DNA from: Hymenobacter sp. BRD128
GTDB lineage: Bacteria; Bacteroidota; Bacteroidia; Cytophagales; Hymenobacteraceae
Direction: 5' to 3'
Assembly (NCBI RefSeq): GCF_013256625.1
Contig: NZ_CP053908.1
Coordinates: forward strand, 1-64,000
Length of the DNA: 64,000 nucleotides
Part shown: positions 1 through 64,000 of the stretch, one piece after another
How the letters are laid out: every line of letters begins with the position of its first letter
Position numbering within the stretch: the first letter of the stretch is position 1
Program-made: the position numbers and the translations under genes
The notes under the pieces: model-generated
The model's database searches: none
Told to the model about the DNA's origin: nothing
What the model saw: the letters and a program-made list of their open reading frames with translations, nothing else

Positions 1-409
1 CCAGCGCCACACCGAGCACCCGCATGGCCTGGCCGACGCCGACTACGACGCGCTCTTTACCCGCGACAAACCGGTAATTTTGCCTTCCACGGCTACCCCT
101 GGGCTGGTGCACCGCCTCACGTATAATCGCGCCAACAACCAGCACCTGCACGTGCGTGGCTACAAGGAAGAAGGCACCATCACGACGGCTTTCGAACATG
201 ACGGTGCTCATGAAATGGACCGCTTCCACCTGGCGATGGACGTGCTTGACCGCGTGCCCCAGCTCGGCAATAAAGGCGCGTATCTCAAACAGCATCTGAA
301 AGATAAGCTGGTGGAGCATCGCCAATATATCACCACCACGGCGAGGATATGCCGAGGTGCGGAGTGGCGGTGGCCGGCTAGCAGCGGCACCGCCACTCGC
401 CCAAAATAA
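1..409 (+). CDS. Phosphoketolase (XFP), C-terminal part
   Basis: This is the end of a phosphoketolase, the thiamine-diphosphate enzyme that splits xylulose-5-P or fructose-6-P to acetyl-phosphate. The gene runs off the left edge. The XFP C-terminal signature is visible: HRLTYNR, HVRGYKEEGTITT and DRFHLAMDVLDRVP. The expected AFHGYPW, MTVLN and HHGEDMPEVRSW segments appear only when reading frames are switched. I count about seven single-base indels: near 80 and 107 (compensating), 192 and 211 (compensating), and three between 333 and 363. The family identity is certain. Whether the gene is broken or mis-sequenced is not. It is convergent with the next gene across a hairpin. Confidence 0.85.
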   Translation, partial: QRHTEHPHGLADADYDALFTRDKPVILPSTATPGLVHRLTYNRANNQHLHVRGYKEEGTITTAFEHDGAHEMDRFHLAMDVLDRVPQLGNKGAYLKQHLKDKLVEHRQYITTTARICRGAEWRWPASSGTATRPK

Positions 410-412
410 AGT

Positions 413-448
413 GCCTCACCAGGTTTCCCAAAGGAAATCTGGTGAGGC
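413..448. terminator. Bidirectional hairpin terminator
   Basis: A 16-bp stem (arms 413-428 and 433-448, outer GCCTCACCAG/CTGGTGAGGC) closes a CAAA loop between two convergent genes. No long T run follows, so termination strength is inferred from position and stem length. Confidence 0.6.
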
Positions 449-511
449 GCTTCGTGCGGAGAGCTTAGCGCAGGATGCTATAAGGCGGCGAAAAGCAGAG
501 TGCTACCACGT

Positions 512-836
512 TTACAGGGTATTCAATAGCTTGACGATTTGGCGCTTGCGCTTGCCTAGCTTGGCTTGCAGGCGGCCACCAGTTCGTGACTTTGCCTTCC
601 ACGTAGGTCAGGTCTTCGTCGTGAGCTGGTATAGGCTTGTTGCAGCTTGTCCTTGAGCTGGTTCCAGTCGCCACGTAGGCGAGGCGGTGGTCGACGCGCA
701 GGTTGCGGAATTTGCGGCGGCGCTCGATACCTTTTTGTGAATAGAGCAGGACCCCGGCGAGGGCACCTACGCCGGCGCCGGCCAGGACGGTGAGCAATAC
801 TTTACCGGTTTTGTTTTTAGGCGATTCGGGCGTCAT
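512..836 (-). CDS. YtxH/CsbD-like stress protein
   Basis: A small stress-type protein. The N-terminus has a Lys-rich start and a Gly/Ala-rich hydrophobic segment (KVLLTVLAGAGVGALAG), as in YtxH-like proteins. The C-terminal half, read across two or three frame changes, gives a CsbD-like module: WNQLKDKLQQAY, DLTYVEGK, ELVA, LQAKLGKRKRQIVKLL. CsbD proteins are general stress proteins of unknown biochemical role. The corrected frame stops at 512-514. It is transcribed away from the tandem operators at 931-966, which suggests stress or redox control. The YtxH-CsbD combination is an inference from frame repair. Confidence 0.6.
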
Positions 837-900
837 GGGGAGTGAGCTAAAGGTGGGATGAATGAGCCGCCAGCCAGCTGCGGCGCCGGCTGGGGTTTCG

Positions 901-995
901 CAAAGGTTCCGTCGCGGCCGCCGGCCGGCCCTGACGTCTGTCAGGCCGGCGTCTGACGTTCGTCAGGTTTGCTGGCTAAGTGGCGCCGAATTTTG
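901..995. promoter_or_regulatory. Divergent promoter with tandem CRP/FNR-type sites
   Basis: Two dyads, CTGAC-GTCT-GTCAG (931-944) and CTGAC-GTTC-GTCAG (953-966), are centred exactly 22 bp apart. On the minus strand a -7-like box AACCTTTG (901-908) is centred 33 bp from the proximal dyad and would drive the CsbD-like gene. On the plus strand GAATTTTG (988-995) is centred 32 bp from the other dyad and would drive the USP remnant. The geometry matches class II FNR/CRP activation at about -41.5. Confidence 0.6.
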
Positions 996-1123
996 GTAGT
1001 GTAGAACCAGCGTTTTGAAAAGACTCCCGAGTACCTTGGCTAGTCTCTGGCCGCGCTGATAGCCGGGTAAACCGGGCGCATCAGGCTAAGGCATTGGCCG
1101 GCAGTCTATTCCTCACTTTCCCG

Positions 1124-1440
1124 ATGATGCCCTTATCTCGTTGTTTTGTCGGTTTTTGCCCAGCGGCCCGCACGCGAGCGCTACGCCGATACCCTAGGCC
1201 AGGCCCTGCACGCAAGGTGGTACTGCTGCACGTGCGCCGCGCCGCGCTTTTCGACCCGTGTAAACTAGTGGCGAGCGCTACCGCCAGGCCGAGTTAGCAC
1301 CGAAGTCGACACCACGGCCGCCTGCACCGGCAGGCCACCGGCTGCGCACGCCTGCCACCGTGGCGACCTGCTGCCGCCGTTGCCCATGACCTGACCACCG
1401 GCTTCCAGCCGGCCTGTTTGTGCTCCTACTCAGCCGTTAG
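1124..1440 (+). pseudogene. Universal stress protein remnant
   Basis: A degraded N-terminal half of a USP. Segments align with the intact USP at 25554: a start reading MPL, then PAR..YADTLGQALH, VVLLHVRRAALFDP and, in another frame, DLLPPL and PALFVLL. The order and spacing match residues 1 to about 110 of that paralogue, but several frame changes separate the segments and the second USP domain is absent. A GAnnTTTG promoter under the tandem operators lies upstream. It is probably a dying paralogue, or a gene hidden by indels. Confidence 0.55.
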
Positions 1441-1473
1441 TCTTTCAGCTTTTTACTTCTTTTAGCTTTTAGC

Positions 1474-2779
1474 ATGAAAAGAAACCCTTGCCGCGCTACC
1501 CTTGCCGCTGCCGACCGGCCGCTAGCCCGACTGGCCATGAAAGCCACGAAGGCACGCCGCTACGGCGACTACGGCCAACCAGCCGCCGCCGATGCGCCGC
1601 CCGCGCCCGACTACGAGCCGCCGGCGCAACGTCTACGACCTCAGCCACGAGCAAACCGAGCTGTAGGCCGCATGGGAATGAACGCCGCCATTTTTTGCCG
1701 GTGCCGCCGTGGCCGCCACCGGCACTGGTCTGCTGGCTACTACGCTGGGACCAGCCGCCGCCAGCTCGGCCAGCGCGGGCCGAGGCGCCCGCGCGCCCGC
1801 GGCCCGGCGCAGCTGCCGCCGATGCGCGCCGAATTTTGTACCTGGCCTCGCTGCCCCGAGCGGCCACAATACCCAGCCCTGACCGTGCGCCTGCTAGGGC
1901 CTACCACTGGGTTATCGGCAACGACCCGCGCGGCTGGCTGCCGGTGGTAGACCCCACCCAGCGCGAAACCATGCTGTCGCTGGGGCCTTTGCGCAGTGTT
2001 TGGAGTATGCCGCCGCTCACTTTGGCTACCAGTGCGCTGGCGGTGCGGGCCACTACCCGGCAGGCGGCCGACGTGCTGGAGTGCGGCTCGAGCGCCGGCC
2101 CGGCCCCGCTTACCCTGACCTCACGGGCTGCTGGGCCGGCGCACGCTGCGCACCGATTTTTCGCCCGTGCCTATTCAGCCCGCCGATGTGCAGCAGCTGA
2201 CCGGCGGCGAAGCTGCGCACTGCCGTTTTCTGGCTCCCGCCTCGGGCCGGGCCGCGACCTCACGGCCGCCACGCTGGCCGCCAACCAGCACCAAACCGCC
2301 CGCGACCCCGCCCAGTGCGAGCTGGCCCACTGGGTGCGCTGGGATGCCGCCGCCGTGCTGCGCCACCGCGACGGCCTTACGGCCGCCGGCATGGCATCGA
2401 GGGGCCCGCCGGCTGGCTGGTGCGGCATTTCTACGACAGTGCCCGCGTGCTAACGCCCGATTTCGGGCCCGCGGCTAGCCAAAATAACCGGCCAGCTAGC
2501 CACCCACGGCGGCTGGCTCGTGCTCACCAGCCCGGCGAGTCGGTGCCCGCGCTGTTGGCGGCCGCCGCCGGCTGGCGCGCATTTGGCTGCGGCCAAGGCT
2601 TTGAATATCGGTATTCATCCCATGACGCAGGTGCTCGAAGAAGCGCCCGGCCCCGCCGGCCTGGGCCAGTATCTGGGTTTGGGCGCGCCGGTGCAATTCG
2701 TGCTGCGCCTGGCTACGTGGAGAGCTACGACGCTCCCGTGAGCCCGCGCCGCCCCGTCGAGTGGTTTGTGCGCACCTGA
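1474..2779 (+). CDS. Acg-type FMN-binding nitroreductase family protein (frameshifted)
   Basis: Assembled across frames, this encodes an Acg-family nitroreductase-like flavoprotein. Visible segments in order are a hydrophobic anchor (AAIFFAGAAVAATGTGLLAT), NTQPWTVRLLGP, YHWVIGNDP, WLPVVDPTQRETMLSLG, LEYAAAHFGYQC, a middle region ending in GPAGWLVRHFYDSARVL, ALNIGIHPMTQVLEE and PRRPVEWFVRT. Acg proteins are linked to dormancy and USP regulons in actinobacteria and probably sequester or reduce flavin substrates. At least eight single-base indels break the frame, two of them beside CTAG (about 1891 and 2475). The exact start is uncertain; ATG 1536 is an alternative. It ends 32 bp from the convergent next gene. 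Confidence 0.65.
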
Positions 2780-2811
2780 GAATAGCGGGCGCCAGCGGTC
2801 GGCCCAGGTCC

Positions 2812-3317
2812 TCACCAGGGGCTACGCTGTGGCAAGCGCGCCCACGCCCAGGATTTCACGGCCCTGGCTACCTCGGCGGCCGTGCCGTGGGCGAGGAGCA
2901 GAAATTTGCCGGCCTTGATTTCCGTCTCGTAGTCGAGCACGCTGTTTTCGGAAATGCCAATGCTGGCCAGCGCCCCGGCCAGCGCGCTAATTGTGCCGCC
3001 CGCCACCGCGCCCTCAAGACCACCACCAGCGCGGCCACCAGCGGCCCGGCAATGAGCAGCGGCCCTACCCCCGGCACCAGGAAAAAGGCGGAGCCGAACA
3101 GCAGGCTCCAGATGCCGCCCAAAACGCGCCGGTGCTGCCCCAGCTCAGCATCCGGTCGCCGAGGTTGTAGTAGCCCACTACCTTTTCTTCGGTGTGTATT
3201 CCTGGCCCACAATCGAGAGATTTTGCAGGTTGTAGCCGCTGGCTTGCAGCTTCTTAACGGCCTGCTCGGCTTGCGCGTGGGTATCGTAGAGGGCCGATAG
3301 TACGGGTCATTATTCAT
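2812..3317 (-). CDS. DUF1269/GsiB-like general stress membrane protein
   Basis: A general-stress-17M/DUF1269-type protein. It starts MNNDPYY and continues in repaired frame with LYDTHAQAEQAVKKLQASGY and NLSIVGQEYTP. A Gly-rich membrane hairpin follows (GGIWSLLFGSAFFLVPGVGP, LIAGPLVAALVVVL), then GGTISALAGALASIGI, NSVLDYETEIKAGKFLLLAH and GTAAEV, all family hallmarks. The length of about 168 residues is normal. Three frame changes are needed. The activator-type promoter at 3390-3433 lies about 75 bp upstream of the start, so the gene probably belongs to the same stress regulon. The biochemical role of the family is unknown. Confidence 0.75.
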
Positions 3318-3389
3318 CAGAAAGGAAGGCTGGTGTGCGTGAAGAAGTGCGCCCCGCCCGGCCAGCGGGCTCGGTGCGGGGTAGCACTA

Positions 3390-3433
3390 CAAGAGTACGC
3401 GCTCCTTGGCAGGCCTCCCATGACGGAAGTCAG
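3390..3433 (-). promoter_or_regulatory. CRP/FNR-type promoter of the DUF1269 gene
   Basis: The dyad CTGAC-TTCC-GTCAT (minus strand, 3420-3433) is centred exactly 33 bp upstream of the -7-like octamer TACTCTTG (3390-3397). The start codon follows 73 bp downstream of that box. Confidence 0.55.
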
Positions 3434-3483
3434 GCTAACAGCTGATGATTTACAGTTCTTAGTAATCGCTATCCAACAGCTTC

Positions 3484-3923
3484 TTATAAGGAATGGGTGA
3501 GCTTAACCTCGTGGTTGGCCACAAAGTCCAGCAGCAGCTTCAGCAGCTGGGGCGCACGCGGGCTGCGGGCAAACAGCACCAGCGTATGGGCGTGGCGGCG
3601 CCAGTAGCGCGCGCAGCTCCTGGGCGTTGGCCACCCGGAAGCCCATGTTCCAGTCGGCAAAGCTGCGCTCGTCGCAGGCCCGGCCCCTAGCAGCGGCAGT
3701 GCTGGTGGCGCGGGTCGGCCACGATGTGGTCGTAGTACAAGGCCCGCACCACGGTTTCTTCGCCCTCCAGAATCTGAAAAAAGCGGTCGTCGGCGTGTGC
3801 AGCAGCAGGCCCGAGAGGCGGTGCTCGCGGTTAAAGGCGCGGCCTGGTGCAGCAGGCCGTAAGGGCAGCCTGGTCGAAGGGCAGCCGCGCCTGGCTGTGG
3901 TAAAATAAGTGATAGAGGCCCAT
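3484..3923 (-). CDS. BLUF-domain blue-light sensor protein
   Basis: A stand-alone BLUF photoreceptor of about 145 residues that binds flavin and senses blue light. In repaired frame it reads MGLYHLFYHSQARLPFDQA, then ARAFNREHRLSGLLLH, FFQILEGEETVVRALY, IVADPRHQHC and ERSFADWNMGF. The flavin-contacting Tyr (LFYHS), Asn (FNREH), Gln (FFQILEG) and the Trp/Met pair (DWNMGF) are all present, so photochemistry should work. The C-terminal tail LLKLLLDFVANHEV is a helix typical of short BLUF proteins. Several one-base indels occur; one at about 3686 is near CTAG. The start at 3923 gives the canonical BLUF N-terminus. No output domain is fused. Confidence 0.8.
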
Positions 3924-3991
3924 AGCGGCAGCAGCGTGAAGGAGAGCCCACCAAAAGGGCCGGTGGCCAGGCCGGCCCAGGCAGCGCTTAG

Positions 3992-4035
3992 CAAGTGGCG
4001 CTTAGGAATAGGTAAGTTACGCTGATAAGTTGAGT
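3992..4035 (-). promoter_or_regulatory. Possible CRP/FNR-type promoter of the BLUF gene
   Basis: On the minus strand a half-site ATCAG (14-bp window 4022-4035) is centred 33 bp upstream of GCCACTTG (3992-3999). Only one half-site is good, so this is the weakest member of the set. Confidence 0.3.
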
Positions 4036-4036
4036 A

Positions 4037-4410
4037 TCAAGCCGTTTTTAAGTGAATACCCCTAGCAGCTGCCGGCCCCGCCCGAGCAGGAGGCACCGCG
4101 AGCTTGTCCAGCAGCTGGGCCACGATGAACTCGCCTTCGGGCAGGCCCTGCTGCCGCCACAGCTCGACGCCTTGCCGCACCAGCACGAAGGCCGGCAAAT
4201 CGAGGGAGGAAGCTGTGCACCACCACCGGGTTGGTGCCCTCATCCACCGTAAGCACCCGGATGGCTGGCCCCAGCTGCGCTTGCAGCGCCTTTAGGGCCG
4301 TCAGCGTAGCCGCCCGCACTGCTGGGCCGTGCCCACGGGCGGCAGCAGCACCAGCAGTACCGCCGCCTCGGCGGGCTGCTGGGAAGTTGACGCAGGGTAG
4401 GTGAGTGCAT
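4037..4410 (-). CDS. Thioredoxin-fold protein lacking a CXXC motif
   Basis: A small thioredoxin-like protein. Repaired frames give SQQPAEAAVLLVLLPP, RAATLTALKALQAQLGPAIR, VLTVDEGTNPVVVHSF, DLPAFVLVRQGVELWRQQG and LPEGEFIVAQLLDKL. The cis-Pro region (LPAFVLVRQG) and the terminal helix fit the thioredoxin fold, but no CXXC active site is seen where expected after the first strand, so it is unlikely to be a disulfide reductase. It lies just downstream of mlaD on the same strand and may be co-transcribed. The start at 4410 is tentative. Confidence 0.5.
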
Positions 4411-4437
4411 AAGGATAGGCGGCAAATAGCAGAGAAC

Positions 4438-5538
4438 CTAAACAGTGGTAAAACTACTGCCTTTCCCGGCTGCCAACATGCGTATGCGGTATAAGTAGCT
4501 GATATGTATCATACTAATCGAATTAAAGTTAACCACAGCTTCATACAAGCAGCTTCCTACAAGCGCCCAAGGCGGCCACCGAATCGGTGGTAGCCTGCAT
4601 TTTTTTTCGGCCTGCTTCTTAAAATAGCCGCGCAGCAGGAAATTGTGTTGTAGGGCCGTCATGCTCTGGCTGAAGCTGGCCGTGCTCTGCTCCACGTTGT
4701 GCAGGCTCTGGCGCACCTGCCGGGCGGCGGCCGTATCGGCCAGCAGCGTGTGGCGGGCCCTGGCCAGCCAGCACCTGCTGCCGGAGACCCGCCACAGTGG
4801 CGGCCAGCGTATCGGTGGTGCGGGCCAGCTGCCGGCCGGCGTGCCCCAGCTGGGCCGGCAACTGCTTGTTCGTGAAAAGGTAGCCTAGTGGGCCCCGGCC
4901 CTGGCGCACGCCCTGCGTGAGCAGCGCCGCATCGGCGGCGGCGCGCTGCAGCTGGGTGCTGGCGGCAGCTACGTGGCCCAGGCTTTGGCGCACGTTAGCC
5001 GGCAGCTGCTTGTCGCTCAGGAGCTGCCAGATGGCGCTGGTGTCGAGCTTGGTAGCCATCTGGCGCAGGCGCTGCGTGATGACGACCAGGTTCTTGTTGG
5101 AGATGTCGAGGGTGCCCAGCATCGCATCGAGGCCTAGCGGGCTTTGGTGCGCAGCACATCGCCCGGCTCCACGGCGGGCCGGGCGGCCTGCGCCGTGAGG
5201 TTGATAATGGTGTTGCCCACCAGCCCATCGGTGCCCACCGAGGCCACCGCGTTTTGGCGCACAAACGCCTGGGCGTCTTTGTTGAGGCTCATGGCTACGC
5301 GCACCGTGCTGTCGTTCAGCAGCTTAATTTCCTTGACGTTGCCCACCGCAATACCCCTAGCCGCACGCTGTTGCCAGTGAGCAGGCCCGCCACGTTGCGG
5401 AAATCGGCCTGCACCACCAGGCTGCGCCCGAACAGGCTTTGCTGCCGGCCCATGAGGTAGAGCATCGCCAGCAGAAAGCCCACGCCCAGCACCATAAACA
5501 GGCCGAGACGCACGGTATTACCAGGGAGTTTTGGGCAT
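4438..5538 (-). CDS. mlaD: MlaD-family (MCE) lipid transport substrate-binding protein
   Basis: The periplasmic MCE-domain subunit of an Mla-type phospholipid transporter, anchored by one N-terminal helix (TVRLGLFMVLGVGFLLAMLY). The MCE domain follows: VQADFRNVAGLLTGNSVRL, VGNVKEIKLLNDSTVRVAM, VASVGTDGLVGNTIINL and EPGDVL. A long helical C-terminal part has repeated Gln/Leu heptads and a GPLGYLF motif, as in Bacteroidota MlaD. Frame changes occur near the start, at about 5354 (beside CTAG), at 5135 and near 4600, so the true C-terminus may lie at about 4550. It is the third gene of a minus-strand mlaE-mlaF-mlaD operon. Confidence 0.8.
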
Positions 5539-5639
5539 GACGGGGTAGGAAGGCAGTTTTTATTTAAAAAGGCAGTCCGTTTTAAGCGGATACCAGATGA
5601 GCATGACCGTTCTTTTTTAGCAATAAGCAGTTCATAATC

Positions 5640-6351
5640 AAACAAAAAAGTCGTGCACCTTCGGTCCGCATTCGCGCTCACTTCGGCAAACGTGCCTTCG
5701 GCGTAGCAGCGGCCCTCGGCGAGCAGGGCCACGCGGTCGGCGGTGAGGCGCACGCAGGCCAGGTCGTGCGAAATAATGAGGCCGAGGTATTGTACTTGGC
5801 TTGCACGGCCCGGATGAGGTGGTCGATTTCGCGGCCCGTAATGGGTCGAGGCCGGTGGTGGGCTCATCGTAGAGAATGATGTCGGGCCGCAGAATGAGCG
5901 TGCGGGCCAGTGCGATGCGCTTGCGCATGCCGCCCGAGAGGCGGCCGGCAGCAGCCCGGCGGTGTCGGCCAGGCCCACGTCGGCTAGGGCTTGCTGCACC
6001 AGCTCCGTTTCCTGGCCGGGTGTGGGTGAGCCACTGCCGCCGCAGCGGGAAAAGCAGGTTTTCGCGCACCGTCATCGAGTCGTAGAGCGCGTTGCTTTGA
6101 AAAAGGAAGCCTAGCCGGGTGCGCAGCCGGTCGAGGCCGGCGTGGTCGAGGGTGCCCACGTCCTGGCCCAGCACCGTGATGGTGCCCGCATCGGGCCGCA
6201 GCAAGCCAATAACGCACTTGATAAGCACCGACTTGCCCGCGCCCGACTTACCCAGCACCACGATGTTCTCGCCCCGATTCAGCGTGAGCGAAAAGTCGTG
6301 CAGCACGTGGTTGCTGCCAAACGCCAGGCTCACGCCGGCCACCGCTAGCAC
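5640..6351 (-). CDS. mlaF: MlaF-type ABC transporter ATPase
   Basis: The cytoplasmic ATPase of the Mla lipid transporter. Motifs in order are Walker A LGKSGAGKSVLIK (about residue 35), Q-loop GFLFQSNALYDSMTVRENL (typical of MlaF), signature LSGGMRKRIALARTL, Walker B DIILYDEPTTGLDP and an H-loop region that needs a frame correction. Length is about 240 residues, as expected. Indels interrupt the region after the Q-loop, the D-loop end and the last 20 residues, so the annotated 3' end is approximate. It lies between mlaE and mlaD with short gaps and the same orientation. Confidence 0.85.
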
Positions 6352-6419
6352 AGGCTCGGCCCGGCGGGTGGGTAGGCGCGGGGCTAGAGCAGGGTAGGGA
6401 GCATGGGTTGAGAGGCTGT

Positions 6420-7176
6420 TTAAATAAGCCCAAACGCCGTGCTGACCAGCACGGCCACCAGGTCGAGCAGAAATACGGCCAGCGAGCCGGCCACCACGGC
6501 CGAGTTGGCGGCGCGGCCCACGCCGGCCGTGTCGTTGCTGGCGTAGTAGCCTTTGTAGCAGCTGATGAGGCCGATGGCAAAGCCGAAAAAGAAGGTTTTA
6601 ATGACTGCCGGTAGCACCTGGCCGTAGGTGAGGCGGCCCAGAATGTGGTTGATAAACAGCGCCAGCGAGGTCGAGCCCTGCATATTAACCCCCACGAAGG
6701 CCGACAGCAGCCCGATGGCATCGGAGAGCAGCGTGAGCACCGGCACCATGAGCGTAGTGGCCAGCACCCGCGTGACTACTAGGTACTTGAAGGGTTAGTG
6801 CCCGATACGTCCATGGCGTCAATCTGCTCGGTTACGCGCATCGAGCTGAGCTCGGCCCCGATGTTGGAGCCTACCTTGCCGGCCACCATCAGGCCCGTGA
6901 TGATGGGCTTAGCTCCTGAATGATGGTGAGGCCCACCATCACCGGAATCCACGACTCGGCGCCGAACTGCACCATCGTGGGCCGCAGCCGCAGCGTGAGC
7001 ACCAGCCCCATAATAAAGCCCGTGATACCCACCAGCGGCAGCGACTGATACCCCACGACGTAGCATTGGTACAGAAACTCCGACACTTCGTAGCGCGGCC
7101 GAAACCCCTCGCGGAAAAACCGCCCCGCAAACCGGGCCAGGGTGCCGGTGGCGGCGAGCATAGAGGTGGCGGACAC
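6420..7176 (-). CDS. mlaE: MlaE-family ABC transporter permease
   Basis: The inner-membrane permease of the Mla system. Visible segments are FREGFRPRYEVSEFLYQCY, LPLVGITGFIMGLVLTL, PTMVQFGAESWIPVMVGL, a frame change, then ITGLMVAGKVGSNIGAEL, RVTEQIDAMDVSGTNP, and the C-terminal half VLATTLMVPVLTLLSDAIGL with GRLTYGQVLPAVIKTFFFG. The AGKVGSNIGAELSSM and EQIDAMDV motifs define the MlaE family. Two frame changes, at about 6785 and 6910, interrupt it. It is first in the mlaEFD operon. The start at 7176 matches the family; longer starts are out of frame. Confidence 0.8.
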
Positions 7177-7284
7177 GGAAGGGCGTAGGAGTAGGGCTGC
7201 TTACGGCGAAATTATCCACTAAAGAAGCTGCAAAAGTATTGGCACTACCTAGCCGCCCGGCATGACAAGTAGTAGCTCAAATAG

Positions 7285-7328
7285 CTGATTTTTATCAGGT
7301 TTTGCCGGTAACTTACGGCCGACCTTTG
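7285..7328 (+). promoter_or_regulatory. FNR-type promoter of the sensor kinase operon
   Basis: The perfect dyad CTGAT-TTTT-ATCAG (7285-7298) is centred exactly 33 bp upstream of GACCTTTG (7321-7328). An ATGAC half-site lies at 7262-7266, about 22-23 bp further upstream. The kinase start is 36 bp downstream, so the kinase/regulator operon may be autoregulated. Confidence 0.6.
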
Positions 7329-7363
7329 GCGCTACTTCTGCCTTGCCAGCACCTTGCTTACCC

Positions 7364-8970
7364 ATGCTGTCCGCTTCCTACACCACCGTGCTGGCCAACC
7401 TGCTCTACACGCACTCGCGCGAGTTTGTGGGTATTTATGATGTGGCCTTGGGCTGGTTTACGCAGGTAAACCCGTGGCGGTGCAACTGCTGGCTACGCCT
7501 CCGAGGCCGAGTTTCTGGCCGACCCCGACCACTCGCTGCGCTCGCCGCCCTGGACGAGTGACGAGTGGCGGGTGCTGTGCGAGCTGACCCAGCGCGAAGG
7601 CCACCACGAGCTGGACGCCATCATTCGGCGCCACACCGGCGAGCCGTTCCCGGCCTACCTGCGGCTCACGTACTTTGAGGCCGAGGGCCGGCCCTCGCTG
7701 CTGGTGTGCCTGGCCGAGCAAAGCCCGCTGCAGCGCGCCGAGCGCGCGCTGGCCCACAGCGTGCGCCGCTTCGAGGCCGTGTTTACCAACGCCACCATCG
7801 GTATTATCGTCTGCGATAAAACCGGCAGTATCGTGTCGGCCAATGGCCTGGCGGGCGAGCTTTTTGGCTACTCGCAGCCCGCGTTGCTGGGCCAGCGCAT
7901 CGAAGTGCTGGTACCGGGTGCCGCCGGCCGCCGCCACGAGCAGCTGCGCAAAACATTCAACGCCCAGCCCCAGGTGCGCAGCATGGCGGGCACCGCGCCT
8001 TGCAGGGCCAGCGCCAGGATGGCTCGGTGTTTCCGGTCGAAGTCAGCCTGAGCTACTTTTACCTTGATGAGGAGCTGTACGTAGTGGCCTACGTCCTCGA
8101 CATTTCCCGCAAAAAGGCCGCTGAGCAGGAGCTGCACGACCAGCACCAGCAGGTGGCCCGCCTCAACGCCGAGCTCGAGCAGAAGGTGGCTGACCGCACC
8201 CACGCCCTGCTCAGCACCCTGGAGCAGCTCGAAAAGCGGGGCCAGGAGCTGGCCCAGGCCCTAGCCGCCGAGCAGGAGTTGGGCGAATTAAAATCGCGCT
8301 TCGTGAGCATGGCCTCGCACGAGTTTCGCACGCCGCTCACGGCCGTGCTCAGCTCGGCCGCGCTCATCGGCAAATACCCCGACGGCGACCAGCAGCCCCA
8401 GCGCCTCAAGCACCTGGAGCGCATCAATATCTCGGTCAACCACTTGAATGCCATTCTGGAAGAGTTTCTCTCCGTCGGGCGCATCGAGGAAGGCAAGGTG
8501 GAAATCAATCCAGTTGCTTTCGACCTGAATACCCTGCTCGACGAAACCCTGGCCGACGTGCAGAGCCTGCGCAAGACCGGCCAAACCTTCGTGCGGCAGG
8601 TGGCGTGCCCCGACCCGTTTTGGCTCGACTCGTCGCTGCTGCGCAAGATTTTGGTGAATTTGCTCTCCAATGCCCTCAAGTATTCGGGCGAAAACGCCAC
8701 AGTGACGGTGCAGGCGGCGTGCCACGATAGCCAGCTGACCGTCAGCGTGGCCGACCAGGGCGTGGGATTTCCAAGGAAGACCAGACCCACTTGTTCGAGC
8801 GGTTTTTTCGGGCCCGCAACGTTTCGACGGTGCCCGGCACCGGGCTAGGCCTCTACATCATTGCCCGCTATCTGGAGCTGATGGGCGGCACCATCGACCT
8901 GCAAAGCGCCCCCGACCAGGGCACTACCGTCACGGTCACCCTTCCCTATGAAAACCATTCTGCTGATTGA
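7364..8970 (+). CDS. PAS-domain sensor histidine kinase
   Basis: A cytoplasmic sensor kinase of about 535 residues. An N-terminal PAS-like region (LLYTHSREFVGIYDVALGWF) is followed by a second PAS (RFEAVFTNATIGIIVCDKTG) with its PAC end (DGSVFPVEVSLSYFYLDEEL). A coiled coil follows (QVARLNAELEQKVADRTHAL), then the HisKA box FVSMASHEFRTPLT with the phospho-acceptor His, an N-box (ILVNLLSNALKYS), a G1 box (VADQGVGFP) and a G2 box (GTGLGLYI). No membrane segment is seen. One-base indels occur near 7478, 7995 and 8775. The stop overlaps the downstream regulator by 23 nt, so the two form a translationally coupled kinase/regulator pair. Confidence 0.85.
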
Positions 8971-9997
8971 GGACGACGCGTTTATCCGCGAAAACACCGC
9001 CGAGCTGCTCGGGCTGGCCGGCTACGCCGTGCACGCCGCCAAAAACGGTAAGCTTGGCGTGGAGCAGGCTCTGGCCGAGAAGCCCGACTTGGTGGTGTGC
9101 GACATTATGATGCCGGTGCTCGACGGCTACGGCGTGCTGCATATTTTCAACCAGAACCCGCAGCTGGCGGGCGTGCCCTTCATCTTCCTCACCGCCAAAA
9201 CCGAGCGCATCGACCAGCGCCGCGGTATGGAGCTGGGGCCGACGACTACCTCACCAAACCCTTCAGCGAAAACGAGCTGCTGAGCGCCATCAGCGGCCGG
9301 CTAGCCCGGTTTCGGCACCTCAAGCCCGACTATGACCTGCGCGCCGGCGGCCTGGGCGAGTTTCTGGACGATGCCCGCGCCGTGGGCCACCTGGCTGGCC
9401 TGTCGGGCGACCGCAAAACCCACGCGGTGCGCCGCAAGCAGACCATCTACCTGGAAGGCGACGAGGTCACGCGGGGCTACTTCGTGCAGGCCGGCCGGGT
9501 AAAAACCGTGAAAACGACCGAAGGCGGCAAAGAATTGATTACGGGCTTTTATGGCCCCGGCGAGTTTTTTGGCTACCTGCCGTTGCTGGAGCACACCCTG
9601 CACAGCGACTCGCCGTGGCCCTCGACGATGCGGAGTTGGTGTACATTCCGCAGGATGACTTTTCGCAGTTGCTGCTGCGCAATTCGGCGGTGAGCCAGCA
9701 GTTTATTCGGCTGCTGGCGGGCCGCGTGCGCGAGCGCGAGCAGCAGCTCCTGACCATGGCCTACAGCTCCATCCGGCGCCGCGTGGCCGATACGTTGCTG
9801 CGCCTGCACGAGCCCATCAGCGCCGACCCCACCGCCAGCATCCAGCTCTCGCGCGATGACATGGCCGCTATGGTCGGCACGGCCCCGAGTCGCTCATTCG
9901 CACCCTTAGCGAATTCAACCAGAACGGCTTAATTGCCCTGACGCCCAAACATATTCGGGTGCTGCAGCCAGAGAGGCTGCGCCGGGCGCATTGGTAG
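8948..9997 (+). CDS. Receiver-CRP/FNR fusion transcription regulator
   Basis: A response regulator with CRP/FNR output. The receiver domain (residues 1-120) has ILLIEDD, the phospho-acceptor Asp in DLVVCDIMMPVLDGYG, Thr/Lys sites in FIFLTAKT and DDYLTKPF. A linker leads to a cyclic-nucleotide-like beta barrel (KQTIYLEGDEVTRGYFVQAG, RVKTVKTTEGGKELITGFYG, PGEFFGYLPLLEHT), a dimer helix (FIRLLAGRVREREQQLL) and a winged HTH with recognition helix PES-LIR-TLSEF. The Glu and Arg in E-xxx-R are the CRP/FNR residues that read TGA. No FNR-type N-terminal Cys cluster is present, so the signal probably comes from the overlapping kinase. Three indels (about 9239, 9610, 9885) break the frame. Confidence 0.85.
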
Positions 9998-10014
9998 GGC
10001 CGCGCCAAGCAGCC

Positions 10015-10078
10015 CTGACAAACGTCAGGTAGCAAGGCGATTATTGTCAGCCAGGGGCCGGGCGCGGCCAGACCTTTG
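10015..10078 (+). promoter_or_regulatory. Tandem CRP/FNR-type sites with weak promoter
   Basis: The dyad CTGAC-AAAC-GTCAG (10015-10028) is followed 22 bp downstream by GCGAT-TATT-GTCAG (10037-10050), then by GACCTTTG (10071-10078), centred 31 bp from the second dyad. The only gene-like sequence downstream before the USP is the small ORF at 10134. Confidence 0.5.
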
Positions 10079-10133
10079 CGGCAGGTCGGTTTGCCCTTGC
10101 GGCCGGCTTCCACTCTCTATTCCCTCCGCTCTT

Positions 10134-10374
10134 ATGCATATGCCTGCTGCTGCCGCATTTCCCACCCTAGCCCACGGCTTTCGCCGATGAGCTGGCGCCC
10201 CGCTAGCCCCGCCCGGCCGCGCCCCGACGACCGAAGCCCCGCCCACACCAGCCGCACCATCAGCGCCGACAGCCTGCGCGTGATGCGGGAAGCCGATGCC
10301 AGTATGTCGCCCGATGAGCGGGCTACTACGCCGGCCCGGTGCCCGCAGCCGCTAGCCCCGGTAGTGCGCCCGTG
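10134..10374 (+). other. Possible small degraded ORF
   Basis: A short coding-like stretch starts at ATG 10134 (MHMPAAAAFPTLAHGF) and, in another frame, reads SADSLRVMREADASMSPDER and GYYAGPVPAAA. It lies just downstream of tandem operators. I do not recognise the product. The codon pattern suggests a small protein interrupted by indels. From 10375 to 10718 I see only a weak ATGAT half-site at 10598 ahead of GCCCTTTT at 10633, possibly part of the next gene's promoter. Confidence 0.25.
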
Positions 10375-10718
10375 ACCGCGCCGGGCACCTAGCGCCGCTT
10401 AGGAAGAGCAGGGCGGGCCGACGTTGAAACAGCCCTGGCAACGCCTGCTAACCGCTTGTTTCCATGGACCCTGACCCGCCGCGTGGCGCTGCCAGCAGTG
10501 GAGCGGAGCGGGTGGTCAAGATAGCGCCGGTGCTGCTGCGGGCTGCTTGATTGCGTTGGTATGGGCGCTAATGATTTGCTCAGCGTGCCTTGTCAGAATG
10601 ATATACCAAGTTGCCCTCCGCGCCGGCCCCCGGCCCTTTTCCTGAAAGGAAGGAGCCGGCGCCGGCGCCAGAACAATGTCTATCAACCTGCCAAACACGT
10701 GACAAACCCCCTCATCCC

Positions 10719-11557
10719 ATGAAACCTAACTTCGTTGTCCTCACCGATTCTTCGCCTGCCGGCGAGCGGGCGCAAGCCTACGCCGCCGCGCTGGCCGCGC
10801 CGCTGGGGCCGAGCTGCACCTGGTGCATGTATTTGCCCCAATGGCCGTAACCACCCTGGAATATGGCTTTACGATGCCCATGCTGGACGTGGACTATGTG
10901 CGCGCACTCCGTAATTCCCTCGCCAGTGCCGCTGCGGGTCTATCCGTGCCCACTACCTCCGAAGTAATTGAAAATGAGTGGTACACGGCCGTGGAGCAGG
11001 CCCTGGATACCTATCGGCCGCTGCTGCTAATTGCTGGCCTCACGGCCACCCACGGCCGCCTCGAAGAGTGGCTCAATAACCGCGCCCTTCCGCTGGCCCA
11101 CCGCACGGGCTATCCGCTGCTATTGGTACCCGAGCACCTGCCCGCCGCCGCCCTGCGCCCGCCCCGCCGCCTGGTGCTGGCCGTGGAGGACCGCCCGTTT
11201 ACCCTCACGCCCGAGGCGCTGGCCCTGGCGCCGCTGCTGCAGGCGCTGGGCTGCGCGTTCGTCACGACCACCGTATTTCCGCCCCAGCAGGCCACGAGCG
11301 GCGAGGCGGGCTGGCTGGCCGCGCAGCGTTGCGGGCTAGCCCCCACCCTGGCCGGCAGTGCGCTGCACCGGGTGGTGGATGCGCGGCCCGCCGCCGGCAT
11401 CTGGCAGGCCACCGACGAGTTGGAGGCCGACATGCTGGCCTTGCTCGACCAGGGCCACGGCTGGATGCATAAGATGTTCAGCGGCAGCGTTATTGCCCAC
11501 GCTGTGCGGTTTTCGCAGGTGCCGGTGCTGCTGCTCTCGGCGCGCATGGCGGCCTGA
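10719..11557 (+). CDS. Universal stress protein (two-domain)
   Basis: A tandem USP of about 279 residues. Domain 1 begins MKPNFVVLTDSSPAGERAQA and, after a missing G in a G run near 10806, continues LHLVHVFAPMAVTTLEYGF, YRPLLLIAGL and HRTGYPLLLVPE. Domain 2 begins RRLVLAVEDRPFTLTPEAL and ends DMLALLDQGHGW, MFSGSVIA, SQVPVLLLSARMAA. The canonical ATP-binding GxxGxxxxxxxxG(S/T) loop is replaced by HGWMHKMFSGSVI, so nucleotide binding is uncertain. Its 3' half is nearly identical in DNA to the convergent USP at 11590-12524. Confidence 0.85.
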
Positions 11558-11920
11558 CGCCAGGTGCCCACCATACTTGCCCGCTACCACTAAGGCCGGC
11601 GTGCCGTGTCAATGCATGCGCCATAAAGGAAAAATGCAGGAGCCCGGTGGCGGCTAGTCGATAGATTATCAACTAGCCGCCAAAAGCACGTTAGCCATTC
11701 GCTACTCCGCCGCGAGGGTAGTAGTAGCACCGGCACCTGCGAGTAGCGCAGCACATCGGCAATCACGCTGCCGCTAAAGAGCTTATGTATCCAGCCGTGA
11801 CCCTGGTCGAGCAAGGCTAGCATGTCGGCCTCCAGCTCGTCGGTGGCCTGCCAGATGCCGGCGGCGGGCCGCGCATCCACCACCCGGTGCAGCGCGCTGC
11901 CGGCCAGGGTGGGGCTAGCC
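11341..11920. repeat. Inverted near-identical USP segment
   Basis: About 140 bp at 11341-11480 (plus) is nearly identical to the reverse complement of 11780-11920. Both encode SALHRVVDARPAAGIWQAT and the following residues. The two arms belong to convergent USP genes, which points to a recent inverted duplication or gene conversion. Confidence 0.7.
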
Positions 11921-12524
11921 CGCAGCGCTGCGCGGCCCGCAGGCCGGCGCCGCCCTTGTGGCCCGGTGGGGGGGAGGACCGTGACGGGCACCACGGCGCA
12001 ACTCAGCCGGGCGAGCAGCGGGCCAGGCCCGCCCCTCGGGCGTGAGGGTAAACGGGCGGTCCTCCACGGCCAGCACCAGGCGGCGGGCGGGCGCAGATAC
12101 ATAGCCGCCAGAAACTCGGGCACTAGCAGCAGCGGGTAGCCCGTGCGGTGGGCCAGCGGTAGGGCGCGGTTGCTCAGCCACTCGTCCAGCGGCCCATCGG
12201 TGGCGGAAAGGCCGGCTAGCAGCAGCGCCGGCTGGTAAGCGGCCAGCAGCTGGTCGAGGGCCGAATACCAGTTGTCGTCTTCCAGCAGCTCGACGGTGGC
12301 CGGCACCGGCAAGCGGGCCGCCGCCTCTAGCAGCCCGGCGCGCACGGCCGGCACGTAATCCGTATCGAGTAGCGGCGGCCCAAATTCTAGGGCAACCAGC
12401 GGCTGCGCCAGCACGTGCACCAGGTGCAGCGTGGCCCCCAGCGGGCGGCCAGCACGGCGGCGTAGGCTAGCATGAACTCGTTGGCGGGCGTGCCATCGGT
12501 GAAAACAATAAAGTCGGTTTTCAT
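11590..12524 (-). CDS. Universal stress protein (two-domain), convergent paralogue
   Basis: A paralogue of the preceding USP on the opposite strand. It starts MKTDFIVFTDGTPANEFM at 12524; a missing C near 12446 shifts the frame to LHLVHVLAQPLVALEFG. Other segments are LLAAYQPALLLAGLSAT, NRALPLAHRTGYPLLLVPE, LVLAVEDRPFTLTPE, SALHRVVDARPAAGIWQAT, DELEADMLALLDQGHGWIHK and YSQVPVLLL. The annotated end at 11590 follows the open frame. By comparison with its partner the natural stop is probably the TAG at 11702-11704, after one more indel. At least four frame changes are present. Confidence 0.8.
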
Positions 12525-12657
12525 AGTAAATAAAAAAATGCCGGAAATCCGGCCCGGCGAAAATCGCTAGCTGCCAGCCAAGCCAGCCCTATCGGAAGCG
12601 CCCTGATTGAAAAGAAATATGGCCCATGAGGTGACCTGTGCAAAAATTAACTGAACT

Positions 12658-12693
12658 TAAAATCCCGGCTTTCGCTGCCGAAAACCGGGATTT
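12658..12693 (-). terminator. Hairpin terminator
   Basis: AAATCCCGG and CCGGGATTT arms close a short loop directly after the stop of the His-rich small protein. In the minus direction they are followed by a T-rich stretch. Confidence 0.6.
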
Positions 12694-12703
12694 GTCAGGC
12701 GGC

Positions 12704-12916
12704 CTACTTGGTGCCGTACTCTTCGGCGTGGCTCTTGCGCGCGTGGGTAGCGTGCTCGGCGGCGTGCTCAGTGTGGGCGGCGGCGGTGTGGGCGTGGTGC
12801 GCCGCCTTCTCGTGGCTGCCGGCTTCCTGGTGCTTGGCGGCTTCGGTGTGATGCTTGGCGGCCTCGGTATGGTGGGTGGCAGCCTTTTTGTGGCTTTCAG
12901 CAGCTTTCTTCGACAT
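12704..12916 (-). CDS. Small His/Ala/Lys-rich repeat protein
   Basis: A 70-residue basic protein, almost entirely low-complexity: MSKKAAESHKKAATHHTEAA followed by repeated KHHTEAAKH, HEKAAHHAHTAAAHTEHAAE and HARKSHAEEYGTK. It is predicted to be one long amphipathic helix with His every 3-4 residues, which suggests metal binding or a desiccation/acid role, but no function is established. Similar small proteins are common next to USPs in environmental bacteria. I chose the start at 12916 because the upstream in-frame extension is Pro-rich and unlike the repeats. A weak TTGAC half-site and GCACTTTA box lie at 13023-13064. Confidence 0.65.
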   Translation of the reverse strand: MSKKAAESHKKAATHHTEAAKHHTEAAKHQEAGSHEKAAHHAHTAAAHTEHAAEHATHARKSHAEEYGTK

Positions 12917-13111
12917 GGGTGGGGAATTAAAGCGCGCCGGAGTTGGCACGGGTGGGTTGGGCACGAGGGCTAGCGAGTTTGCGTCAGAAGCCAGCGCGCC
13001 GCGTCTTAATTAGCGCTGGGCGTAAAGTGCGAACCCGCTTGAAAACAGAGTAGAAATTAGTCAATATAATGCGTGTGAAGTAGTTATAGCTCAGAAAGGA
13101 GAGAAGTGGGT

Positions 13112-13155
13112 AAAAAGCAGCCCGCCACCCACCCGGGCGGCGCGGGGCGGGCTGC
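13112..13155 (-). terminator. Rho-independent terminator of the BON gene
   Basis: GCAGCCCGCC (13117-13126) pairs with GGCGGGCTGC (13146-13155). In the minus direction the stem is followed by TTTTT, immediately after the stop of the multi-BON gene. Confidence 0.7.
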
Positions 13156-13161
13156 CCAGTC

Positions 13162-14597
13162 TTACAGTCCGTGGTCGGGCGAGATGAGCAGGTCGTTGTC
13201 CACGAAGCTGGCGCCGGCGTCGTAGGCCGCGTAGGTGGCCTGTTCGCGGTCGAGCCAGGTTTCGACGGTGCCCGTGAGCGTGGCGTGGCCTTTCTCTACC
13301 AGCACCTCTATCTCCTGATTATTGAGGCTAGCCGACCAGAAGTACCGGTTGCGGATGCGCTCGGCCAGGGCGAAGTCGGGTTGGGGCGGGCATAGTGGGC
13401 TTCCAGGCGGCGGTCTGGTAGGCGTTGAAATCGGGGCTGCCGGGCACGCTCACCCAGTTGTCCAGCTCTGCCACGCCATTCACGCCCGAGGCCACGGCCC
13501 CGGCCTGCTCCTGCTCAAAGTGCGTGCTCACCTGCCCATACAGCTGGGCCTTGCCGTTGCGCACGTACACGCTGAAGTCGCAGCCGCTCACGTAGGGTCG
13601 CGGGCCAGCGCCTCGCGGATGGTCTGGCCGATGTGCAGGTCGGGGATGAAGCGCTTGGTGCGTACTTTCAGCAGGTTATGTACGTCCCAGACGCCCACTA
13701 CGTGGCGGGCGTCGCGCTCGGCATCCTGCTTGGCGCGCAGGTTGCTCACGACCCCGCTCAGCGTCACCACGCCGTTGTGCACCGCCACCAGCGGCTGGTA
13801 CGAGAGCACGCGCGGGTCGAAGCGAAAGGCATCGACCACGGCCTGGGCAATGTCCTGGTCGGAGCGCGGGCTAGCTTGTCGCGCCGCAGCTCGTGGCCCA
13901 GCGCCCAGTAGGCCACCGCCAGGTCGCGGGCATCGACGCGCGCCGCGCCGGCCCGGTAAGCGGTGGCCTCCACGCGGTTTTTCTCGGCGGCGGTGCCCAC
14001 CGTGCCGCTCAGGCGCACTACCCGGTCGGTGGTGCGCACTTGCACCAGGGCGCTGTTCACCCGAATGTCCCAGGCCAGCAGCTCACGGATTTGGGTGCTG
14101 ATTTCTTCGTCCGAATTCTCGATTTTGCCCCAGCGGATAAGCAGGTCGTCGGCTCCAAGGCTACGCACGCCCTTCACGCCGCGCACCACGCGCAGCACCA
14201 GTTCCTTCTCGGCCCAGCTCTGGAGCGTGCCCGCTAGGGTAAGGTGGCCATCGGCGGCGGTGGCCTGCACGTTGTAGTCGCTGGTGGCGGGGTCGGCGGC
14301 CAGGGCGCTGGCTACGTGCGCTTGCAGCTCGTGGTCGGCCACGTCGGGCGTGCTGATAAGAATCTCATTCACCACGCCGCGCACGCCGCGCAGGGCCAGG
14401 GCAATTTCTTCGGCCCGCTCGCGCGAGAGCAGGTTGTCGGTAATGCCGGTCAGCAGCACAATGCCATCGTGGGTGGCTACGTCGATGAGGTGCGCAGCTA
14501 CGCCTTTCTTGGTGGTAAAAAACAGCTCAATGGCGGTCGTAATGTCTGCATCGACCACGTGCTCAATGGTCTGTTCGAAGGTTTCGAGGGTTTGCAT
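13162..14597 (-). CDS. Multi-BON-domain stress protein
   Basis: A protein of about 478 residues made of five or six BON modules and no signal peptide. BON-type repeats are visible: DVATHDGIVLLTGITDNLL, VQATAADGHLTLAGTLQSW, VQVRTTDRVVRLSGTVGTA, VAVHNGVVTLSGVVSNL, VYVRNGKAQLYGQVSTH and VLVEKGHATLTGTVETW. BON domains bind phospholipids or other ligands and occur in osmotic and envelope stress proteins; a cytoplasmic multi-BON protein is typical of Hymenobacter-like genomes. Indels lie at about 13871 (8 nt from CTAG), 13590 and 13400. The terminator at 13112 and the two-site activator promoter at 14649-14714 frame it as a single-gene unit of the stress regulon. Confidence 0.8.
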
Positions 14598-14648
14598 GGG
14601 TCACAAGGGCTAGGTTATTCCGGCTCCCGGTGAGCGCGAATTCACCCG

Positions 14649-14714
14649 TAAAAGTCGCCCCCTAGCCCCGCCGTAGTGCTGACAACAATTCCTTGAAAGT
14701 ATGACGTTTGTCAG
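14649..14714 (-). promoter_or_regulatory. Two-site CRP/FNR-type promoter of the BON gene
   Basis: On the minus strand CTGAC-AAAC-GTCAT (14701-14714) and GGAAT-TGTT-GTCAG (14679-14692) are centred 22 bp apart. The proximal one is centred exactly 33 bp upstream of GACTTTTA (14649-14656). Confidence 0.65.
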
Positions 14715-14769
14715 GTGGCCGGGGCAGGGCGCGCCCGGCTGAGGGCTAGCCCCCGGCCGGCCTCCGGCG

Positions 14770-16364
14770 CTAAAACAGGCCTTTGTCCAGTTCCAGGCGG
14801 GCTTCCTCTAAATCCAGCTCGTTTTCGAGCTTGCGCAAGAGGTCGTCGCTGGTGCGCTCCTTTTGCTGCAACTCCTGTAGTACGCCGCGTTCAAATTTAA
14901 TAAGCTCTTCCTGAAGAAATTGCGACTTGGTAAAGGGTTTCTCGTGCAGGTCGTGGGGGGGCGCTCCTTCAGGGCGGCCGTCCAGCTGCGCAGCAGCGCC
15001 AGGCGCACGCCGTAGCTCAGCTTCATGCGTTGAAGCACGTCGGCGGGTACCCAGTGGGCGGTGGCGGGCGGTCAAGGTATTCGAGAATGCGCTCGGCCAG
15101 CTGCACGCGCACGTGCACCTCCTCGCGCCCGGCCAGCGGGTCGGGCCGGATGCCCAGCCAGTGAATGAGTGGCCCTAAACTCAGGCCCTGCAACACGAGC
15201 GTGCAGAAAATAACCACGAACGTGACCAACAAAATGACATCGCGGTGCGGGAATGGGCGCCGTGGCGCTGGCTAAGGGTAGGGCTAGCGCGGCGGCCAGC
15301 GACACCACCCCGCGCATGCCCGTCCAGGCCACCACGCTCACCAGGGCCAGCGGCGGCACCGGCTCCTCGGCCCGAATATCGTGGCTGAGCCAGCGCGGGC
15401 GTAGGCGCTGGGGTACCACCACAGCAGCCGGGCGGCCACCACCGTGCCGCTGATGAGCACGCCGTAGCCCAGCACCGCCCAAATAAAGCCGGGCCGGATG
15501 CCGTGCAGAATAGCCGGCAGCTCCAGGCCCATAAGACTAAAAACCAATCCATTGAGCAGCGAAACGGCCGACGTCCATACGGCATCGCTGCGCAGGCGCG
15601 CCTGCGAGCCGTAGATAACCCGCCGGCCCAGAAACAGCCCCACCGTGACCACCGCCAGCACCGCCGACACGTGCAGTTCCTCGGCCAGCAAAAAGGCGAG
15701 GTAGGGCGTCAAAAACGTGAGGCTGGTGCCCACTACCGGACTCTCGGTGAGGCGGTGCACGTGCAGGATAAGCCAGCCCACGGCCAGCCCGATGACCACG
15801 CCGGCCGTGGCCGTCCACACCAGCTGCAGGCTGGCTTCCCACAGCACAAAGTGGCCCGTGGCCACGGCGGCCAGCGCGTAGCGGTAGGCAATAAGGCCGG
15901 TGGCGTCGTTTACCAGGCTTTCGCCCTCGATAATGGCCGTGACGCGGCGCGGCAGCCCCAGCCCCTGCGTGATGGATGCCGCCGCCACGGCATCGGCGGG
16001 CTTACAATGGCCCCGAGCAAAAACGACGAGGGCCAGTCGAAGCCCGGCAGCAGCCAGTGGGTGGCCAGGGCCACCAGCAGCGTGGTGAAGAGCACGCACC
16101 CCAGCGCCAGTAGCCCGATGGGCCGCCGCGCCGCCTTAAAATCGGGCCACGAGGTGCTGCCCGCCGCCGCATACAGCAAGGGCGGCAAAAACAGGGTAAA
16201 CACCAGGCTAGGGTCCAGCTCGAAGCGCGGCAGCCCCGGCATCAGTCCGAGTACAATGCCTGTGAGCATCAATAAGATGGGTAGGAGAGCCGCAGGCGCT
16301 CCGCTACTTCGGCCACGGCCGTGGCCACGGCCAGCAGGGCAATAAGCAGTTCGAGATTGTGCAT
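14770..16364 (-). CDS. CPA1-family Na+/H+ antiporter (NhaP-like)
   Basis: An inner-membrane cation/proton antiporter with about 12 helices. Segments in order are MHNLELLIALLAVATAVAE, LMLTGIVLGLMPGLPRFEL, LVFTLFLPPLLYAAA, FLLGAIVSPPDAVAAASI, the catalytic region GESLVNDATGLIAYRYALA (conserved Asn-Asp pair), LFLGRRVIYGSQARLRSD, LLNGLVFSLMGLELPAIL and WTGMRGVVSLAAALALPLA. A cytoplasmic C-terminal tail follows, with FERGVLQELQQKERTSDDLL and LENELDLEEARLELDKGL. Five or so indels break it (near 16290, 16005, 15370, 15260, 15060, 14955). The length is normal for the family. It lies downstream of and on the same strand as the small stress protein at 16389. Confidence 0.85.
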
Positions 16365-16388
16365 CGGGCGGGCCGCCCGGCGGCTGGC

Positions 16389-16730
16389 TTAACGCAAAAT
16401 GGGGTGGGGCGGGCAGCAGGCTAACCCTGATTTTTTCGGTGAGCACCCGGATAAAGGCCGCGTTCACGCCGTTGCTCGACACGTGGTGGCCGTTGACTAG
16501 GGTGCCCTTCACGTTGAACTTGAGGACGAAATGGCATACACCACTTCGGTCCCGGCCGGGTCGCCGGCCTCGCCGAAGTGGTGCTGACTGTCTACCACAA
16601 ACTCGTCGGGCGTCAGCTGCAGGGCCGAGCGCTGGCCGGTCAGCAGGTGCTTGCGGAGGTCAAAATTCTCCGTGTAGCCCTCCTTTCTAAGCTTGGTGAT
16701 GGTGGCCAGCAGCGCAGTCATAAAATCCAT
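16389..16730 (-). CDS. Small conserved Bacteroidota protein, paralogue of 26533
   Basis: A small protein of about 110 residues that begins TALLATITKLRKEGYTENFD, then LQLTPDEFVVDSQHHFGE, EVVYAISS and, after one frame change near 16513, KGTLVNGHHVSSNGVN. It is a clear paralogue of the protein at 26533-26859. The family is widespread in Bacteroidota, often mislabelled phosphoribosylpyrophosphate synthetase, and has no known activity. It sits beneath a perfect FNR-consensus dyad at 16821, so it is probably induced under the same conditions as the USPs. The end at 16389 assumes a second indel. Confidence 0.6.
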
Positions 16731-16768
16731 ACCAAGCGCGGTTTAATAACAGAAAGGAAAGTCTGCTG

Positions 16769-16834
16769 CAAAAGTCCGCCTTTCGCCGCCGCGCGGCTAT
16801 GACCAGCAGGCTGGGCGCAGTTGATTTTCATCAA
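16769..16834 (-). promoter_or_regulatory. FNR-consensus promoter
   Basis: TTGAT-TTTC-ATCAA (16821-16834) is a perfect FNR box. A degenerate partner with an ATGAC half-site (16799-16812) is centred 22 bp closer to the gene. GACTTTTG on the minus strand (16769-16776) is centred 33 bp from that partner. Confidence 0.65.
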
Positions 16835-16910
16835 CTTGCCAAGGCAGGTACTGGTCTTGATTCGCGCACTACTAGGGCCGGTGGTGGGTTAGACATTAAG
16901 GGCCACCTAC

Positions 16911-18411
16911 CTATTCCCGCCTGCGCAGCCACAGGCTACTGGCTAGCCAGGGCCAACGGCCAAACAGCGCTTGGCGCACTGCCTCGTCGCGCTGGTATAC
17001 GTCGGCAAAAAAGCGTAGGTGGCCATTTTCGGCGGTGCAGGTGGCGTAGCGCACGTATAGGGCCAGGGCTGGGTCAGGCGCACATCGCGGGGCTGGGCTG
17101 GCGGGCGCACGCGTCGTCGCTGGCAGGTTCACGGGCTGGCCCGCGCGGCGCAGCAGGTAGGCGGCCAGCGCCAGGGGTGCTCTAGCCGGATGCAGCCGTG
17201 GCTGAGCGCCCGCATGGGCTGGGCAAACAGCTGGCGCTGCGGCGTGTCGTGCAGGTACACCGAGTAGGGATTATTAAACCGAAAAACGATGTTGCCTAGC
17301 GCGTTATCGCAGCACGTAGCCTGGCGAATGGTGTAGGGAAACTGCCGGGCCGTTACGTGCGCCCAGTTGATATGGGCCGGGTCGAGCAGCTCGCCCCGCT
17401 CGTCGTAGAGGGCGTAGTTGTGGCGGCCAGGTAGCCGGGGTCTTTCTGGAGGCGGGCAGCATTTCGCGCACGGCAATGGAGTGGGGCACGTGCCAGTCGG
17501 GGCCAGCGTGAAGTAGCGGATAGCGCTGCTCAGGGTAGGGTAGGCGTGGTGGGCTTGCCCACTACCACGCGGTAGCGGCGCAGCACCGAGTCGCGGGCTA
17601 CCACGTGCAGCTCGTAGGCCGGAATGTTAATCAGCAAATAGTCAGCTGACTGCGTCACCATTTCCCAGCGCCAGCGCTCCAGATTGAGGGCGGCCAGCTC
17701 GTAGCGCGCCTGGTGCTGCCGGGCCGAATCGGGGACGAAGGCCAGGCTAGCCAGCGCGCCAGTGCCTGCTGCAGCTGGCGATACTCGCGGTTGGTGGGCT
17801 GGCCGGCCAGCATGGCGGCGGGCACGGTGCGGCTGGCCAGGGCCGCGCGCAGCGCGGCCGGCGGCGCGGCCAGAGCAGTTCTTTCGCGCCCCGAAGGTGT
17901 GTAGGCCCGCAGTCGGCCCCGGTCGAGGTCGCGCCGGAAAGTCAGCACCGCGTCGCTGAGGTACACCTCCAACTGCGCCTGCTGGCGGGCCCGCCGGGCC
18001 GGGAGGGCTAGCGAGGCAGGCTGCGCGAGCGAGTCGCGCAGCGCCCGCAGGCGGGCGTGGCCGTAGTCGGCCGGGCGCAGGCCGTACTCGGCGGCGCGGC
18101 CCAGCAGAGCCAGGGCCACCGTGGCGTTGGGGCTTATATCGGCGCTGTCGGCGGGCAGTGTCCAGGCCGGCGCGCTGGCCGGGCCGTAGAAGGCGCGCAC
18201 CTCGGCCTCCGCCTGTAAGCGCGGGTGGGCGCGGCTGGTAGCGAGGGTATCGAGCAACGCCCGAATGAGCGGGCCACCGGCACTGCCAGGGCGGGGATTT
18301 GGGCGATGGTGCCGGCAGGCCAGCGGCGGCCACGTGCGTTGCGGGCGTCGGGCCGCACCCAGGGCTAGCCAGTAGCAGACAGGCACACAAACAACGCAAA
18401 GCAACAGTCAT
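16911..18411 (-). CDS. L,D-transpeptidase (YcbB-like) lipoprotein
   Basis: A periplasmic L,D-transpeptidase that cross-links peptidoglycan through 3-3 bonds. A lipoprotein signal is visible (LRCLCACLLLASPGC). The scaffold includes AEVRAFYGPASAPAWTLP, AEYGLRPADYGHARLRAL and LEVYLSDAVLTFRRDLDRG. The catalytic YkuD domain includes ADYLLINIPAYELHVVARDS, RYRVVVGKPTTPTLP, IVFRFNNPYSVYLHDTP and the active-site motif LSHGCIRLEHP with the nucleophile Cys. Roughly 500 residues, normal for YcbB/LdtD. Several indels occur, at about 18290, 17750, 17530, 17440, 17175 and 17090. It starts 34 bp after the D-lactate dehydrogenase on the same strand, so the two are probably co-transcribed. Confidence 0.8.
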
Positions 18412-18444
18412 CAAGGAGATATTAATTAAAATTGAGGTTATGGC

Positions 18445-19428
18445 CTACAGCTCATGCGCGGCGGCGCGGCCCTGGTCCCAGGCATCGAGGCTGGCTACGG
18501 TGGCGTCGGCGATATTGGTGAGAGCTTCCCGCGTGAGGTAGGCCTGGTGCCCGGTCACCAGCACATTTTTGTAGGTGAGTAGCTGCGCAAACGTTTTATC
18601 GCTTAGTTGGTCGAGCGCGTGATTGGCAAAAAATAGCCCTTCCTCGGCCTCGTACACATCAATACCCAGGTAGCCGAGCTGGCCGCTGGCCAGCGCCCGC
18701 AAGGCTGCCGCGGTGTCGAGCACGCCGCCCCGACCGGTGTTCACGAGCAGTACGCCGCGCTTCATGCTGGCCAGCAGCTGGTCGTCAATCAGGTGATGGG
18801 TGCCCTCGGTGAGGGGGTGTGCACACTGATAACGTCGGCCTGGGCGCACAGCTCGGGCAGGCTCACGTAGCGCAGGCCTTCCTGCTGCCCGCGCTCCGCA
18901 TCGGGCAGTACTTCGCAGCCCAGCACCTGGCAGCCAAAGCCGTGCAGAATGCGGGCCACCGCCGCCCCGATGCGCCCTACACCCACGATGCCCACCGTTT
19001 TGCCGTGCAGGTTGAAGCCCACCAGGTCGTCGAGACAGAAATCGTTGGCCCGCACCTGCAGGTCGGCCTGGCGCAGGTGGCGGCACAAGGCCAAGATAAG
19101 GGCTACCGCATATTCGGCGGTGGCGTGGGGCGAGTAGTCGGGCACGTTGGCCACGCGCAGGCCTAGCCGGTGGGCCGCCGCCAGGTCCACGTTATCGTGG
19201 CCCGTGGCGCGCAGCAGCAGGTAGTGCACGCCGTGCGCCCACAGCTGCGCCAGCAGTGGAGCCGATACTTTGTCGGTGGTGAACACGCTCACGGCCGCCG
19301 AGCCCTGCGCCAGCGGGCCGTGAGCGGGCCCAGCCCGGCCGCCAGCACGTGTAACTGATGCCGGTCGGCATTAGCCTGCTGCAAAAAACTGCGCTCAAAC
19401 GATTGGGTGCTGAAAATGGTGGCATTCA
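18445..19428 (-). CDS. ldhA: D-lactate dehydrogenase (2-hydroxyacid dehydrogenase)
   Basis: An NAD-dependent D-2-hydroxyacid dehydrogenase, most like LdhA, which reduces pyruvate to D-lactate during fermentation. It starts MNATIFSTQSFERSFLQQAN. Segments include LLLRATGHDNVDLAAAHRLG, VANVPDYSPHATAEYAVALI, the Rossmann motif TVGIVGVGRIGAAVARIL, catalytic Arg in LLVNTGRGGVLDT, Glu in LGIDVYEAEEGLFF and His in VLVTGHQAYLTREAL. Length is about 328 residues. Frame changes occur at about 19320 and 18815. The promoter at 19497-19540 puts it under FNR-like control, which suits a fermentative enzyme. Confidence 0.85.
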
Positions 19429-19496
19429 TGGCTTCATAGCGAAGGAAGAAATTGGCGGGCTGAAAATGCCCGGCTAGGCCTGCCGCAACTACCGCG

Positions 19497-19540
19497 TAAG
19501 ATTCGTGAAAAGCCTGGGCTGGCCCCATGATATTAGTCAG
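19497..19540 (-). promoter_or_regulatory. FNR-type promoter of ldhA
   Basis: CTGAC-TAAT-ATCAT (minus, 19527-19540) is centred exactly 33 bp upstream of GAATCTTA (19497-19504). The start codon is 69 bp further. Confidence 0.55.
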
Positions 19541-19676
19541 GCAAAAACGTGATGTTTGGCAAGGCTAGCCCGAGGTGGCCCGCGTTACTTAGGGTTGGGT
19601 AGGCCGGGTGGGACTAGCCCCATTCGCCAATATCCTGCTGATTATAAATATTTTATTCACACTAATTTCCTGCGCC

Positions 19677-20138
19677 ATGCCCTTCGTTTCGTTTAAGAAT
19701 GAGCACAATTCGCCGCATCTCAACGTGGACCACATTGTGCGCCTGGAGTTGGTGACGGTGCCCAGCAACCTGCCGGCGGTGAACATCTTCACCACGCGGC
19801 CCGAAGCCGACCTCACGGTCGAGTTTGCCACGCCGGCCGAAGCGCAGGACCTTATCGAATCCATCATAGCGTATAGCACCAAGAGCCCGGCGGCACCCTT
19901 CGAGCTGCTGTCCCCGGCCGGGGCCAAACCCAAGCTGCTGGCCTTCGCCCGGTTTGAAGCTGGCAAGCCGTATGAGCCGGGCGAGGTGGTACTTGGGATT
20001 GAGTGCTTCTACTTGGTTGATTTTCGACAGCTGGTTTCGGTTGTACTTAGCCACTTAATTGGTGGGCAGCACCAGCACGGGCACAGCGCTGAGGCGCAGC
20101 ACCTGGGCCGTGACGCTGCGGTGAAACAGCCCGCTTAA
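19677..20138 (+). CDS. Hypothetical protein
   Basis: I do not recognise this protein. It starts MPFVSFKNEHNSPHLNVDHI and continues VRLELVTVPSNLPAVNIFTT, then EFATPAEAQDLIESIIAYST. It looks like a small soluble alpha/beta protein of about 125 residues. The open frame continues to 20138, but everything after about 20050 lies antisense to the USP gene, so a natural stop at 20049-20060 masked by an indel is likely. An AT-rich leader precedes the start. No operator of the stress-regulon type is found upstream. Confidence 0.4.
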   Translation: MPFVSFKNEHNSPHLNVDHIVRLELVTVPSNLPAVNIFTTRPEADLTVEFATPAEAQDLIESIIAYSTKSPAAPFELLSPAGAKPKLLAFARFEAGKPYEPGEVVLGIECFYLVDFRQLVSVVLSHLIGGQHQHGHSAEAQHLGRDAAVKQPA

Positions 20139-20890
20139 GAACGAGTGCGGCCGGGCTAGCAATACAATCAGCTGGGTGTGCAGCTCGCTGGCTGCCAGCA
20201 AAATACCGTTCGCTGCAGTTTCTTCGCGCACTTCATAAAGGCTACTGCTGGTGATGGTGCCAAACAGCCCGGTGCGCCGTACCGACTCCAGGGCCACGTC
20301 GGCGTGCGAGGGTCCGTGTGCCTGGCTAGCCACGTGCACCACTGAGGTGGTGGGCTGCAGGGCCAGCAGCAGGTTGCCCAAGGCCAGCGAGGGCGGCGTA
20401 AGCGAGAACGAATAGCCATCGGCGGCCACCATGATGCGGTGCGGCAGCTCGGTTTCGGCGCAGCCTTCGGGCACCACCAGCAGCGGGTAGCGGCCGTGCG
20501 CAGCACCGACACCGTGCGGTGCGGAATAAGCCAGCCCAAATTCAGCGGGGCGTGCGGCTGCTCGCGGCCTAGCGCCAGCAGCAGCGGCTGGTGGCGCTGC
20601 ACGGCCCCGCGCACGGCCATAGTCAAGGTGTCAAGTGACAATTCGGCATCGGCGGGCACGGCGAGCATTTCGGCTTGCAGACACAGGTCGGCGCGCAGTT
20701 GGCGGCGGCTGGCCAGCTGGCCAGCCGTGGTGGCTAGCACGGCCTCGGGCTGTATTAAAGCATTCACGTTCAGGTACACGTGCAGGAGTACCAGGCGGCC
20801 TTGCAGGTGCGCCGCCAGGCGAGTGGTATAAGTCAGGGCCGACTCGGCCGCCCCCGACAGGTCGGTGAGCACTACAAAAGCTGGTTTCAT
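20055..20890 (-). CDS. Universal stress protein (two-domain)
   Basis: A tandem USP of about 277 residues. Domain 1 has MKPAFVVLTDLSGAAESALT, TRLAAHLQGRLVLLHVYLN and HQPLLLALGREQPHAPLN. After a missing base near 20498 domain 2 continues with YPLLVVPEGCAETELPHRIM, VAADGYSFSLTPPSLALGNL, TSVVHVASQAHGPSHADVAL and ELHTQLIVLLARPHSFLSGL, then FHRSVTAQVLRLSAVPVLVL. The C-terminal SGLFHRSVTAQVLR resembles the USP nucleotide-binding loop region. The start at 20890 is well placed relative to the two-site promoter at 20958-21023, so it is likely a core member of the stress regulon. Confidence 0.85.
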
Positions 20891-20957
20891 GGCTAAAAAG
20901 GTGGCGGCACCCGGCCGCAACCGCCGCCGGGCGCGGACCACAGGCAGCCCGCAGCCA

Positions 20958-21023
20958 TAAAAGTCGGCTTGGCCGTACGCCCGCGAAATGACGAATGAGA
21001 GCGCACCACTTGATTTATGGCAG
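20958..21023 (-). promoter_or_regulatory. Two-site CRP/FNR-type promoter of a USP gene
   Basis: On the minus strand CTGCC-ATAA-ATCAA (21010-21023) and CTCTC-ATTC-GTCAT (20988-21001) are centred 22 bp apart. The proximal one is centred exactly 33 bp upstream of GACTTTTA (20958-20965), the same octamer as at the BON gene. Confidence 0.6.
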
Positions 21024-21042
21024 CCGTGTGGGGGCGTGGCCG

Positions 21043-22092
21043 CTACCAGGGCGCGTGGCGCAGCTTCTCGGGCTCCAGCAGCCGCACGGCTTTTGGGGTC
21101 AGCTCCAGCAGGCCGTCCTGCCGAAACTCGCTGAGTGTGCGTGTCAGCGATTCGGGAGTCGTGCCCACCAGGGCGGCCAGGTCTTCGCGCGCCACCTGAA
21201 TAGCCGTGGTGGGCAGGCCGCCGGCTTGCTCGTGCAGGTGCAGCAGCACATCGGCCACGCGCCGCCGGATGGAATGGTAGGCCATGTGCAGCAGCTGCTG
21301 CTCGCGCGCACTCACCCGCCCCGCCAGCAGGCGCATAAACTGCGGGCCCACCTCGGCGTGGTGCAGCAGCAGCGTAAAATCATCCTGCGAGATATACACC
21401 AGCTCCGCATCGTCGAGGGCCACGGCCGAGTCGCGGTGGGGCGTGTGCTCGAGCAGGGCAGGTAGCCGAAGAACTCGCCGGGGCCGTAGAGGCAAGTAAT
21501 CAGCTCTTTGCCGGCGGCGGTGGCCTTCACCGTTTTCACCCGCCCGCTTTGCACGAAGTAGGCGCGCGTGGCTTCGTCGCCCTCCAGGTACACATCCTGT
21601 TTTTTGCGCACGGGGTGGGCTTTGCGGTCGCCAGCCAGGTGGTCGAGCCGGGCGGTGGCGCGGGCATCGGCCAAAAACTCACCTAGCCCGCCGGTGGCCG
21701 CCAGGTCGTGGTCAGACTGCAAGTGGCGGAAGCGGGCCAGCCGCCCCGCAATGGCGCCTAGCAGCTCGGCCTCGGCCAGGGCCTGGTGAGGTAGTCGTCG
21801 GCCCCCAGCGCCATGGCCCGCCGCTGGTCGGCAGGGTCAGCTTGGGCAGTGAGGAAGATGAAGGGCACCCCGGCCAGGCGCGGGTGCTGGGTGAAGTGCG
21901 CCAGCACGCCGTAGCCGTCGAGCACCGGCAGCAGCACGTTGCAGAGCACCAAATCGGGCGGGTGGGCCAGGGCCAGCGCCAGGCCCACCTGGCCGTTGGG
22001 GCGGCGTGCACGCCATAGCCCGCCCGCTCCAGCAGCTCGGCGGTCGCTTCCCGCATGCCGGCGTCGTCCTCCATCAGTAATATCGTTTTCAT
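21043..22092 (-). CDS. Receiver-CRP/FNR fusion regulator with Asp-to-Asn receiver
   Basis: A paralogue of the regulator at 8948. It starts MKTILLMEDDAGMREATAEL and continues in repaired frame. The phospho-acceptor position reads DLVLCNVLLPVLDGYG, with Asn (codon AAC, complement at 21938-21940) replacing Asp, so the receiver is probably not phosphorylated. The sensor barrel (KQDVYLEGDEATRAYFVQSG, GKELITCLYGPGEFFGYLP), dimer helix and winged HTH follow. The recognition helix TTPESLTRTLSEF keeps the Glu-xxx-Arg pair of its paralogue, so both should read the same TGA-type half-sites. Indels lie at about 22015, 21795 and 21460. No kinase gene is adjacent. It may be a constitutive or competing regulator. 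Confidence 0.8.
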
Positions 22093-22482
22093 TGGAAAAC
22101 AAGGAAGTAGCGGCCGGCCCGCTGGGTAGCATGAGCAGGCCAATGCTGGCCTGGTATCGCTGAATAGCCAGCAGGGCGCCGCCCCGGCCAGGGTTACGGC
22201 TAGGGGGTAACCTTCACGATAGGGGTGCCGCCCGGCTTCTGGTCCCGAAGAATTCAGGTTCCGTTCTCTGCACAATATCCTCGCCGCTGCGCCTGGGCGC
22301 GGCGCGCGGCCGGGGCCTGCCCGGCTAGCATAGGTAGCTTGCGCCGCCTACTTCTCATTTAAGGTACTGGCTTTCTGACAAGAAACAATAAAATTTCTCT
22401 CGACAGGCCGTTGGTGGCGCCCGGCCCCAGGGCCAGCGGGGTCATAAGCAGCTCGCTAGGGGCCGATTGTAGTTTGGCTGCC
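22093..22482. other. Intergenic region without recognised genes
   Basis: About 390 bp between two minus-strand genes. I see no convincing ORF, no operator with the 33-bp geometry and only scattered hairpin-forming GC-rich sequence. A CTGAC half-site occurs at about 22375 without a partner. Confidence 0.4.
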
Positions 22483-22755
22483 CTAGTACTCGGCCAGCAG
22501 CTCGTCGGGGTAGCACCAGGCCCAGCGCTCGCCCGGCTGCGCCGACGTGATAACGGGGTGTCGCGTGGCGTGGAAGTGCTTGGTAGCGTGCTTGTTCAGC
22601 GAGTCGTCGCAGCAGCCCACGTGGCCGCACTGCTGGCAGATGCGCAGGTGTACCCAATCGTCGCCCAAGGCCACGCACTCGGGGCATACGTGCTGGGTAT
22701 CGTGCTTCAGATGAGCGATATCAAGGGCGGTGAGGTGGGCGCAGAGAACAGCCAT
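22483..22755 (-). CDS. UBP-type zinc finger protein
   Basis: A 90-residue protein that is essentially one UBP-type zinc finger. It starts MAVLCAHLTALDIAHLKHDT. Zinc ligands are visible in HVCPECVALGDDWVHLRICQ and QCGHVGCCDDSLNKHATKHF, followed by HATRHPVITSAQPGERWAWC. In eukaryotes this fold binds the ubiquitin C-terminus. The bacterial stand-alone version is common, has no ubiquitin to bind and no known partner. The start at 22755 fits the domain; an upstream in-frame ATG at 22887 overlaps the operator of the divergent gene and is less likely. Confidence 0.8.
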   Translation of the reverse strand: MAVLCAHLTALDIAHLKHDTQHVCPECVALGDDWVHLRICQQCGHVGCCDDSLNKHATKHFHATRHPVITSAQPGERWAWCYPDELLAEY

Positions 22756-22873
22756 AAGCGGTAAGCAGGGCAGGAGTGAGCCAGCGAAGCTACGGGAAAT
22801 TACCTGGCCGGGAAGCAGGCTAGCCGCGCCACGTTGCGCCGGCTGCTGGTATAAGCAAACGCAGGCGTATGGG

Positions 22874-22916
22874 GTGATTTTTATCATAGTTTGGCCTGGG
22901 TGCGGCGGCTACCTTG
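22874..22916 (+). promoter_or_regulatory. FNR-type promoter of the amidohydrolase gene
   Basis: The dyad TGAT-TTTT-ATCA (22874-22885) is centred 33 bp upstream of CTACCTTG (22909-22916). The start codon lies 60 bp further downstream. Confidence 0.5.
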
Positions 22917-22975
22917 CAGCATGCTCCTTCGGCTGCCGGGCGAGCTAGCGGCCTTACTCTCTACATCTTCTGGCT

Positions 22976-24510
22976 ATGAAAACGCTTTGGCTCCTGCTGG
23001 TGAGCGGGCTGCTACTGGCTCCTGGCCCGGCGAACGGGCAGCCAGCTGCCCCCGCCGGGCCGCGCCCGGTGGGCACCGGATACCCGCTCGACCTGCTGGT
23101 AATCACCCACGTGAACCTCATTGACCCGAGCACCGCCGAAGTGGTGCGCGATTGCATGGTGGTAGTGCGCGACGGACTTATCGTGTCAGTGGGCAAGTGG
23201 GTGCCGGCCGGGCGGGCCGTGCCGCGCCTGAATGGCCAGGGACTCTACCTGGTGCCCGGCCTCTGGGATGGCCGCGCCAACGCGCTGGCTACGGCCGCCG
23301 CCGAGCGCGTGGCGCTGCCGCTGTACCTGGCCAGTGGCATCACCAGCATCCGCGAGATGCCTAGCCAGCGCCCGCCGGGTGAGGTAACGGCTACCAGCCA
23401 GTTAGTTACGAGCGGGGCCTGCGCCGGGCCGCGCCTGATGCTAGCCGGCCCGCTGCTAGCCGGCCCGCTAGCCTCCGCCGGCACCCGCGCCGAAGGGCGG
23501 GCGCAAGCCACTGCCCGGCTGGCCGGGGCCGGCGGGCAGCGCCCGCTGGTGGGGGCACTGCTGCCGCGCGAGGCCTACCTGGGGGTGGCTGCCGCCGTGG
23601 CTGCGGCCCAACTGCCGCTCGGGGCCACGTGCCCGAGAGCGTGACCCTAGCCGAGGCGCTGGCGGCCGGCCAGGTCGGGTTTGAGGACCTGGACAAGCTG
23701 CTGCTGGCCTGCTCGCCCCACGAAGCTCAGCTGGTGGCCGCCCGCGCCGCCTGCCTGGCCGGCCCCCAGCCCACCGCCCGGCTAGCGGCCTGCATTAGCG
23801 GGCAGCAGGCCCTCATTGCCGCGTCGTTTAGCCCGGCTCGTTGCGTTGCCCTGGCCGAGGCGCTGGCCCGGGCGCACGCCTATGTGGTGCCCGCGCTGGC
23901 GGCCCACGCGGCGACCCTCGCCGCTACCTGGGCGCTGCCCGACTCGCTGCGCTGCCTGGCGCCCGCCGGGCTGCGGCAGCAGTGGACCGAAGCGGCCGGG
24001 CGCCAGCAGCGCGCGTCGGCGGCCGGCAGAGCTAGCCGGCCGGCCCTCGACTCGGTGCGTGGCCGGCTGCTGGCCGAGCTGCTGCGGCAGCGCGTAACTA
24101 TCGTGGCGGGCTCCGACGCGGGCGCGGCCACTCCGGGCCTGCTTTACGGCACCGGCCTTGTGACGGAACTGGAGCTGCTGGTGGCCGCCGGCCTCACACC
24201 GGCCCAGGCTCTGCGCGCCGCCACCGTAGCCCCGGCCATGATAACGGGGCACTACTCGGACCTGGGCCGCATTGAGCCCGGCTACCGGGCCGATATGGTG
24301 CTGCTGGCCGCCAACCCCCTCACCGACATCCGCCACTTGCGCCAGGTAGCGTCGGTACTGCAGGGCGGCTACCTCCTGGACCGGGGCGCGCTGGCGGCGC
24401 TGGTAGCCCAGGCCACCCAAGCTGCCCGGGCCGGGGCCTTGCCGCCCACGGCGGCGGTGCGCAAAGTAGCCCGGCGGCCGCCAGTGCCTAGCCCAGCGGC
24501 AAGCAAGTAA
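22976..24510 (+). CDS. Secreted amidohydrolase-family protein with altered metal site
   Basis: A periplasmic amidohydrolase-superfamily protein of about 510 residues. A Sec signal peptide (MKTLWLLLVSGLLLAPGPAN) precedes the beta-sandwich start (LVITHVNLIDPSTAEVV, VVVRDGLIVSVGKW). The barrel entry normally reads PGL-x-D-x-HxH; here it is LVPGLWDGRANALATAAAER, so both metal-binding His are lost. Downstream, LPLYLASGITSIREM, VTIVAGSDAGAATPGLLYGT (the metal-site Asp region is kept), LELLVAAGLTPAQALRAATV and GRIEPGYRADMVLLAANPL are typical. One indel near 23628 splits the frame. Catalysis by the usual binuclear centre is doubtful. It lies under an FNR-type promoter. Confidence 0.8.
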
Positions 24511-24573
24511 TTGATTGATAAATAATTATAAATATTAAAATTTACTTAACCTAAACGCTTTAATCTCCTTGCC

Positions 24574-25404
24574 ATGATGCCCTCGCTTGTTGTGCTGACC
24601 GATTTTTTTGCCGTCTCCAACCATGCCCTTTCGTATGCGGCGGGACTAGCCTTGCCGCTGCACGCCCAATTGACGCTGCTGCACATCCCGCAGCCAGAAC
24701 TGCTGGCGCCTTCCGCCTACGAGCCGGCGGGCAGCTATCAGGCCCCGCCCAATCGGCGCCAAACCTCCTATGCCCTGCAGCTACTGGCGGCCGGCCCGCC
24801 CGTGCTCATCGACGGGGCCGCGCCCGAAGATGACCTGCCCGATAGCCTCACCAGCGCCATTCACGCCGCTAGCCCCTTGCTGCTGGTGCTGGGCCAGCCC
24901 GGCTCGACCGCACTGCCAGCCGAACTAATGACGACCATGGCCATGACCCTGCTGCATCGGGTAGCCTACCCCTTGCTGCTGGTGCCGCTACGGGGCCTCG
25001 ATGCTTTTCCGCCCCGCCGCCTGCTGCTGGCCATCGATGGACTGCCCTTCCGCCTCAGGCCGCACCAGGATGTGCTGCGCCGGCTGCTGCAAGCCACCCA
25101 GGGTACGCTCGACGTGGTGCACATCACCGACGATGCGCACGCCGCCACCGATGCCGAGCACCTGCTGGCTACCCTGCGCGCCAGCGACCTGGTGCCGGAC
25201 TTGCCCCCACGCCGGCTGCACCAGGTGTACCAGCCGGCGGTAACGGCCGGCGTGCTGGCCGAAGCCGCCCGCCTGCACGCCGATATGCTGGTGCTGCTGG
25301 CCCGCCCCCACAGCCTGCTCGGCAACTTGTTTCACCACAGCGCAACGGTCCGGCTGCTGCGCGATAGCCCCATTCCGGTGCTCGTGCTGCCGGTGCAGGA
25401 GTAG
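24574..25404 (+). CDS. Universal stress protein (two-domain)
   Basis: An intact tandem USP of 276 residues. Domain 1 runs MMPSLVVLTDFFAVSNHALS, LPLHAQLTLLHIPQPELLAP, SPLLLVLGQPGSTALP and HRVAYPLLLVPLRG. Domain 2 runs RRLLLAIDGLPFRLRPHQDV, GTLDVVHITDDAHAATDAEH, ARLHADMLVLLARPHSLLGN and LFHHSATVRLLRDSPIPVLV. GNLFHHSATVRLL corresponds to the USP nucleotide-loop region. The leader is AT-rich (24510-24560), unlike the operator-type promoters, so its control may differ. A strong hairpin terminator follows at 25434. Confidence 0.9.
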   Translation: MMPSLVVLTDFFAVSNHALSYAAGLALPLHAQLTLLHIPQPELLAPSAYEPAGSYQAPPNRRQTSYALQLLAAGPPVLIDGAAPEDDLPDSLTSAIHAASPLLLVLGQPGSTALPAELMTTMAMTLLHRVAYPLLLVPLRGLDAFPPRRLLLAIDGLPFRLRPHQDVLRRLLQATQGTLDVVHITDDAHAATDAEHLLATLRASDLVPDLPPRRLHQVYQPAVTAGVLAEAARLHADMLVLLARPHSLLGNLFHHSATVRLLRDSPIPVLVLPVQE

Positions 25405-25433
25405 CGGGCGCAGCCTGCCTTAGCCACCCGCTG

Positions 25434-25475
25434 CGTGCCAAAAAGGCCCTGACTACCCAGGGCCGTTTTGGCACG
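25434..25475. terminator. Strong bidirectional hairpin
   Basis: CGTGCCAAAA and GGCCCTG (left arm) pair with CAGGGCC and TTTTGGCACG (right arm). It lies between two tandem USP genes and isolates their transcripts. Confidence 0.75.
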
Positions 25476-25553
25476 CGGGTAAACCAGCTTGAGAATTGCC
25501 CGACTACCCGGCGCGGGCCCGCGGCCGGCTTTTTATAGCTCACTAAATACTCT

Positions 25554-26486
25554 TTGTCCATGCCGCTCACCCTCGTTGTTTTCGCTAGCTTTTACCCGGC
25601 CGCCCGCCACGCCGTGCACTACGCCGATGCCGTGGCCCAGGCCCTGCACGGGCGCCTGGTGCTGCTGCACGTCAACCGGGCGTCGTTGTTTGACCCCTAC
25701 GAATTTATCGCGGCCGGCTACCAGCGCCAGGAGCTGGAGCGCCAGGCCGGCACCGGGGCCGCGCTCAGCCAGCTGGCCACCGGGCTCCACAGCCCCACCA
25801 CCGTCGAAATCGCTACCGACCTGCTGCCCGTTGTGGCCGAGGATATAGCCAGCCGGCACCGCCCGGCGCTGTTTGTGCTCAGCCAGCCCGACCCGGCCTA
25901 CCCCGCCACGGCCAGCATGGCCAGCGCCTGCGCCGAGCTGCTGCGGGCCGGCAACTACCCCTTGCTGGTGCTGCCGCCCGCCGCCCCGGCAGGCCAGGCG
26001 CCCCGCCGCATTTTGCTGGCGGCCGACCGCGAGCCCTTTGTGCCCGGCCCCGAAGCTGGGTTTTTGCGCGAGTTGTGCGCGCTGCCCGGCACCGAGGTGG
26101 TGGTGGCTCACATATCAAGTGGCATAGAGGACGATGAAGGCTGTGCGCTGGCCCTGCGCGCCGTGCAGGCCAGCGGCCTGCTGGCGGGCCTGCCCCCGCC
26201 CGAGCTGCGCGGCTACGAGCACGCCGACTTCGGCGCCGGCCTGCTGGCTGCCGTGGCCGACACCCAGGCCGACCTGGTGGTGGTGCTGGCCCGCCAACGC
26301 AGCTACTGGGGTGGCCTGTTTCACCGCAGCGTAACCGGCCAGCTGCTCACGCACAGCCCGGTGCCAGTGCTGGTGCTACCCGTGGCCGTGGCGGGCACCG
26401 CGCCCACTGCCCCGCCCTCCCGCCGCGTGGCCAGCGTGGCCCACTGGGCCAACACGATGCTAGCCGGCCTGGCGCCCGCCGCCTGA
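25554..26486 (+). CDS. Universal stress protein (two-domain)
   Basis: An intact tandem USP of 310 residues. Domain 1 runs MSMPLTLVVFASFYPAARHA, VAQALHGRLVLLHVNRASLF, HRPALFVLSQPDPAYPAT and GNYPLLVLPPAAP. Domain 2 runs RRILLAADREPFVPGPEAGF, GTEVVVAHISSGIEDDEGCA, QADLVVVLARQRSYWGGLFH and RSVTGQLLTHSPVPVLVLPV. A 28-residue tail ends WANTMLAGLAPAA. Start ATG 25554 is used; ATG 25560 is an alternative. The small conserved gene at 26533 follows after 46 bp and may be co-transcribed. The remnant at 1124 is a degraded relative. Confidence 0.9.
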   Translation: MSMPLTLVVFASFYPAARHAVHYADAVAQALHGRLVLLHVNRASLFDPYEFIAAGYQRQELERQAGTGAALSQLATGLHSPTTVEIATDLLPVVAEDIASRHRPALFVLSQPDPAYPATASMASACAELLRAGNYPLLVLPPAAPAGQAPRRILLAADREPFVPGPEAGFLRELCALPGTEVVVAHISSGIEDDEGCALALRAVQASGLLAGLPPPELRGYEHADFGAGLLAAVADTQADLVVVLARQRSYWGGLFHRSVTGQLLTHSPVPVLVLPVAVAGTAPTAPPSRRVASVAHWANTMLAGLAPAA

Positions 26487-26532
26487 GCGGCTAGCCCCCT
26501 TTCGCTTATTTTTCTTCTAAAGCCCCTGCCGC

Positions 26533-26859
26533 ATGGATGCCATGACAACCCTTTCGCAAACCCTCACTGCGCTCAAAAAAGAGGGCTACACCGAAGATTT
26601 TAACCTGAAGCAGAACTACCTCGAAGGCCGCAATTTTGCCATTCGGGTCTTTGCCGATGATTTTGTGGTGGACAAGCACTTTCGCTTCGAAGGTGATTCC
26701 AGCCCCGACGACGAGGCCGTGGTCTATGCCATTTCCTCGGTCAAATACCAGGTTAAGGGCACCCTGGTGAACGGCTACGGCCTGTATAGTGATAGCGTGG
26801 CCAATGAGCTTGTTAAGGCCCTGCACGCCAAAGTCAGCCCTGCATACAGTGCCAAATGA
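26533..26859 (+). CDS. Small conserved Bacteroidota protein
   Basis: A 108-residue protein, intact paralogue of the broken copy at 16389-16730. It runs MDAMTTLSQTLTALKKEGYT, EDFNLKQNYLEGRNFAIRVF, ADDFVVDKHFRFEGDSSPDD and EAVVYAISSVKYQVKGTLVN, ending GYGLYSDSVANELVKALHAK. The family is restricted largely to Bacteroidota and is often mislabelled as a phosphoribosylpyrophosphate synthetase; it is far too short for that and lacks PRPP motifs. Its position directly after a USP suggests a stress role. It is followed by a GC-rich hairpin. Confidence 0.75.
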   Translation: MDAMTTLSQTLTALKKEGYTEDFNLKQNYLEGRNFAIRVFADDFVVDKHFRFEGDSSPDDEAVVYAISSVKYQVKGTLVNGYGLYSDSVANELVKALHAKVSPAYSAK

Positions 26860-26860
26860 A

Positions 26861-26896
26861 GCCGCCCGCCCGGTGCGGCCCGCACGCCGGGCGGCA
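26861..26896 (+). terminator. GC-rich hairpin
   Basis: GCCGCCCG and CGGGCGGC arms flank a GC-rich loop just after the stop of the small conserved gene. No T run follows, so it is a probable terminator only. Confidence 0.45.
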
Positions 26897-26901
26897 GGGC
26901 G

Positions 26902-27022
26902 CTAGGCCTCGACGGGCCGCACGAGCACCGGGATGGGGCTTACGCGCAGCACCTGGGCCGTGACGCTGCGGTGACACAAGCTGCCGAACAGGGTGTGCGG
27001 CCGGGCCACTAGTACCAGTATT
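26902..27022 (-). pseudogene. USP C-terminal remnant cut by an insertion
   Basis: The minus strand encodes TSILVLVARPHTLFGSLCHR then SVTAQVLRVSPIPVLVRPVE and a stop, the last 40 residues of a USP closely similar to the gene at 20055. Upstream of it the homology ends abruptly at about 27022, where IS3-type sequence begins, so the rest of the gene was lost at the insertion junction. This marks the left border of the accessory region. Confidence 0.7.
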
Positions 27023-27051
27023 GAGGTGGTCGGGTGCAAATGGACAGTGAG

Positions 27052-27294
27052 CTAAGGTAGGTTGAAAAGGTAATGGAGTTCAATTTCGAGCAGGGTACAG
27101 TAGCTCAGGGCGGAGTGCAGGCGCTGCGTGTTGTAGTAGTGGTCGAGGTACTCGGCCAGTTCAAGCCGGGCCTCCTCTAGATTGGCAAAGCAAGCTCCGC
27201 GGGGCAGTAGCTCGGTTTTGAGCGTGCTCCAGCCGCTCTCGGCCAGGGCATTATCGTAGGGGTTACCGGGCCGGCTTAGGCTGGCCTTCTCCAA
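27052..27294 (-). pseudogene. IS3-family transposase OrfB, C-terminal fragment
   Basis: The last 80 residues of an IS3-type integrase-core transposase: SLSRPGNPYDNALAESGWST, LKTELLPRGACFANLEEARL, ELAEYLDHYYNTQRLHSALS. The catalytic-core end (AESGWSTLKTEL normally reads AESFWSTLKTEL with the DDE Glu) and the YYNTQRLHSAL motif identify the family. OrfA and the N-terminal two thirds of OrfB are missing, so the copy is dead. It separates the stress island from the mobile region. Confidence 0.8.
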
Positions 27295-27324
27295 GGGCCG
27301 GCTTTTTGCAAACTAGGTAGTTAT

Positions 27325-27839
27325 TCAACGTCGTGCGTAAAACGGATAACTCAGCAGTACCTGCCCATTTTTTAGAAACTCCAGCGGGATACCGCCCTCG
27401 TCCAGCATAGTTTCATACAGTACACCGGTCGGGTCGGTATCAATTGCCTGCTCAGTGGCATTTAGGTCTACTAGCAGCGACCCGATGCGCAACTGGTCCG
27501 CCCCATCCGCATTTACAGAAATAGTAACGTAGCCGTTGGGCTTAATTCTGGCATCTAAGGTGTTGAGGCTAATGCTAGTCTGCACCGCCGGGGGCTAGCC
27601 TGTACCGTAGCCCCCGGTAGCTCAAAGCCTGGCGTGGCCGCCTCCACGATATACACCCCGTCCTGGCTGAGCTGCGTGAGTGAGTTAAACGCGCTGGCCG
27701 GCTTGAATACCTGATAGCCACTGCCCGCGGCATTGAAGCCATAAATGGCCCGCACGTTGTTTTTCCACGGCGCCGAGGCCAGCGCTAGCGCCGCCCCGTT
27801 AAAAATGAAGCCCATCAGGCTCTTATTAATCGTACTCAT
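27325..27839 (-). CDS. Hypothetical protein, third gene of a three-gene unit
   Basis: I do not recognise the family. It starts MSTINKSLMGFIFNGAALAL, then YGFNAAGSGYQVFKPASAFN, SLTQLSQDGVYIVEAATPGF. After one missing C in the C run beside CTAG (about 27594) it continues TSISLNTLDARIKPNGYVTI, SVNADGADQLRIGSLLVDLN and LLSYPFYARR. About 172 residues, beta-rich, no signal peptide. It is the last of three similarly spaced minus-strand genes, each followed by a GGCCGGCC-type hairpin or end. It could be a structural or cell-surface component of the element. Confidence 0.55.
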
Positions 27840-27869
27840 TGGCGTAAAAAAGTAGAAGTGAAAAAAGAA

Positions 27870-27900
27870 GGCCGGCCCCGGCAGCGCGCCAGGGCCGGCC
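27870..27900 (-). terminator. GGCCGGCC hairpin terminator
   Basis: GGCCGGCCC and GGGCCGGCC arms; on the minus strand the stem is followed by TTCTTTTTTC. It lies directly downstream of the gene ending at 27927. Confidence 0.65.
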
Positions 27901-27926
27901 CAGTTGTTTTTCCTAAGCCGCCAGGC

Positions 27927-28594
27927 TTAGAAATTCACCGCCGCCGCAAAGCTGCCCGCATGGGCTACCCCGGCGTGGGTGAAGCTGAACGGCTTCCCGT
28001 TGTAGCGGTCCAGGTACGCCACCGAGGCCACTTGCGTACCCCCGATAGCGATATCCATCGAAGCCGGAGCCGAGCCCCGCTAGCCAGCGCAGTGAAGCTG
28101 AGCCGGTCGCCCGCACTAGCCGCCAGCGTTACGCCGCCGCCTTCCCCACTCGGGCCGCTCAGCGAGGTATCAAAATTCTGCCCGGTGCCCAGGCCGCCCG
28201 TACCAGCGCCCGTGCCGCTGCCGGGGGTGGCCGGCGCCAGCACCAGCTCCCCAAACAGCGCTTCCAGGGCCAGCGCCGCGCCGCCGTTGCCGTCGGCCGT
28301 TGCGTTGAACAGCTGCACTTCCTCGCCCGGCGTGCTGGCGCCCATCGTGCCAGTAAGTGTGCCCGCCAGGCCCGCCGTGCGCAGCGCATGCACCAGCAGC
28401 GTTTCCGTCGAGAGGTCCACGCCGTAGAGCAGGTTGAGGCGGTCGAGCCGCGCCTTGGCGTCGGTTGCGCCGGCTAGCGCGCCCACGAGCGCCGTGGCAT
28501 ACTTGCGCACCTTCGCATCGTAGCGGGCGCGCAGCTTCAGCGCCGTTTTCGTGCGCTTGTTCGCTTGTTTCTGGAAAAGAGATTTAGAAGCCAT
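27927..28594 (-). CDS. Hypothetical protein with Gly-rich linker
   Basis: An unrecognised protein of about 222 residues. It starts MASKSLFQKQANKRTKTALK with a strongly basic helix, then RYDAKVRKYATALVGALAGA and LDRLNLLYGVDLSTETLLVH. A Gly/Thr-rich linker (PGSGTGAGTGGLGTGQNFD) joins a C-terminal beta part that, after one missing base near 28075 (about 8 nt from CTAG), reads SMDIAIGGTQVASVAYLDRY, NGKPFSFTHAGVAHAGSFAA. The layout resembles a phage or surface minor component, but that is only a guess. Neighbours on both sides are similarly organised minus-strand genes. Confidence 0.5.
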
Positions 28595-28634
28595 TATGCT
28601 AAAAAGTAGCGTTTTAAAGAAGGGAAAATAGAAA

Positions 28635-28661
28635 CGGCCGGCCCCGGTAGGGAGCCGGCCG
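28635..28661 (-). terminator. GGCCGGC hairpin terminator
   Basis: CGGCCGGC and GCCGGCCG arms lie just downstream of the gene ending at 28685. On the minus strand the stem is followed by TTTCTATTTTCCC. Confidence 0.65.
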
Positions 28662-28684
28662 CCTCAGGTGTGCAGGCCCTGGCT

Positions 28685-29431
28685 TTAGCCCACAAACTCA
28701 ATTGCCAGCGGGTTGCTCGCGTTGTTGTTCAGCGGGTAGAGCTTGCCGTTGAGCTGCTGGTAGAAGTTGATGCCCACGGCCCCGATTACCACGTCATCGG
28801 CCCCGGGCGCCGCCGGCAGGCTAGCCACAACCGAGCGGGCCGCCGCCGCCGAGTTCAGGGCGATAGCGCCCAGCGGCGCGGCTACGTTAGCCACCGCGTA
28901 AGTGCCCGTCTCGAAGTTGAGCGCGGCCACCCCAAGCACCACCTCGAAGTGGGTAGCGCCCTGCGGGGCTACGATGTCGGTCTGCGGGTTCAGGCTGGCC
29001 AGGCTCAGCGTTACGTCGGCGCCGTTCTGGGCAATGCCGTAGGGCGCGTGCAGCGACTGCCCGATAGACGCGCCAGCGTTGAAGTTGAAGCCCAGCAGCT
29101 CGGTCAGGGCATTGTCCTTGTCCACTACCCGCTCGCCGCGGTCGTTGGCATCGTCCATGCCGATGATATAGCGCATCTTCTGCGTTGCCCGCGCTACCAG
29201 CGTGCTGTCGCTGGCCGAGAGCAGGAGGCCGCGCAGCGACTCGCGCAGCAGCTTGCCGGCCTTGGCGGCGCGGCCAAACTCGCTGCCGTTCTCGCGGGTG
29301 CGCTGCATCGTGGCCGAGGTGGCGTACATCGCCTTGTTGCTCTGCGGCTTCAGGCGCACCTGGCCGGTTTTGGATACCGTGACATTACCCACGGTGCCCG
29401 AAAATTGGATTGCTCCAGTAAGCTGACCCAT
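28685..29431 (-). CDS. Conserved hypothetical Bacteroidota protein
   Basis: An intact 248-residue protein: MGQLTGAIQFSGTVGNVTVS, KTGQVRLKPQSNKAMYATSA, RENGSEFGRAAKAGKLLRES and LRGLLLSASDSTLVARATQK. This N-terminal pattern (GTVGN, Arg/Lys-rich, then TRENxxEFGxxAxA) is recurrent in Bacteroidota proteins of unknown function that occur in mobile regions. The second half is beta-rich: ATHFEVVLGVAALNFETGTY and VIGAVGINFYQQLNGKLYPL. There is no signal peptide and no catalytic motif. It is the first of three minus-strand genes with their own terminators. Confidence 0.55.
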   Translation of the reverse strand: MGQLTGAIQFSGTVGNVTVSKTGQVRLKPQSNKAMYATSATMQRTRENGSEFGRAAKAGKLLRESLRGLLLSASDSTLVARATQKMRYIIGMDDANDRGERVVDKDNALTELLGFNFNAGASIGQSLHAPYGIAQNGADVTLSLASLNPQTDIVAPQGATHFEVVLGVAALNFETGTYAVANVAAPLGAIALNSAAAARSVVASLPAAPGADDVVIGAVGINFYQQLNGKLYPLNNNASNPLAIEFVG

Positions 29432-29490
29432 AAAATAGAAAATAAGAAGGTTGAAAAATGTACTCTCGCTGTGTTGCGCTAACGGCTTTG

Positions 29491-30144
29491 CTACCAGGTA
29501 CAGCCCCCCAGGTAGCGCCGTTTAATGGCTGAATTGAAAGAGCGCCACAGCTTGGGCGGCACCGGTGCCTCGGTGCCGCACTTCCACAGGCCCCGCCCGG
29601 TCCGCTGTGCCTCGGTTTGCTGGCTAGCCCGCGCCGCTACTACATGGCTAGGGTCAAACGCCCAGGCCCAGCCCCGCACCACCAGCACGCTGTCCAGCGC
29701 CACGGCCGCTGGCGCGGGCCACGGGCTAGCCACCGGCACCCGCAGCACGCCCAGCGTGCGCCCGTACAGGTCCACCCCCTGCCGCTGCAAACGCACCAGC
29801 CGCCCACTCAGGTAGGCCCGCACCGAGTTGGTCGCCTGGTGCCCGAAGGGCTGGCTGGCTTCCGGCGCATCCACGCCCAGCAGCCGTACCCGCACCACTT
29901 GCCCGCCCGTCAGCACTTCGTAGGTGTCGCCGTCGAGGACGCGCACCACCCGCCCCAGCTCCCAGGCCGGCCCCGTCAGCGCCAGCGTGCGCAGCAGGGG
30001 AGGAGGGCCGGCCGGTGCCAGCAGCGCCCGGTCCACGCGCCGGCCGCAGCTGCCGGGGGCTAGCCCCAGCGCCACCATGCCCACCCCCGAAGCCGCTACC
30101 GTGATTTTCAGCAGCCCCCTCCAATAGTCGCTCAGTCGTATCAT
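29491..30144 (-). CDS. Thermonuclease-like (SNase) protein with N-terminal anchor
   Basis: A 217-residue staphylococcal-nuclease-fold protein. A hydrophobic segment (LLKITVAASGVGMVALGLAP) directs it to the envelope or outside. The SNase domain shows VVRVLDGDTYEVLTGG, VVRVRLLGVDAPEASQPFG (Ca-binding Asp and the Asp-x-x-Glu catalytic set), NSVRAYLSGRLVRLQRQ and DLYGRTLGVLRV (second catalytic Arg). The C-terminus LVVRGWAWAFDPSHVVAARA and GLWKCG is typical. Key residues appear intact, so nuclease activity on DNA or RNA is likely. A TAGGTTTG box (30150-30157 complement) abuts the start, so the mRNA could be nearly leaderless. Confidence 0.8.
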   Translation of the reverse strand: MIRLSDYWRGLLKITVAASGVGMVALGLAPGSCGRRVDRALLAPAGPPPLLRTLALTGPAWELGRVVRVLDGDTYEVLTGGQVVRVRLLGVDAPEASQPFGHQATNSVRAYLSGRLVRLQRQGVDLYGRTLGVLRVPVASPWPAPAAVALDSVLVVRGWAWAFDPSHVVAARASQQTEAQRTGRGLWKCGTEAPVPPKLWRSFNSAIKRRYLGGCTW

Positions 30145-30219
30145 GCCGGCAAACCTACCGGTATCTAGGCTGCGCTGTATATTCGCTTACCCAACTATAC
30201 CCCGAAGTAACCAAGTTTC

Positions 30220-30414
30220 ATGCCCCAGGTCGTCATCTACCCCAAAGAGGCCGCCACGCTCACCGGCAACAGCTACGAGGCCGGCAAGCGCCTGCTCCAA
30301 CGCATCCGCACCCGGCTGGGTAAAGACGCCCGCGCCTACGTAAGCCTCGGCGAGTTCTGCCAGTATACCGGCCTGCCCGAGCGCGAGGTGAGCGCCGCCC
30401 TGAACGAGCGCTAA
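30220..30414 (+). CDS. Small conserved DNA-binding-like protein
   Basis: A 64-residue protein: MPQVVIYPKEAATLTGNSYE, AGKRLLQRIRTRLGKDARAY, VSLGEFCQYTGLPEREVSAA, LNER. The arrangement of a strand, a short HTH-like pair (EAATLTGNSYEAGKRLLQRI) and a second (EFCQYTGLPEREVSAAL) suggests a minimal HTH protein, of a kind often found near integrases in Bacteroidota. A TATATTCG box (30178-30185) can serve as its promoter. It is divergent from the nuclease and convergent with the integrase. Confidence 0.6.
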   Translation: MPQVVIYPKEAATLTGNSYEAGKRLLQRIRTRLGKDARAYVSLGEFCQYTGLPEREVSAALNER

Positions 30415-30471
30415 GCCTAGCCTGAACCCAGGCAAAGCCCACCCAAAAGGCATGCATAAGGCACCTACATC

Positions 30472-30504
30472 CCCCGCCGTTGATTAGAAATCCCAACGGC
30501 GGGG
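30472..30504. terminator. Bidirectional hairpin terminator
   Basis: CCCCGCCGTTG (30472-30482) pairs with CAACGGCGGGG (30494-30504) between the convergent small gene and the integrase. Confidence 0.7.
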
Positions 30505-30528
30505 AGTTATAGTGCTACCGGAGGACCG

Positions 30529-31821
30529 CTACGCTGCCCCCAACTCGACGGCACAGACTGTACTTGGATTTGCCACTGGGCCGCTGGTGGGCAGTCCTTC
30601 CCATACGCGCCGCATAGTTTGGTGCTGAAAGTCCTCCACCACCTTCGCGTAAATTAGCGTCGTTTGAATCTTCGCGTGGCCCAGTACTTTTTGCAGCACT
30701 TCCGCCGGCATTCCACGCATCAGGCTCTGCGTAGCGAAGGTGTGCCGGGCCGTGTGCATGGTCACCAACTCCCACTTTGGCACTGCCCGCTTCAGTAGCT
30801 TGCCCGCTATCGTTTCCACGACCTCTACCGGCCGCTCCACGCCGGCTAGCCGGGCAATGCGTTTCAGGTAGCGATTCATCACGGCGTTGGCCATCACGGG
30901 CAATAGTTGAGCCCGCGTATCAGTGTATCGGGCTAGTAGCGCCAGCGCCGGGGGCGTCAGGTAGATGCTCACGCCTGTGCGCGTCTTCGTTTGCGTGAGC
31001 CGCAACACCTTTGCCCCGTCCCACTCGTGTAGATTACCCGCGTGCAGGTCGTGCAGGTCCGAGTAGCGCAGGCCGGTATAACAGCAAAATACGAAGGCAT
31101 CCCGCACCAGCGCCAAGTTGTTGGGCAGTAAGGTCCGGGCCATTTGGTCCAGCTCATCGGCCGTCAGCCAGCACTTTTCTACGTCTTCCCACTCTACCGC
31201 CAGCTTGGCTGGGTCTACACTTAGTGTCTGTTTCCGGTCGTCTCGTGCCCAGGCCAGAAACGGCTTCAGGTGCTTGACGATACCCGCAATCGTATTCTGA
31301 CCGTGCTCTTTCTCCGCACGCAGCCAGCCTAGCAGACTATCGTGCGCGGTGGCGTCATAGCCGGCCGCTGTCATTCCACCCGGTACCGTAGCCACCCATT
31401 CTGTTACGGCATTGCGTGTGGTCTTATAGCCTTTTACCGTATTGGCTCGAAAGCCGCGCGCCACTAGTACGCCTAAGTATTCGTCCAGCAACTCGACTAG
31501 CCCCGGTGCGGGGGCAACTGGTGCATTGGCGGTAGCCATTGCTGCTTTTAACGCCGCCACCGTGGGCAACACACCTTGGGCGCGTAGGTCGCTGTAGGCA
31601 TCCTCCAGCTTATTGCGTAGTGCTTTCAGGCGCAGCGTCGCATTGTCCAGGTCGGCAAACGACTTGCGGAACCAGCTCTGTTTGTCATTCCAATCCGCTG
31701 CTATGCAGCGCTCCCCAGTAGCTAGCCGCAGCCGTTGCCCGTCAAAGGTAGCCCGCAAGTGGATAACACACCGTCCCTGGGTGTCTGGCCGGTCCGACCG
31801 GCGCTCAAAATGAATGTTCAT
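30529..31821 (-). CDS. Tyrosine recombinase (phage/ICE integrase)
   Basis: A 430-residue site-specific integrase of the Bacteroidota type. An N-terminal arm-binding domain (MNIHFERRSDRPDTQGRCVI, LATGERCIAADWNDKQSWFR) precedes a SAM-like core-binding domain (LVELLDEYLGVLVARGFRAN) and the catalytic domain. Active-site residues are Arg in FCCYTGLRYSDLHDL, His-x-x-Arg in MHTARHTFATQSLMRGMPAE, His in VLQKVLGHAKIQTTLIYAKV and the nucleophile Tyr in the same stretch (LIYAKV). The start at 31821 is preferred to 31911 because it begins at the conserved N-terminal domain. It should mobilise the surrounding element; att sites were not identified. Confidence 0.9.
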   Translation of the reverse strand: MNIHFERRSDRPDTQGRCVIHLRATFDGQRLRLATGERCIAADWNDKQSWFRKSFADLDNATLRLKALRNKLEDAYSDLRAQGVLPTVAALKAAMATANAPVAPAPGLVELLDEYLGVLVARGFRANTVKGYKTTRNAVTEWVATVPGGMTAAGYDATAHDSLLGWLRAEKEHGQNTIAGIVKHLKPFLAWARDDRKQTLSVDPAKLAVEWEDVEKCWLTADELDQMARTLLPNNLALVRDAFVFCCYTGLRYSDLHDLHAGNLHEWDGAKVLRLTQTKTRTGVSIYLTPPALALLARYTDTRAQLLPVMANAVMNRYLKRIARLAGVERPVEVVETIAGKLLKRAVPKWELVTMHTARHTFATQSLMRGMPAEVLQKVLGHAKIQTTLIYAKVVEDFQHQTMRRVWEGLPTSGPVANPSTVCAVELGAA

Positions 31822-31869
31822 GAAAAGATGAGAAGTGAGGTGGCGTGTGGGGGCGCATTGGGGGCAGGG

Positions 31870-32137
31870 TGGGGGCAGAATTGGGAGCAATCTTCCCGCC
31901 ACAAAGCGCACGGCTCACGCCGCACACCGCACGAAAAAAGCCCCGAAAAACCGTTAAATCAGTGATTTACGGCTTTTCGGGGGCTTAACCTTTCCCTCCC
32001 ATCTTAGAGGGTCGTACCCAGAGCCGGGATGTGACTACCACACCCAATGCATTATTATTATGCTATAAATTAAGGATTTACAAGTTAAAAATATAATCTA
32101 GTCTTAGAGGTGGGGGCAATTTTGGGAGCAGCTTCCC
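31870..32137. repeat. Direct repeat pair upstream of the integrase
   Basis: TGGGGGCA-(5 nt)-GGGAGCA-(2 nt)-CTTCCC occurs at 31870-31897 and again at 32111-32137 with few differences. Position next to the integrase start suggests arm-type recombinase sites or part of attP; this is an inference. Confidence 0.45.
31938..31986. terminator. Long bidirectional hairpin
   Basis: AAGCCCCGAAAA and CCGTTAAATC pair with GATTTA-CGG and TTTTCGGGG-CTT around an AGT loop. It lies between the S24 repressor (upstream on the minus strand) and the integrase. Confidence 0.65.
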
Positions 32138-32170
32138 TAAGCTGCCCCCACCCGCTGTTTCAAGGTCAGG

Positions 32171-33055
32171 CTAAGGCGTGAGGGGCGTAGCGTCATTACT
32201 GCTATCAGCTAAATGCCGGCGCACCTCCCCCTTATCCAAGCCCAGCTGGCCGACAATCTCCCACAGCCGCTCCACCGTCATATCAGGCGTGCTGGGGATG
32301 TAGCTGGAGAGGTAGCCGCGCACTTCCCACAATTCGGTGATGGCCTCCACTGGCAGCGTATAGGGTTTTACGCTGTAATTATCCGCGTGCAGCTCAAGCA
32401 GGCCGCCAAAATCCGTAATGCGCTGGTAGATGCGTTTGAGCAGCACACTCTGCACCGTGCATACCACGTAAATAGCGCCCGGAGTAAGTAAGTCCCAGCG
32501 CTCAACCGCCGAGCCGATAACGACATCCCGGTGGTTCAGCGTCGGCTCCATACTGTCCCCGCTCACCTCGAACGCGCGGTAGGTGCCCTGCTCAAAGCCC
32601 GGTATCCGGTAATGTCCCAGCTGTTGCAGATATACCGCTTCGTTATGCTGACGGGCATACCCCGCCTGGGCCACAACGGGCACCAGCGACGTGTTTTCGT
32701 TTCCGTTCGGGTCTACCGTTACTACGAGTACCCGCTCAACTCCCGTGCTGCCAGCCAGCGGCTGCCCCGCCGCTGGTTTCGCTGCTGGCCCGGCGGTAGG
32801 GGTGCCCCGTAGCATCGGCCCGCGCCCCATGAGCAGCCATTCGGCCGACAGGTCGGGCCACTTGTCCAGCATATCGGTCAGCGTCGAGTAGTTCGGTGCC
32901 GCTACCCCCTGCAGGATGCTATACAGCTTGCTGGGTACACTATATCCTAGCGCTTTTGCTGCGCTGCTGGCATTCAACCCCTTTTCCTCGAATAATTGCC
33001 GCACTCTACCGGCTATATCCAGAAAATTTTTAGCTTCATTTTCAGATATTTTCAT
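32171..33055 (-). CDS. S24-family CI-like repressor
   Basis: A 294-residue phage-type repressor. The N-terminal HTH (ARQ-type: VRQLFEEKGLNASSAAKALG, YSVPSKLYSILQGVAAPNYS) binds DNA. A Pro/Ala-rich linker leads to an S24 (LexA-like) autoprotease domain: AFEVSGDSMEPTLNHRDVVI with catalytic Ser, and VVCTVQSVLLKRIYQRITDF with catalytic Lys. Self-cleavage after DNA damage is therefore expected. It is divergent from an early operon across about 110 bp holding two dyads (33091-33138), the classic lysogeny-switch layout. Confidence 0.85.
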   Translation of the reverse strand: MKISENEAKNFLDIAGRVRQLFEEKGLNASSAAKALGYSVPSKLYSILQGVAAPNYSTLTDMLDKWPDLSAEWLLMGRGPMLRGTPTAGPAAKPAAGQPLAGSTGVERVLVVTVDPNGNENTSLVPVVAQAGYARQHNEAVYLQQLGHYRIPGFEQGTYRAFEVSGDSMEPTLNHRDVVIGSAVERWDLLTPGAIYVVCTVQSVLLKRIYQRITDFGGLLELHADNYSVKPYTLPVEAITELWEVRGYLSSYIPSTPDMTVERLWEIVGQLGLDKGEVRRHLADSSNDATPLTP

Positions 33056-33090
33056 TCTAAGTTCATGCTAAACACCTTTTCGGGTAATAT

Positions 33091-33138
33091 TTACTTAAAA
33101 AAGAAAGTAAGTTTACAAAAGAAAACAGGCCGTTTTCT
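33091..33138. promoter_or_regulatory. Candidate repressor operators
   Basis: Two dyads lie in the AT-rich divergent region: TTACTT-N8-AAGTAA (33091-33110) and AGAAAAC-N5-GTTTTCT (33120-33138). TTTACA/TGTAAA arms (33112-33117, 33138-33143) extend around the second. They are the likely targets of the S24 repressor. Confidence 0.5.
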
Positions 33139-33166
33139 GTAAATATACAAGAAAATTACAAACATT

Positions 33167-33424
33167 GTGAAGGAATCGGATAAAAAACCCACAGCATTGC
33201 AAGAAGTATTACGCAAACTTGGAGGCGGGGCTATTGCCCAGGCTACCCTAGACCGGGTGCGGGCCAGTGGCGCAAAGGCCAGCCTTTCGCTCGTGTATAA
33301 AGTGATTGCCGGCACCAGTACCCGCCAGGATATTGCCGATGCCTTTTTGTCCGTAGCTGAGGAAGAAGCTGCCCGTCGCCGCCAAGTGGAGCAGCGCGCA
33401 CGGCAACTCGTAGCCGAAGCGTAA
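33167..33424 (+). CDS. Small HTH-like early protein
   Basis: An 85-residue protein starting at GTG 33167: MKESDKKPTALQEVLRKLGG, GAIAQATLDRVRASGAKASL, SLVYKVIAGTSTRQDIADAF, then an Arg/Glu-rich helix. The middle looks like a compact HTH (SLVYKVIAGTSTRQDIADAFL) as in Cro-like or plasmid copy-control proteins. First gene of the rightward operon, opposite the S24 repressor, so a Cro-like role is plausible. Four bases separate it from the next gene. Confidence 0.55.
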   Translation: MKESDKKPTALQEVLRKLGGGAIAQATLDRVRASGAKASLSLVYKVIAGTSTRQDIADAFLSVAEEEAARRRQVEQRARQLVAEA

Positions 33425-33427
33425 GCC

Positions 33428-33724
33428 ATGCAGCCCGCCGTTATTCTATCGGCCAGCGAGTGGGCTAGCCTCAGCGACCGTCTCGCGCGCCTTGAAGCTG
33501 CTGAGTACGCCCGCCAGGCTCCACCACCGCCGCCCGATGAGGTGCTGAGTACCCGCGATGCCGCCGCCCATATCGGGCTTTCCATTGATGCGCTGCTGCG
33601 CGCCCGTCGCGCGGGCCGCCTGCAGGGCGTGCGCCTCAACGAGAAGGATTGGGGCTTCCGCCGCTCCGTGCTCGACAAGTACCCCCGCCGCTACCACCGC
33701 GCCTCCCGGGCGCAGGCTGCCTGA
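33428..33724 (+). CDS. HTH_17/excisionase-type DNA-binding protein
   Basis: A 98-residue protein. After an N-terminal coiled helix (SASEWASLSDRLARLEAAEY) and a Pro-rich linker it carries the MerR-like excisionase fold: STRDAAAHIGLSIDALLRAR, RAGRLQGVRLNEKDWGFRRS and VLDKYPRRYH. Proteins with this HTH_17 domain act as recombination directionality factors or small regulators. Its place in the early operon of an integrase-bearing element suggests an Xis-like or regulatory role. Confidence 0.7.
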   Translation: MQPAVILSASEWASLSDRLARLEAAEYARQAPPPPPDEVLSTRDAAAHIGLSIDALLRARRAGRLQGVRLNEKDWGFRRSVLDKYPRRYHRASRAQAA

Positions 33725-33778
33725 GCTAGCTCTCTACGCCAGCTCAGGAAGAAGCCGACCAGATTTATCTCTCACCCT

Positions 33779-34462
33779 ATGAATACTCAGCTTGCCCCCA
33801 TCGTCGGCCCGGAGGCCACGTCTATTCTTGCCATTCTTAAAGTCAGGCTGAAAAATAGCCTGCTCTATGCTGAGTTCACCGAGCAGCCCGACGAGGCGTC
33901 CAGTCCCCGCACTTTCACCATGCAGGGCACCGAGCTCGTCCATCCCGACCTGCCCCACTGCCTGGCGCACCTCGTTCCCCACCTGTGCTTGCTCACCGAG
34001 CAATTGTCCGAAACCCCCGACTATTGGCCTACTGACGAAGCCGAGCAGCTACCTGAGCTGTTCCGAAAATTTACTGTCACGGGCTTCTCGATGGGCCGAG
34101 GCCAGGCCGGTGTTACACTCCTTGGTCAGCGTGAATTAGAGGGCGGCAAGGTGCTCAACCTTACCAGCCCCTACCTGGCTTTTGACGACGAAAATAGCAG
34201 CTATGCCTACGCCGGCCGCCTCGAAACGGCGGTGCTCGTTGCCATCAGCGAGGTAGAAGCTGCTCTGCGTGGTAAGGTGAGCGAGGCCGGCCGCCAGCTC
34301 GCTTTGTTTGAAAACCCCGCCGCCCAGCATCCCTCGCAAGAGGTAGTAGCCCACCTGAATGCCGGACTACCAGCTAATGACCAGCCCGGTCCCGGCCCCG
34401 AGTGCCTGCAGCCCAACGAGCCGCCGGTGGAGAAGCGCCCGACTTCCCGCATTACCCTGTAA
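33779..34462 (+). CDS. Hypothetical phage-type protein
   Basis: An unrecognised 227-residue protein: MNTQLAPIVGPEATSILAIL, KVRLKNSLLYAEFTEQPDEA, HPDLPHCLAHLVPHLCLLTE and SETPDYWPTDEAEQLPELFR, then VTGFSMGRGQAGVTLLGQRE. It looks like an alpha/beta cytoplasmic protein with a disordered Pro-rich tail (DQPGPGPECLQPNEPPVEKR). Genes of this type often sit in early regions of Bacteroidota prophages; no function is known. It is intact and closely linked to its neighbours. Confidence 0.55.
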   Translation: MNTQLAPIVGPEATSILAILKVRLKNSLLYAEFTEQPDEASSPRTFTMQGTELVHPDLPHCLAHLVPHLCLLTEQLSETPDYWPTDEAEQLPELFRKFTVTGFSMGRGQAGVTLLGQRELEGGKVLNLTSPYLAFDDENSSYAYAGRLETAVLVAISEVEAALRGKVSEAGRQLALFENPAAQHPSQEVVAHLNAGLPANDQPGPGPECLQPNEPPVEKRPTSRITL

Positions 34463-34474
34463 GGCAGCGCCCGC

Positions 34475-34861
34475 GTGAACTACATCAAGCACACCGTAGC
34501 TGCCCATGAGTACCTACGCCGGCAGCCCACCGCTACCACGCTTCATCTTTCCCTGTACTGGGCGCTGTTTTTCCAGTGGAACGCGGAATACTTCGACGGC
34601 GGCATCGACCTCGACCACGAGGCCACGATGCAGGCCGCCCGCATCGGCAACCGCAAAACCTACCGCGCCACTCTCTACGACCTCGACGCCTGGGGCCTGC
34701 TCACCTACCAGCCGAGCAAATCCAGGCACCAACCCAGCCGCTGCGTGCTGGCCGATTTATCTGGGGCGAAAGGGGCCCCGGTAAACCCCGCTACGCAGGC
34801 CACTGCTGCCCCCGGTGAAAAGAGTTTATCAAGGGCAGCTGTGCCCCGGCACCCAGGGTAG
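34475..34861 (+). CDS. Phage/plasmid replication-associated winged-helix-like protein
   Basis: A 128-residue protein starting at GTG 34475. The core TTLHLSLYWALFFQWNAEYF, GGIDLDHEATMQAARIGNRK and TYRATLYDLDAWGLLTYQPS resembles the N-terminal winged helix of Bacteroidota phage and transposon replication proteins, in which a transcription-like HTH precedes a Pro/Ser-rich tail. The C-terminal tail is low complexity and overlaps the next gene by 47 nt. Role in replication initiation is inferred from this pattern. Confidence 0.5.
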   Translation: MNYIKHTVAAHEYLRRQPTATTLHLSLYWALFFQWNAEYFDGGIDLDHEATMQAARIGNRKTYRATLYDLDAWGLLTYQPSKSRHQPSRCVLADLSGAKGAPVNPATQATAAPGEKSLSRAAVPRHPG

Positions 34862-35513
34862 TAGTGCCCCCGGTAGAAGCAGTGCCGGGGCAGAACTGCC
34901 CCAAGACTCCTTAGTATATCAAACCTCTTTTCAAACAGCAGCACCAAACGGCGGTGACGCACCGCCAAAAAAAATAGGGGAGGGGCTTGCCAGGGAAGGG
35001 CTGTCAGAGGAGCCGGTACTCGACTACACGGCCGGTTTTGCCGAGCCGGTGCCCGCTCCGGGCGCCGCCCCCAGCGGGTTCGCGCCGCCACCGAACGGGC
35101 TTGCGCCGGCCAGGCGACGGGTGGGGCAGGGGCCGCCGGCCACGGTTATCCGTGTTGCCGCCATCGGCTCGCCACCCGCGCCGGCCCGGCCCGGTGCGTT
35201 GCCCGAGATACCCTTCAGCCGGTCGGCCATCGCCGAGGTATCGGCCTTCATCGCTGCTTTCCAGGGCACCGACTACGCCCTGGCCGACCTGCGCCACTAT
35301 CACCAGATGGTCGGCACCTGGCGCGACAAACGGACGGGCCTGCCCCCCAGGCGCACCGATTGGATTGCCACTGCCAAACGATTCATGCTCAACGATGCTG
35401 CCGACAACCGCCTCAAGCTTGCCCCCGGCTACCGCCCCGCCACCCCGGCTGATACCGCTGCCGACCCGCCCGGAGTCCCACCTGCTGGCTACCGTTCAAG
35501 CCGCTGGGATTAG
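34815..35513 (+). CDS. Hypothetical phage-type protein
   Basis: An unrecognised 232-residue protein with a long disordered Pro/Ala-rich N-terminal half (PPATVIRVAAIGSPPAPARP). A compact C-terminal part follows: EIPFSRSAIAEVSAFIAAFQ, GTDYALADLRHYHQMVGTWR, DKRTGLPPRRTDWIATAKRF and MLNDAADNRLKLAPGY. The C-terminal helical module is like one found behind replication-type winged helices, so this may be the second half of the preceding gene's function. It overlaps both neighbours. Confidence 0.5.
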   Translation: MKRVYQGQLCPGTQGSSAPGRSSAGAELPQDSLVYQTSFQTAAPNGGDAPPKKIGEGLAREGLSEEPVLDYTAGFAEPVPAPGAAPSGFAPPPNGLAPARRRVGQGPPATVIRVAAIGSPPAPARPGALPEIPFSRSAIAEVSAFIAAFQGTDYALADLRHYHQMVGTWRDKRTGLPPRRTDWIATAKRFMLNDAADNRLKLAPGYRPATPADTAADPPGVPPAGYRSSRWD

Positions 35514-36177
35514 GGAGCTGGCCCGCACCACCACCGACGAGCTGCGCGAAGTGCTGGCCGACCTCTCGGTGGGCCTCACCCGCCAGGCCGCCAGCGCCGC
35601 CCCCAAGGTGTTCCAGCTCAATCGCTCCCTGGGCCCCGGCGTGGTGGTCAAGCTGCTTGTGGTAGTGCTGCGCGCCTTCGTCGACTCGGTGCGGGTGCCC
35701 GACAAAATGGGCGCGGCCGATGTGATAGAGTGCGCCGAGGCCCTGGCTGCCACCTACACTCACGATAGCATCAAGGACATCATTCTGGCGCTGAAAGAGG
35801 CCCGGCTAAGCGGCTACAAGTTTTACCAGGCTCTCGACCCTAGCCAGGTATTTGAGATAGTAGCTGTCTACTTCGACAAGAAAGCCAACTGGCTCGAACA
35901 CCAGCACCGTGACCAGAAAGCCCAGGGCAGCAGCACCGAGGCCGTCTCGGTCGCGCAGCTGGGCACCGCCGCGCCTACCATGCTAGCCAGCGTGGCCCTT
36001 CGCATCCCCGAGCAGCACCCCGCCCGCGAGAGCCTGCGCCGCAAGCTCTCCATCACCAGCGCCCGCGAAAAGCGCCGCCTCATCACCCCCGCGCAGGCCG
36101 AGCAGCAGCGTGCCGAGGTGCGCCAGGTGCTCAGCAACGGCCGCCGCGACTACCGCCCTCCCCGCCTCACTGAGTAG
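35395..36177 (+). CDS. Hypothetical helical phage/plasmid protein
   Basis: An unrecognised protein of about 260 residues read from ATG 35395, overlapping the previous gene by about 119 nt in another frame. Strong coding sequence begins near 35500: GIRELARTTTDELREVLADL, GPGVVVKLLVVVLRAFVDSV, CAEALAATYTHDSIKDIILA, LKEARLSGYKFYQALDPSQV and FEIVAVYFDKKANWLEHQHR. The pattern TYTHDSIKDIILALKEAR..YKFYQALDPS..FEI..YF.KK recurs in Bacteroidota mobile elements beside replication genes. The function is unknown; helicase loading is one possibility. Confidence 0.55.
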   Translation: MLPTTASSLPPATAPPPRLIPLPTRPESHLLATVQAAGIRELARTTTDELREVLADLSVGLTRQAASAAPKVFQLNRSLGPGVVVKLLVVVLRAFVDSVRVPDKMGAADVIECAEALAATYTHDSIKDIILALKEARLSGYKFYQALDPSQVFEIVAVYFDKKANWLEHQHRDQKAQGSSTEAVSVAQLGTAAPTMLASVALRIPEQHPARESLRRKLSITSAREKRRLITPAQAEQQRAEVRQVLSNGRRDYRPPRLTE

Positions 36178-36371
36178 CCCATACTGGTGTCGGTGTACAG
36201 TAGCGCGGTCTTTTAGTCCGCGAATGCGCGACCCTGCTCCGCCTCGCGGATTAAAATCTCATGCTATCAAACAGCCCTCAAGCCGTCCTGCGTAGCTAGA
36301 CGATTGCAGAAATACGCCGACGAGGCAGGGGAATTAGTCGGGGTTTTACGGGCGTCCGTCCGCAGATACTG

Positions 36372-36393
36372 CCAACCGGCCATTTCCGGTTGG
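36372..36393 (+). terminator. Hairpin terminator
   Basis: CCAACCGG and CCGGTTGG arms around CATTTC, followed by GGGTTTG, about 195 bp after the early operon. The stretch 36178-36458 otherwise holds no gene. Confidence 0.55.
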
Positions 36394-36458
36394 GGGTTTG
36401 CATAGCTTAAACCAGGCAAGCGAAGTCGCTGCCTCTCACCTAGCTTACCACTACTCCC

Positions 36459-36883
36459 ATGAAAACTTTCCTGTTTGCTCCCCTGGCTGCTGCCCTCCTC
36501 ACCGCCACCAGCGCATTCGCCGCCCCGCTTCCCGCCGGTCCTAGCTACCCCCCCTTCGACCACGACCACGACCGTGGCGGCTACAACCTGGCCTATAGAC
36601 CCGACTACCGGGAGCACGACCACTGGGACGAAGGCCATCGCGAGGCCCCCGCTACGACCGGGACCAGGCCTACGGCTACGGGCGTGAACAGCACTACGAT
36701 TATGACCGCAACCAGCAGCATGGCTATTATCAGAACCAAGCCTACGGCTATGCGGGAAACCAGCAGTACGGCTACAGCCAAGGGCAGTATTATGGCTATA
36801 ACCGCGACCAGCGGGTGATAGTGCAGCCCCAACCGCAGTACCGCCGCCCGGCGGCCGTATCCTTCCATATCGGAGTATACTAG
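36459..36883 (+). CDS. Secreted Tyr/Gln/Gly-rich repeat protein
   Basis: A secreted low-complexity protein of about 140 residues. A Sec signal peptide (MKTFLFAPLAAALLTATSAF) is followed by a His/Asp-rich part (PPFDHDHDRGGYNLAYRPDY). After one missing C in a C run near 36646 a repetitive domain follows: RDQAYGYGREQHYDYDRNQQ, GYYQNQAYGYAGNQQYGYSQ and GQYYGYNRDQRVIVQPQPQY. Repeats of [GN]QxYGY suggest an adhesive or amyloid-like extracellular protein. It stands alone between two terminators and is not obviously part of the phage-type operons. Confidence 0.6.
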
Positions 36884-36982
36884 CTGCACAGTAGGCAAAG
36901 CATTATTGGCTGGCGCAGACGGGTAAGGCTGCGGCCCGCATTTATGTAAGCCGATAGGCAGCGATGTTGTGATAGATTTTGT

Positions 36983-37012
36983 AAAACCCTGGCCTTTTTC
37001 GGTCGGGGTTTT
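36983..37012. terminator. Hairpin terminator
   Basis: AAAACCCTGGCC and GGTCGGGGTTTT arms with a T-rich loop and a trailing T run, between the secreted protein and hsdR. Confidence 0.65.
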
Positions 37013-37100
37013 TCATGTAGCTTGGTAGTTTGAAATGCTGCCGGCTGGCTCTATAGGTCAAATCGTGTACGTTTACACTTTCTTCTAGCGCGGGTTATCT

Positions 37101-39545
37101 ATGCTATCCAAAAAAGACCTGTCCGAGCGCGACATCTGCACCAAGTTCATTACCCCCGCCCTCGAAAAGTCCGGCTGGAACAAGTTCAGCCAGTTTCTGG
37201 AAGAAGTCTCGTTCACCGACGGCAAAATCTACGTCAAGGGCAAGCTCACGGCGCGGGGTAAGGCCAAGCGCGCCGACTATATTCTGTATTACAAGCCCAA
37301 TATCCCCATTGCGATTGTCGAGGCCAAAGACAACCAGCACGCGGTAGGCGCGGGCATGATGCAGGCCCTAGACTATGCCCGCATCCTGGATATTCCCTTC
37401 GTCTTCAGCTCCAACGGCGACGGCTTTCTCTTCCACGACCGTACCGCTACCGCCGGTCCCCTGGAAACCGAGCTGGGCCTCGACGATTTCCCGACCCCCG
37501 CCGCCCTCTGGGCTCGCTATAAGCAAGCCAAAGGCCTGGCCTCCCCGGTCGCCGCCCGCATGGCCGAGCAGGAGTACTACCTCGACGGCACTGGCCGCCG
37601 CCCCCGCTACTACCAGCAGATTGCCATCAATCGCACCATCGAGGCCATTGCCCGAGGGCAGAATCGCATTCTGCTCGTCATGGCCACCGGCACGGGCAAG
37701 ACCTACACCGCCTTCCAGATTGTACACCGCCTCTGGAAGGCCGGGGCCAAAAAGCGCATCCTCTTCCTGGCCGACCGCAACGCCCTGCTCGACCAAACCC
37801 GTAAGGGCGATTTCAAGCACTTCAAGGACAAGATGCACGTCGTGGAGAAGCACCAGGTCGAGAAGAGCTACGAAATCTACCTTTCGCTCTACCAGGGCCT
37901 CACCGGCACCGAGGAAGACCGTAACATTTACCGCCAGTTTTCGCCCGAGTTCTTCGACCTCATCATCGTCGATGAGTGCCACCGCGGCAGCGCCCGCGAC
38001 GACAGCAACTGGCGCGAAATCCTGACGTATTTCGCCGGCGCCACCCAAATCGGCCTCACCGCCACCCCCCGCGAAGACGATGCCACCAGCAACAGCGAGT
38101 ACTTCGGCGAGGCGCTCTATACCTACTCGCTCAAGCAGGGTATCAACGATGGCTTCCTGGCGCCCTATAAGGTGGTGCGCATCGGCACCAACGTCGACCT
38201 CGACGGCTGGCGGCCCGAAGATGGCAAAACCGACGTGCACGGCCAGCTGGTCGGAGACCGCGTCTACAACCTGCGCGACTTCGACCGCAAGCTGGTTATC
38301 GCCGAGCGTACCGAGCTGGTGGCCCGCAAAATCACCGAGTTTCTGAAAGCCACCAACCGCTTCGCCAAAACGATTGTGTTCTGCGTCGACATCGACCACG
38401 CCGAACGTATGCGCAGCGCCCTGGCCAACCAAAACGCCGACCTAGTACGCCTGGACCACCGCTACGTGATGCGCATCACCGGCGACAACGAGCTGGGTAA
38501 GATGGAGCTCGATAACTTCATCAACCCCGAAGAAAAGTACCCCGTCATCGCCACCACCTCCGAGCTGATGACTACCGGAGTCGATGCCCAGACCTGCCAG
38601 GTCATTGTGCTCGACAGCAACATCAGCTCGATGACCAAGTTCAAGCAAATTATCGGGCGGGGCACCCGCATCAACGAGGAGTACGGCAAGCTGTTTTTTA
38701 CCATCCTCGACTTCCGCCAGGCTACCAACCTCTTCGCCGACGAGGCCTTCGACGGCGACCCCATCCGCGTCAAGGAAGTGACCGCCGAGGCCGACCTCAC
38801 CACCGAGGAATTAGTAGCTAATACTCTCGACGCGGCCGACCCCGACCCCATCGACCCCGAAACCGGCGAGCCAGTAGAGTTCCCCACCGAGGAGGAGCAA
38901 GACGAAGACCTCGAGCTCGACCCCGTCACCGGCATCCGCTACCCCAGGCTTACCAGCTCTACCAGCACCGTGCACGAGCCCCGCGGCAAAACCTACGTCA
39001 ACAACGTCGACGTGTCGGTGCTGCTTGAGCGCGAAGTCGTGTTCGACGAGCACGGCAAGCCCGTTACCGTCAAGCTCACCGATTACGCCCGCCAGAAAAT
39101 CCAGGAACACTTCGCTACCCTCGACGACTTCCTCAGCACCTGGCGCGCCTCCGACCGCAAGGCCGCCATCCTCCAGGAGCTTGAAGAGCAGGGCGTGCCC
39201 GTGGCCCAGCTCCGCGCCTCCGTCAGTGCCGACGTCGACCTCTTCGACCTGCTCTGCCACGTGGCCTACGACCGCCCCCCGCTCACCCGCCGCGAGCGGG
39301 CCAGCAACGTGCGCAAGCGCGACTACTTCACCAAGTACGGCCCCCCGGCCCGCCGCATCCTCGAAGCCCTGGTAGACAAATACGCCGACGAAGGCCTCGA
39401 AAACCTCGAAGACATCAAGGTGCTCCAGGTGTTGCCCCTCTCGCGCCTCGGCTCCCCGCTTGAAATCGTTAGTGAGTTCGGCGGCAAAGTCAAATACCTG
39501 AAAGCCGTCCAGGAGTTAGAAAACGAACTGTACCAATCCGCTTGA
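37101..39545 (+). CDS. hsdR: Type I restriction enzyme R subunit (HsdR)
   Basis: The motor/nuclease subunit of a type I restriction system, 814 residues, intact. The N-terminal PD-(D/E)XK nuclease shows RADYILYYKPNIPIAIVEAK (Asp, Glu-x-Lys). The SF2 translocase has Walker A LLVMATGTGKTYTAFQIVHR, the DEAD-type box LIIVDECHRGSARDD, motif III IGLTATPRED and motif VI-like TKFKQIIGRGTRINEEYGKL. The C-terminal helical part binds the M2S complex. Order hsdR-hsdM-hsdS on one strand is interrupted by three extra genes (39700-41232). Confidence 0.95.
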   Translation: MLSKKDLSERDICTKFITPALEKSGWNKFSQFLEEVSFTDGKIYVKGKLTARGKAKRADYILYYKPNIPIAIVEAKDNQHAVGAGMMQALDYARILDIPFVFSSNGDGFLFHDRTATAGPLETELGLDDFPTPAALWARYKQAKGLASPVAARMAEQEYYLDGTGRRPRYYQQIAINRTIEAIARGQNRILLVMATGTGKTYTAFQIVHRLWKAGAKKRILFLADRNALLDQTRKGDFKHFKDKMHVVEKHQVEKSYEIYLSLYQGLTGTEEDRNIYRQFSPEFFDLIIVDECHRGSARDDSNWREILTYFAGATQIGLTATPREDDATSNSEYFGEALYTYSLKQGINDGFLAPYKVVRIGTNVDLDGWRPEDGKTDVHGQLVGDRVYNLRDFDRKLVIAERTELVARKITEFLKATNRFAKTIVFCVDIDHAERMRSALANQNADLVRLDHRYVMRITGDNELGKMELDNFINPEEKYPVIATTSELMTTGVDAQTCQVIVLDSNISSMTKFKQIIGRGTRINEEYGKLFFTILDFRQATNLFADEAFDGDPIRVKEVTAEADLTTEELVANTLDAADPDPIDPETGEPVEFPTEEEQDEDLELDPVTGIRYPRLTSSTSTVHEPRGKTYVNNVDVSVLLEREVVFDEHGKPVTVKLTDYARQKIQEHFATLDDFLSTWRASDRKAAILQELEEQGVPVAQLRASVSADVDLFDLLCHVAYDRPPLTRRERASNVRKRDYFTKYGPPARRILEALVDKYADEGLENLEDIKVLQVLPLSRLGSPLEIVSEFGGKVKYLKAVQELENELYQSA

Positions 39546-39650
39546 TTTTTGCTAAAAAGCTGTGCTAAAGATTGTAGCGAAGCCCGGTTGGCCACGTACC
39601 TTCGGCCCACCGCCTCTGAGGAGCTGCGCAAAATTATTTGCAACGCGCTC

Positions 39651-39680
39651 TTGACAAGCTAAAAAAATATTCTACCTTTG
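39651..39680 (+). promoter_or_regulatory. Bacteroidota promoter of the toxin-antitoxin-like unit
   Basis: TTG (39651-39653), a 19-bp spacer and a perfect -7 box TACCTTTG (39673-39680), about 20 bp upstream of the TTG start at 39700. It makes the unit independent of hsdR. Confidence 0.6.
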
Positions 39681-39699
39681 ACTTAACTTTTAAGGTAAG

Positions 39700-40185
39700 T
39701 TGGACGTTTACATCGAAAAGTACCGGGAGTTACTCAAGGTTTGCTTCTATACTATCCGGTTTGCCGACGAGCAGTCGAGCGAAACGGCGCAGTTTGTAGA
39801 ACGGTTCTCGCAAGCAACCAAGAAAAAAGAGCAGTATGACTTTGGCGTCATTCAAAGATGGCTACGCATCATTGGCAATGAGCGAGGAGCAGATGAACTG
39901 CTATTTCGCGGTGAGCGCCGAGCCGATGCCTTGCCTCCACCGCAAGAAGTTGGTTGCCGCTTGCGGCTCTATTGTATAGCCTGCTCACCAAGCATTGTTA
40001 TTCTGGGCGGCGGTGGCATTAAGCCCAAGCAAGACCGCCTCGCTGAAATCAGCCGGGATACTGCTTACCACTTCGAGAAGATAAACGATGTGGCTCGTAT
40101 TTTGGATAGTCGGATTAAGATGGGGCGTATCCGCCTCGAACATAAAGCACTTCAAGGAGACTACCAGCGTTTGTATCTTCCTTAG
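39700..40185 (+). CDS. HigB/RelE-like putative toxin
   Basis: A 161-residue protein read from a TTG start: MDVYIEKYRELLKVCFYTIR, QYDFGVIQRWLRIIGNERGA, DELLFRGERRADALPPPQEV, RLRLYCIACSPSIVILGGGG and IKPKQDRLAEISRDTAYHFE. The central LRLYCIxxSxxIVILGGGGIK matches a Bacteroidota family paired with XRE genes, and its layout resembles the RelE/HigB strand order (polar beta sheet then Lys-rich C-terminal helix). No classical RelE catalytic triad can be assigned with confidence. It lies 20 bp upstream of the HTH gene and has its own promoter. Confidence 0.5.
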   Translation: MDVYIEKYRELLKVCFYTIRFADEQSSETAQFVERFSQATKKKEQYDFGVIQRWLRIIGNERGADELLFRGERRADALPPPQEVGCRLRLYCIACSPSIVILGGGGIKPKQDRLAEISRDTAYHFEKINDVARILDSRIKMGRIRLEHKALQGDYQRLYLP

Positions 40186-40205
40186 TTATCATTCTTCCTA
40201 CTCTT

Positions 40206-40715
40206 ATGGCAGCTAATATTTTCGACCTCGTGGAAGTGACGCCCGAGGCCGCCGCCTTCGTTGACCGCTCCTTCCAGATTGCCGACCAGATTCGCCACGT
40301 ATTGCGCCAGAAGGGCTGGACCCAGCGCGACCTGGCCGCCGCCCTCGGCAAGAAAGAACCCGAAATCAGCCGGATGCTTGTAGGCACCCACAACTTCACA
40401 CTCAAAACCCTGACCCGCCTGGAGGTGGTACTAGGCACTGCCCTCATTACTACTCCGCAGCGGGTGCAGGAGCAGGCGGCTACCCTCACCGTGCAGGGCG
40501 CTATCACCAGCCACCGCCAGTTGGCCGACCTCGACCTGCAGCGTCTCATCACGGTCTTCGAAAAGCCCCAGCCAAGTAGTTCGGCTTCCTACGCCTCTCT
40601 AAACACTGACTTGGAAAAGGCGGCCGGCTACCCGGCCGCCTTTTCTACGCAGGAGCCCGCCTCCCGCTCTGCCGCCGCAGTTATGGAAGAAGAATCCCTA
40701 CTAATGGCCGCTTAA
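40206..40715 (+). CDS. XRE/HigA-like antitoxin
   Basis: A 169-residue HTH protein. The XRE domain is AFVDRSFQIADQIRHVLRQK, GWTQRDLAAALGKKEPEISR, MLVGTHNFTLKTLTRLEVVL, as in HigA-type antitoxins that bind their own operator. The C-terminal 90 residues are longer than usual and partly disordered (HRQLADLDLQRLITVFEKPQ, then Ser/Ala-rich), which in tripartite systems is where a SecB-like chaperone binds. The gene starts 20 bp after the putative toxin and ends 31 bp before the SecB-like gene. Confidence 0.65.
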   Translation: MAANIFDLVEVTPEAAAFVDRSFQIADQIRHVLRQKGWTQRDLAAALGKKEPEISRMLVGTHNFTLKTLTRLEVVLGTALITTPQRVQEQAATLTVQGAITSHRQLADLDLQRLITVFEKPQPSSSASYASLNTDLEKAAGYPAAFSTQEPASRSAAAVMEEESLLMAA

Positions 40716-40726
40716 TTTTCTTTCGC

Positions 40727-40734
40727 TACGTTTG
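40727..40734 (+). promoter_or_regulatory. -7 box ahead of the SecB-like gene
   Basis: TACGTTTG matches the Bacteroidota -7 consensus. It sits 12 bp before the TTG start at 40747, so a transcript from here would be nearly leaderless. No clear -33 element is seen. Confidence 0.35.
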
Positions 40735-40746
40735 TTTCTATAGTCG

Positions 40747-41232
40747 TTGGCTACCCCTCCTTCTTTCCGCGCTGAGCAGCTCACCTTCGCCGACTGCCGC
40801 GTGCTCTCTTTTCAACTAGGCCGCCCCGGCGTACCGCTGCCCGCTACCGAAGATGTGGCCGGCTTTAGCTTCACGTTCACCACCCAGCAAGGCGTCGATT
40901 TCACTAGCGCCGTTATTCGCGTCGAGCTGCACGCCGTCATCGAAGCCCGGCTCCGCGAAGAGAATCAACCCTTGGTGCCCGTCGGCGAGATTCGTACCGA
41001 AACGTACTTCCAGCTTAGCGGTATCGAAGCCCTCGCCATTCAGCAGCCCGATGGCTCCCAGGCACTGCCCGAAATTGTGGGTGCTACCGCCCTCGGCTTG
41101 GCCTTCTCCACCAGCCGTGGCCTACTGCTCTCGCTCAGCGCCGATTCGCTGCTGCGCCAGGCCTACCTCCCCGTCATCAATCCCTTGCAGCTGCTACGTT
41201 CCGGCCAGCCCACGCCGCCCGCCGCCCAGTAG
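40747..41232 (+). CDS. SecB-like chaperone
   Basis: A 161-residue beta-rich protein starting at TTG 40747, the first codon after an in-frame stop. The order of elements follows SecB: RAEQLTFADCRVLSFQLGRP, FSFTFTTQQGVDFTSAVIRV, ELHAVIEARLREENQPLVPV, GEIRTETYFQLSGIEAL, then ALPEIVGATALGLAFSTSRG, LLLSLSADSLLRQAYLPVIN and PLQLL. The C-terminal pattern (a helix followed by LPxINPxxLL) matches SecB chaperones. Directly after an HTH antitoxin, it is the likely third member of a toxin-antitoxin-chaperone (TAC) unit. Identification is by pattern, not by search. Confidence 0.55.
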   Translation: MATPPSFRAEQLTFADCRVLSFQLGRPGVPLPATEDVAGFSFTFTTQQGVDFTSAVIRVELHAVIEARLREENQPLVPVGEIRTETYFQLSGIEALAIQQPDGSQALPEIVGATALGLAFSTSRGLLLSLSADSLLRQAYLPVINPLQLLRSGQPTPPAAQ

Positions 41233-41246
41233 CTCGCCTCTCTGCT

Positions 41247-41280
41247 GAGCCCGCACCTGTTCCCCAACAGCTGCGGGCTC
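41247..41280 (+). terminator. Hairpin terminator
   Basis: GAGCCCGCA and TGCGGGCTC arms followed by TTTGC, directly after the SecB-like gene; it isolates the TAC-like unit from hsdM. Confidence 0.65.
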
Positions 41281-41336
41281 TTTGCATTACCCACGCCCAA
41301 GCGGCCAGTGTCTGGCATTAGAAAGCCGCCGTGGCT

Positions 41337-41360
41337 CCCCCTCTCCCCAAGGAGAGGGGG
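41337..41360. repeat. CCCCCTCTCC/GGAGAGGGGG dispersed hairpin
   Basis: A perfect 10-bp inverted repeat with a CCAA loop, of a sequence type that recurs in intergenic regions of Hymenobacter-like genomes. It may act as a terminator or be a mobile palindrome. Confidence 0.45.
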
Positions 41361-41382
41361 CCGGGGGAGGTTCCCCGCCCGC

Positions 41383-41390
41383 TACCTTTG
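41383..41390 (+). promoter_or_regulatory. -7 box of hsdM
   Basis: TACCTTTG, a perfect -7 consensus, 21 bp upstream of the hsdM start. HsdM and HsdS can thus be expressed apart from HsdR, as expected for protective methylation. Confidence 0.5.
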
Positions 41391-41411
41391 AAATAAGCCT
41401 CCCCACTACCC

Positions 41412-42836
41412 ATGTCCAACCTATCCTCCCTCTACAAGTCCATCGAGAAAATCATGTGGACCGACACCGGCCTCAACGGTGACGCCCAACGCATCGAGCA
41501 ATTCGCCTGGATGCTGTTCTTCAAAATCTTCTCCGACAAAGACAAAGAGCTCGACGTGATGGACGACGCCTACCAGTCGCCCATCCCCGAAGCCTACCGC
41601 TGGGACGCCTGGGCCGCCAACGACGAGGGCATCACCGGCGACGAGCTGCTGGCCTTCGTCGACCGCGACCTCTTCCCCGCCCTGCGCAACCTCGACCTGA
41701 GCACCGGCAACCGCCGCGCCCTCATCGTGCGCGAAGTATTCGAGGGCAATAACAACTACATGAAGTCGGGCACCAACCTGCGCAAGGTGCTCAACAAGCT
41801 CAACGAAATCGACTTCAACCGCGCCAAAGACCGCCACGCCTTCGGCGACATCTACGAGAGCATCCTCAAAGGCCTGCAAAGCGCCGGCAAAAGCGGCGAG
41901 TTCTACACGCCCCGCGCCGTTACCCAGTTCATCTGCGACACGCTAGCCCCCCAGCTCGGCGAAACCGTGCTCGACCCCGCCTGTGGCACCGGCGGCTTCC
42001 TCACCGCCGCCGTCGAAACGCTCAAGGCCCAGGCCCGCTCCGTGGCCGACCAGCAGCAGCTCCAGAAAGTAAAAGGCTGGGAGTACAAGCCCCTGCCGTT
42101 TCTGCTGGCGACCACCAACCTCATCCTGCACGATGTGGAGGTGCCCAACATCACCTTCCGCGACGTGCTCGACCAGCCCCTGAGCGCCTACTCGCAAAAG
42201 GACCGCGTCGACGTGGTGCTCGCCAACCCGCCCTTCGGCGGCGTGGTGGCCAACGGCAACGAAACCAACTTCCCCGCCACCTTCCGCACCAAGGAGTCGG
42301 CCGACCTCTTCCTCGTCCTCATCATGCACCTGCTCAAGGACGGTGGCCGGGCCGGCGTGGTGCTGCCCGATGGCTCGCTCACCGGCGAGGGCGTGAAGCA
42401 GCGCGTGCGCCAGAAGCTGCTCGAAGACTGCAACCTGCACATCATCGTGCGCCTGCCCAACTCCGTGTTCCAGCCCTACGCCACGGTGGCCACCAACCTG
42501 CTGTTCTTCACCAAGGGCACGCCCACCAAAGAAATCTGGTACTACCAGCACCGCCTGCCCGAAGGCCAGAAGTCCTACTCCAAAACCAAAACCATCCGCC
42601 GCGACGAGTTTCAGCCCCTCGAAGCCTGGTGGCACAACCGGGTGGAAAGCGAAGTGGCCTGGCGCGTGCCCATCCAAACGATTATTGACCGCAACTACGA
42701 CCTCGACATCAAAAACCCCCATCAGGCCGAGGAAACCCACGAGTACACCAGCGCCGAGCTGATTGAGCTGCTGGGCCAAAGCTTCGCCAAAAGCGAAACC
42801 CTGCTAGCCGCTCTGCAAGCCGAGCTGGCCGGCTAG
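41412..42836 (+). CDS. hsdM: Type I restriction-modification methyltransferase (HsdM)
   Basis: The N6-adenine methyltransferase subunit, 474 residues, intact. The N-terminal helical domain (SIEKIMWTDTGLNGDAQRIE, QFAWMLFFKIFSDKDKELDV) is followed by the catalytic domain: GEFYTPRAVTQFICDTLAPQ, AdoMet motif I VLDPACGTGGFLTAAVETLK, and the catalytic motif IV VVLANPPFGG. Later DGGRAGVVLPDGSLTGEGVK and NLLFFTKGTPTKEIWYYQHR are typical HsdM segments. All active-site residues are present. It partners with HsdS 156 bp downstream. Confidence 0.95.
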   Translation: MSNLSSLYKSIEKIMWTDTGLNGDAQRIEQFAWMLFFKIFSDKDKELDVMDDAYQSPIPEAYRWDAWAANDEGITGDELLAFVDRDLFPALRNLDLSTGNRRALIVREVFEGNNNYMKSGTNLRKVLNKLNEIDFNRAKDRHAFGDIYESILKGLQSAGKSGEFYTPRAVTQFICDTLAPQLGETVLDPACGTGGFLTAAVETLKAQARSVADQQQLQKVKGWEYKPLPFLLATTNLILHDVEVPNITFRDVLDQPLSAYSQKDRVDVVLANPPFGGVVANGNETNFPATFRTKESADLFLVLIMHLLKDGGRAGVVLPDGSLTGEGVKQRVRQKLLEDCNLHIIVRLPNSVFQPYATVATNLLFFTKGTPTKEIWYYQHRLPEGQKSYSKTKTIRRDEFQPLEAWWHNRVESEVAWRVPIQTIIDRNYDLDIKNPHQAEETHEYTSAELIELLGQSFAKSETLLAALQAELAG

Positions 42837-42897
42837 CCCGCCCCAGCTACCCCAGTAGCCAGCCGGCACCCGCCACCCAGCCTCCGTCACCCGCCAT

Positions 42898-42966
42898 CCG
42901 TCATGCTGAGCTTGTCGAAGCATCTCTACCGCTTCGTTGCGCCGCCGCTAGGGTAGGAGCGGGGCA
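42898..42966. repeat. Dispersed palindromic repeat between hsdM and hsdS
   Basis: The stretch beginning CCGTCATGCTGAGCTTGTCG contains ATGCT (42903-42907) and AGCAT (42919-42923) arms and continues into CTCTACCGC. This intergenic repeat type is widespread in Hymenobacter-like genomes. It lengthens the hsdM-hsdS gap. Confidence 0.5.
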
Positions 42967-42992
42967 ACCAAATAGTTTTTGAAAAGTGAATT

Positions 42993-44444
42993 ATGAAGTG
43001 GCGTAGTATCAGAATAGGCGATTTCCTGCACCGGGTACGCATCCCGGTAGATATCGAAGACGACCAGCAATACAACCTCGTTACCATTCGGATGCACCAC
43101 AAAGGCGTGGCGTTACGGGCTACCAAGCCAGGTAAGGAGATTGGTACCAAACGGATGTACGCAGTACAGCCCGGCCATTTCATTTTATCCGGTATTGATG
43201 CTCGTCACGGAGCTTTTGGTATTGTGCCTCCAGAGTTGGCCGGTGCTGTCGTTACCAATGACTTCTGGTATTTTGAAGTTGATGAAGCGCAGGTAGACAA
43301 AGAGCTATTCCTGCACCTGACCTCGACTACCTTCTTCGACGATTTATGCCGCCTTGCCAGCGACGGCACCACCAACCGCGTCCGCCTGCAAGCTGATAAG
43401 TTCTTCAATTACGAAATCAGCCTACCCCCAGTCGAAGAGCAGCGCGAGTTAATAGCGCAGCTGAAACACACCAATGCCGCCGTGGCATCGGTGCTCGATG
43501 AAACTGACCAGCAACTAGCCCACCTCACCAAACTCCGCCAAGCCCTGCTCCGCGAGGCTATGCAGGGCCAGCTGCTCCCCCAAGACCCCACCGACGAACC
43601 CGCCGCCGTGCTGCTCCAGCAGCTGCAAGCCGCCGCCAAGCCCGGCAAGAAGGGTAGGGGCCCGGCCGCCCCCCTCTTCGCCGAGGCCGCCGAAGCGGTG
43701 GAAGGGCCATTTGAGATTCCGGCTAGCTGGGTGTGGTGTGAATTGAAGAAAGTCGTTAAAAGCATCTTCGATGGCCCTTTCGGCTCTCACTTAAAAACAG
43801 CTGACTATACTACTGCAGGTGTAAGAGTAATTAGGCTTGAGAATCTTGATTACGGCAAATTCAAACACGACAAGACGACTTACATCAGCCTAGAAAAGTA
43901 TGAAGGCCTAAAGCAGCATACCATTTATGAAGGTGATATAATTGTCGGGTCATTTATTGCTGACGGAGTGAAGGCCGTACTTATTCCTGAGTTAGGAGAA
44001 ACAGCTATTGCTAAAGCAGACTGCTTTTGTATTAGACATAATCCCACTGCCGTTGATAATAAGTTCTTGACGTATTTATTAGGAACAGACTTTATTTCTG
44101 ATGGTTATCTGCGAATTATGCGAGGCATGACTCGTTCAAGGATAAACACTGCTCAATTAAAGCAGACACTCATCCCCCTACCTCCTCTAGCCGAGCAGCA
44201 CCGCATCGTAGCGAAGCTAGCGCAGCTGCTGCAGCACTGCGATGCCCTGGAGCAGCGCATCCGCGAGGGCCGCCGCCTGGCCGAGCAGCTGCTGGCCATC
44301 GCTCTGCGCGAGGCCCTGGCCCCGCCCGCCGGTGCTACCCCCACGATAGCGGCCGAACCCGCGCTGGCCGAAGATGCCCCGGCACCCGCGCGCCGCGCCG
44401 CCAAGCGCGGCTCCCAGCTGGCCCTCGGTAGCTTACTCGACTAG
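42993..44444 (+). CDS. hsdS: Type I specificity subunit (HsdS)
   Basis: A 483-residue specificity subunit with two target-recognition domains (TRDs). TRD1 (residues 1-140: MKWRSIRIGDFLHRVRIPVD, FILSGIDARHGAFGIVPPEL) ends with the conserved helix LPPVEEQRELIAQLKHTNAA. TRD2 (about 245-390: SWVWCELKKVVKSIFDGPFG, VRVIRLENLDYGKFKHDKTT) ends with PLPPLAEQHRIVAKLAQLLQ. The spacer is GC-rich while TRD2 (about 43740-44160) is visibly AT-rich, a sign that this module was exchanged from a lower-GC donor. Intact; sets the DNA sequence recognised by the whole system. Confidence 0.9.
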   Translation: MKWRSIRIGDFLHRVRIPVDIEDDQQYNLVTIRMHHKGVALRATKPGKEIGTKRMYAVQPGHFILSGIDARHGAFGIVPPELAGAVVTNDFWYFEVDEAQVDKELFLHLTSTTFFDDLCRLASDGTTNRVRLQADKFFNYEISLPPVEEQRELIAQLKHTNAAVASVLDETDQQLAHLTKLRQALLREAMQGQLLPQDPTDEPAAVLLQQLQAAAKPGKKGRGPAAPLFAEAAEAVEGPFEIPASWVWCELKKVVKSIFDGPFGSHLKTADYTTAGVRVIRLENLDYGKFKHDKTTYISLEKYEGLKQHTIYEGDIIVGSFIADGVKAVLIPELGETAIAKADCFCIRHNPTAVDNKFLTYLLGTDFISDGYLRIMRGMTRSRINTAQLKQTLIPLPPLAEQHRIVAKLAQLLQHCDALEQRIREGRRLAEQLLAIALREALAPPAGATPTIAAEPALAEDAPAPARRAAKRGSQLALGSLLD

Positions 44445-44449
44445 CTGCC

Positions 44450-44998
44450 ATGCCATCTGCCGCTACTATGTTCAACCCGGCCACCGACTGCGAAATATTC
44501 GACCTGCACTACGATAGCCAGCAGCCGGCCTGCGTGGCGGCTACCCAGCCCGGTTTTCGGGGCCGCGCCGCTGCCCAGGTCGGCTACAAGATTTACGTGC
44601 TCGTCAACGCGGCCGGGGTGCAGTACGTGGGCTGCACCCGCACCAGCATGGGCGCCCGGCTCCGCCTGGGCCACCAACGCTTCCGCACCCCCCGTGGCGG
44701 CTACCACGGCTACCAGTGGCTGAAGTTGCCGGCCCTACGCCTCTTCGTGTTCCCGCTACCCCCGGCGCTGCTGGCCTTGGATGCTGCCCACCAAACGAAG
44801 CCCTCCCAACTCGCCGAGCGCATTGAGGCCGAGCTGGTCTACGCCGTGCGCGCCCACACCGGCCAGTGGCCCCTGCACCAAACCGAAATCCACTTCCACA
44901 CCCTCCCCGACCAGCCCGAGCTAGCCACCCTCACCACCAGCCTGGCCCAGCAGCTGTACGAGCACGTAACCCAGCCGCTGCCCGTCGCCATTCCGTAG
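44450..44998 (+). CDS. GIY-YIG-like nuclease-fold protein
   Basis: A protein of about 180 residues immediately after hsdS. The central region YKIYVLVNAAGVQYVGCTRT, SMGARLRLGHQRFRTPRGGY resembles a GIY-YIG fold: first strand IYVL, second VQYVG, Thr/Arg helix MGARLRLGH, and a possible catalytic Glu in ERIEAELVYAVRAHTGQWPL. The first motif reads IYV in place of GIY. Start could be ATG 44450 or 44468. It sits in the type I RM operon only 6 bp after hsdS, so it is probably an accessory defence nuclease. Intact. Confidence 0.55.
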   Translation: MPSAATMFNPATDCEIFDLHYDSQQPACVAATQPGFRGRAAAQVGYKIYVLVNAAGVQYVGCTRTSMGARLRLGHQRFRTPRGGYHGYQWLKLPALRLFVFPLPPALLALDAAHQTKPSQLAERIEAELVYAVRAHTGQWPLHQTEIHFHTLPDQPELATLTTSLAQQLYEHVTQPLPVAIP

Positions 44999-45007
44999 CT
45001 TCGCCCC

Positions 45008-46105
45008 ATGCTAAACCGCCTGCACGTTCAGAATTTCACCGTGTTCGCCGACGCCACCTTTGAGTTCAGCCCCGGCCTGAACGTCATTGTCGGCACCAAC
45101 GGCACCGGCAAAAGCCACGTGCTCAAGCTGGCCTACGCCGCCCAGGTAGTCTACGCCGGGGCTCCCCGCGAAGTGCCCGACGTGTACGCCCCCACCGAGG
45201 AAAGCACCGACGTGTTGGTCGCGGTCAGCATGCTGAGTCGCTTGGATGAAGTCTTCCTGCCCAACGGGCTAAAGCAGCTGGTGCGTCGGCCAGGTTCACC
45301 CGCTGCCCCTCCAGTAATGCGTGCTACTGTTCGGGCCAGCTTCGGCAAAAATGCCATCGATGCTATAGCATTTGCGATTGCCGGCGATGCACCCCGCAAC
45401 AACAGCGTCCTGCTACCCGAGCCCGCCACCATCGGCGAGCCCGCACAACGACCCGTCTTTATTCCGGCCAAAGAAATGCTCTCGCTGATGCCCAGCATCA
45501 TCGGGCTCAGTGATAAGTTTACCCCGCTACTCGATTCCACCTACACCGACCTGGCCCGCGCCTTGGTTGGCCCCCTGCTCAAAACGCCCCCGCCCGCCAT
45601 TCATGCCGTGCTCAACAGCTTGGGCCAAGCCATGCAAGGCACCATCCAGTCTGAGAACGGCCGTTTTTACCTCCTGCCCAAGCACGGCGAGCGGCTCGAA
45701 ATAACCCTCGTCGCCGAAGGCTACCGTAAGCTGGGCACGCTAGCCTACCTCCTGGCCAACGGCACACTAAATCCTGATACTACCCTCTACTGGGACGAGC
45801 CCGAAGCCAACCTCAACCCCGCCCTGCTGCGCGAGCTAGCCAGCCTGCTCATGCAATTGGCCAGCCAGGGCTTCCAGATTATCCTAGCCACGCACAGCCT
45901 GTTTATACTTAAAGAGCTGCATATCCTGGCCCACGAGCAAAAATCCACCGTGCGGTATTTTGGCCTGAGTTCCCAGCCCGCCGAGCCTACCCAGGTAATC
46001 CAGTGCGACAACTTGGAGCAGTTGCCCGACATCGTCGCCCTCGACGCCGAGCTGGACCAATCCGACCGTTTCCAGGCAGTACTCGACCAGGAAGATGCCC
46101 ACTAA
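45008..46105 (+). CDS. AAA (ABC/OLD-type) ATPase
   Basis: A 365-residue SMC/RecF-like ATPase. It starts MLNRLHVQNFTVFADATFEF, then Walker A LNVIVGTNGTGKSHVLKLAY at about residue 30. Near residue 245 come the ABC-type segment EGYRKLGTLAYLLANGTL, Walker B DTTLYWDEPEANLNPALLRE and the H-loop ILATHSLFILKELHILAHEQ. No TOPRIM or coiled-coil arm is present, so it is shorter than OLD or RecN. Its stop overlaps the next gene (nuclease) by 11 nt, a strong sign the two work together. It is probably the sensor ATPase of a two-gene defence unit. Confidence 0.8.
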   Translation: MLNRLHVQNFTVFADATFEFSPGLNVIVGTNGTGKSHVLKLAYAAQVVYAGAPREVPDVYAPTEESTDVLVAVSMLSRLDEVFLPNGLKQLVRRPGSPAAPPVMRATVRASFGKNAIDAIAFAIAGDAPRNNSVLLPEPATIGEPAQRPVFIPAKEMLSLMPSIIGLSDKFTPLLDSTYTDLARALVGPLLKTPPPAIHAVLNSLGQAMQGTIQSENGRFYLLPKHGERLEITLVAEGYRKLGTLAYLLANGTLNPDTTLYWDEPEANLNPALLRELASLLMQLASQGFQIILATHSLFILKELHILAHEQKSTVRYFGLSSQPAEPTQVIQCDNLEQLPDIVALDAELDQSDRFQAVLDQEDAH

Positions 46106-46670
46106 GCGCGAAAAAGGAATCTGGCTAGACTTTCCGGAAGGATGGGGCGTCGTTAAGTACGACGGCGATAGCCAAACCGACAACGCCGGCTTTTACCGGG
46201 CCAAAATCGAGCACCAGGTGCAGCACGTGCGCGGCGTAGATGTAGTAAGCTTGACGCCAACTCCGGATAACCGGCTGCTGTTGATAGAGGTAAAGGACTA
46301 CCGCGAAAGCGCCAGCTCTGCCGATAAGGAAGCCAAAAAGCTGCGCCAAACCGTCATCCAAAAAGCGCTCAATACTGTGAGTGGCCTGTTTGCGGCGGCC
46401 CGCACCGGCGACCCTGAGCTACGTGAAGTAACAGAACGTATATGTAGCTCGGGGCTAGCCATCGAGGTAATCTTATTGCTGGAGCAGCCTTCCCCCGGCC
46501 CGCCGCCCATCACCACGGCCCAAAAATTCCGCAAGCAAAACCCGCAAACGGCTATCAACGACCTACGCCTGGAGCTCACCAGTGTTCTCAGTGGTCTGGG
46601 CTTCGATTTTTACTTACGCAGCAGCAGTACTATGCAAGTCCGGGATGGCTGGGGTGTGCGCCTCATATGA
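46095..46670 (+). CDS. PD-(D/E)XK-like nuclease partner
   Basis: A 191-residue protein overlapping the ATPase gene by 11 nt. The motif VDVVSLTPTPDNRLLLIEVK followed by DYRESASSADKEAKKLRQTV shows Asp ... Glu-x-Lys of a PD-(D/E)XK fold, with VSGLFAAARTGDPELREVTE and LAIEVILLLEQPSPGPPPIT as later strands. It starts MPTKREKGIWLDFPEGWGVV. I do not match it to a named defence protein. The coupled ATPase-nuclease layout parallels known pairs such as Septu or PARIS without being either. End of the defence cluster. Confidence 0.6.
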   Translation: MPTKREKGIWLDFPEGWGVVKYDGDSQTDNAGFYRAKIEHQVQHVRGVDVVSLTPTPDNRLLLIEVKDYRESASSADKEAKKLRQTVIQKALNTVSGLFAAARTGDPELREVTERICSSGLAIEVILLLEQPSPGPPPITTAQKFRKQNPQTAINDLRLELTSVLSGLGFDFYLRSSSTMQVRDGWGVRLI

Positions 46671-47009
46671 TAACCGCACTGCCCTGCGCTGACCAATTTC
46701 TTCCGGGGTTGACCTCATGTTGCGGGTTAGTTGCCACTCAAGAGGCACACTGTCGTACATACTTGCTCAATAGTTAACTCTATTGGAGTTTCAAAGCATA
46801 CATAATGCTGGAGCACCCGCCTCAGGTAGGCCTGTTGCTGGCACAAGGCTGCCGTTGTTTGGGTAGTCGGCCCTAATGCCGTAGCCGCGCACCTGCTTCA
46901 TGCAGTAGGTCTGGTGAGTACGAGCTACTTCCTTCGCCGCGCTCTTCATAGCAGGAGCGCACCCTCTAGACCCGACTTTATCTAGACCCGACTTTAGTGG
47001 GCACAAGCT
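46671..47009. other. Intergenic region with tandem repeat
   Basis: No convincing gene. The 16-bp unit TCTAGACCCGACTTTA occurs twice in tandem (46965-46980 and 46981-46996). A short minus-strand frame (MKSAAKEVARTHQTYCMKQV, about 46791-46950) may be a gene fragment. Confidence 0.45.
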
Positions 47010-48215
47010 TTAATTATTAAAATCAAAGATGTTGAACGGCACTGAAACGAATACCTCCGCGCTTACCCCATCGGCAAAGCGCTGAAATTCGTAGCGCTTG
47101 CCCGTCAGGTAGCCGACGGCCAACCCACCCTGGGCACCCTTTAGCTTACCGTCTTCGCCGGTCTGCTGCAAGTAAACACCTAGGTTGAAGGCGAGCTGCT
47201 GCCCGTTGGTTAGCAGATGCACCGATGGATTGAGGGCCACAAACGGCCGCCCCTCTTGGTTGACTGGCAGAATGCGAGCTTCCACATTCAGCCGACCAGT
47301 TGTGCCTAACGTTGGCTTACCCATAAATACGTCCTTGCTGGTCAGCGTACTGGAGCCCGCCGTTAGGGGGTAGTAGACCGTAATAGGGTCGTCGGTGCTA
47401 GTTTCGTAGTGACGCTGCCACGTGTAGCTCGCCACAAATACCAGGTGCTGGCTCATTGCATAGCCCGCGTAGAGCCGCAAGTTGCGGTTTATTCCCGTCA
47501 GGCTCTCCGGCTGCTGCGACAAGCTGGTTGCCAGGTAATCGTAGCCGACTTTCCCCAGCGAAAACGTTACCCCAACCAAGGCGGTTTTTCGGTACGGCTC
47601 CTCGCCAATAAAATTCTTAAAATCAGCTGTTTTAAGTAGTTGTGCCTGCGCTTGAGCATCGTTTTGGACAGAGGCGGTCTGCACTGGTGCTACAAGTGAT
47701 TGCTCGGCTGGCATCTGCGCTTGGCGCTGGGCTAGGGCTGCCTGTACTTGCGGGGTAAGCCTATTATGGATAGCAGTTGCCATAGCTTGGTCTACCGTGC
47801 CGCTGGTGTTGAACTGCAGATTGAAAACAGCCGATGCGCCCTGGCCTAGGCCATCGAGCGAGAGTGGGGTCACGCGCCGAAGCTTGCCCTGAAACGGCTG
47901 GCGAAGTGTTACGGAGCCTTTCACGTAGTTAGTGCTGTAGCCCAGCGCCACGGAAGCTTCTTGATTGTCAGGCTTGACTACAACTGCCACTTGCGAAAAT
48001 GGACTGACCAGCGAGGAGATGGCCGCGCTGGTCAGCGGCGTAGCCATGCAGCGGTTTTCAGCGCGCAGGGCTAGCACGTTGGCGCGGGTAGTACTTGCTT
48101 GTTCAAGCGCGCTTAGCGCCTGTGCTTGCGCCGTGATTGGTTGCCCCAGGGCGGTCAGTCCCACGAGCAGCCACCCGTACTGGCGGTAAGGCAAAAGGGT
48201 AGCTGGTGAGTACAT
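47010..48215 (-). CDS. Secreted outer-membrane-barrel-like protein
   Basis: A 401-residue exported protein. It starts MYSPATLLPYRQYGWLLVGL with a signal peptide ending near AQAQA. The N-terminal part is helical; the second half consists of alternating amphipathic strands (RKTALVGVTFSLGKVGYDYL, NRNLRLYAGYAMSQHLVFVA, GRLNVEARILPVNQEGRPFV, LAFNLGVYLQQTGEDGKLKG) and ends in an aromatic-containing strand (VFVSVPFNIFDFNN), as in Bacteroidota outer-membrane barrels. It lies downstream of a DyP peroxidase on the same strand. Function unknown; start 48215 fits the signal peptide. Confidence 0.6.
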   Translation of the reverse strand: MYSPATLLPYRQYGWLLVGLTALGQPITAQAQALSALEQASTTRANVLALRAENRCMATPLTSAAISSLVSPFSQVAVVVKPDNQEASVALGYSTNYVKGSVTLRQPFQGKLRRVTPLSLDGLGQGASAVFNLQFNTSGTVDQAMATAIHNRLTPQVQAALAQRQAQMPAEQSLVAPVQTASVQNDAQAQAQLLKTADFKNFIGEEPYRKTALVGVTFSLGKVGYDYLATSLSQQPESLTGINRNLRLYAGYAMSQHLVFVASYTWQRHYETSTDDPITVYYPLTAGSSTLTSKDVFMGKPTLGTTGRLNVEARILPVNQEGRPFVALNPSVHLLTNGQQLAFNLGVYLQQTGEDGKLKGAQGGLAVGYLTGKRYEFQRFADGVSAEVFVSVPFNIFDFNN

Positions 48216-48298
48216 ACGAGTAATATACTGATAGATAAGAAAAAGCGGGCAGGCGCTTGCCAGTCCGTATACAAGCGCCCGCACGTAAAAAGCTACCG

Positions 48299-49800
48299 CT
48301 ATATCGCTCCAGCCGGAGCCTCGGCTAGGCTGCGCAGGCCCGATAAAGAAGGCGCATAGAAGTATTCTCCGCCCTCTAGGTCTACAAACTGTGCGAAGTC
48401 TGCCTGCTTGGTGCCCGCTTGGTCATAAACCACCGGAAAGGTGAGCGGGCCTCGCGTACCCTGCCCGATAATAGGGTCCAAGCCCACAGAGGTGATGCCG
48501 TTGGCCGGGTCGGCGCCATGAATAAAATTGGCATTGTTAGCCCAGGCCTGCTGCATAAATTCAAACTGCTGTCCGATGTTACGCTGGTAGCACATGAACA
48601 GCAGCCCCCGGCTTACCCCATCCTCCGGTGCTCCGTCAGGCAACTGAGGGCCGTATGGTACTCCCCGCCGTGTAATGCGGTGGCGCAGCTCCGGGCCAGG
48701 CTCAGTTTCGCCTCTTGGGTTCACCTTGCGGATGTGAGCGTGAAAAGGGCACTTCAACGCCTGCGTATCGTGCTGGTAGTCGAAATTGTTAGTAAATACC
48801 GGCTTGCCGGTGTGTGGGTCCACATTCGTGCCTAGTACAGCTAGTGGCGTACCGTTCTCGAACCGCCCCACCAGCATGGCCCCCGCGCGGGCCCGGTCGT
48901 CTCCCGTCAGGCCCAGCACGTTCGCCAGGGTGTCCGGTTTAGCATCTTTATCTTCCCCTTCCGCATCCTTAAAAGCCCTTACTTTCTGCCGCAATTTGCG
49001 GTACACCAAAAAGCTGCCGAAGGAGTTTTCCTCCGAGCCCAGCACATCAGGTACCAGCACCAGGTCCTCGGCGCCTAGCGCCGTATCGCGTGGGTGGGGG
49101 GCGCTGTACCCTCGTCATTATCCAAGTAAAGCGGCTGGCTCACGCCATCAGCGTAGCCAAAGTGCTCGATGTCGTGGCCGTCTTCTACTAGCCGCTTGCC
49201 GTGCTGCGTAATGCGCACTCGCACCCCGAGCGATTCGCTCCGCTCCGTCATAAAGTTGACGGCGGGTTGCAGGCGCTCAGCCAGCTTATTATCCGCCAGC
49301 AGCAACATCGCGTGAATCTTGCTCGGCTTACCAGCAGTTGCATCCTCCCACCATTCCCCTTCCCAGTCCGTTGGGTCAGGGTCCCGCAACAGACCGTGCA
49401 CGGCCGCAGCACGCATTCCCGCTGCGAAGGCACCTGACCGGCCTTGGCCGGGCGTTTGATTTTGACTTTCCTGCGGCGCCGGTGCCCCTAAGTATTGCAA
49501 ACCATCAGCCGTAAATACAAGACTGGTAAATAAGCCCGCATCCGCAGTCTGCCCGGCTGCCTTAAATGCTTCCCGGTCGCGCAGCTGCTTCTCGGTCGAG
49601 GTCACGCGCACGGTATCAAGCACGCTAGGGCCGGTGCTCAGGCCCGCCAGCAGCTGTTTAATCCACTCGCGGGCGTTCGCCTGGTCTGTAAACTCTACCA
49701 GTAGCAGGGTGGTGTGGTCCCGGCCGTGGCCTTTTAGGATGTTGCCTTGCGCATCGCCATATTTTCTTATGGCATCACCTACAGAAATGAGAGTGGACAT
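48299..49800 (-). CDS. DyP-type heme peroxidase
   Basis: A dye-decolorising peroxidase of about 500 residues. N-terminal: MSTLISVGDAIRKYGDAQGN, ILKGHGRDHTTLLLVEFTDQ. The distal motif is HFGYADGVSQP (GxxDG with catalytic Asp). After a single missing C inside a CCTAGG-like site at about 49078, which creates a TAG stop, the frame resumes LGAEDLVLVPDVLGSEENSF, GSFLVYRKLRQKVRAFKDAE. The proximal heme His lies in CPFHAHIRKVNPR and the distal Arg in RHRITRRGVPYG. No Tat signal or encapsulin tag is seen. It forms a minus-strand set with a membrane protein and a barrel-like protein. Confidence 0.85.
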
Positions 49801-49963
49801 GAGTAGAGAGAAAAAAGGTGAAAAAACAAAGTGCTGGAGGCTAGTGCTAGGCTTTAAGTGCTTATGCTCCCCAAGGCGGCGTACTACCGGTAAAGCAGTA
49901 GTCTGGCAGGGATAGTAGTAGCCTGTTCGCTGCCAGCGCCTCAGCGCTGGCGCTGCCTCGCGC

Positions 49964-51415
49964 TCACTCCTGTTCCGTGCGTGGGGGCTTAATGCCCAAG
50001 TTGCGAATGTTAACTAGCCGGCAAAGCAAGTCAAACCAGAAAGGAGCTCCCACCGACAAAGCTGCCGCCGTCAGCACCCAGCCAAGTAGCGTGTGCCACC
50101 ATGGCTGCGACTGCGATTGTGGCCCAAAGAATGGCGGCCCAATTACGGGTGCATACCATGCCTGGAAGTTGCTGCGGATAGGCCCCTTCACCTTGTTGGT
50201 ATCAGTAGGCAGTACGTTTTCCCTTTGCCAATAGAAAGACGCCGTTGTTATTCCAGGAACTGAGCTTTTAGCCTTATCAAGGCGCCGCGTGTAACGGACG
50301 TAATACTCCGGTACGTTTTCTAGTGTGCGCCCCTTATGAAGCATATGAGCTGGCTGCCTGATATAAAAAACGGTTGGCAGCTCACTCTGGGTACTATCTT
50401 GGCTAGTAGTAACATCCCGCCCAATTGGAAATCCTAGCACCCGCAAGCGGCCATTCAGGGCGTTAAGTTGCTCTTCTGATGCGAGTAGTTTTTTATTGAC
50501 GCTATCCACCGCCGCTCTGGCCGACTTAGTAATAGCGATGGTTACCGCGCTGGCGGCAGAATCTTTCCCGACTCCCTTCATAAAGTGTGCCTTTATACCC
50601 TTCCCATAGGTGTTGACAGCCCCTGGTATCTGTGTTTCCTTAGCACCTACATCTGCTATATGCTGACTCAACTCCGGATGCGCCCATAGGTAGCGAATAA
50701 TAAAGGGCGAGTCAATATTGCTCGCTATCGCAACCACTAGCCCAATCAGGAAAAGCCACCCTCGCGTTTGCCGCTTATACCAGCCCGTCATCCGCTCGCC
50801 GTAGGCATCAAACCAGTTTGCTACCGCTTGTTCGCACTGCGCCAACGTTGCGGTTGCAGCCAGCCCTGCAAACAAGTTGCTTAGCAAGTCACTAAGCTCT
50901 CCACTATACCAAACGGGCGGGGTGCCCACCTGTTGCGCTCCTCCTTGGTTTGGCGAGGCTGCTTGACCTCCTAACGTTCCAACTGTTAATGCGAGCTGTT
51001 GAGCCCTCGCTGCTGCTAGCGGGAGCATAATGTCAGTTAACTCGGTCGCGTGGGGCGCCACCATCCCCAGTAAAGTAGCCGCAAACAAGTCAGCCGGCAC
51101 GTAAGACGGCAGCCCATCAGCCCCCCGCCACCAGTCCCAGGCATTAGTATAGTCTACTTCCAGGCTTGCTTTCCACCCAGTCTGCTCACTCGGCGGCGCT
51201 TGGTCAGCCGGCGAAAGCTTGGCGATGGCCGGCTGGCTATAAAACTGCCCAGTGGTATTACTACCCAGCACTCCTTTCAACCGCCGGTACAAAAATTTAC
51301 CGCGCGCGTTTGTATAGCCTGCCCAAAGCTCATAAATAGAGAGCACTACTTGGCTGCCAAGCAAATACAGAAATACCATCGAAATGGCAACCGCTAGTAT
51401 CAAAGGCAGGTCCAT
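49964..51415 (-). CDS. Large membrane protein of unknown function
   Basis: A 483-residue protein with an N-terminal helix (LILAVAISMVFLYLLGSQVV), one or two central helices (GWLFLIGLVVAIASNIDSPF) and C-terminal helices (HTLLGWVLTAAALSVGAPFW). The motif SVGAPFWFDLLCRLVNIRNL is shared by a broad family of uncharacterised bacterial membrane proteins (GAPFWFDLLxKLVNxR). Soluble parts lie between. It is first in a minus-strand group with the DyP peroxidase and barrel-like protein, so all three may act on the same envelope process. Intact. Confidence 0.6.
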   Translation of the reverse strand: MDLPLILAVAISMVFLYLLGSQVVLSIYELWAGYTNARGKFLYRRLKGVLGSNTTGQFYSQPAIAKLSPADQAPPSEQTGWKASLEVDYTNAWDWWRGADGLPSYVPADLFAATLLGMVAPHATELTDIMLPLAAARAQQLALTVGTLGGQAASPNQGGAQQVGTPPVWYSGELSDLLSNLFAGLAATATLAQCEQAVANWFDAYGERMTGWYKRQTRGWLFLIGLVVAIASNIDSPFIIRYLWAHPELSQHIADVGAKETQIPGAVNTYGKGIKAHFMKGVGKDSAASAVTIAITKSARAAVDSVNKKLLASEEQLNALNGRLRVLGFPIGRDVTTSQDSTQSELPTVFYIRQPAHMLHKGRTLENVPEYYVRYTRRLDKAKSSVPGITTASFYWQRENVLPTDTNKVKGPIRSNFQAWYAPVIGPPFFGPQSQSQPWWHTLLGWVLTAAALSVGAPFWFDLLCRLVNIRNLGIKPPRTEQE

Positions 51416-51784
51416 CGGTAAGCAGTAGGTTTAGCAATTTCTAGTGTGCCAGCAGCGCAACATGATTGGGTGTATCCCGCATACTAAAGGCTTTAGAGGC
51501 TGCTTAGTAACTGACTGCAAATCACGATTTAAGTAAGTACTCGTGAATCAGTGACAGCACTGAATTTTTAGCATAAGCAATTACTGATTTCCGGACCAAA
51601 TTTGCTTACTTATCTAGGTATGGCTGTATAATGTAAAACTTATCGCTTATGGTCTGTTCCAGATAATCCCGTAATTTATAGCATACCAAAAAATGACTTC
51701 TTAATCAATGCTAAGAGCCATTTTATTTCCCAGCTCACAAATTTTTTGTGCATCAAAAGCTGAGTCGGCAAGTAGCAAATTGCG
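51416..51784. other. AT-rich region with transposase-like scrap
   Basis: No intact gene. On the minus strand about 51701-51790 reads LLLADSAFDAQKICELGNKM and then a stop, a pattern seen in DDE transposases; too short for family assignment. The rest is AT-rich non-coding DNA. Confidence 0.35.
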
Positions 51785-51874
51785 CTACTTCAATGGTTGC
51801 TGCTTGCTCTTCTTGTCGATAAGCTGCGATAGTACCGCGATAGCCGCATGGGCCAGAATCTGCCAGATATTCAT
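51785..51874 (-). CDS. Very small amphipathic phage-type protein
   Basis: A 29-residue ORF: MNIWQILAHAAIAVLSQLID then KKSKQQPLK. One hydrophobic helix followed by a basic tail, just downstream of the endolysin gene on the same strand. Such mini-proteins occur in lysis cassettes of Bacteroidota prophages. Coding status is inferred from composition, position and a clear start. Confidence 0.45.
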   Translation of the reverse strand: MNIWQILAHAAIAVLSQLIDKKSKQQPLK

Positions 51875-51913
51875 TGGGTAAATAAGTAAAAAGTGAAAAA
51901 CAACGCCGGCCAC

Positions 51914-52426
51914 TCAGCCGATTAGCTCAAAGTGCGGCCAGTCGTTCAGGTGTTCGTCGTCAGTGCGGCCGTTATGATTCCAGTCGCCGCCCCATGTCAC
52001 CCGCTCATCGGCCGCCCGCATCAGCCGCGAAAACAGCAGCAGCGCGGCCGGGTCCCATTTCACTGAGCTATCGGCCTGCAGCAGCGCCACGTCCAGCGCC
52101 CAGCTGGGCAGCTTATTGTGGTTCGAGGTGCCCGGCAGCTTGTAGGTGATGATGCGCTTGGCTTCCACCGCTGGCAGGTCGCCTAGCCCCGCTGCCTGCC
52201 GCAGCAAGTGAATCTGGTACGGCGTCTGCCGCCCCTGCGCATAGTAGGCCGCCTGCATCGCGTCCGACCGATAGCCTTCCGTCACAATCGGCAACCCTAG
52301 TAGCATCAGCTTCCGGTCGCCCATCCAGCGCGCCAGCGCCACCGCGTAGGCCTTTGCCAACTCGGGCCGCACCTGGGCTAGCCGCGCCGCCTGCGTAGCC
52401 GCCTGGGCCTTACTCAGCGTTACCAT
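51914..52426 (-). CDS. M15-type peptidase (phage endolysin)
   Basis: A 170-residue peptidoglycan peptidase of the M15 (L-alanyl-D-glutamate/D-Ala-D-Ala) type. Motifs: LPIVTEGYRSDAMQAAYYAQ (substrate loop, Arg-Ser), GTSNHNKLPSWALDVALLQ (the Ser-x-His ... Asp zinc site) and VTWGGDWNHNGRTDDEHLND with DWPHFEL (the second zinc His). No signal peptide, so it needs the adjacent holin. It overlaps the holin-like gene by 17 nt. Intact. Confidence 0.85.
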   Translation of the reverse strand: MVTLSKAQAATQAARLAQVRPELAKAYAVALARWMGDRKLMLLGLPIVTEGYRSDAMQAAYYAQGRQTPYQIHLLRQAAGLGDLPAVEAKRIITYKLPGTSNHNKLPSWALDVALLQADSSVKWDPAALLLFSRLMRAADERVTWGGDWNHNGRTDDEHLNDWPHFELIG

Positions 52427-52724
52427 CAGCGGCCGGCGTAACGGGCACGGCAGAGCCGCTAGGCACCACGGCCGCCGAAATGACCGGCACCACGTCGGCC
52501 GGTACCTTCACCACCGATTCCGGCTTTTGCAGCGCCTTGCGAATGGTGGCCCAGATAGTCACCGCCGCCACCAGTATCTGAATAACCAGGTGGCCGTAGG
52601 TTTCAATCTGCCCAGGGTCGGGCGGCGTCAAGCTGTTGCTGACTACTTGCCCAAACACGGCGGTACTCAGGATTTGGCCGATATGCCCGGCCTTTGTGCT
52701 GCTGAACAACATGGTAGGTTGCAT
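52410..52724 (-). CDS. Holin-like membrane protein
   Basis: A 104-residue protein. A helix-forming hydrophobic segment (HLVIQILVAAVTIWATIRKA) is preceded by TKAGHIGQILSTAVFGQVVS and followed by a Val/Pro-rich tail (VPADVVPVISAAVVPSGSAV). Size, single or double membrane span and overlap with the M15 endolysin gene support a holin role in host lysis. The tail is unusual in length. Confidence 0.6.
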   Translation of the reverse strand: MQPTMLFSSTKAGHIGQILSTAVFGQVVSNSLTPPDPGQIETYGHLVIQILVAAVTIWATIRKALQKPESVVKVPADVVPVISAAVVPSGSAVPVTPAADGNAE

Positions 52725-53563
52725 AGAAAAATGAAAATTACTTTTTTAAGTAAAATTGTAAGGCAAAAATAGAGCATAGTTGAATGCTATTTTACTATTT
52801 TCTCATCCTAATTAATGGTATTTTTCAGAGTGTGGGCGCTCCCTTCGGGTCGGGCTGTCCAGGGCTCCGCTTCGCTGCGGTGCTGCGCACCCGGCCGGGG
52901 CAGTTGCTCGCCGTCACCGGCAGCCTCAGCGGAACGCCAGACACTTGCCCCGCCCGGCCCTTCTCATCCCTAGCGCACTGCTGCTGAATCAGTGACTCAG
53001 AGGCCGTGCAGCGCGCCCTTCGGGACCCGCCGCCCGGCCAGGTTGCAGCAGCTACAAAGCCAGATGCACCGCCCCGGCCCGCCTCCCGATGGTCGGCCAG
53101 CCTCCACCAGCCACCCTAGCACCCAGACGCCAGCCCCCCGCACCGGCCCAGGTCGCCAATCTGCAACTATCGGTCAGCGCAGCTAAGGTCGCCGGCTCCT
53201 GGCATCGCCACCCTAGCCCCTTACCCATGCGGGGCGCCCTGGCCGTTTCCCACCCACCGACCGGCGCGAACGGCGGGCCTGCTGCGGCCCAGTGCGGCAG
53301 CAGCGGCTTAGTGGCTCCTCAGTAGCGGCGGCCCGAATCAGGTGCGCTTCGCGCAGTGTCTAGCGGGGGCGGCCCCCCGCACCCCCTATAGGCATGCTCA
53401 GCCTTCGGCTAGCATCTTCCTCGGCTAGCGCCTCATAGGGCCCGCTTCGCGGAGGGTTTATTGGGGGCCTCAGCCCGTCCCCCAAACCCCTAGGGCAAGG
53501 CATTCAGGGCCGGCAGGTCGGCTGCCTTTGCCAGCAGCTTGCTTGGCTTGCCGGTGGGCAGCT
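52725..53563. other. GC-rich non-coding stretch
   Basis: About 840 bp without a convincing gene. It is AT-rich up to about 52820, then GC-rich and full of short hairpins such as CCCTTCGGG and CGCTTCGCG. Open frames here are Pro/Ala/Arg-rich artefacts. Possibly the decayed remains of phage genes. Confidence 0.45.
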
Positions 53564-53974
53564 CTACAGGCCCAGCCCGCCGGCCACCGGCGCCGTGCCG
53601 GGCGCGGCCACCCCTAGCCACTCGCAGCGCCGGCCCCGCCTGGCCGCCGCGCGGGCGCTGCTCAGCGTGCCCTTGCTCACCCCGTCCCACACCACCAGCA
53701 CCAGGTCAGCCCGGCGCACTATCTCGGCGTTGCGCACGTGGGTTGCGCCGGCCCCGTGGGCGGCATAGTCGGGCCGCAGCTCCGTCAGCGGCACCAGGTT
53801 GCGCCCCGCCCAGCCGGCGGCCAGGGTGTCCACGCCCGCCGCCCCGCCGCTCACCACTTCGGCCACCTGGCCTAGCACGTGCAGGGCATCCAGGCGGCGC
53901 AGCAGGGCCTCGCAGCTCGTCACGCTCCGGCTGCCTACCACCGCTACCACCAGCCCTGCGGGTACGGCTGCCAT
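53564..53974 (-). CDS. SLOG-family (YspA/DprA-like) nucleotide-binding protein
   Basis: A protein of about 136 residues with a Rossmannoid SLOG fold. LVVAVVGSRSVTSCEALLRR, then QVAEVVSGGAAGVDTLAAGW (the GS/GGAxGxD ligand loop), LTELRPDYAAHGAGATHVRN, AEIVRRADLVLVVWDGVSKG and TLSSARAAARRG. SLOG proteins bind or cut nucleotide-derived ligands and often occur in mobile elements. Start 53974 is preferred to 54001. It is divergent from the small-gene cassette at 54185 across an AT-rich region. Confidence 0.75.
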   Translation of the reverse strand: MAAVPAGLVVAVVGSRSVTSCEALLRRLDALHVLGQVAEVVSGGAAGVDTLAAGWAGRNLVPLTELRPDYAAHGAGATHVRNAEIVRRADLVLVVWDGVSKGTLSSARAAARRGRRCEWLGVAAPGTAPVAGGLGL

Positions 53975-54080
53975 ATTAGTAATTTTTTGTATATTTCTCA
54001 TAATCGAAGATACATACTTTTTTCTGTATTTTCCACTTATTTTAATTACTTTATTTAGTATATTTTCTTGCTTTATTACG

Positions 54081-54088
54081 TATATTTG
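54081..54088 (+). promoter_or_regulatory. -7 box of the small-gene cassette
   Basis: TATATTTG, a perfect Bacteroidota -7 box in an AT-rich stretch (54000-54090) that stands out from the GC-rich surroundings, 97 bp upstream of the first small gene. Confidence 0.5.
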
Positions 54089-54184
54089 TAAGGTAGTCGG
54101 GGAGAGGCCCCGGCGCTACGCGCCAGCGGCGCTGGCTAGGCCCGGCCAGCACCGCAGCGCATTACACGGCTAACCCTTACAGCC

Positions 54185-54592
54185 ATGCTCACTTCCATTC
54201 AGTTTACCCAGCTAGCTCAGGCCGCCTGGTCGGGTACCACCTTCTTCGCCTCCATCGTCAGCTACCGCAGCGCCTCCGGCTACGCGGCCACTAGCTACCG
54301 CGTCAGCTACCACCCCGGCGAGGTAGGTAGCCAGTGCTTCCAGGAAGAGCGCCCGTGCCCCTTTGCCGCCGTGCTAGCGGCCGTGCAGGCAGCCGCCACG
54401 GCGGGCGTAGCCGTGTGCGTATCCACCGCCGGCGCCGTGGTGGCCCAGGCCGAGCACCTGTTTGCCGGTGCGCCCGCCCCGGCCCTCGCGCCGCCCGTGG
54501 TGTGCGCCGGTTGCGGCGAAGGCCGCGACCACTTCGGCGAGTGCGGGTGCTCCTATGTGCCTGTTGCCGCCTCCCGCTACTTCCATGCCTAG
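54185..54592 (+). CDS. Hypothetical phage-type protein with Cys cluster
   Basis: An unrecognised 135-residue protein: MLTSIQFTQLAQAAWSGTTF, FASIVSYRSASGYAATSYRV, then an Ala-rich part and a C-terminal CAGCGEGRDHFGECGCSYVP with four Cys that could bind zinc. It opens a tight plus-strand cassette of small genes and overlaps the next by 8 nt. Confidence 0.5.
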   Translation: MLTSIQFTQLAQAAWSGTTFFASIVSYRSASGYAATSYRVSYHPGEVGSQCFQEERPCPFAAVLAAVQAAATAGVAVCVSTAGAVVAQAEHLFAGAPAPALAPPVVCAGCGEGRDHFGECGCSYVPVAASRYFHA

Positions 54593-54794
54593 GCTTGCTA
54601 CCCCGCCGGCCGCGCCCGCCCAGGGCGCGGCCCCCACGGCCACCGAGCAGCGCGCCCGCCTCGTAGCCCTCATTGAGCAGTGCCAGGCCCGCGACCAGGC
54701 CGCCCAGCGCCGCAGCTGCTACCTGGCTCCGGCCCCAAGTGCTGCCTACCATGACCCCGCCACCGACCCCGCCCGCTGGCAGGGCTTCCTCTAG
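54585..54794 (+). CDS. Small hypothetical protein
   Basis: A 69-residue protein read from ATG 54585, overlapping the previous stop by 8 nt: MPRLATPPAAPAQGAAPTAT, EQRARLVALIEQCQARDQAA, QRRSCYLAPAPSAAYHDPAT, DPARWQGFL. A helical core with a Pro/Ala-rich start; no recognised family. Kept because of the tight overlap and position in a run of same-strand small genes. Confidence 0.4.
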   Translation: MPRLATPPAAPAQGAAPTATEQRARLVALIEQCQARDQAAQRRSCYLAPAPSAAYHDPATDPARWQGFL

Positions 54795-54802
54795 CCCACG
54801 TC

Positions 54803-54994
54803 ATGGCTCAGCACACTGCCCGCCGCCTCAAGGTGGCCCAGCACTTCCGCAGCCTCCACCCGCGCCTCAGCACCACCAGCAAGCTCACGCTTGCCGGCGA
54901 CTGGCTAGCCGCCGCCGGCTTCCTGCCCGGCGCGTTCGCCGTGGTAGAGGTGCAGGCCGGCCGCCTCATCATCACCACCGCCCCAGTCCACTAG
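54803..54994 (+). CDS. SymE-like toxin-fold protein
   Basis: A 63-residue protein of the SymE type: RRLKVAQHFRSLHPRLSTTS then KLTLAGDWLAAAGFLPGAFA, VVEVQAGRLIITTAPVH. The pattern L-x-G-x-W-L-x-x-A-G-F-x-x-G followed by V-x-V-x-x-G-x-L-I-I is diagnostic of the SymE/AbrB-like fold. In enterobacteria SymE is an SOS-induced toxin linked to a type I RM locus; here it sits in a phage-type cassette about 10 kb from one. No antisense RNA was identified. Confidence 0.7.
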   Translation: MAQHTARRLKVAQHFRSLHPRLSTTSKLTLAGDWLAAAGFLPGAFAVVEVQAGRLIITTAPVH

Positions 54995-55040
54995 CCACCC
55001 GGCCCGCGCTCCATCGGCGCGGGCCACTAAGCCCCGCCCC

Positions 55041-55331
55041 ATGATTGCTCGCATTAGCCCCAGCGCCCACGCCCTAACCGCCGCCTGCTTTCCCGTGCCC
55101 GGCTGCACTGTGGGCGGCTACGCCACCCGAACCGGCTACAAGCTCTTCATCCATCCCCCGCAGCCCTACGCGGGGCCCTCGGTGTACTGCGGCCACGGTG
55201 CCACCTGCTACGAGGCCCTGGCCGCCGCCGTGCAGCTTTTCCACGAAAGCGCCCACGCCTACCCAGGTGCCCAGCCGCTAGCCGCCGCTGGCAGCTACGA
55301 CGGCGCCAGCCACCGCACCGATTCCTTTTAA
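55041..55331 (+). CDS. Hypothetical phage-type protein
   Basis: An unrecognised 96-residue protein: MIARISPSAHALTAACFPVP, GCTVGGYATRTGYKLFIHPP, QPYAGPSVYCGHGATCYEAL, AAAVQLFHESAHAYPGAQPL. Resembles small early phage proteins by size and context only. Start and stop are clean; neighbours are 46 and 48 bp away. Confidence 0.4.
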   Translation: MIARISPSAHALTAACFPVPGCTVGGYATRTGYKLFIHPPQPYAGPSVYCGHGATCYEALAAAVQLFHESAHAYPGAQPLAAAGSYDGASHRTDSF

Positions 55332-55379
55332 TCAACCAGGGGCCGGCCCCAGCGCCGGTTCCGCTTTCTCCCCAGCACC

Positions 55380-55694
55380 ATGCCCGCCACTGCTCCCACC
55401 TACCGACCCCATCTGCTTGACCCGCATAGCGCCGAGCCTCAACCAGTCAGCCCAGCCAACGGCCGCAGCTTCCGGCTGGCTGAGCTATACCAGTTGCTCG
55501 ACTGCCAGACCGTCGAAGTGGTGCGCCTCACCGACGAGTTGATTCTCATCATCGACGAGGAAGGCAAGTTCCGCAACCCCGCCTACCTCAACCTACTGGC
55601 TACCTATCTCTGGTACCAGCACCAGCCCGAAGCGCGGGGCGTCGATTCCATTGTGGGCCGGGCCATTCTCTGCCACGACAAGCAATTCAGATAA
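55380..55694 (+). CDS. DUF3846-like protein
   Basis: A 104-residue protein: GRSFRLAELYQLLDCQTVEV, VRLTDELILIIDEEGKFRNP, AYLNLLATYLWYQHQPEARG and VDSIVGRAILCHDKQF. The order of strand, (I/V)IDEEGKxxxP, NxxAT and the terminal IVGxAxLCxDxQ matches DUF3846-type proteins found in phages and integrative elements. Its role is unknown. Intact, in the middle of the small-gene cassette. Confidence 0.6.
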   Translation: MPATAPTYRPHLLDPHSAEPQPVSPANGRSFRLAELYQLLDCQTVEVVRLTDELILIIDEEGKFRNPAYLNLLATYLWYQHQPEARGVDSIVGRAILCHDKQFR

Positions 55695-55762
55695 ACGACA
55701 AACGGCGACGGGGCCGGCCGACAACTGGCCCCACTTTTTTCATTCCCCAACCTCCGCCCCCT

Positions 55763-56467
55763 ATGGCAACCAAGCAAACCACCCCAAACGTCCTAGCCGC
55801 TAACACCGCTCCGGCCGCTACTGATACGCTCACCGCCAGCCGCGCCTACCTCACTGCCTCGGTCGATGAGGCCACCGGCGAAGTAGTCGAAACCAGCCGC
55901 TTCAAGTACTTACCCGGCCACCCCCGCCAGATTCGCGCCGACCTTAAAGCCGGCGTCTTCAACCTGAACGGGCAGGAGGTGCTGGGCAAGTCGCTGACAT
56001 TCATTCCCGTTGCCCTGCGCATCTTCTCCGACAACATCCTGAGCATGGGCCGCAAGGTGTGGGCCGAGCTGTTTTTTATCGACAAGACCGGGGCCGTATG
56101 CGCGGTGCTTTTCCACGGCTACAGCGTCGAGAACCTGCAAAAGCTCAACGCCAGCCTGTTCTACGACGACCTCAAGCTGACCGACGTGGAGCTGACCGTT
56201 ACCCCCGTCAAGAAGCAAACGGAGAAGGAAGGCAAGCCCGCCACCTACTTCATTGCCGAGTTCAGCTACCAGCCCGCCGACCCGGCCGAGGTGCAGGCCC
56301 GCCAGGAGTTTGCCGAAGATTTCGACCTCTACCGCGAGGAAACGCTGACGGGCATGGCCGATATGCGCCTGGTCAACGGCTACCGCATCCCCGAGGGCTA
56401 CCAGTTCCCTGAGCAGCGGGCTGCCAAGCAGCTCACCACCGCCGAAACCGCCGCAGTCACCGAGTAA
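55763..56467 (+). CDS. Hypothetical phage protein
   Basis: An unrecognised intact protein of 234 residues: SRAYLTASVDEATGEVVETS, RFKYLPGHPRQIRADLKAGV, FNLNGQEVLGKSLTFIPVAL, RIFSDNILSMGRKVWAELFF and IDKTGAVCAVLFHGYSVENL. Its acidic C-terminus, beta-rich core and position two genes before a RecE-like nuclease suggest a DNA-metabolism role, such as a single-strand-binding or annealing accessory, but no motif proves it. Confidence 0.5.
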   Translation: MATKQTTPNVLAANTAPAATDTLTASRAYLTASVDEATGEVVETSRFKYLPGHPRQIRADLKAGVFNLNGQEVLGKSLTFIPVALRIFSDNILSMGRKVWAELFFIDKTGAVCAVLFHGYSVENLQKLNASLFYDDLKLTDVELTVTPVKKQTEKEGKPATYFIAEFSYQPADPAEVQARQEFAEDFDLYREETLTGMADMRLVNGYRIPEGYQFPEQRAAKQLTTAETAAVTE

Positions 56468-56522
56468 CCCACCGGCCCCTGACCCACCAGCAGGGGAGGG
56501 GCCACTTTTTACCGTTAGTCCC

Positions 56523-56771
56523 ATGCTGCAACTCCCCGAGTTCCGCCAGGAGCAGACCGCCCACGACGAGGCTGAGGCCGCCCGCCTCACCCAGCTAGCC
56601 CAGCTCATCGCCACCACCGCCCCGCTGCCTGACCTGCGCGACCTGGTCCCCGCCGTGCGCTAGCTCTTCCCGCCCCTGGCTTATGAAGTAGGCTGCGGCG
56701 GCTCCCACATCTGGCTGCACCGCACCGTCGACCCGCAGCGCCTGGCCTGCCTCCTAGACCGCTATCAGTAG
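56523..56771 (+). CDS. Small hypothetical protein with internal amber codon
   Basis: An 82-codon frame broken by one TAG at 56661-56663. Before it: MLQLPEFRQEQTAHDEAEAA, RLTQLAQLIATTAPLPDLRD. After it, in the same frame: LFPPLAYEVGCGGSHIWLHR, TVDPQRLACLLDRYQ. The two halves read as one protein. The amber lies inside CTAG; CTGG would give Trp. It may be a sequence error, a nonsense mutation or two separate peptides. Confidence 0.45.
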
Positions 56772-56800
56772 CGGATAACTGTTAATTGATAATTGAAAAG

Positions 56801-57505
56801 ATGTTCACCAACCTCCAGCCCCATCCCGGCATCACCCAGGCCCAGCACCGCGCCCTGCCCTTCGTCAGTAACACCGACCTCAGCCGCTTGGCTGATGAGC
56901 TGCTGGGCCGCCCCGCCCGCGAGTGCGCCGCCGCTTTCGCTTTCGGCTCCTACTTCCACAGCGCCACCCTCGAGCCGCACCTGTTCACCCCAACCAATCC
57001 CGAGGACGTCCTCGACCACCGCCAACGCCAGCAGGCCGCCGCGCTGGCCGCCGCCATCCGGCGCCGCCGCTACCCCCGCCACGTCTTGTACCGGGGCCAG
57101 CCCGAACAGAGTTACACCGCTACCCACGAGGCCACCGGCCTAGTAGTGAAGGTGCGCCCCGATTTGCTAATTGACAGCCCCAAGAAGCGCCGCCGCACCC
57201 TCGTAGACTTCAAAACCACCAGCTGCCGCGACCTGTCCCAATTTCTCGACACTGTTGAAAAATACGGCTATGACCGCCAGGGCGCGCTGTACGCCGACGT
57301 GTTGGGCGCCCACCGCGTTGTGCTCATCGCCGTGCAAAAGAAGTTCCTCACCCGTAGGGTCAGCGGAGCTAAAGACCAGATGCCCGCCGTATGGGTACAT
57401 GAGTTGACAGCCGAGCAAATTGCGCTAGGCCGCAAGAAGTACCGGAAGCTTCTTCTATGTTACGCCAAGCAAGCCAGCACCTTATCAGCACAGTTAATAA
57501 GCTGA
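56801..57505 (+). CDS. RecE-like PD-(D/E)XK exonuclease
   Basis: A phage-type exonuclease of about 234 residues. Start ATG 56801 (MFTNLQPHPGITQAQHRALP). Core motifs: NTDLSRLADELLGRPAREC, AAFAFGSYFHSATLEPHLFT (the family GxxxHxxxLEP motif), EATGLVVKVRPDLLIDSPKK and RRTLVDFKTTSCRDLSQFLD with the catalytic Asp ... Asp-x-Lys, then YDRQGALYADVLGAHRVVLI. This is the YqaJ/RecE-type fold that makes recombinogenic DNA ends. It closes the phage-type cassette. Confidence 0.8.
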   Translation: MFTNLQPHPGITQAQHRALPFVSNTDLSRLADELLGRPARECAAAFAFGSYFHSATLEPHLFTPTNPEDVLDHRQRQQAAALAAAIRRRRYPRHVLYRGQPEQSYTATHEATGLVVKVRPDLLIDSPKKRRRTLVDFKTTSCRDLSQFLDTVEKYGYDRQGALYADVLGAHRVVLIAVQKKFLTRRVSGAKDQMPAVWVHELTAEQIALGRKKYRKLLLCYAKQASTLSAQLIS

Positions 57506-57692
57506 CTTACTCCACTCTTACAAGTAAGGTCGGGCTAGGTAGGCCGATTTAGTATGGCCCGTAGTAGGGTGAACTGGAAAGAAGTTGGGCCTAGGAAAGA
57601 GAATGAAAAGCCCTGCTAGCTAGGGCAGAGCTTTCGCTGCATCTATTTCTCTATAAAGCGCCTGGGCGTCAGTTTTGGTAGTAGTTTTGGGT
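57506..57692. other. Right edge of the mobile region, with hairpin
   Basis: A GCCCT-N7-AGGGC hairpin (57610-57626, extended by AAAGC/GCTTT-like arms to 57634) follows the last phage-type gene and may terminate it. No integrase-type direct repeat matching the left side was found. Confidence 0.4.
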
Positions 57693-57794
57693 ATGAAGCA
57701 AATTCTACTCGCTGCTATGCTGCTGATTAGCTTTACTGGCTGTAAATCAAGTAGTAATTCAGAACGCCTGATGTTCTACTTTCAAGCGGTCTAG
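57693..57794 (+). CDS. Tiny lipoprotein
   Basis: A 33-residue ORF: MKQILLAAMLLISFTGCKSS then SNSERLMFYFQAV. It has a perfect lipobox (SFTGC) after a signal peptide, so it would be a mature lipopeptide of about 18 residues. The last ten codons are inside a 51-bp tandem repeat, so the gene may be the truncated start of a longer lipoprotein. Confidence 0.5.
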   Translation: MKQILLAAMLLISFTGCKSSSNSERLMFYFQAV

Positions 57795-57863
57795 AAAATC
57801 GGAACAGGTCAAGAACGCCTGATGCGCTACTTCTGGTCGGTCCAGTAAATGGGAGGAGGTCAA
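57762..57863. repeat. 51-bp imperfect tandem repeat
   Basis: Two copies (57762-57812 and 57813-57863) begin GAACGCCTGATG. The first encodes ERLMFYFQAV-stop, the second ERLMRYFWSVQ-stop in the same phase (51 = 17 codons). Confidence 0.65.
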
Positions 57864-57868
57864 GTCAA

Positions 57869-58246
57869 TTACGACGTCTGCGTTTTAGGCGTATTCGCCT
57901 GCGTTAGCACGCGCGCCAGCTGGACGAGCCGCCGCGGGCTCATTAGCTTGAGGCCCCGCAGTTCGTGGCTGACGCGGCGCCAATCCACGCCCAGGCGCTT
58001 GGCCACGGCCACAACAGAGAGCGGACTGGCCTGAAACTGGGCGATGAGCGCGACCTGGGCCGCAGGCAGCACGCGCGGGGCCGCTGGCCTGGCGAGCAAA
58101 TCATACTGGACCAGCACCCGCCGTACTTGGTAGGGCGAGCAGGCTAGCTTGACCGCTATTGTCGCGATGGACTGGCCAAGGTGCCAACGCGCGGTGACGG
58201 CCGCGTGGTCGGCCTGGCGAAGACGGCGGGGGGAAGACGCGGGCAT
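57869..58246 (-). CDS. Helix-turn-helix protein
   Basis: A 125-residue basic protein with two HTH-like units: RWHLGQSIATIAVKLACSPY with QVRRVLVQYDLLARPAAPRV, and FQASPLSVVAVAKRLGVDWR with RVSHELRGLKLMSPRRLVQL. The doubled HTH resembles the DNA-binding half of transposases or homeodomain-like regulators, but no catalytic domain is present. Start 58246 (MPASSPRRLRQ) is preferred to 58270. Alone between the repeat and the DUF1345 gene. Confidence 0.55.
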   Translation of the reverse strand: MPASSPRRLRQADHAAVTARWHLGQSIATIAVKLACSPYQVRRVLVQYDLLARPAAPRVLPAAQVALIAQFQASPLSVVAVAKRLGVDWRRVSHELRGLKLMSPRRLVQLARVLTQANTPKTQTS

Positions 58247-58401
58247 GGCAGATACCTCTTTTTCGAGCAAAGCGCCCGTGGCGGCGGGTAGTGAGTGGCA
58301 GTTGGACCAGTCCTGTTCCCACCCACAATTAGCGCAGCCGGCCTGGGGTAAGTAGCCCCGCTCCGTGCGTGCGTAGCACCAGATTTGTCCGGCGCTGTGC
58401 G

Positions 58402-59133
58402 TTACAGGATACTGGAGACGACATTGACGCCCAGGGCGATGACGGCGGTGTTGAAGCCGAAGGACAGCAGCCCGTGGGCCAGGGTGAGCTGGCGCATTTG
58501 CAGAGAGGTTACCCCGGTGTCCGAGGTCTGGGCCGTCATGCCGATGGTGAAGGCGTAGTAGGCGAAGTCCCAGTACGTGGTCGGGGCGGCCCCGGCAAAG
58601 GCCAGGCCGCCGCGCGGCGCGGCTCCCGGCTCGGCCCCGGGGTCCGGGCTAAAGTAGGCGTGGGCGTAGCGCAGGGTAAAGAGCGTGTGCAACAGGAACC
58701 AGGCCCCCAACACGGCCACCACCGATACGGCCACTTGCTCGAGTTGCTCGCGGTGGGGCAGTTCTTTGAGCCCGTGCAGCAGCAGGGCCACGGCCAACAG
58801 GCTCGCGGTGGCGGCCAGCACGACGGCCCCGAACGTGGCGGTCCGGCCCGGGTCCTGGCGGGTGGCCACGCGGCGCAGGTAGGCGGCGTCGGCCGTGAAA
58901 ATGGTGGCCCAGGTCAGGACCAGGATACTGAGGCAAAACCCGTCCCAGGCCACGACCCCACGGGTAGCGGGCCGAAAGTCGGCCGGAGCCAGCCAGGCGC
59001 ACCCGGCCCCGAGGGCTATGGCCCCCCCAAAGCGGTGCAGGGCCGGCGAGGCGAGGACCCGGTGCAAGGACCGCGCGCGTGGGGCCGCAGAGGCGGAGAC
59101 ACTGGCCGGCGGGGAGGAGGGTAACGGACGCAT
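58402..59133 (-). CDS. DUF1345 membrane protein
   Basis: A 243-residue inner-membrane protein with about five helices. Family hallmarks: WDGFCLSILVLTWATIFTAD, LLHTLFTLRYAHAYFSPDPG, PTTYWDFAYYAFTIGMTAQT and SDTGVTSLQMRQLTLAHGLL, ending SFGFNTAVIALGVNVVSSIL. The YWDFAYYAFTIGMTxQxSD motif looks like a degenerate ion-channel pore loop; the family function is not established. Start 59133 gives the usual length. Intact. Confidence 0.85.
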   Translation of the reverse strand: MRPLPSSPPASVSASAAPRARSLHRVLASPALHRFGGAIALGAGCAWLAPADFRPATRGVVAWDGFCLSILVLTWATIFTADAAYLRRVATRQDPGRTATFGAVVLAATASLLAVALLLHGLKELPHREQLEQVAVSVVAVLGAWFLLHTLFTLRYAHAYFSPDPGAEPGAAPRGGLAFAGAAPTTYWDFAYYAFTIGMTAQTSDTGVTSLQMRQLTLAHGLLSFGFNTAVIALGVNVVSSIL

Positions 59134-59370
59134 AAAAGGGGCGCGACGCCGGCCAGTGGGTTCCCCAGGGGCCAGAGCCGCCGGGGAGCGCAACAGGCCG
59201 GGAGGAGTCGATGGGCTGTTTGGCCGCGCAAGTTGCGCGTGCCGGAGCAAACGCTCGCTTTATACAGGCAAGGGGTAGCCGGCCGACGCTATCCTGCCCC
59301 AGTCATTCCGCGCCTTGTTGGGGCTGCTGCTGCCTGCCGATACCACGTGCGGCCTGGTTAGGTTGCCTGT

Positions 59371-59889
59371 CTACCCCGCCGCCCCGAACCGGCCCAGCCA
59401 CACGCCGAGGGCGAAGACGATGCCGCCGCCCACAATCACCTGGAAGATGGTGCTGGCCAGCGGCGTTTTCATAAAGCGGTACCGGATGTAGGCAATCAGC
59501 AGCAGCTCGCTACCCACCACCACGTAGGCCACCTGCAAGGCCAGGGCCAGGTTGGTGAGCAGAAAGGGCAGCGTGTGCAACATCCCGCCGGCCGTCGTGG
59601 CCCCGCCCGTAATCAGACCCCGCGCCCACGGATTGCCCCGCCCCGTCACGGCCCCGTCGTCGGAGAGCGCTTCGGCGAGCCCCATACTAATGCCGGCCCC
59701 CACGGAGGCGGCCAGCCCCACGAAAAAAGCGGCGTGGGGCGAATGCGTGAGCCCGGCGGCGGCAAAGAGGGGGGCCAAGGTGGAGACCGAGCCGTCCATG
59801 AGCCCGAGCAGGGCGGGCTGCACTTTTTGCAGCACAAAGGTAGCTTCGTCGGAAGGAGCAGTCGGAGTGGGGTCGAGCGTCGGCGTCAT
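59371..59889 (-). CDS. VIT1/CCC1-family transporter-like protein
   Basis: A 172-residue membrane protein of the VIT1/CCC1 iron/manganese transporter family. Segments are [40 protein letters not shown] (the conserved Gly/Glu helix), [40 protein letters not shown] and [19 protein letters not shown]. It lacks the extended cytoplasmic metal-binding domain of plant VIT1. Intact; separated from neighbours by more than 200 bp on each side. Confidence 0.8.
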
Positions 59890-60405
59890 AAGCAGGAAAA
59901 GGGGCGGGTCGCTGGCCCGGCTAGGCGGACCGGGAGCCGGGCGGCAACAGCGGGGCAGCCGGGGCAATGGGGGCTGCCGCTGCCCTGTACGTGCTCCCCC
60001 GCGTAGCGTTACCAGCCCCCGGCGGCGACTACCACGCCCGCTGACCGGTCACAACCAAACCGCGGGGCGGCGAACTCGTCCGTTGATGAGGGAGTCGGGA
60101 AAGCCTCGCCGCCGTTATGGGGGCGTTAGTGAACAACTAGGGCCAACTCTCCGACTTGGCGGCCAGTTAGTTTAAATGCTACTGCTAAGGCACAAAACGC
60201 AATAAGAGTAGTGTGAGACGATTGTTTTACACGTCCCTTAACGCCATCGAAGCAGAATAGCGAAAACGAACGTTCAGCCTATCTTTTTGCCCACGTACCG
60301 AATAATATGTTGTCAGACAGTACACTAAACGTAAAAATGAGGCAACAGTGCGCCTGAAGCGGAGGGTTTGCCCTAGTTGTTTACTAACACCCCCTTTACC
60401 GGTAT
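59890..60405. other. Intergenic region without recognised genes
   Basis: About 515 bp. GC-rich near the VIT gene, AT-richer from 60150 on. No ORF, operator or clear terminator recognised. Confidence 0.4.
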
Positions 60406-60816
60406 TCACTTGGCGAAATGCCGCTGCAACAGCGCGTTAACCTTTTCCTGCGTCAGGGGCTTGCTAAGAAAGCCCGCAATGGGTAACTGCTCGATGCGGG
60501 CGAGGTCCACGGGGTGCAGCGAGGTGGTGAGCATGACAATGACAAGAGCTTGCTGAGGAGCCAACGGCAGCTGCACGTAGGCTTCGAGAAAGGCCAGCCC
60601 ATTGAGCACGGGCATGTTCATATCCAGCAAAATGAGCCGGGGACATGCCGGCGTCGGCGGGGCGCTGCAGGTCTGCTCGAGCGTGCGTAGGGCCTGCTCG
60701 CCGTTCTCGGCCACCAGCACCTGCTGGGCCACGCCCATGCGGGTCAGCAGCAGCTTATTGAGGTAGTTGGTGGTGGGGTCGTCATCGACTAACAGCACAC
60801 TGGTTAGGGGGGGCAT
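60406..60816 (-). CDS. Single-domain response regulator
   Basis: A 136-residue CheY-like receiver with no output domain: TSVLLVDDDPTTNYLNKLLL (acidic pocket), RLILLDMNMPVLNGLAFLEA (phospho-acceptor Asp), LVIVMLTTSLHPVDLARIEQ (Thr) and IAGFLSKPLTQEKVNALLQR (Lys). All active residues are present. It starts 15 bp after the upstream PAS kinase on the same strand, so the pair is probably a phosphorelay. Intact. Confidence 0.9.
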   Translation of the reverse strand: MPPLTSVLLVDDDPTTNYLNKLLLTRMGVAQQVLVAENGEQALRTLEQTCSAPPTPACPRLILLDMNMPVLNGLAFLEAYVQLPLAPQQALVIVMLTTSLHPVDLARIEQLPIAGFLSKPLTQEKVNALLQRHFAK

Positions 60817-60831
60817 AGCGTAAGGGCGTAC

Positions 60832-62466
60832 TTAAACAGGTAACGTAACGGTGAAGGTGGTTCCTACATTGGGCTGACTCTGTACCTGGATGGTGCCGCC
60901 TACATTCTCGATGAGGCGCTTGGTAATGTAGAGGCCCACGCCCGTGCCCTCGACGTGGGTGTGCAGGCGCTGAAACAAGCCAAAGAGCTGGCGCTGCTGC
61001 ACTTCACTCATTCCCAGGCCATTGTCTTGTACCGTGAGCACAATTGCGCAGCCCTGCTGCGCGGCCCGCACCTGCACGTGCGAGGGGCGGTCCGGGGCGC
61101 GGTACTTGACGGCATTGCTGAGCAGGTTGTAGACGACGCTGCGCAGGTTAGCCGGCGAGAAGGACAGCACCAGGTCCGGGGCCACCGCGATGGTGAGCTG
61201 CGTGGCGGCGGCCGCCAGCGCGGGGGCCAGGTCCAGGCGCACCTGCTCGACTACCGGGGCTAGGATGACCGGCTCGGTGGGCCCGGCGTGCGCTAGCTGC
61301 AGCCGAGAAATATCGGTAAGCTGGGTGATGGTGCCCTGAAAGCGGGCCACCGTCGTGTCGAGCAGGCCTAGCAGGTGCGCCACCACCTCGTCCTGTTGCA
61401 CGCCAGGGGACAGCGTATCACGCAGGGCCTGCACAATGCTTTCGATGTTGGTAATGGGTGCTTTCAGGTCGTGCGAGGCCGTGTAGACGAACGTATCTAA
61501 ATCCACATTGGTGCGCGTGAGCTGGCGGTTGCTCTGCTGTAATTCCTGATTCGTGGCAATCAATTCTTGGTTAAGGGCGGCCAATTCCTCCGTCCGCTGC
61601 TGCACGCGCGTTTCCAGGGCCGCATTTAGCTGCTCCACCTGGCGGCGGGCCAGTACCTGCTCGGTTACCTCGGTGGCGACCACCATCGCTCCCTCGATGC
61701 GGCCGTCGGCAGCGTACATGGGCACGTACACAAAGTCCCAGTATACGGTTTCGCGGTGACCATTGCGGTCGTGTTGGGCCTCCATTGCGTGGGCCACGTG
61801 GGGCACGCCGGTGGCCATCACGCCGTCGAGTAGTTCCTCGTAGCCGAGGCCCGCCACTTCGGGCAGGGCTTCAAACAGCCCCTTCCCCAGCAGCTGCGCA
61901 CGGGTGCGGCCCCAGAGGCGGGCCACTGTGGGGTTAGCCAACTCAATGGTATAGGTCGGCCCGCGATACACGGCGATGGCCAACGGGGCCTGCTCAAAGA
62001 CGCGCTCCAGTTCGCCGCGCTGGCGCTCCGCTTCCGTCCGGGCGGCCTGCTCGGCGGCCTGGCTTTCCCGTAAAGCCAGTTCTACGGCACTGCGGGGCTG
62101 TTCGCTGGTGTCGGTGAAGCTGACCAACAAGCGTTCGCCCACGCGTCGGGCCGCTAGGTGAAAGTAGTTATCCAGCCCGTCGTATTGGTAATTAAACTCG
62201 CCGCGCCGCACCTCGCCCGTCCGAAAGGCTTCGCGGTAGAACGCAAAGATGCCCGTAGTCAGCGCGTGCGGGTAAAGGGTCAGAAAGGTTTCGGCGGGGC
62301 ACTCGGGCAAGGCCAGCATCTGCTGGGCGGCCGGATTGAGGCGCTCATACGCCAAATCGATTAGTTCGCCTGCGGCATCCTGCACGGGTCGGAACAGAAT
62401 ACCGCCCAGGGCCGAGAGGTCAAAAAAGGCCTCGAATAGGTCGTTGGCGGGCGCAATTAAAGACAT
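60832..62466 (-). CDS. PAS-domain sensor histidine kinase
   Basis: A 544-residue soluble kinase. An N-terminal PAS-like part (FDLSALGGILFRPVQDAAGE, QMLALPECPAETFLTLYPHA) is followed by a second PAS (VFEQAPLAIAVYRGPTYTIE, LANPTVARLWGRTRAQLLGK) with PAC, then a coiled coil (QLNAALETRVQQRTEELAAL). The HisKA box is TFVYTASHDLKAPITNIESI, then N-box SVVYNLLSNAVKYRAPDRPS, G1 VQDNGLGMSEVQQRQLFGLF and G2 EGTGVGLYITKRLIENVGGT. No membrane helix. Intact and upstream of the single-domain regulator. This SHDLKAPITNIE type is a Bacteroidota phytochrome-like kinase class, though no GAF/PHY domain is present. Confidence 0.9.
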   Translation of the reverse strand: MSLIAPANDLFEAFFDLSALGGILFRPVQDAAGELIDLAYERLNPAAQQMLALPECPAETFLTLYPHALTTGIFAFYREAFRTGEVRRGEFNYQYDGLDNYFHLAARRVGERLLVSFTDTSEQPRSAVELALRESQAAEQAARTEAERQRGELERVFEQAPLAIAVYRGPTYTIELANPTVARLWGRTRAQLLGKGLFEALPEVAGLGYEELLDGVMATGVPHVAHAMEAQHDRNGHRETVYWDFVYVPMYAADGRIEGAMVVATEVTEQVLARRQVEQLNAALETRVQQRTEELAALNQELIATNQELQQSNRQLTRTNVDLDTFVYTASHDLKAPITNIESIVQALRDTLSPGVQQDEVVAHLLGLLDTTVARFQGTITQLTDISRLQLAHAGPTEPVILAPVVEQVRLDLAPALAAAATQLTIAVAPDLVLSFSPANLRSVVYNLLSNAVKYRAPDRPSHVQVRAAQQGCAIVLTVQDNGLGMSEVQQRQLFGLFQRLHTHVEGTGVGLYITKRLIENVGGTIQVQSQPNVGTTFTVTLPV

Positions 62467-62902
62467 AGTGTAGGAACGGAAAAGCTAGGCGAAACTACTT
62501 ATAATGGCTAGCTTGTGCGCATAGTTGGAGCCAGCAAGGTTTCGCTGACTGGCTTCGGCCCAAGTTGCGCAATGCTGGTTCTGACTGTCCCCTTTGAGAG
62601 GAAGTGGTCGCGTGAGGCTATGCGGTTAGATACACCAAAGTGTGTGGACAGCTAGTTGGCTTCTGAAAGGTGCTATAGCTGTTGCAGAACTATCAATCTC
62701 ATTCGAGAAGCGGTCGCGGCTAATGCAGCTTTATTGCTAGTATACAGGCCCAATTTGGTTGCCAGTGGCTTCCCATGAGGGCCTCGACCGAGCTCAGCAA
62801 TAGCATTCGAGCCGAAACTATCCTCCCCCGCTGTTTGCCTTGCCTAGCCAATCTCAGGCAAAGCGTCCGCACTAGCAGCGAAACGCTCCTAGTGAGCTTC
62901 GT
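62467..62902. other. Intergenic region with IS-end-like repeat
   Basis: No gene recognised. GCTGTTGCAGAACT occurs at 62678-62691 and again, same orientation, at 63583-63596; the flanking 40 bp are also loosely similar. Such sequence resembles IS termini. Confidence 0.4.
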
Positions 62903-63301
62903 CTACGTGGGGCACCCCACCTGTAAGACTACCCAGGCCACCAGCCCGCCGAGCAGCGTGGCGACGATATCCTGTACGTCGAAGACCCGGTTCGCCATCC
63001 AGCGTTGCGCAAACTCGTAGAGCACCAGGCCGGCCACGGCACTCCCACACGCCCGGGTTATCTCCGGCCGCGTCTGCTTCTGAAACAGGGTTATGTAGAG
63101 GGCAACCAAGAGCAGGGGTGCGATAAAGTTAGGCAGCGAGTCGGCCAAAACCTGGCCAAAGCGGGTGAGGTGGTGGTGGCGCAACTGGGGCCGCAGGTGG
63201 AGTTCCTCGAAGGCAGTAAAGGCGACCAGTACGCCGACCAGCCCCCAGCGAAAGAGGCGTTGGCTAGCCCGCGAGTGGGCAGTAGCAGGGCGCGGCTTCA
63301 T
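62903..63301 (-). CDS. Small VanZ-like membrane protein
   Basis: A 132-residue membrane protein with about four helices: RLFRWGLVGVLVAFTAFEEL, LPNFIAPLLLVALYITLFQK, ITRACGSAVAGLVLYEFAQR and VQDIVATLLGGLVAWVVLQV. The alternation of helices with a C-terminal F-D-x-Q-D-I-x-A-T-x-x-G-G motif is like VanZ-related small membrane proteins, but identity is tentative. Intact. Confidence 0.5.
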   Translation of the reverse strand: MKPRPATAHSRASQRLFRWGLVGVLVAFTAFEELHLRPQLRHHHLTRFGQVLADSLPNFIAPLLLVALYITLFQKQTRPEITRACGSAVAGLVLYEFAQRWMANRVFDVQDIVATLLGGLVAWVVLQVGCPT

Positions 63302-63806
63302 ATATCAGCTTCAAGTGGTGAGAACACGTTTACCCAACCAAAGACGAGCTGACCCTGACCGAGTCTGCGCCAGTAGCTAAGCAGGGCTAAAGCTACGCGT
63401 TGCGCGTTAACGAGGGGGCGTTGCGGGGAAGATGAGCGCGCAGTTTTCTTCGTAAGGGTAGCAAGGGTAAGCGCTTAGGAATGACGACGCCTCCCGCGTT
63501 CCAGTTCCTCGCTACGACCCGTGACTTACGCCCAGCAAACCAGGCCAGCTGCCTAAATAGGCCGGCCCCGAAATGTGCAGTGGCTGTTGCAGAACTCGGT
63601 CTAATGCCTCGCACGAGAGCTTGAGCGGTTAAATTAGGCCTAGAAACTGGGGCTATGGCTGCTTTTTGCAGGCTTCTGTACTAGCTGCGACCACTTCTTG
63701 GACGAGTGTGCGAGTTCGGCAATAGCTACGAAGAGCTGAAAAGTGCGACAAACAGGGCGTGCGGAGAATAGGTGTTATATTCGCCGCATATTAAGCGGAG
63801 ATTAGT
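63302..63806. other. Intergenic region
   Basis: About 500 bp with no convincing gene. It contains the second GCTGTTGCAGAACT copy (63583-63596) and, just before the last gene, TATATTCG (63777-63784), a possible -7 box. Confidence 0.4.
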
Positions 63807-64000
63807 GTGTATATTCATCAGCAGCCTACCTGGCCAGCCTTTACATGGCAGCATGAACGCTTAGAACCGCTCCTGGGCGCGGTTCGCCACCAACAAGGAC
63901 GGGTGCTGGGCCACATGGAGGCGCTGGGCTTTTCACTGCAGGCGGAAGCTTTACTGCAAACGCTCACGCTCGAAGCTCTCAAATCCAGCGAAATTGAGGG
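63807..64000 (+). CDS. Fic-family protein, N-terminal part
   Basis: The start of a Fic/DOC-type protein cut by the right edge. From GTG 63807 it reads MYIHQQPTWPAFTWQHERLE, PLLGAVRHQQGRVLGHMEAL and GFSLQAEALLQTLTLEALKS, then SEIEG. This is the DUF4172-type N-terminal domain, ending at the (S/T)xxxE(G/N) inhibitory motif SSEIEG that blocks AMP transfer in self-regulated Fic enzymes. The catalytic HPFxxGN domain lies outside the window. Confidence 0.8.
   Translation, partial: MYIHQQPTWPAFTWQHERLEPLLGAVRHQQGRVLGHMEALGFSLQAEALLQTLTLEALKSSEIE

Follow-up and report, generated by a model that had tools for sequence, protein, structure and literature searches.

A conserved dyad-octamer promoter layout beside a receiver-CRP gene in Hymenobacter, with a predicted role at low oxygen

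The stretch of DNA analysed here, 64,000 nucleotides of Hymenobacter sp. BRD128 (the window), carries a series of promoters in which a dyad of the form TGAY-N4-RTCA lies at a near-fixed 33 bp, centre to centre, from a -7 octamer, often with a second dyad 22 bp upstream. This layout is real and is conserved across relatives. One regulator likely turns the genes of this island on jointly, probably at oxygen shortage, and, judging from sequence comparisons, a receiver-CRP protein encoded within the island is probably that activator, predicted to act at low oxygen.

Promoters of the window and of its better copy

Positions 1..32027 of the window have a near-copy at C1:73006-105220 (3 mismatches in the alignment), against which the window side shows 196 one-base deletions and 8 insertions; 192 of the 196 deletions hit homopolymers of at least two letters, 140 of them G. 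This part of the window is likely an unpolished contig end. Its broken reading frames (ORFs were called mechanically) were dropped as biology, the window copy being full of one-base deletions relative to C1, and for the same reason some of the spacings in the preliminary description of this DNA are off by 1-2.

Two full dyads with centres at 937.5 and 959.5, 22 bp apart (931..966), have one promoter on each side: leftward, octamer AACCTTTG (901..908, minus strand) at a spacing of 33 from dyad 937.5, or 34 on the better copy, and rightward, octamer GAATTTTG (988..995, plus strand) at 32 from dyad 959.5, or 33 on the better copy. A minus-strand promoter follows at 3390..3433 (dyad 3420-3433; octamer TACTCTTG 3390-3397; spacing 33), then a leftward one facing an ABC permease gene (7231..7275, minus strand; degenerate dyad 7268.5; octamer TACTTTTG 7231-7238; spacing 34). 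The plus strand from there holds the promoter of the kinase-regulator operon (7285..7328; dyad 7285-7298; octamer GACCTTTG 7321-7328; spacing 33), a PAS histidine kinase gene whose frame is broken in the window copy (7343..8970), the gene for REC-CRP1, the proposed activator (8948..9996), a further promoter at 10015..10078 (dyads 10021.5 and, degenerate, 10043.5; octamer GACCTTTG 10071-10078; spacing 31, or 33 on the better copy) and a universal stress protein gene (10611..11557). On the minus strand lie the gene for a six-BON-domain protein (13162..14597), a promoter at 14649..14714 (dyads 14707.5 and, degenerate, 14685.5; octamer GACTTTTA 14649-14656; spacing 33) and another at 16769..16834 (dyads 16827.5 and, degenerate, 16805.5; octamer GACTTTTG 16769-16776; spacing 33), which scores 12.3 with the promoter matrix, under the cut-off of 13. 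The same strand carries a D-2-hydroxyacid dehydrogenase gene (18445..19488; D-lactate dehydrogenase in the preliminary description), a promoter at 19497..19540 (dyad 19527-19540; octamer GAATCTTA 19497-19504; spacing 33), a second universal stress protein gene (20055..20941), a promoter at 20958..21023 (dyads 21016.5 and, degenerate, 20994.5; octamer GACTTTTA 20958-20965; spacing 33) and the gene for REC-CRP2 (21043..22092), a paralogue 70% identical to REC-CRP1. The last promoter, on the plus strand, is at 22874..22916 (dyad 22874-22887; octamer CTACCTTG 22909-22916; spacing 32).

Ten dyads had been claimed to fit the 14-mer YTGAY-N4-RTCAR. All ten are where they were said to be, but only five match it exactly (931, 953, 7285, 10015 and 16821); four have just the inner TGAY-N4-RTCA (3420, 14701, 19527 and 22874), and the dyad at 21010 has a mismatch in the core (GGCA). 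Five strict dyads still far exceed the 0.33 expected from shuffles, with a maximum of 2 among 100. Likewise, five companions do stand at 22 bp as claimed, but only in the pair 937.5/959.5 is the companion a full dyad; those at 10043.5, 14685.5, 16805.5 and 20994.5 are degenerate, with a single good half-site each. The claimed dyad-octamer range of 31-33 bp is 31-34 over the 11 promoters of the window, around a near-constant 33; on the better copy the spacing is 33 in eight, 34 in two and 32 in one.

Conservation, extent and placement of the dyads

The 80 relatives' loci contain TGAY-N4-RTCA 186 times outside ORFs, where five permuted palindromes give 2-8 and other gap lengths 4-27, an enrichment that identifies it as a CRP/FNR-type two-fold symmetric site; inside ORF calls there is an excess too (120 against 13-25 for permuted controls). 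An alignment of 87 oriented dyads, built without -7 information, brings out a companion at 22 bp as well as TTTG at +33 and +55. Counts from the same 80 loci give 203 octamers at 33 bp versus 2 in reversed sequence (the matrix having been seeded at 33 bp) and 209 dyad pairs versus 6; of 290 matrix promoters, 49 lie inside an ORF call. Among 29 pairs chosen on the dyad pattern alone, from genomes that may share species with the 80 named loci, 33 bp accounts for 15 octamers and no other distance for more than 3. The comparison with close relatives that had been suggested at the outset repeats the geometry. A lesser octamer peak, of 40 against 7 in reversed sequence, occurs at 21 bp.

In the organism itself the sites make up a local island (C1 ~67-97 kb), joined by a single dyad pair next to the gene of a stand-alone FNR-like protein. 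When 238 kb of own-genome stretches were scanned with a matrix derived from other species, this genome being outside the training set (the reversed-sequence control of the matrix is from the relatives' loci), 16 promoter matches within C1:67-97 kb exceeded 13 bits and 6 did so elsewhere, two of the latter at the FNR-adjacent pair. Of 39 strict dyads beyond the island, 6 are outside ORFs, where a 13% non-coding share predicts about 5, and on this lack of between-gene enrichment a genome-wide regulon here is rejected. What survives of the regulon first proposed is a set of activator-type promoters with FNR-like dyads, which stand before the regulator operon as well as other genes and recur in relatives; its scope in this genome is the island. 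Dyads no commoner upstream than in shuffled or coding sequence, which the preliminary description had named as evidence against it, are found elsewhere in the genome; the island and the loci of relatives show nothing of the kind.

The octamers resemble the TAnnTTTG of Bacteroidota, the T of which was said to be mostly G. G is indeed the commonest first letter at dyad promoters of relatives, but C and T are also frequent (G 41, C 20, T 17, A 1; n = 79); other upstream NAnnTTTG octamers have G 45, C 32, T 61 and A 26 (n = 164; p = 6e-4 for G:T against dyad promoters). FNR/ANR-type class II promoters have TTGAT-N4-ATCAA at -41.5. With TAnnTTTG of Bacteroidota primary-sigma promoters at -12 to -5 in another species, according to an excerpt of PMC9723704, the 33 bp to the octamer centre would put the proximal dyads at -41.5 and the second ones at -63.5, a placement like that of class II CRP/FNR promoters.

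Chance or faulty assembly as the source of the dyads is hardly credible. Part of the window is a flawed near-copy and dyads show no between-gene enrichment beyond the island, but the spacing becomes more regular on the better copy, other species have identical geometry, and a chance origin is rejected by the shuffles, the permuted palindromes, the relatives' alignment, the reversed-sequence pair counts and the 29 pattern-picked pairs. That the dyads are operators for a repressor rather than activator sites is very improbable. The autorepression sometimes met with among CRP/FNR genes favours such a reading; against it, the predicted position of -41.5 is clear of the octamer and the start, and the first base of the octamer differs from TAnnTTTG, as might be expected where an activator is at work.

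The proposed activator and its signal

Profile domains describe REC-CRP1 as a receiver followed by cNMP_binding and HTH_Crp_2; the CRP part matches both FixK and Fnr models below cut-off. The phosphoacceptor Asp is present in REC-CRP1 and in 80 of 80 homologues, and is Asn in REC-CRP2. FNR holds its Fe-S cluster with four cysteines, whereas REC-CRP1 as translated has one. A promoter match lies directly ahead of the kinase gene in 70 of the 80 relatives' loci, on the divergent strand in 70 and on the kinase strand too in 17, and 103 of the 148 best-scoring model matches in genomes with REC-CRP (from 150 best-scoring matches listed, in 66 genomes) lie no more than 20 kb from a REC-CRP gene, where 1.7 are expected. 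Within the order, untrained 22-bp dyad pairs occur in 30 of the 54 genomes that have REC-CRP and in 9 of the 64 that lack it.

An FNR-type regulator had been proposed, and the dyad is FNR-like, but promoter-model matches across 101 genomes of the genus track the receiver-CRP protein and not the FNR-like one. With presence set at E <= 1e-60 for REC-CRP and E <= 1e-40 for FNR (a cut-off at which further FNR proteins may have been missed), the matches per genome are 3.82 with both (n = 49), 3.48 with REC-CRP only (n = 29), 0.13 with FNR only (n = 15) and 0.75 with neither (n = 8); 5 of the 23 genomes lacking REC-CRP have 1-2 matches. Neither this tracking nor the 20-kb proximity count is free of bias, since the promoters used to train the model adjoin REC-CRP genes and the genomes share ancestry. 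On these counts we reject as main activator the stand-alone FNR-like protein (C1:3664275-3664982), which could otherwise occupy these dyads and itself be the oxygen sensor, with REC-CRP as a passenger or fine-tuner; we consider that arrangement decidedly unlikely. It does have an FNR-like recognition helix and an N-terminal cysteine cluster in its sequence, and next to the 3' end of its gene lies a dyad pair whose octamers stand at 33 and 34 bp. Moreover, among 75 distinct genus pairs listed, 13 have such a gene at a distance of no more than 2 kb and 25 have neither regulator nearby (nearby meaning a 21 kb radius, with regulator genes taken from genomes or contigs with a listed pair), which makes the pair layout not exclusive to REC-CRP.

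If REC-CRP is the activator, its signal might still be something other than oxygen, such as redox state, nitric oxide, or envelope or starvation stress; we regard this as unlikely, though less so than a leading role for FNR. In its favour, the island encodes BON and universal stress proteins and lacks a cbb3 oxidase (no ccoN above cut-off was found in this genome). FixL is a haem-binding PAS protein with a proximal His and a distal Arg; in kinases aligned to FixL the haem-ligand His is kept in 75 of 78 and the distal position is Arg in just 26 of 78, a variability for which a firm haem claim was dropped. On the other side, the PAS domain is closest to FixL among solved structures (of 14 matched sequences, the best 7 are FixL), the island also encodes phosphoketolase, acetate kinase and D-2-hydroxyacid dehydrogenase, and in relatives the genes behind such promoters include ccoN, hemA, acetate kinase, phosphoketolase and an ATPase that we take, from its domains and from recall, to be CcoI-like (downstream proteins were grouped by BLAST, with chosen representatives named by profile and the rest by eye). 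These targets point to oxygen limitation more than general stress, and correct the stress regulon first described. In Flavobacterium psychrophilum, oxygen limitation increases both cbb3 oxidase and haem synthesis, according to an excerpt of PMC9723704.

Under the oxygen reading, falling oxygen would lead the neighbouring FixL-like PAS kinase to phosphorylate REC-CRP1. A REC-CRP dimer on the proximal dyad (-41.5, if the octamer is at -12 to -5) would touch RNA polymerase in class II fashion and replace the -33 element, and a second dimer at -63.5, two helical turns upstream, may add strength or serve the opposite promoter between divergent genes.

Relation to known systems

FixJ is a receiver with a LuxR-type HTH, and REC-CRP, with cNMP_binding and HTH_Crp_2 behind its receiver, is not of that type; nor, having a fused receiver, is it a FixK, an Fe-S-free CRP/FNR protein under FixLJ control. 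As far as an excerpt of PMC4999443 describes it, the microaerobic FixL-FixJ-FixK cascade of Alphaproteobacteria likewise combines a PAS kinase that senses oxygen (a predicted role here), a receiver protein, an Fe-S-free CRP/FNR-type activator and cytochrome oxidase targets (here in relatives). Here receiver and CRP are one protein, which makes one transcription step fewer; the -7 box is that of Bacteroidota, and haem binding is putative. FNR/ANR class II promoters share the TGAY-N4-RTCA dyad and the predicted -41.5 with the island promoters, but the activator proposed here has a receiver and one cysteine, and its dyads often come in 22-bp pairs, some common to two divergent promoters. Bacteroidota primary-sigma promoters, in the excerpted account of PMC9723704, share the A-n-n-TTTG core; here the first base is oftener G or C than T, and the -33 region lies under an activator dyad. 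The lxa locus of Burkholderia cenocepacia is also an island of several universal stress proteins and metabolic genes, whose induction by low oxygen is shown in the available part of PMC9104464; here induction is predicted, and the regulator is inside the island. A limited search of open-licence PMC papers found no description of a system like the present one.

It would appear quite possible, though we put this forward tentatively, that Cytophagales have folded the FixL-FixJ-FixK cascade into one step, in which a FixL-like kinase acts with just one receiver-CRP protein that directly drives class II promoters built on the Bacteroidota core, dimers stacked at a distance of two helical turns can serve a pair of divergent promoters, and most Hymenobacter genomes examined have an oxygen-shortage island. 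If true, this would supply an activator geometry for the Bacteroidota promoter type (proximal dyad at -41.5, second at -63.5) and a target set and predicted signal for receiver-CRP response regulators; the promoter set, the regulator and the gene island would be directly testable in culturable Hymenobacter.

The repeated locus and its dyads

The window spans positions 1-64000 of C1 (contig NZ_CP053908.1); the genome that carries it measures 4.88 Mb, and a comparison of regulator sequences gives Hymenobacter species as the closest named relatives (top identity 86%). The stretch C1:73006-105220 aligns to window 1-32027 along its full length, with 3 mismatches and 8 insertions, and relative to it the window copy shows 196 one-base deletions, 192 of them in homopolymers and 140 of them of a G. 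The two stretches form a near-identical direct repeat of 32 kb with its copies 41 kb apart. From the pattern of differences, this repeat is likely an assembly artefact and window 1-32027 resembles an unpolished contig end; broken reading frames within it would therefore mostly not reflect biology. The better copy, C1:73006-105220, is the source for gene calls and spacings.

All ten dyads of the preliminary description are present in the window. Its consensus, (C/T)TGA(C/T)-N4-(G/A)TCA(G/A), is matched exactly by five of them (shuffles expect 0.33) and inexactly by the other five. The claimed distance of 33 bp between dyad and -7 octamer (TAnnTTTG type) holds for eight of 11 promoters in the better copy, with 34 bp in two and 32 bp in one; the scatter of spacings reported earlier is due in part to bases missing from the window copy.

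Promoter geometry in relatives

The same geometry recurs in 80 loci around receiver-CRP homologues, 1.29 Mb in all. TGAY-N4-RTCA occurs 186 times outside ORFs, against 2-8 times for each of five permuted palindromes and 4-27 times for other gap lengths. When 87 oriented dyads are aligned without any -7 information, a second dyad emerges 22 bp off and TTTG begins at +33 (17 times) and +55 (25 times). With an octamer matrix seeded at the 33-bp distance before counting, octamers lie 33 bp from a dyad 203 times (2 in reversed sequence) and 34 bp from one 22 times (3 reversed). A smaller octamer peak is seen 21 bp from dyads (40 vs. 7 reversed). There are 209 dyad pairs with a spacing of 21-23 bp, vs. 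6 in reversed sequence, and in 171 of the 209 it is exactly 22 bp; octamers flank 27 pairs on both sides (21 of these between divergent ORFs), 158 on one side and 24 on neither. A further set of 29 pairs from genomes of the order, chosen by dyad pattern alone, places 26 between ORFs, with an octamer at 33 bp 15 times and at every other distance no more than three times.

A mapped Bacteroidota transcriptome (PMC9723704) puts the -7 box at -12 to -5; 33-bp spacing then centres the dyads at -41.5 (proximal) and -63.5 (second), and the proximal dyad would act by class II activation. At dyad promoters the octamer begins with a letter other than T more often than octamers elsewhere do, as activator dependence would predict. 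Signal, regulator binding and sign of regulation at these promoters are what we infer. Precedents exist for class II FNR-like promoters and for low-oxygen islands; no description of a receiver-CRP regulator with such geometry on the Bacteroidota core turned up among the papers listed in searches of the open-licence literature.

Genes of the island and of related loci

A PAS kinase is encoded in the regulator operon together with REC-CRP1, the proposed activator, a receiver protein with cNMP-binding and Crp-type HTH domains. In 77 of the 80 loci, the end of an ORF longer than 200 aa lies no more than 200 bp from the REC-CRP start, and the best match of the kinase PAS among solved sequences is FixL. 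The paralogue REC-CRP2 (window 21043-22092, 70% identical) has Asn in place of the receiver Asp, a substitution that would perhaps make it a phosphorylation-independent partner. The island (C1 about 67-97 kb) also contains universal stress proteins, a six-BON protein, a YkuD protein, a D-2-hydroxyacid dehydrogenase and an antiporter gene (named by eye); it further includes, to the left of the better copy, an acetate kinase gene paired with a phosphoketolase gene, downstream of a promoter match at C1:68654. The product of window 22483-22887 is a small protein whose zinc finger is of the ubiquitin-protease type (zf-UBP). At window 24574-26334, two further universal-stress-like genes (by eye) follow the cluster, with no such promoter match before them.

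For 195 of 290 promoter matches in relatives, a co-directional ORF is next within 500 bp, giving 194 distinct genes. The biggest downstream clusters belong to a thioredoxin-like protein (37 loci), to a CcoI-like ATPase (24 genes in 23 loci), to ccoN (18), to the kinase of the regulator locus (14) and to universal stress proteins (13 genes in 10 loci); acetate kinase (3), hemA (2) and phosphoketolase (2) form small ones. For ccoN, nothing scored above cut-off in the Hymenobacter sp. BRD128 genome. PMC9723704 describes cbb3 oxidase and haem synthesis as up under oxygen limitation in Flavobacterium psychrophilum. In 70 of the 80 loci a promoter match oriented divergently from the kinase lies about 1.3-2.3 kb ahead of the receiver-CRP gene, and in 36 of the 80 it precedes a thioredoxin-like gene.

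Extent of the regulon and its probable regulator

The preliminary description had proposed an FNR-type stress regulon. A matrix scan of 238 kb of own-genome stretches (cut-off 13 bits, own genome absent from training) gives 16 matches in C1:67-97 kb and 6 elsewhere, two of the latter at one dyad pair adjoining a stand-alone FNR-like gene. That 22-bp pair (C1:3664050-3664083) lies right past the 3' end of the gene, and the distances to its octamers are 33 and 34 bp. Model R1 (75 promoters, 50 columns), counted at E up to 10, finds 27 own-genome matches, of which 12 fall inside the island, 9 inside the window copy and 6 outside both. The strict consensus occurs 49 times in the genome, vs. 21 for the pattern read backwards, and ten of the 49 come from the five island dyads, each counted in both copies. 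The 39 outside the island show no intergenic enrichment (6 outside ORFs vs. about 5 expected); the regulon in this genome is therefore an island regulon.

REC-CRP is present in 78 of 101 genus genomes, a stand-alone FNR match in 64 and a promoter-model match in 79. Mean R1 matches per genome, uncorrected for kinship, are 3.82 with both regulators (n = 49) and 3.48 with REC-CRP only (n = 29), 0.13 with FNR only (n = 15) and 0.75 with neither (n = 8); five of the 23 genomes lacking REC-CRP have 1-2 matches. Of 150 R1 matches listed, 148 are in genomes with REC-CRP, and 103 of these 148 lie within 20 kb of its gene (expected 1.7). R1 was built from promoters in REC-CRP neighbourhoods, and for that reason the untrained pair pattern matters. 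It is present in 30 of 54 order genomes with REC-CRP vs. 9 of 64 without (p = 1.9e-6, a statistic that ignores kinship), and genus genomes average 1.99 pairs with REC-CRP vs. 0.74 without, likewise uncorrected for kinship. Among 75 genus pairs listed, 37 have REC-CRP no more than 21 kb away and 13 have FNR no more than 2 kb away; the other 25 are near neither. Since pairs also occur beside FNR or away from both regulators, the pair layout probably serves more than one CRP/FNR protein; it is the multi-promoter island that accompanies REC-CRP.
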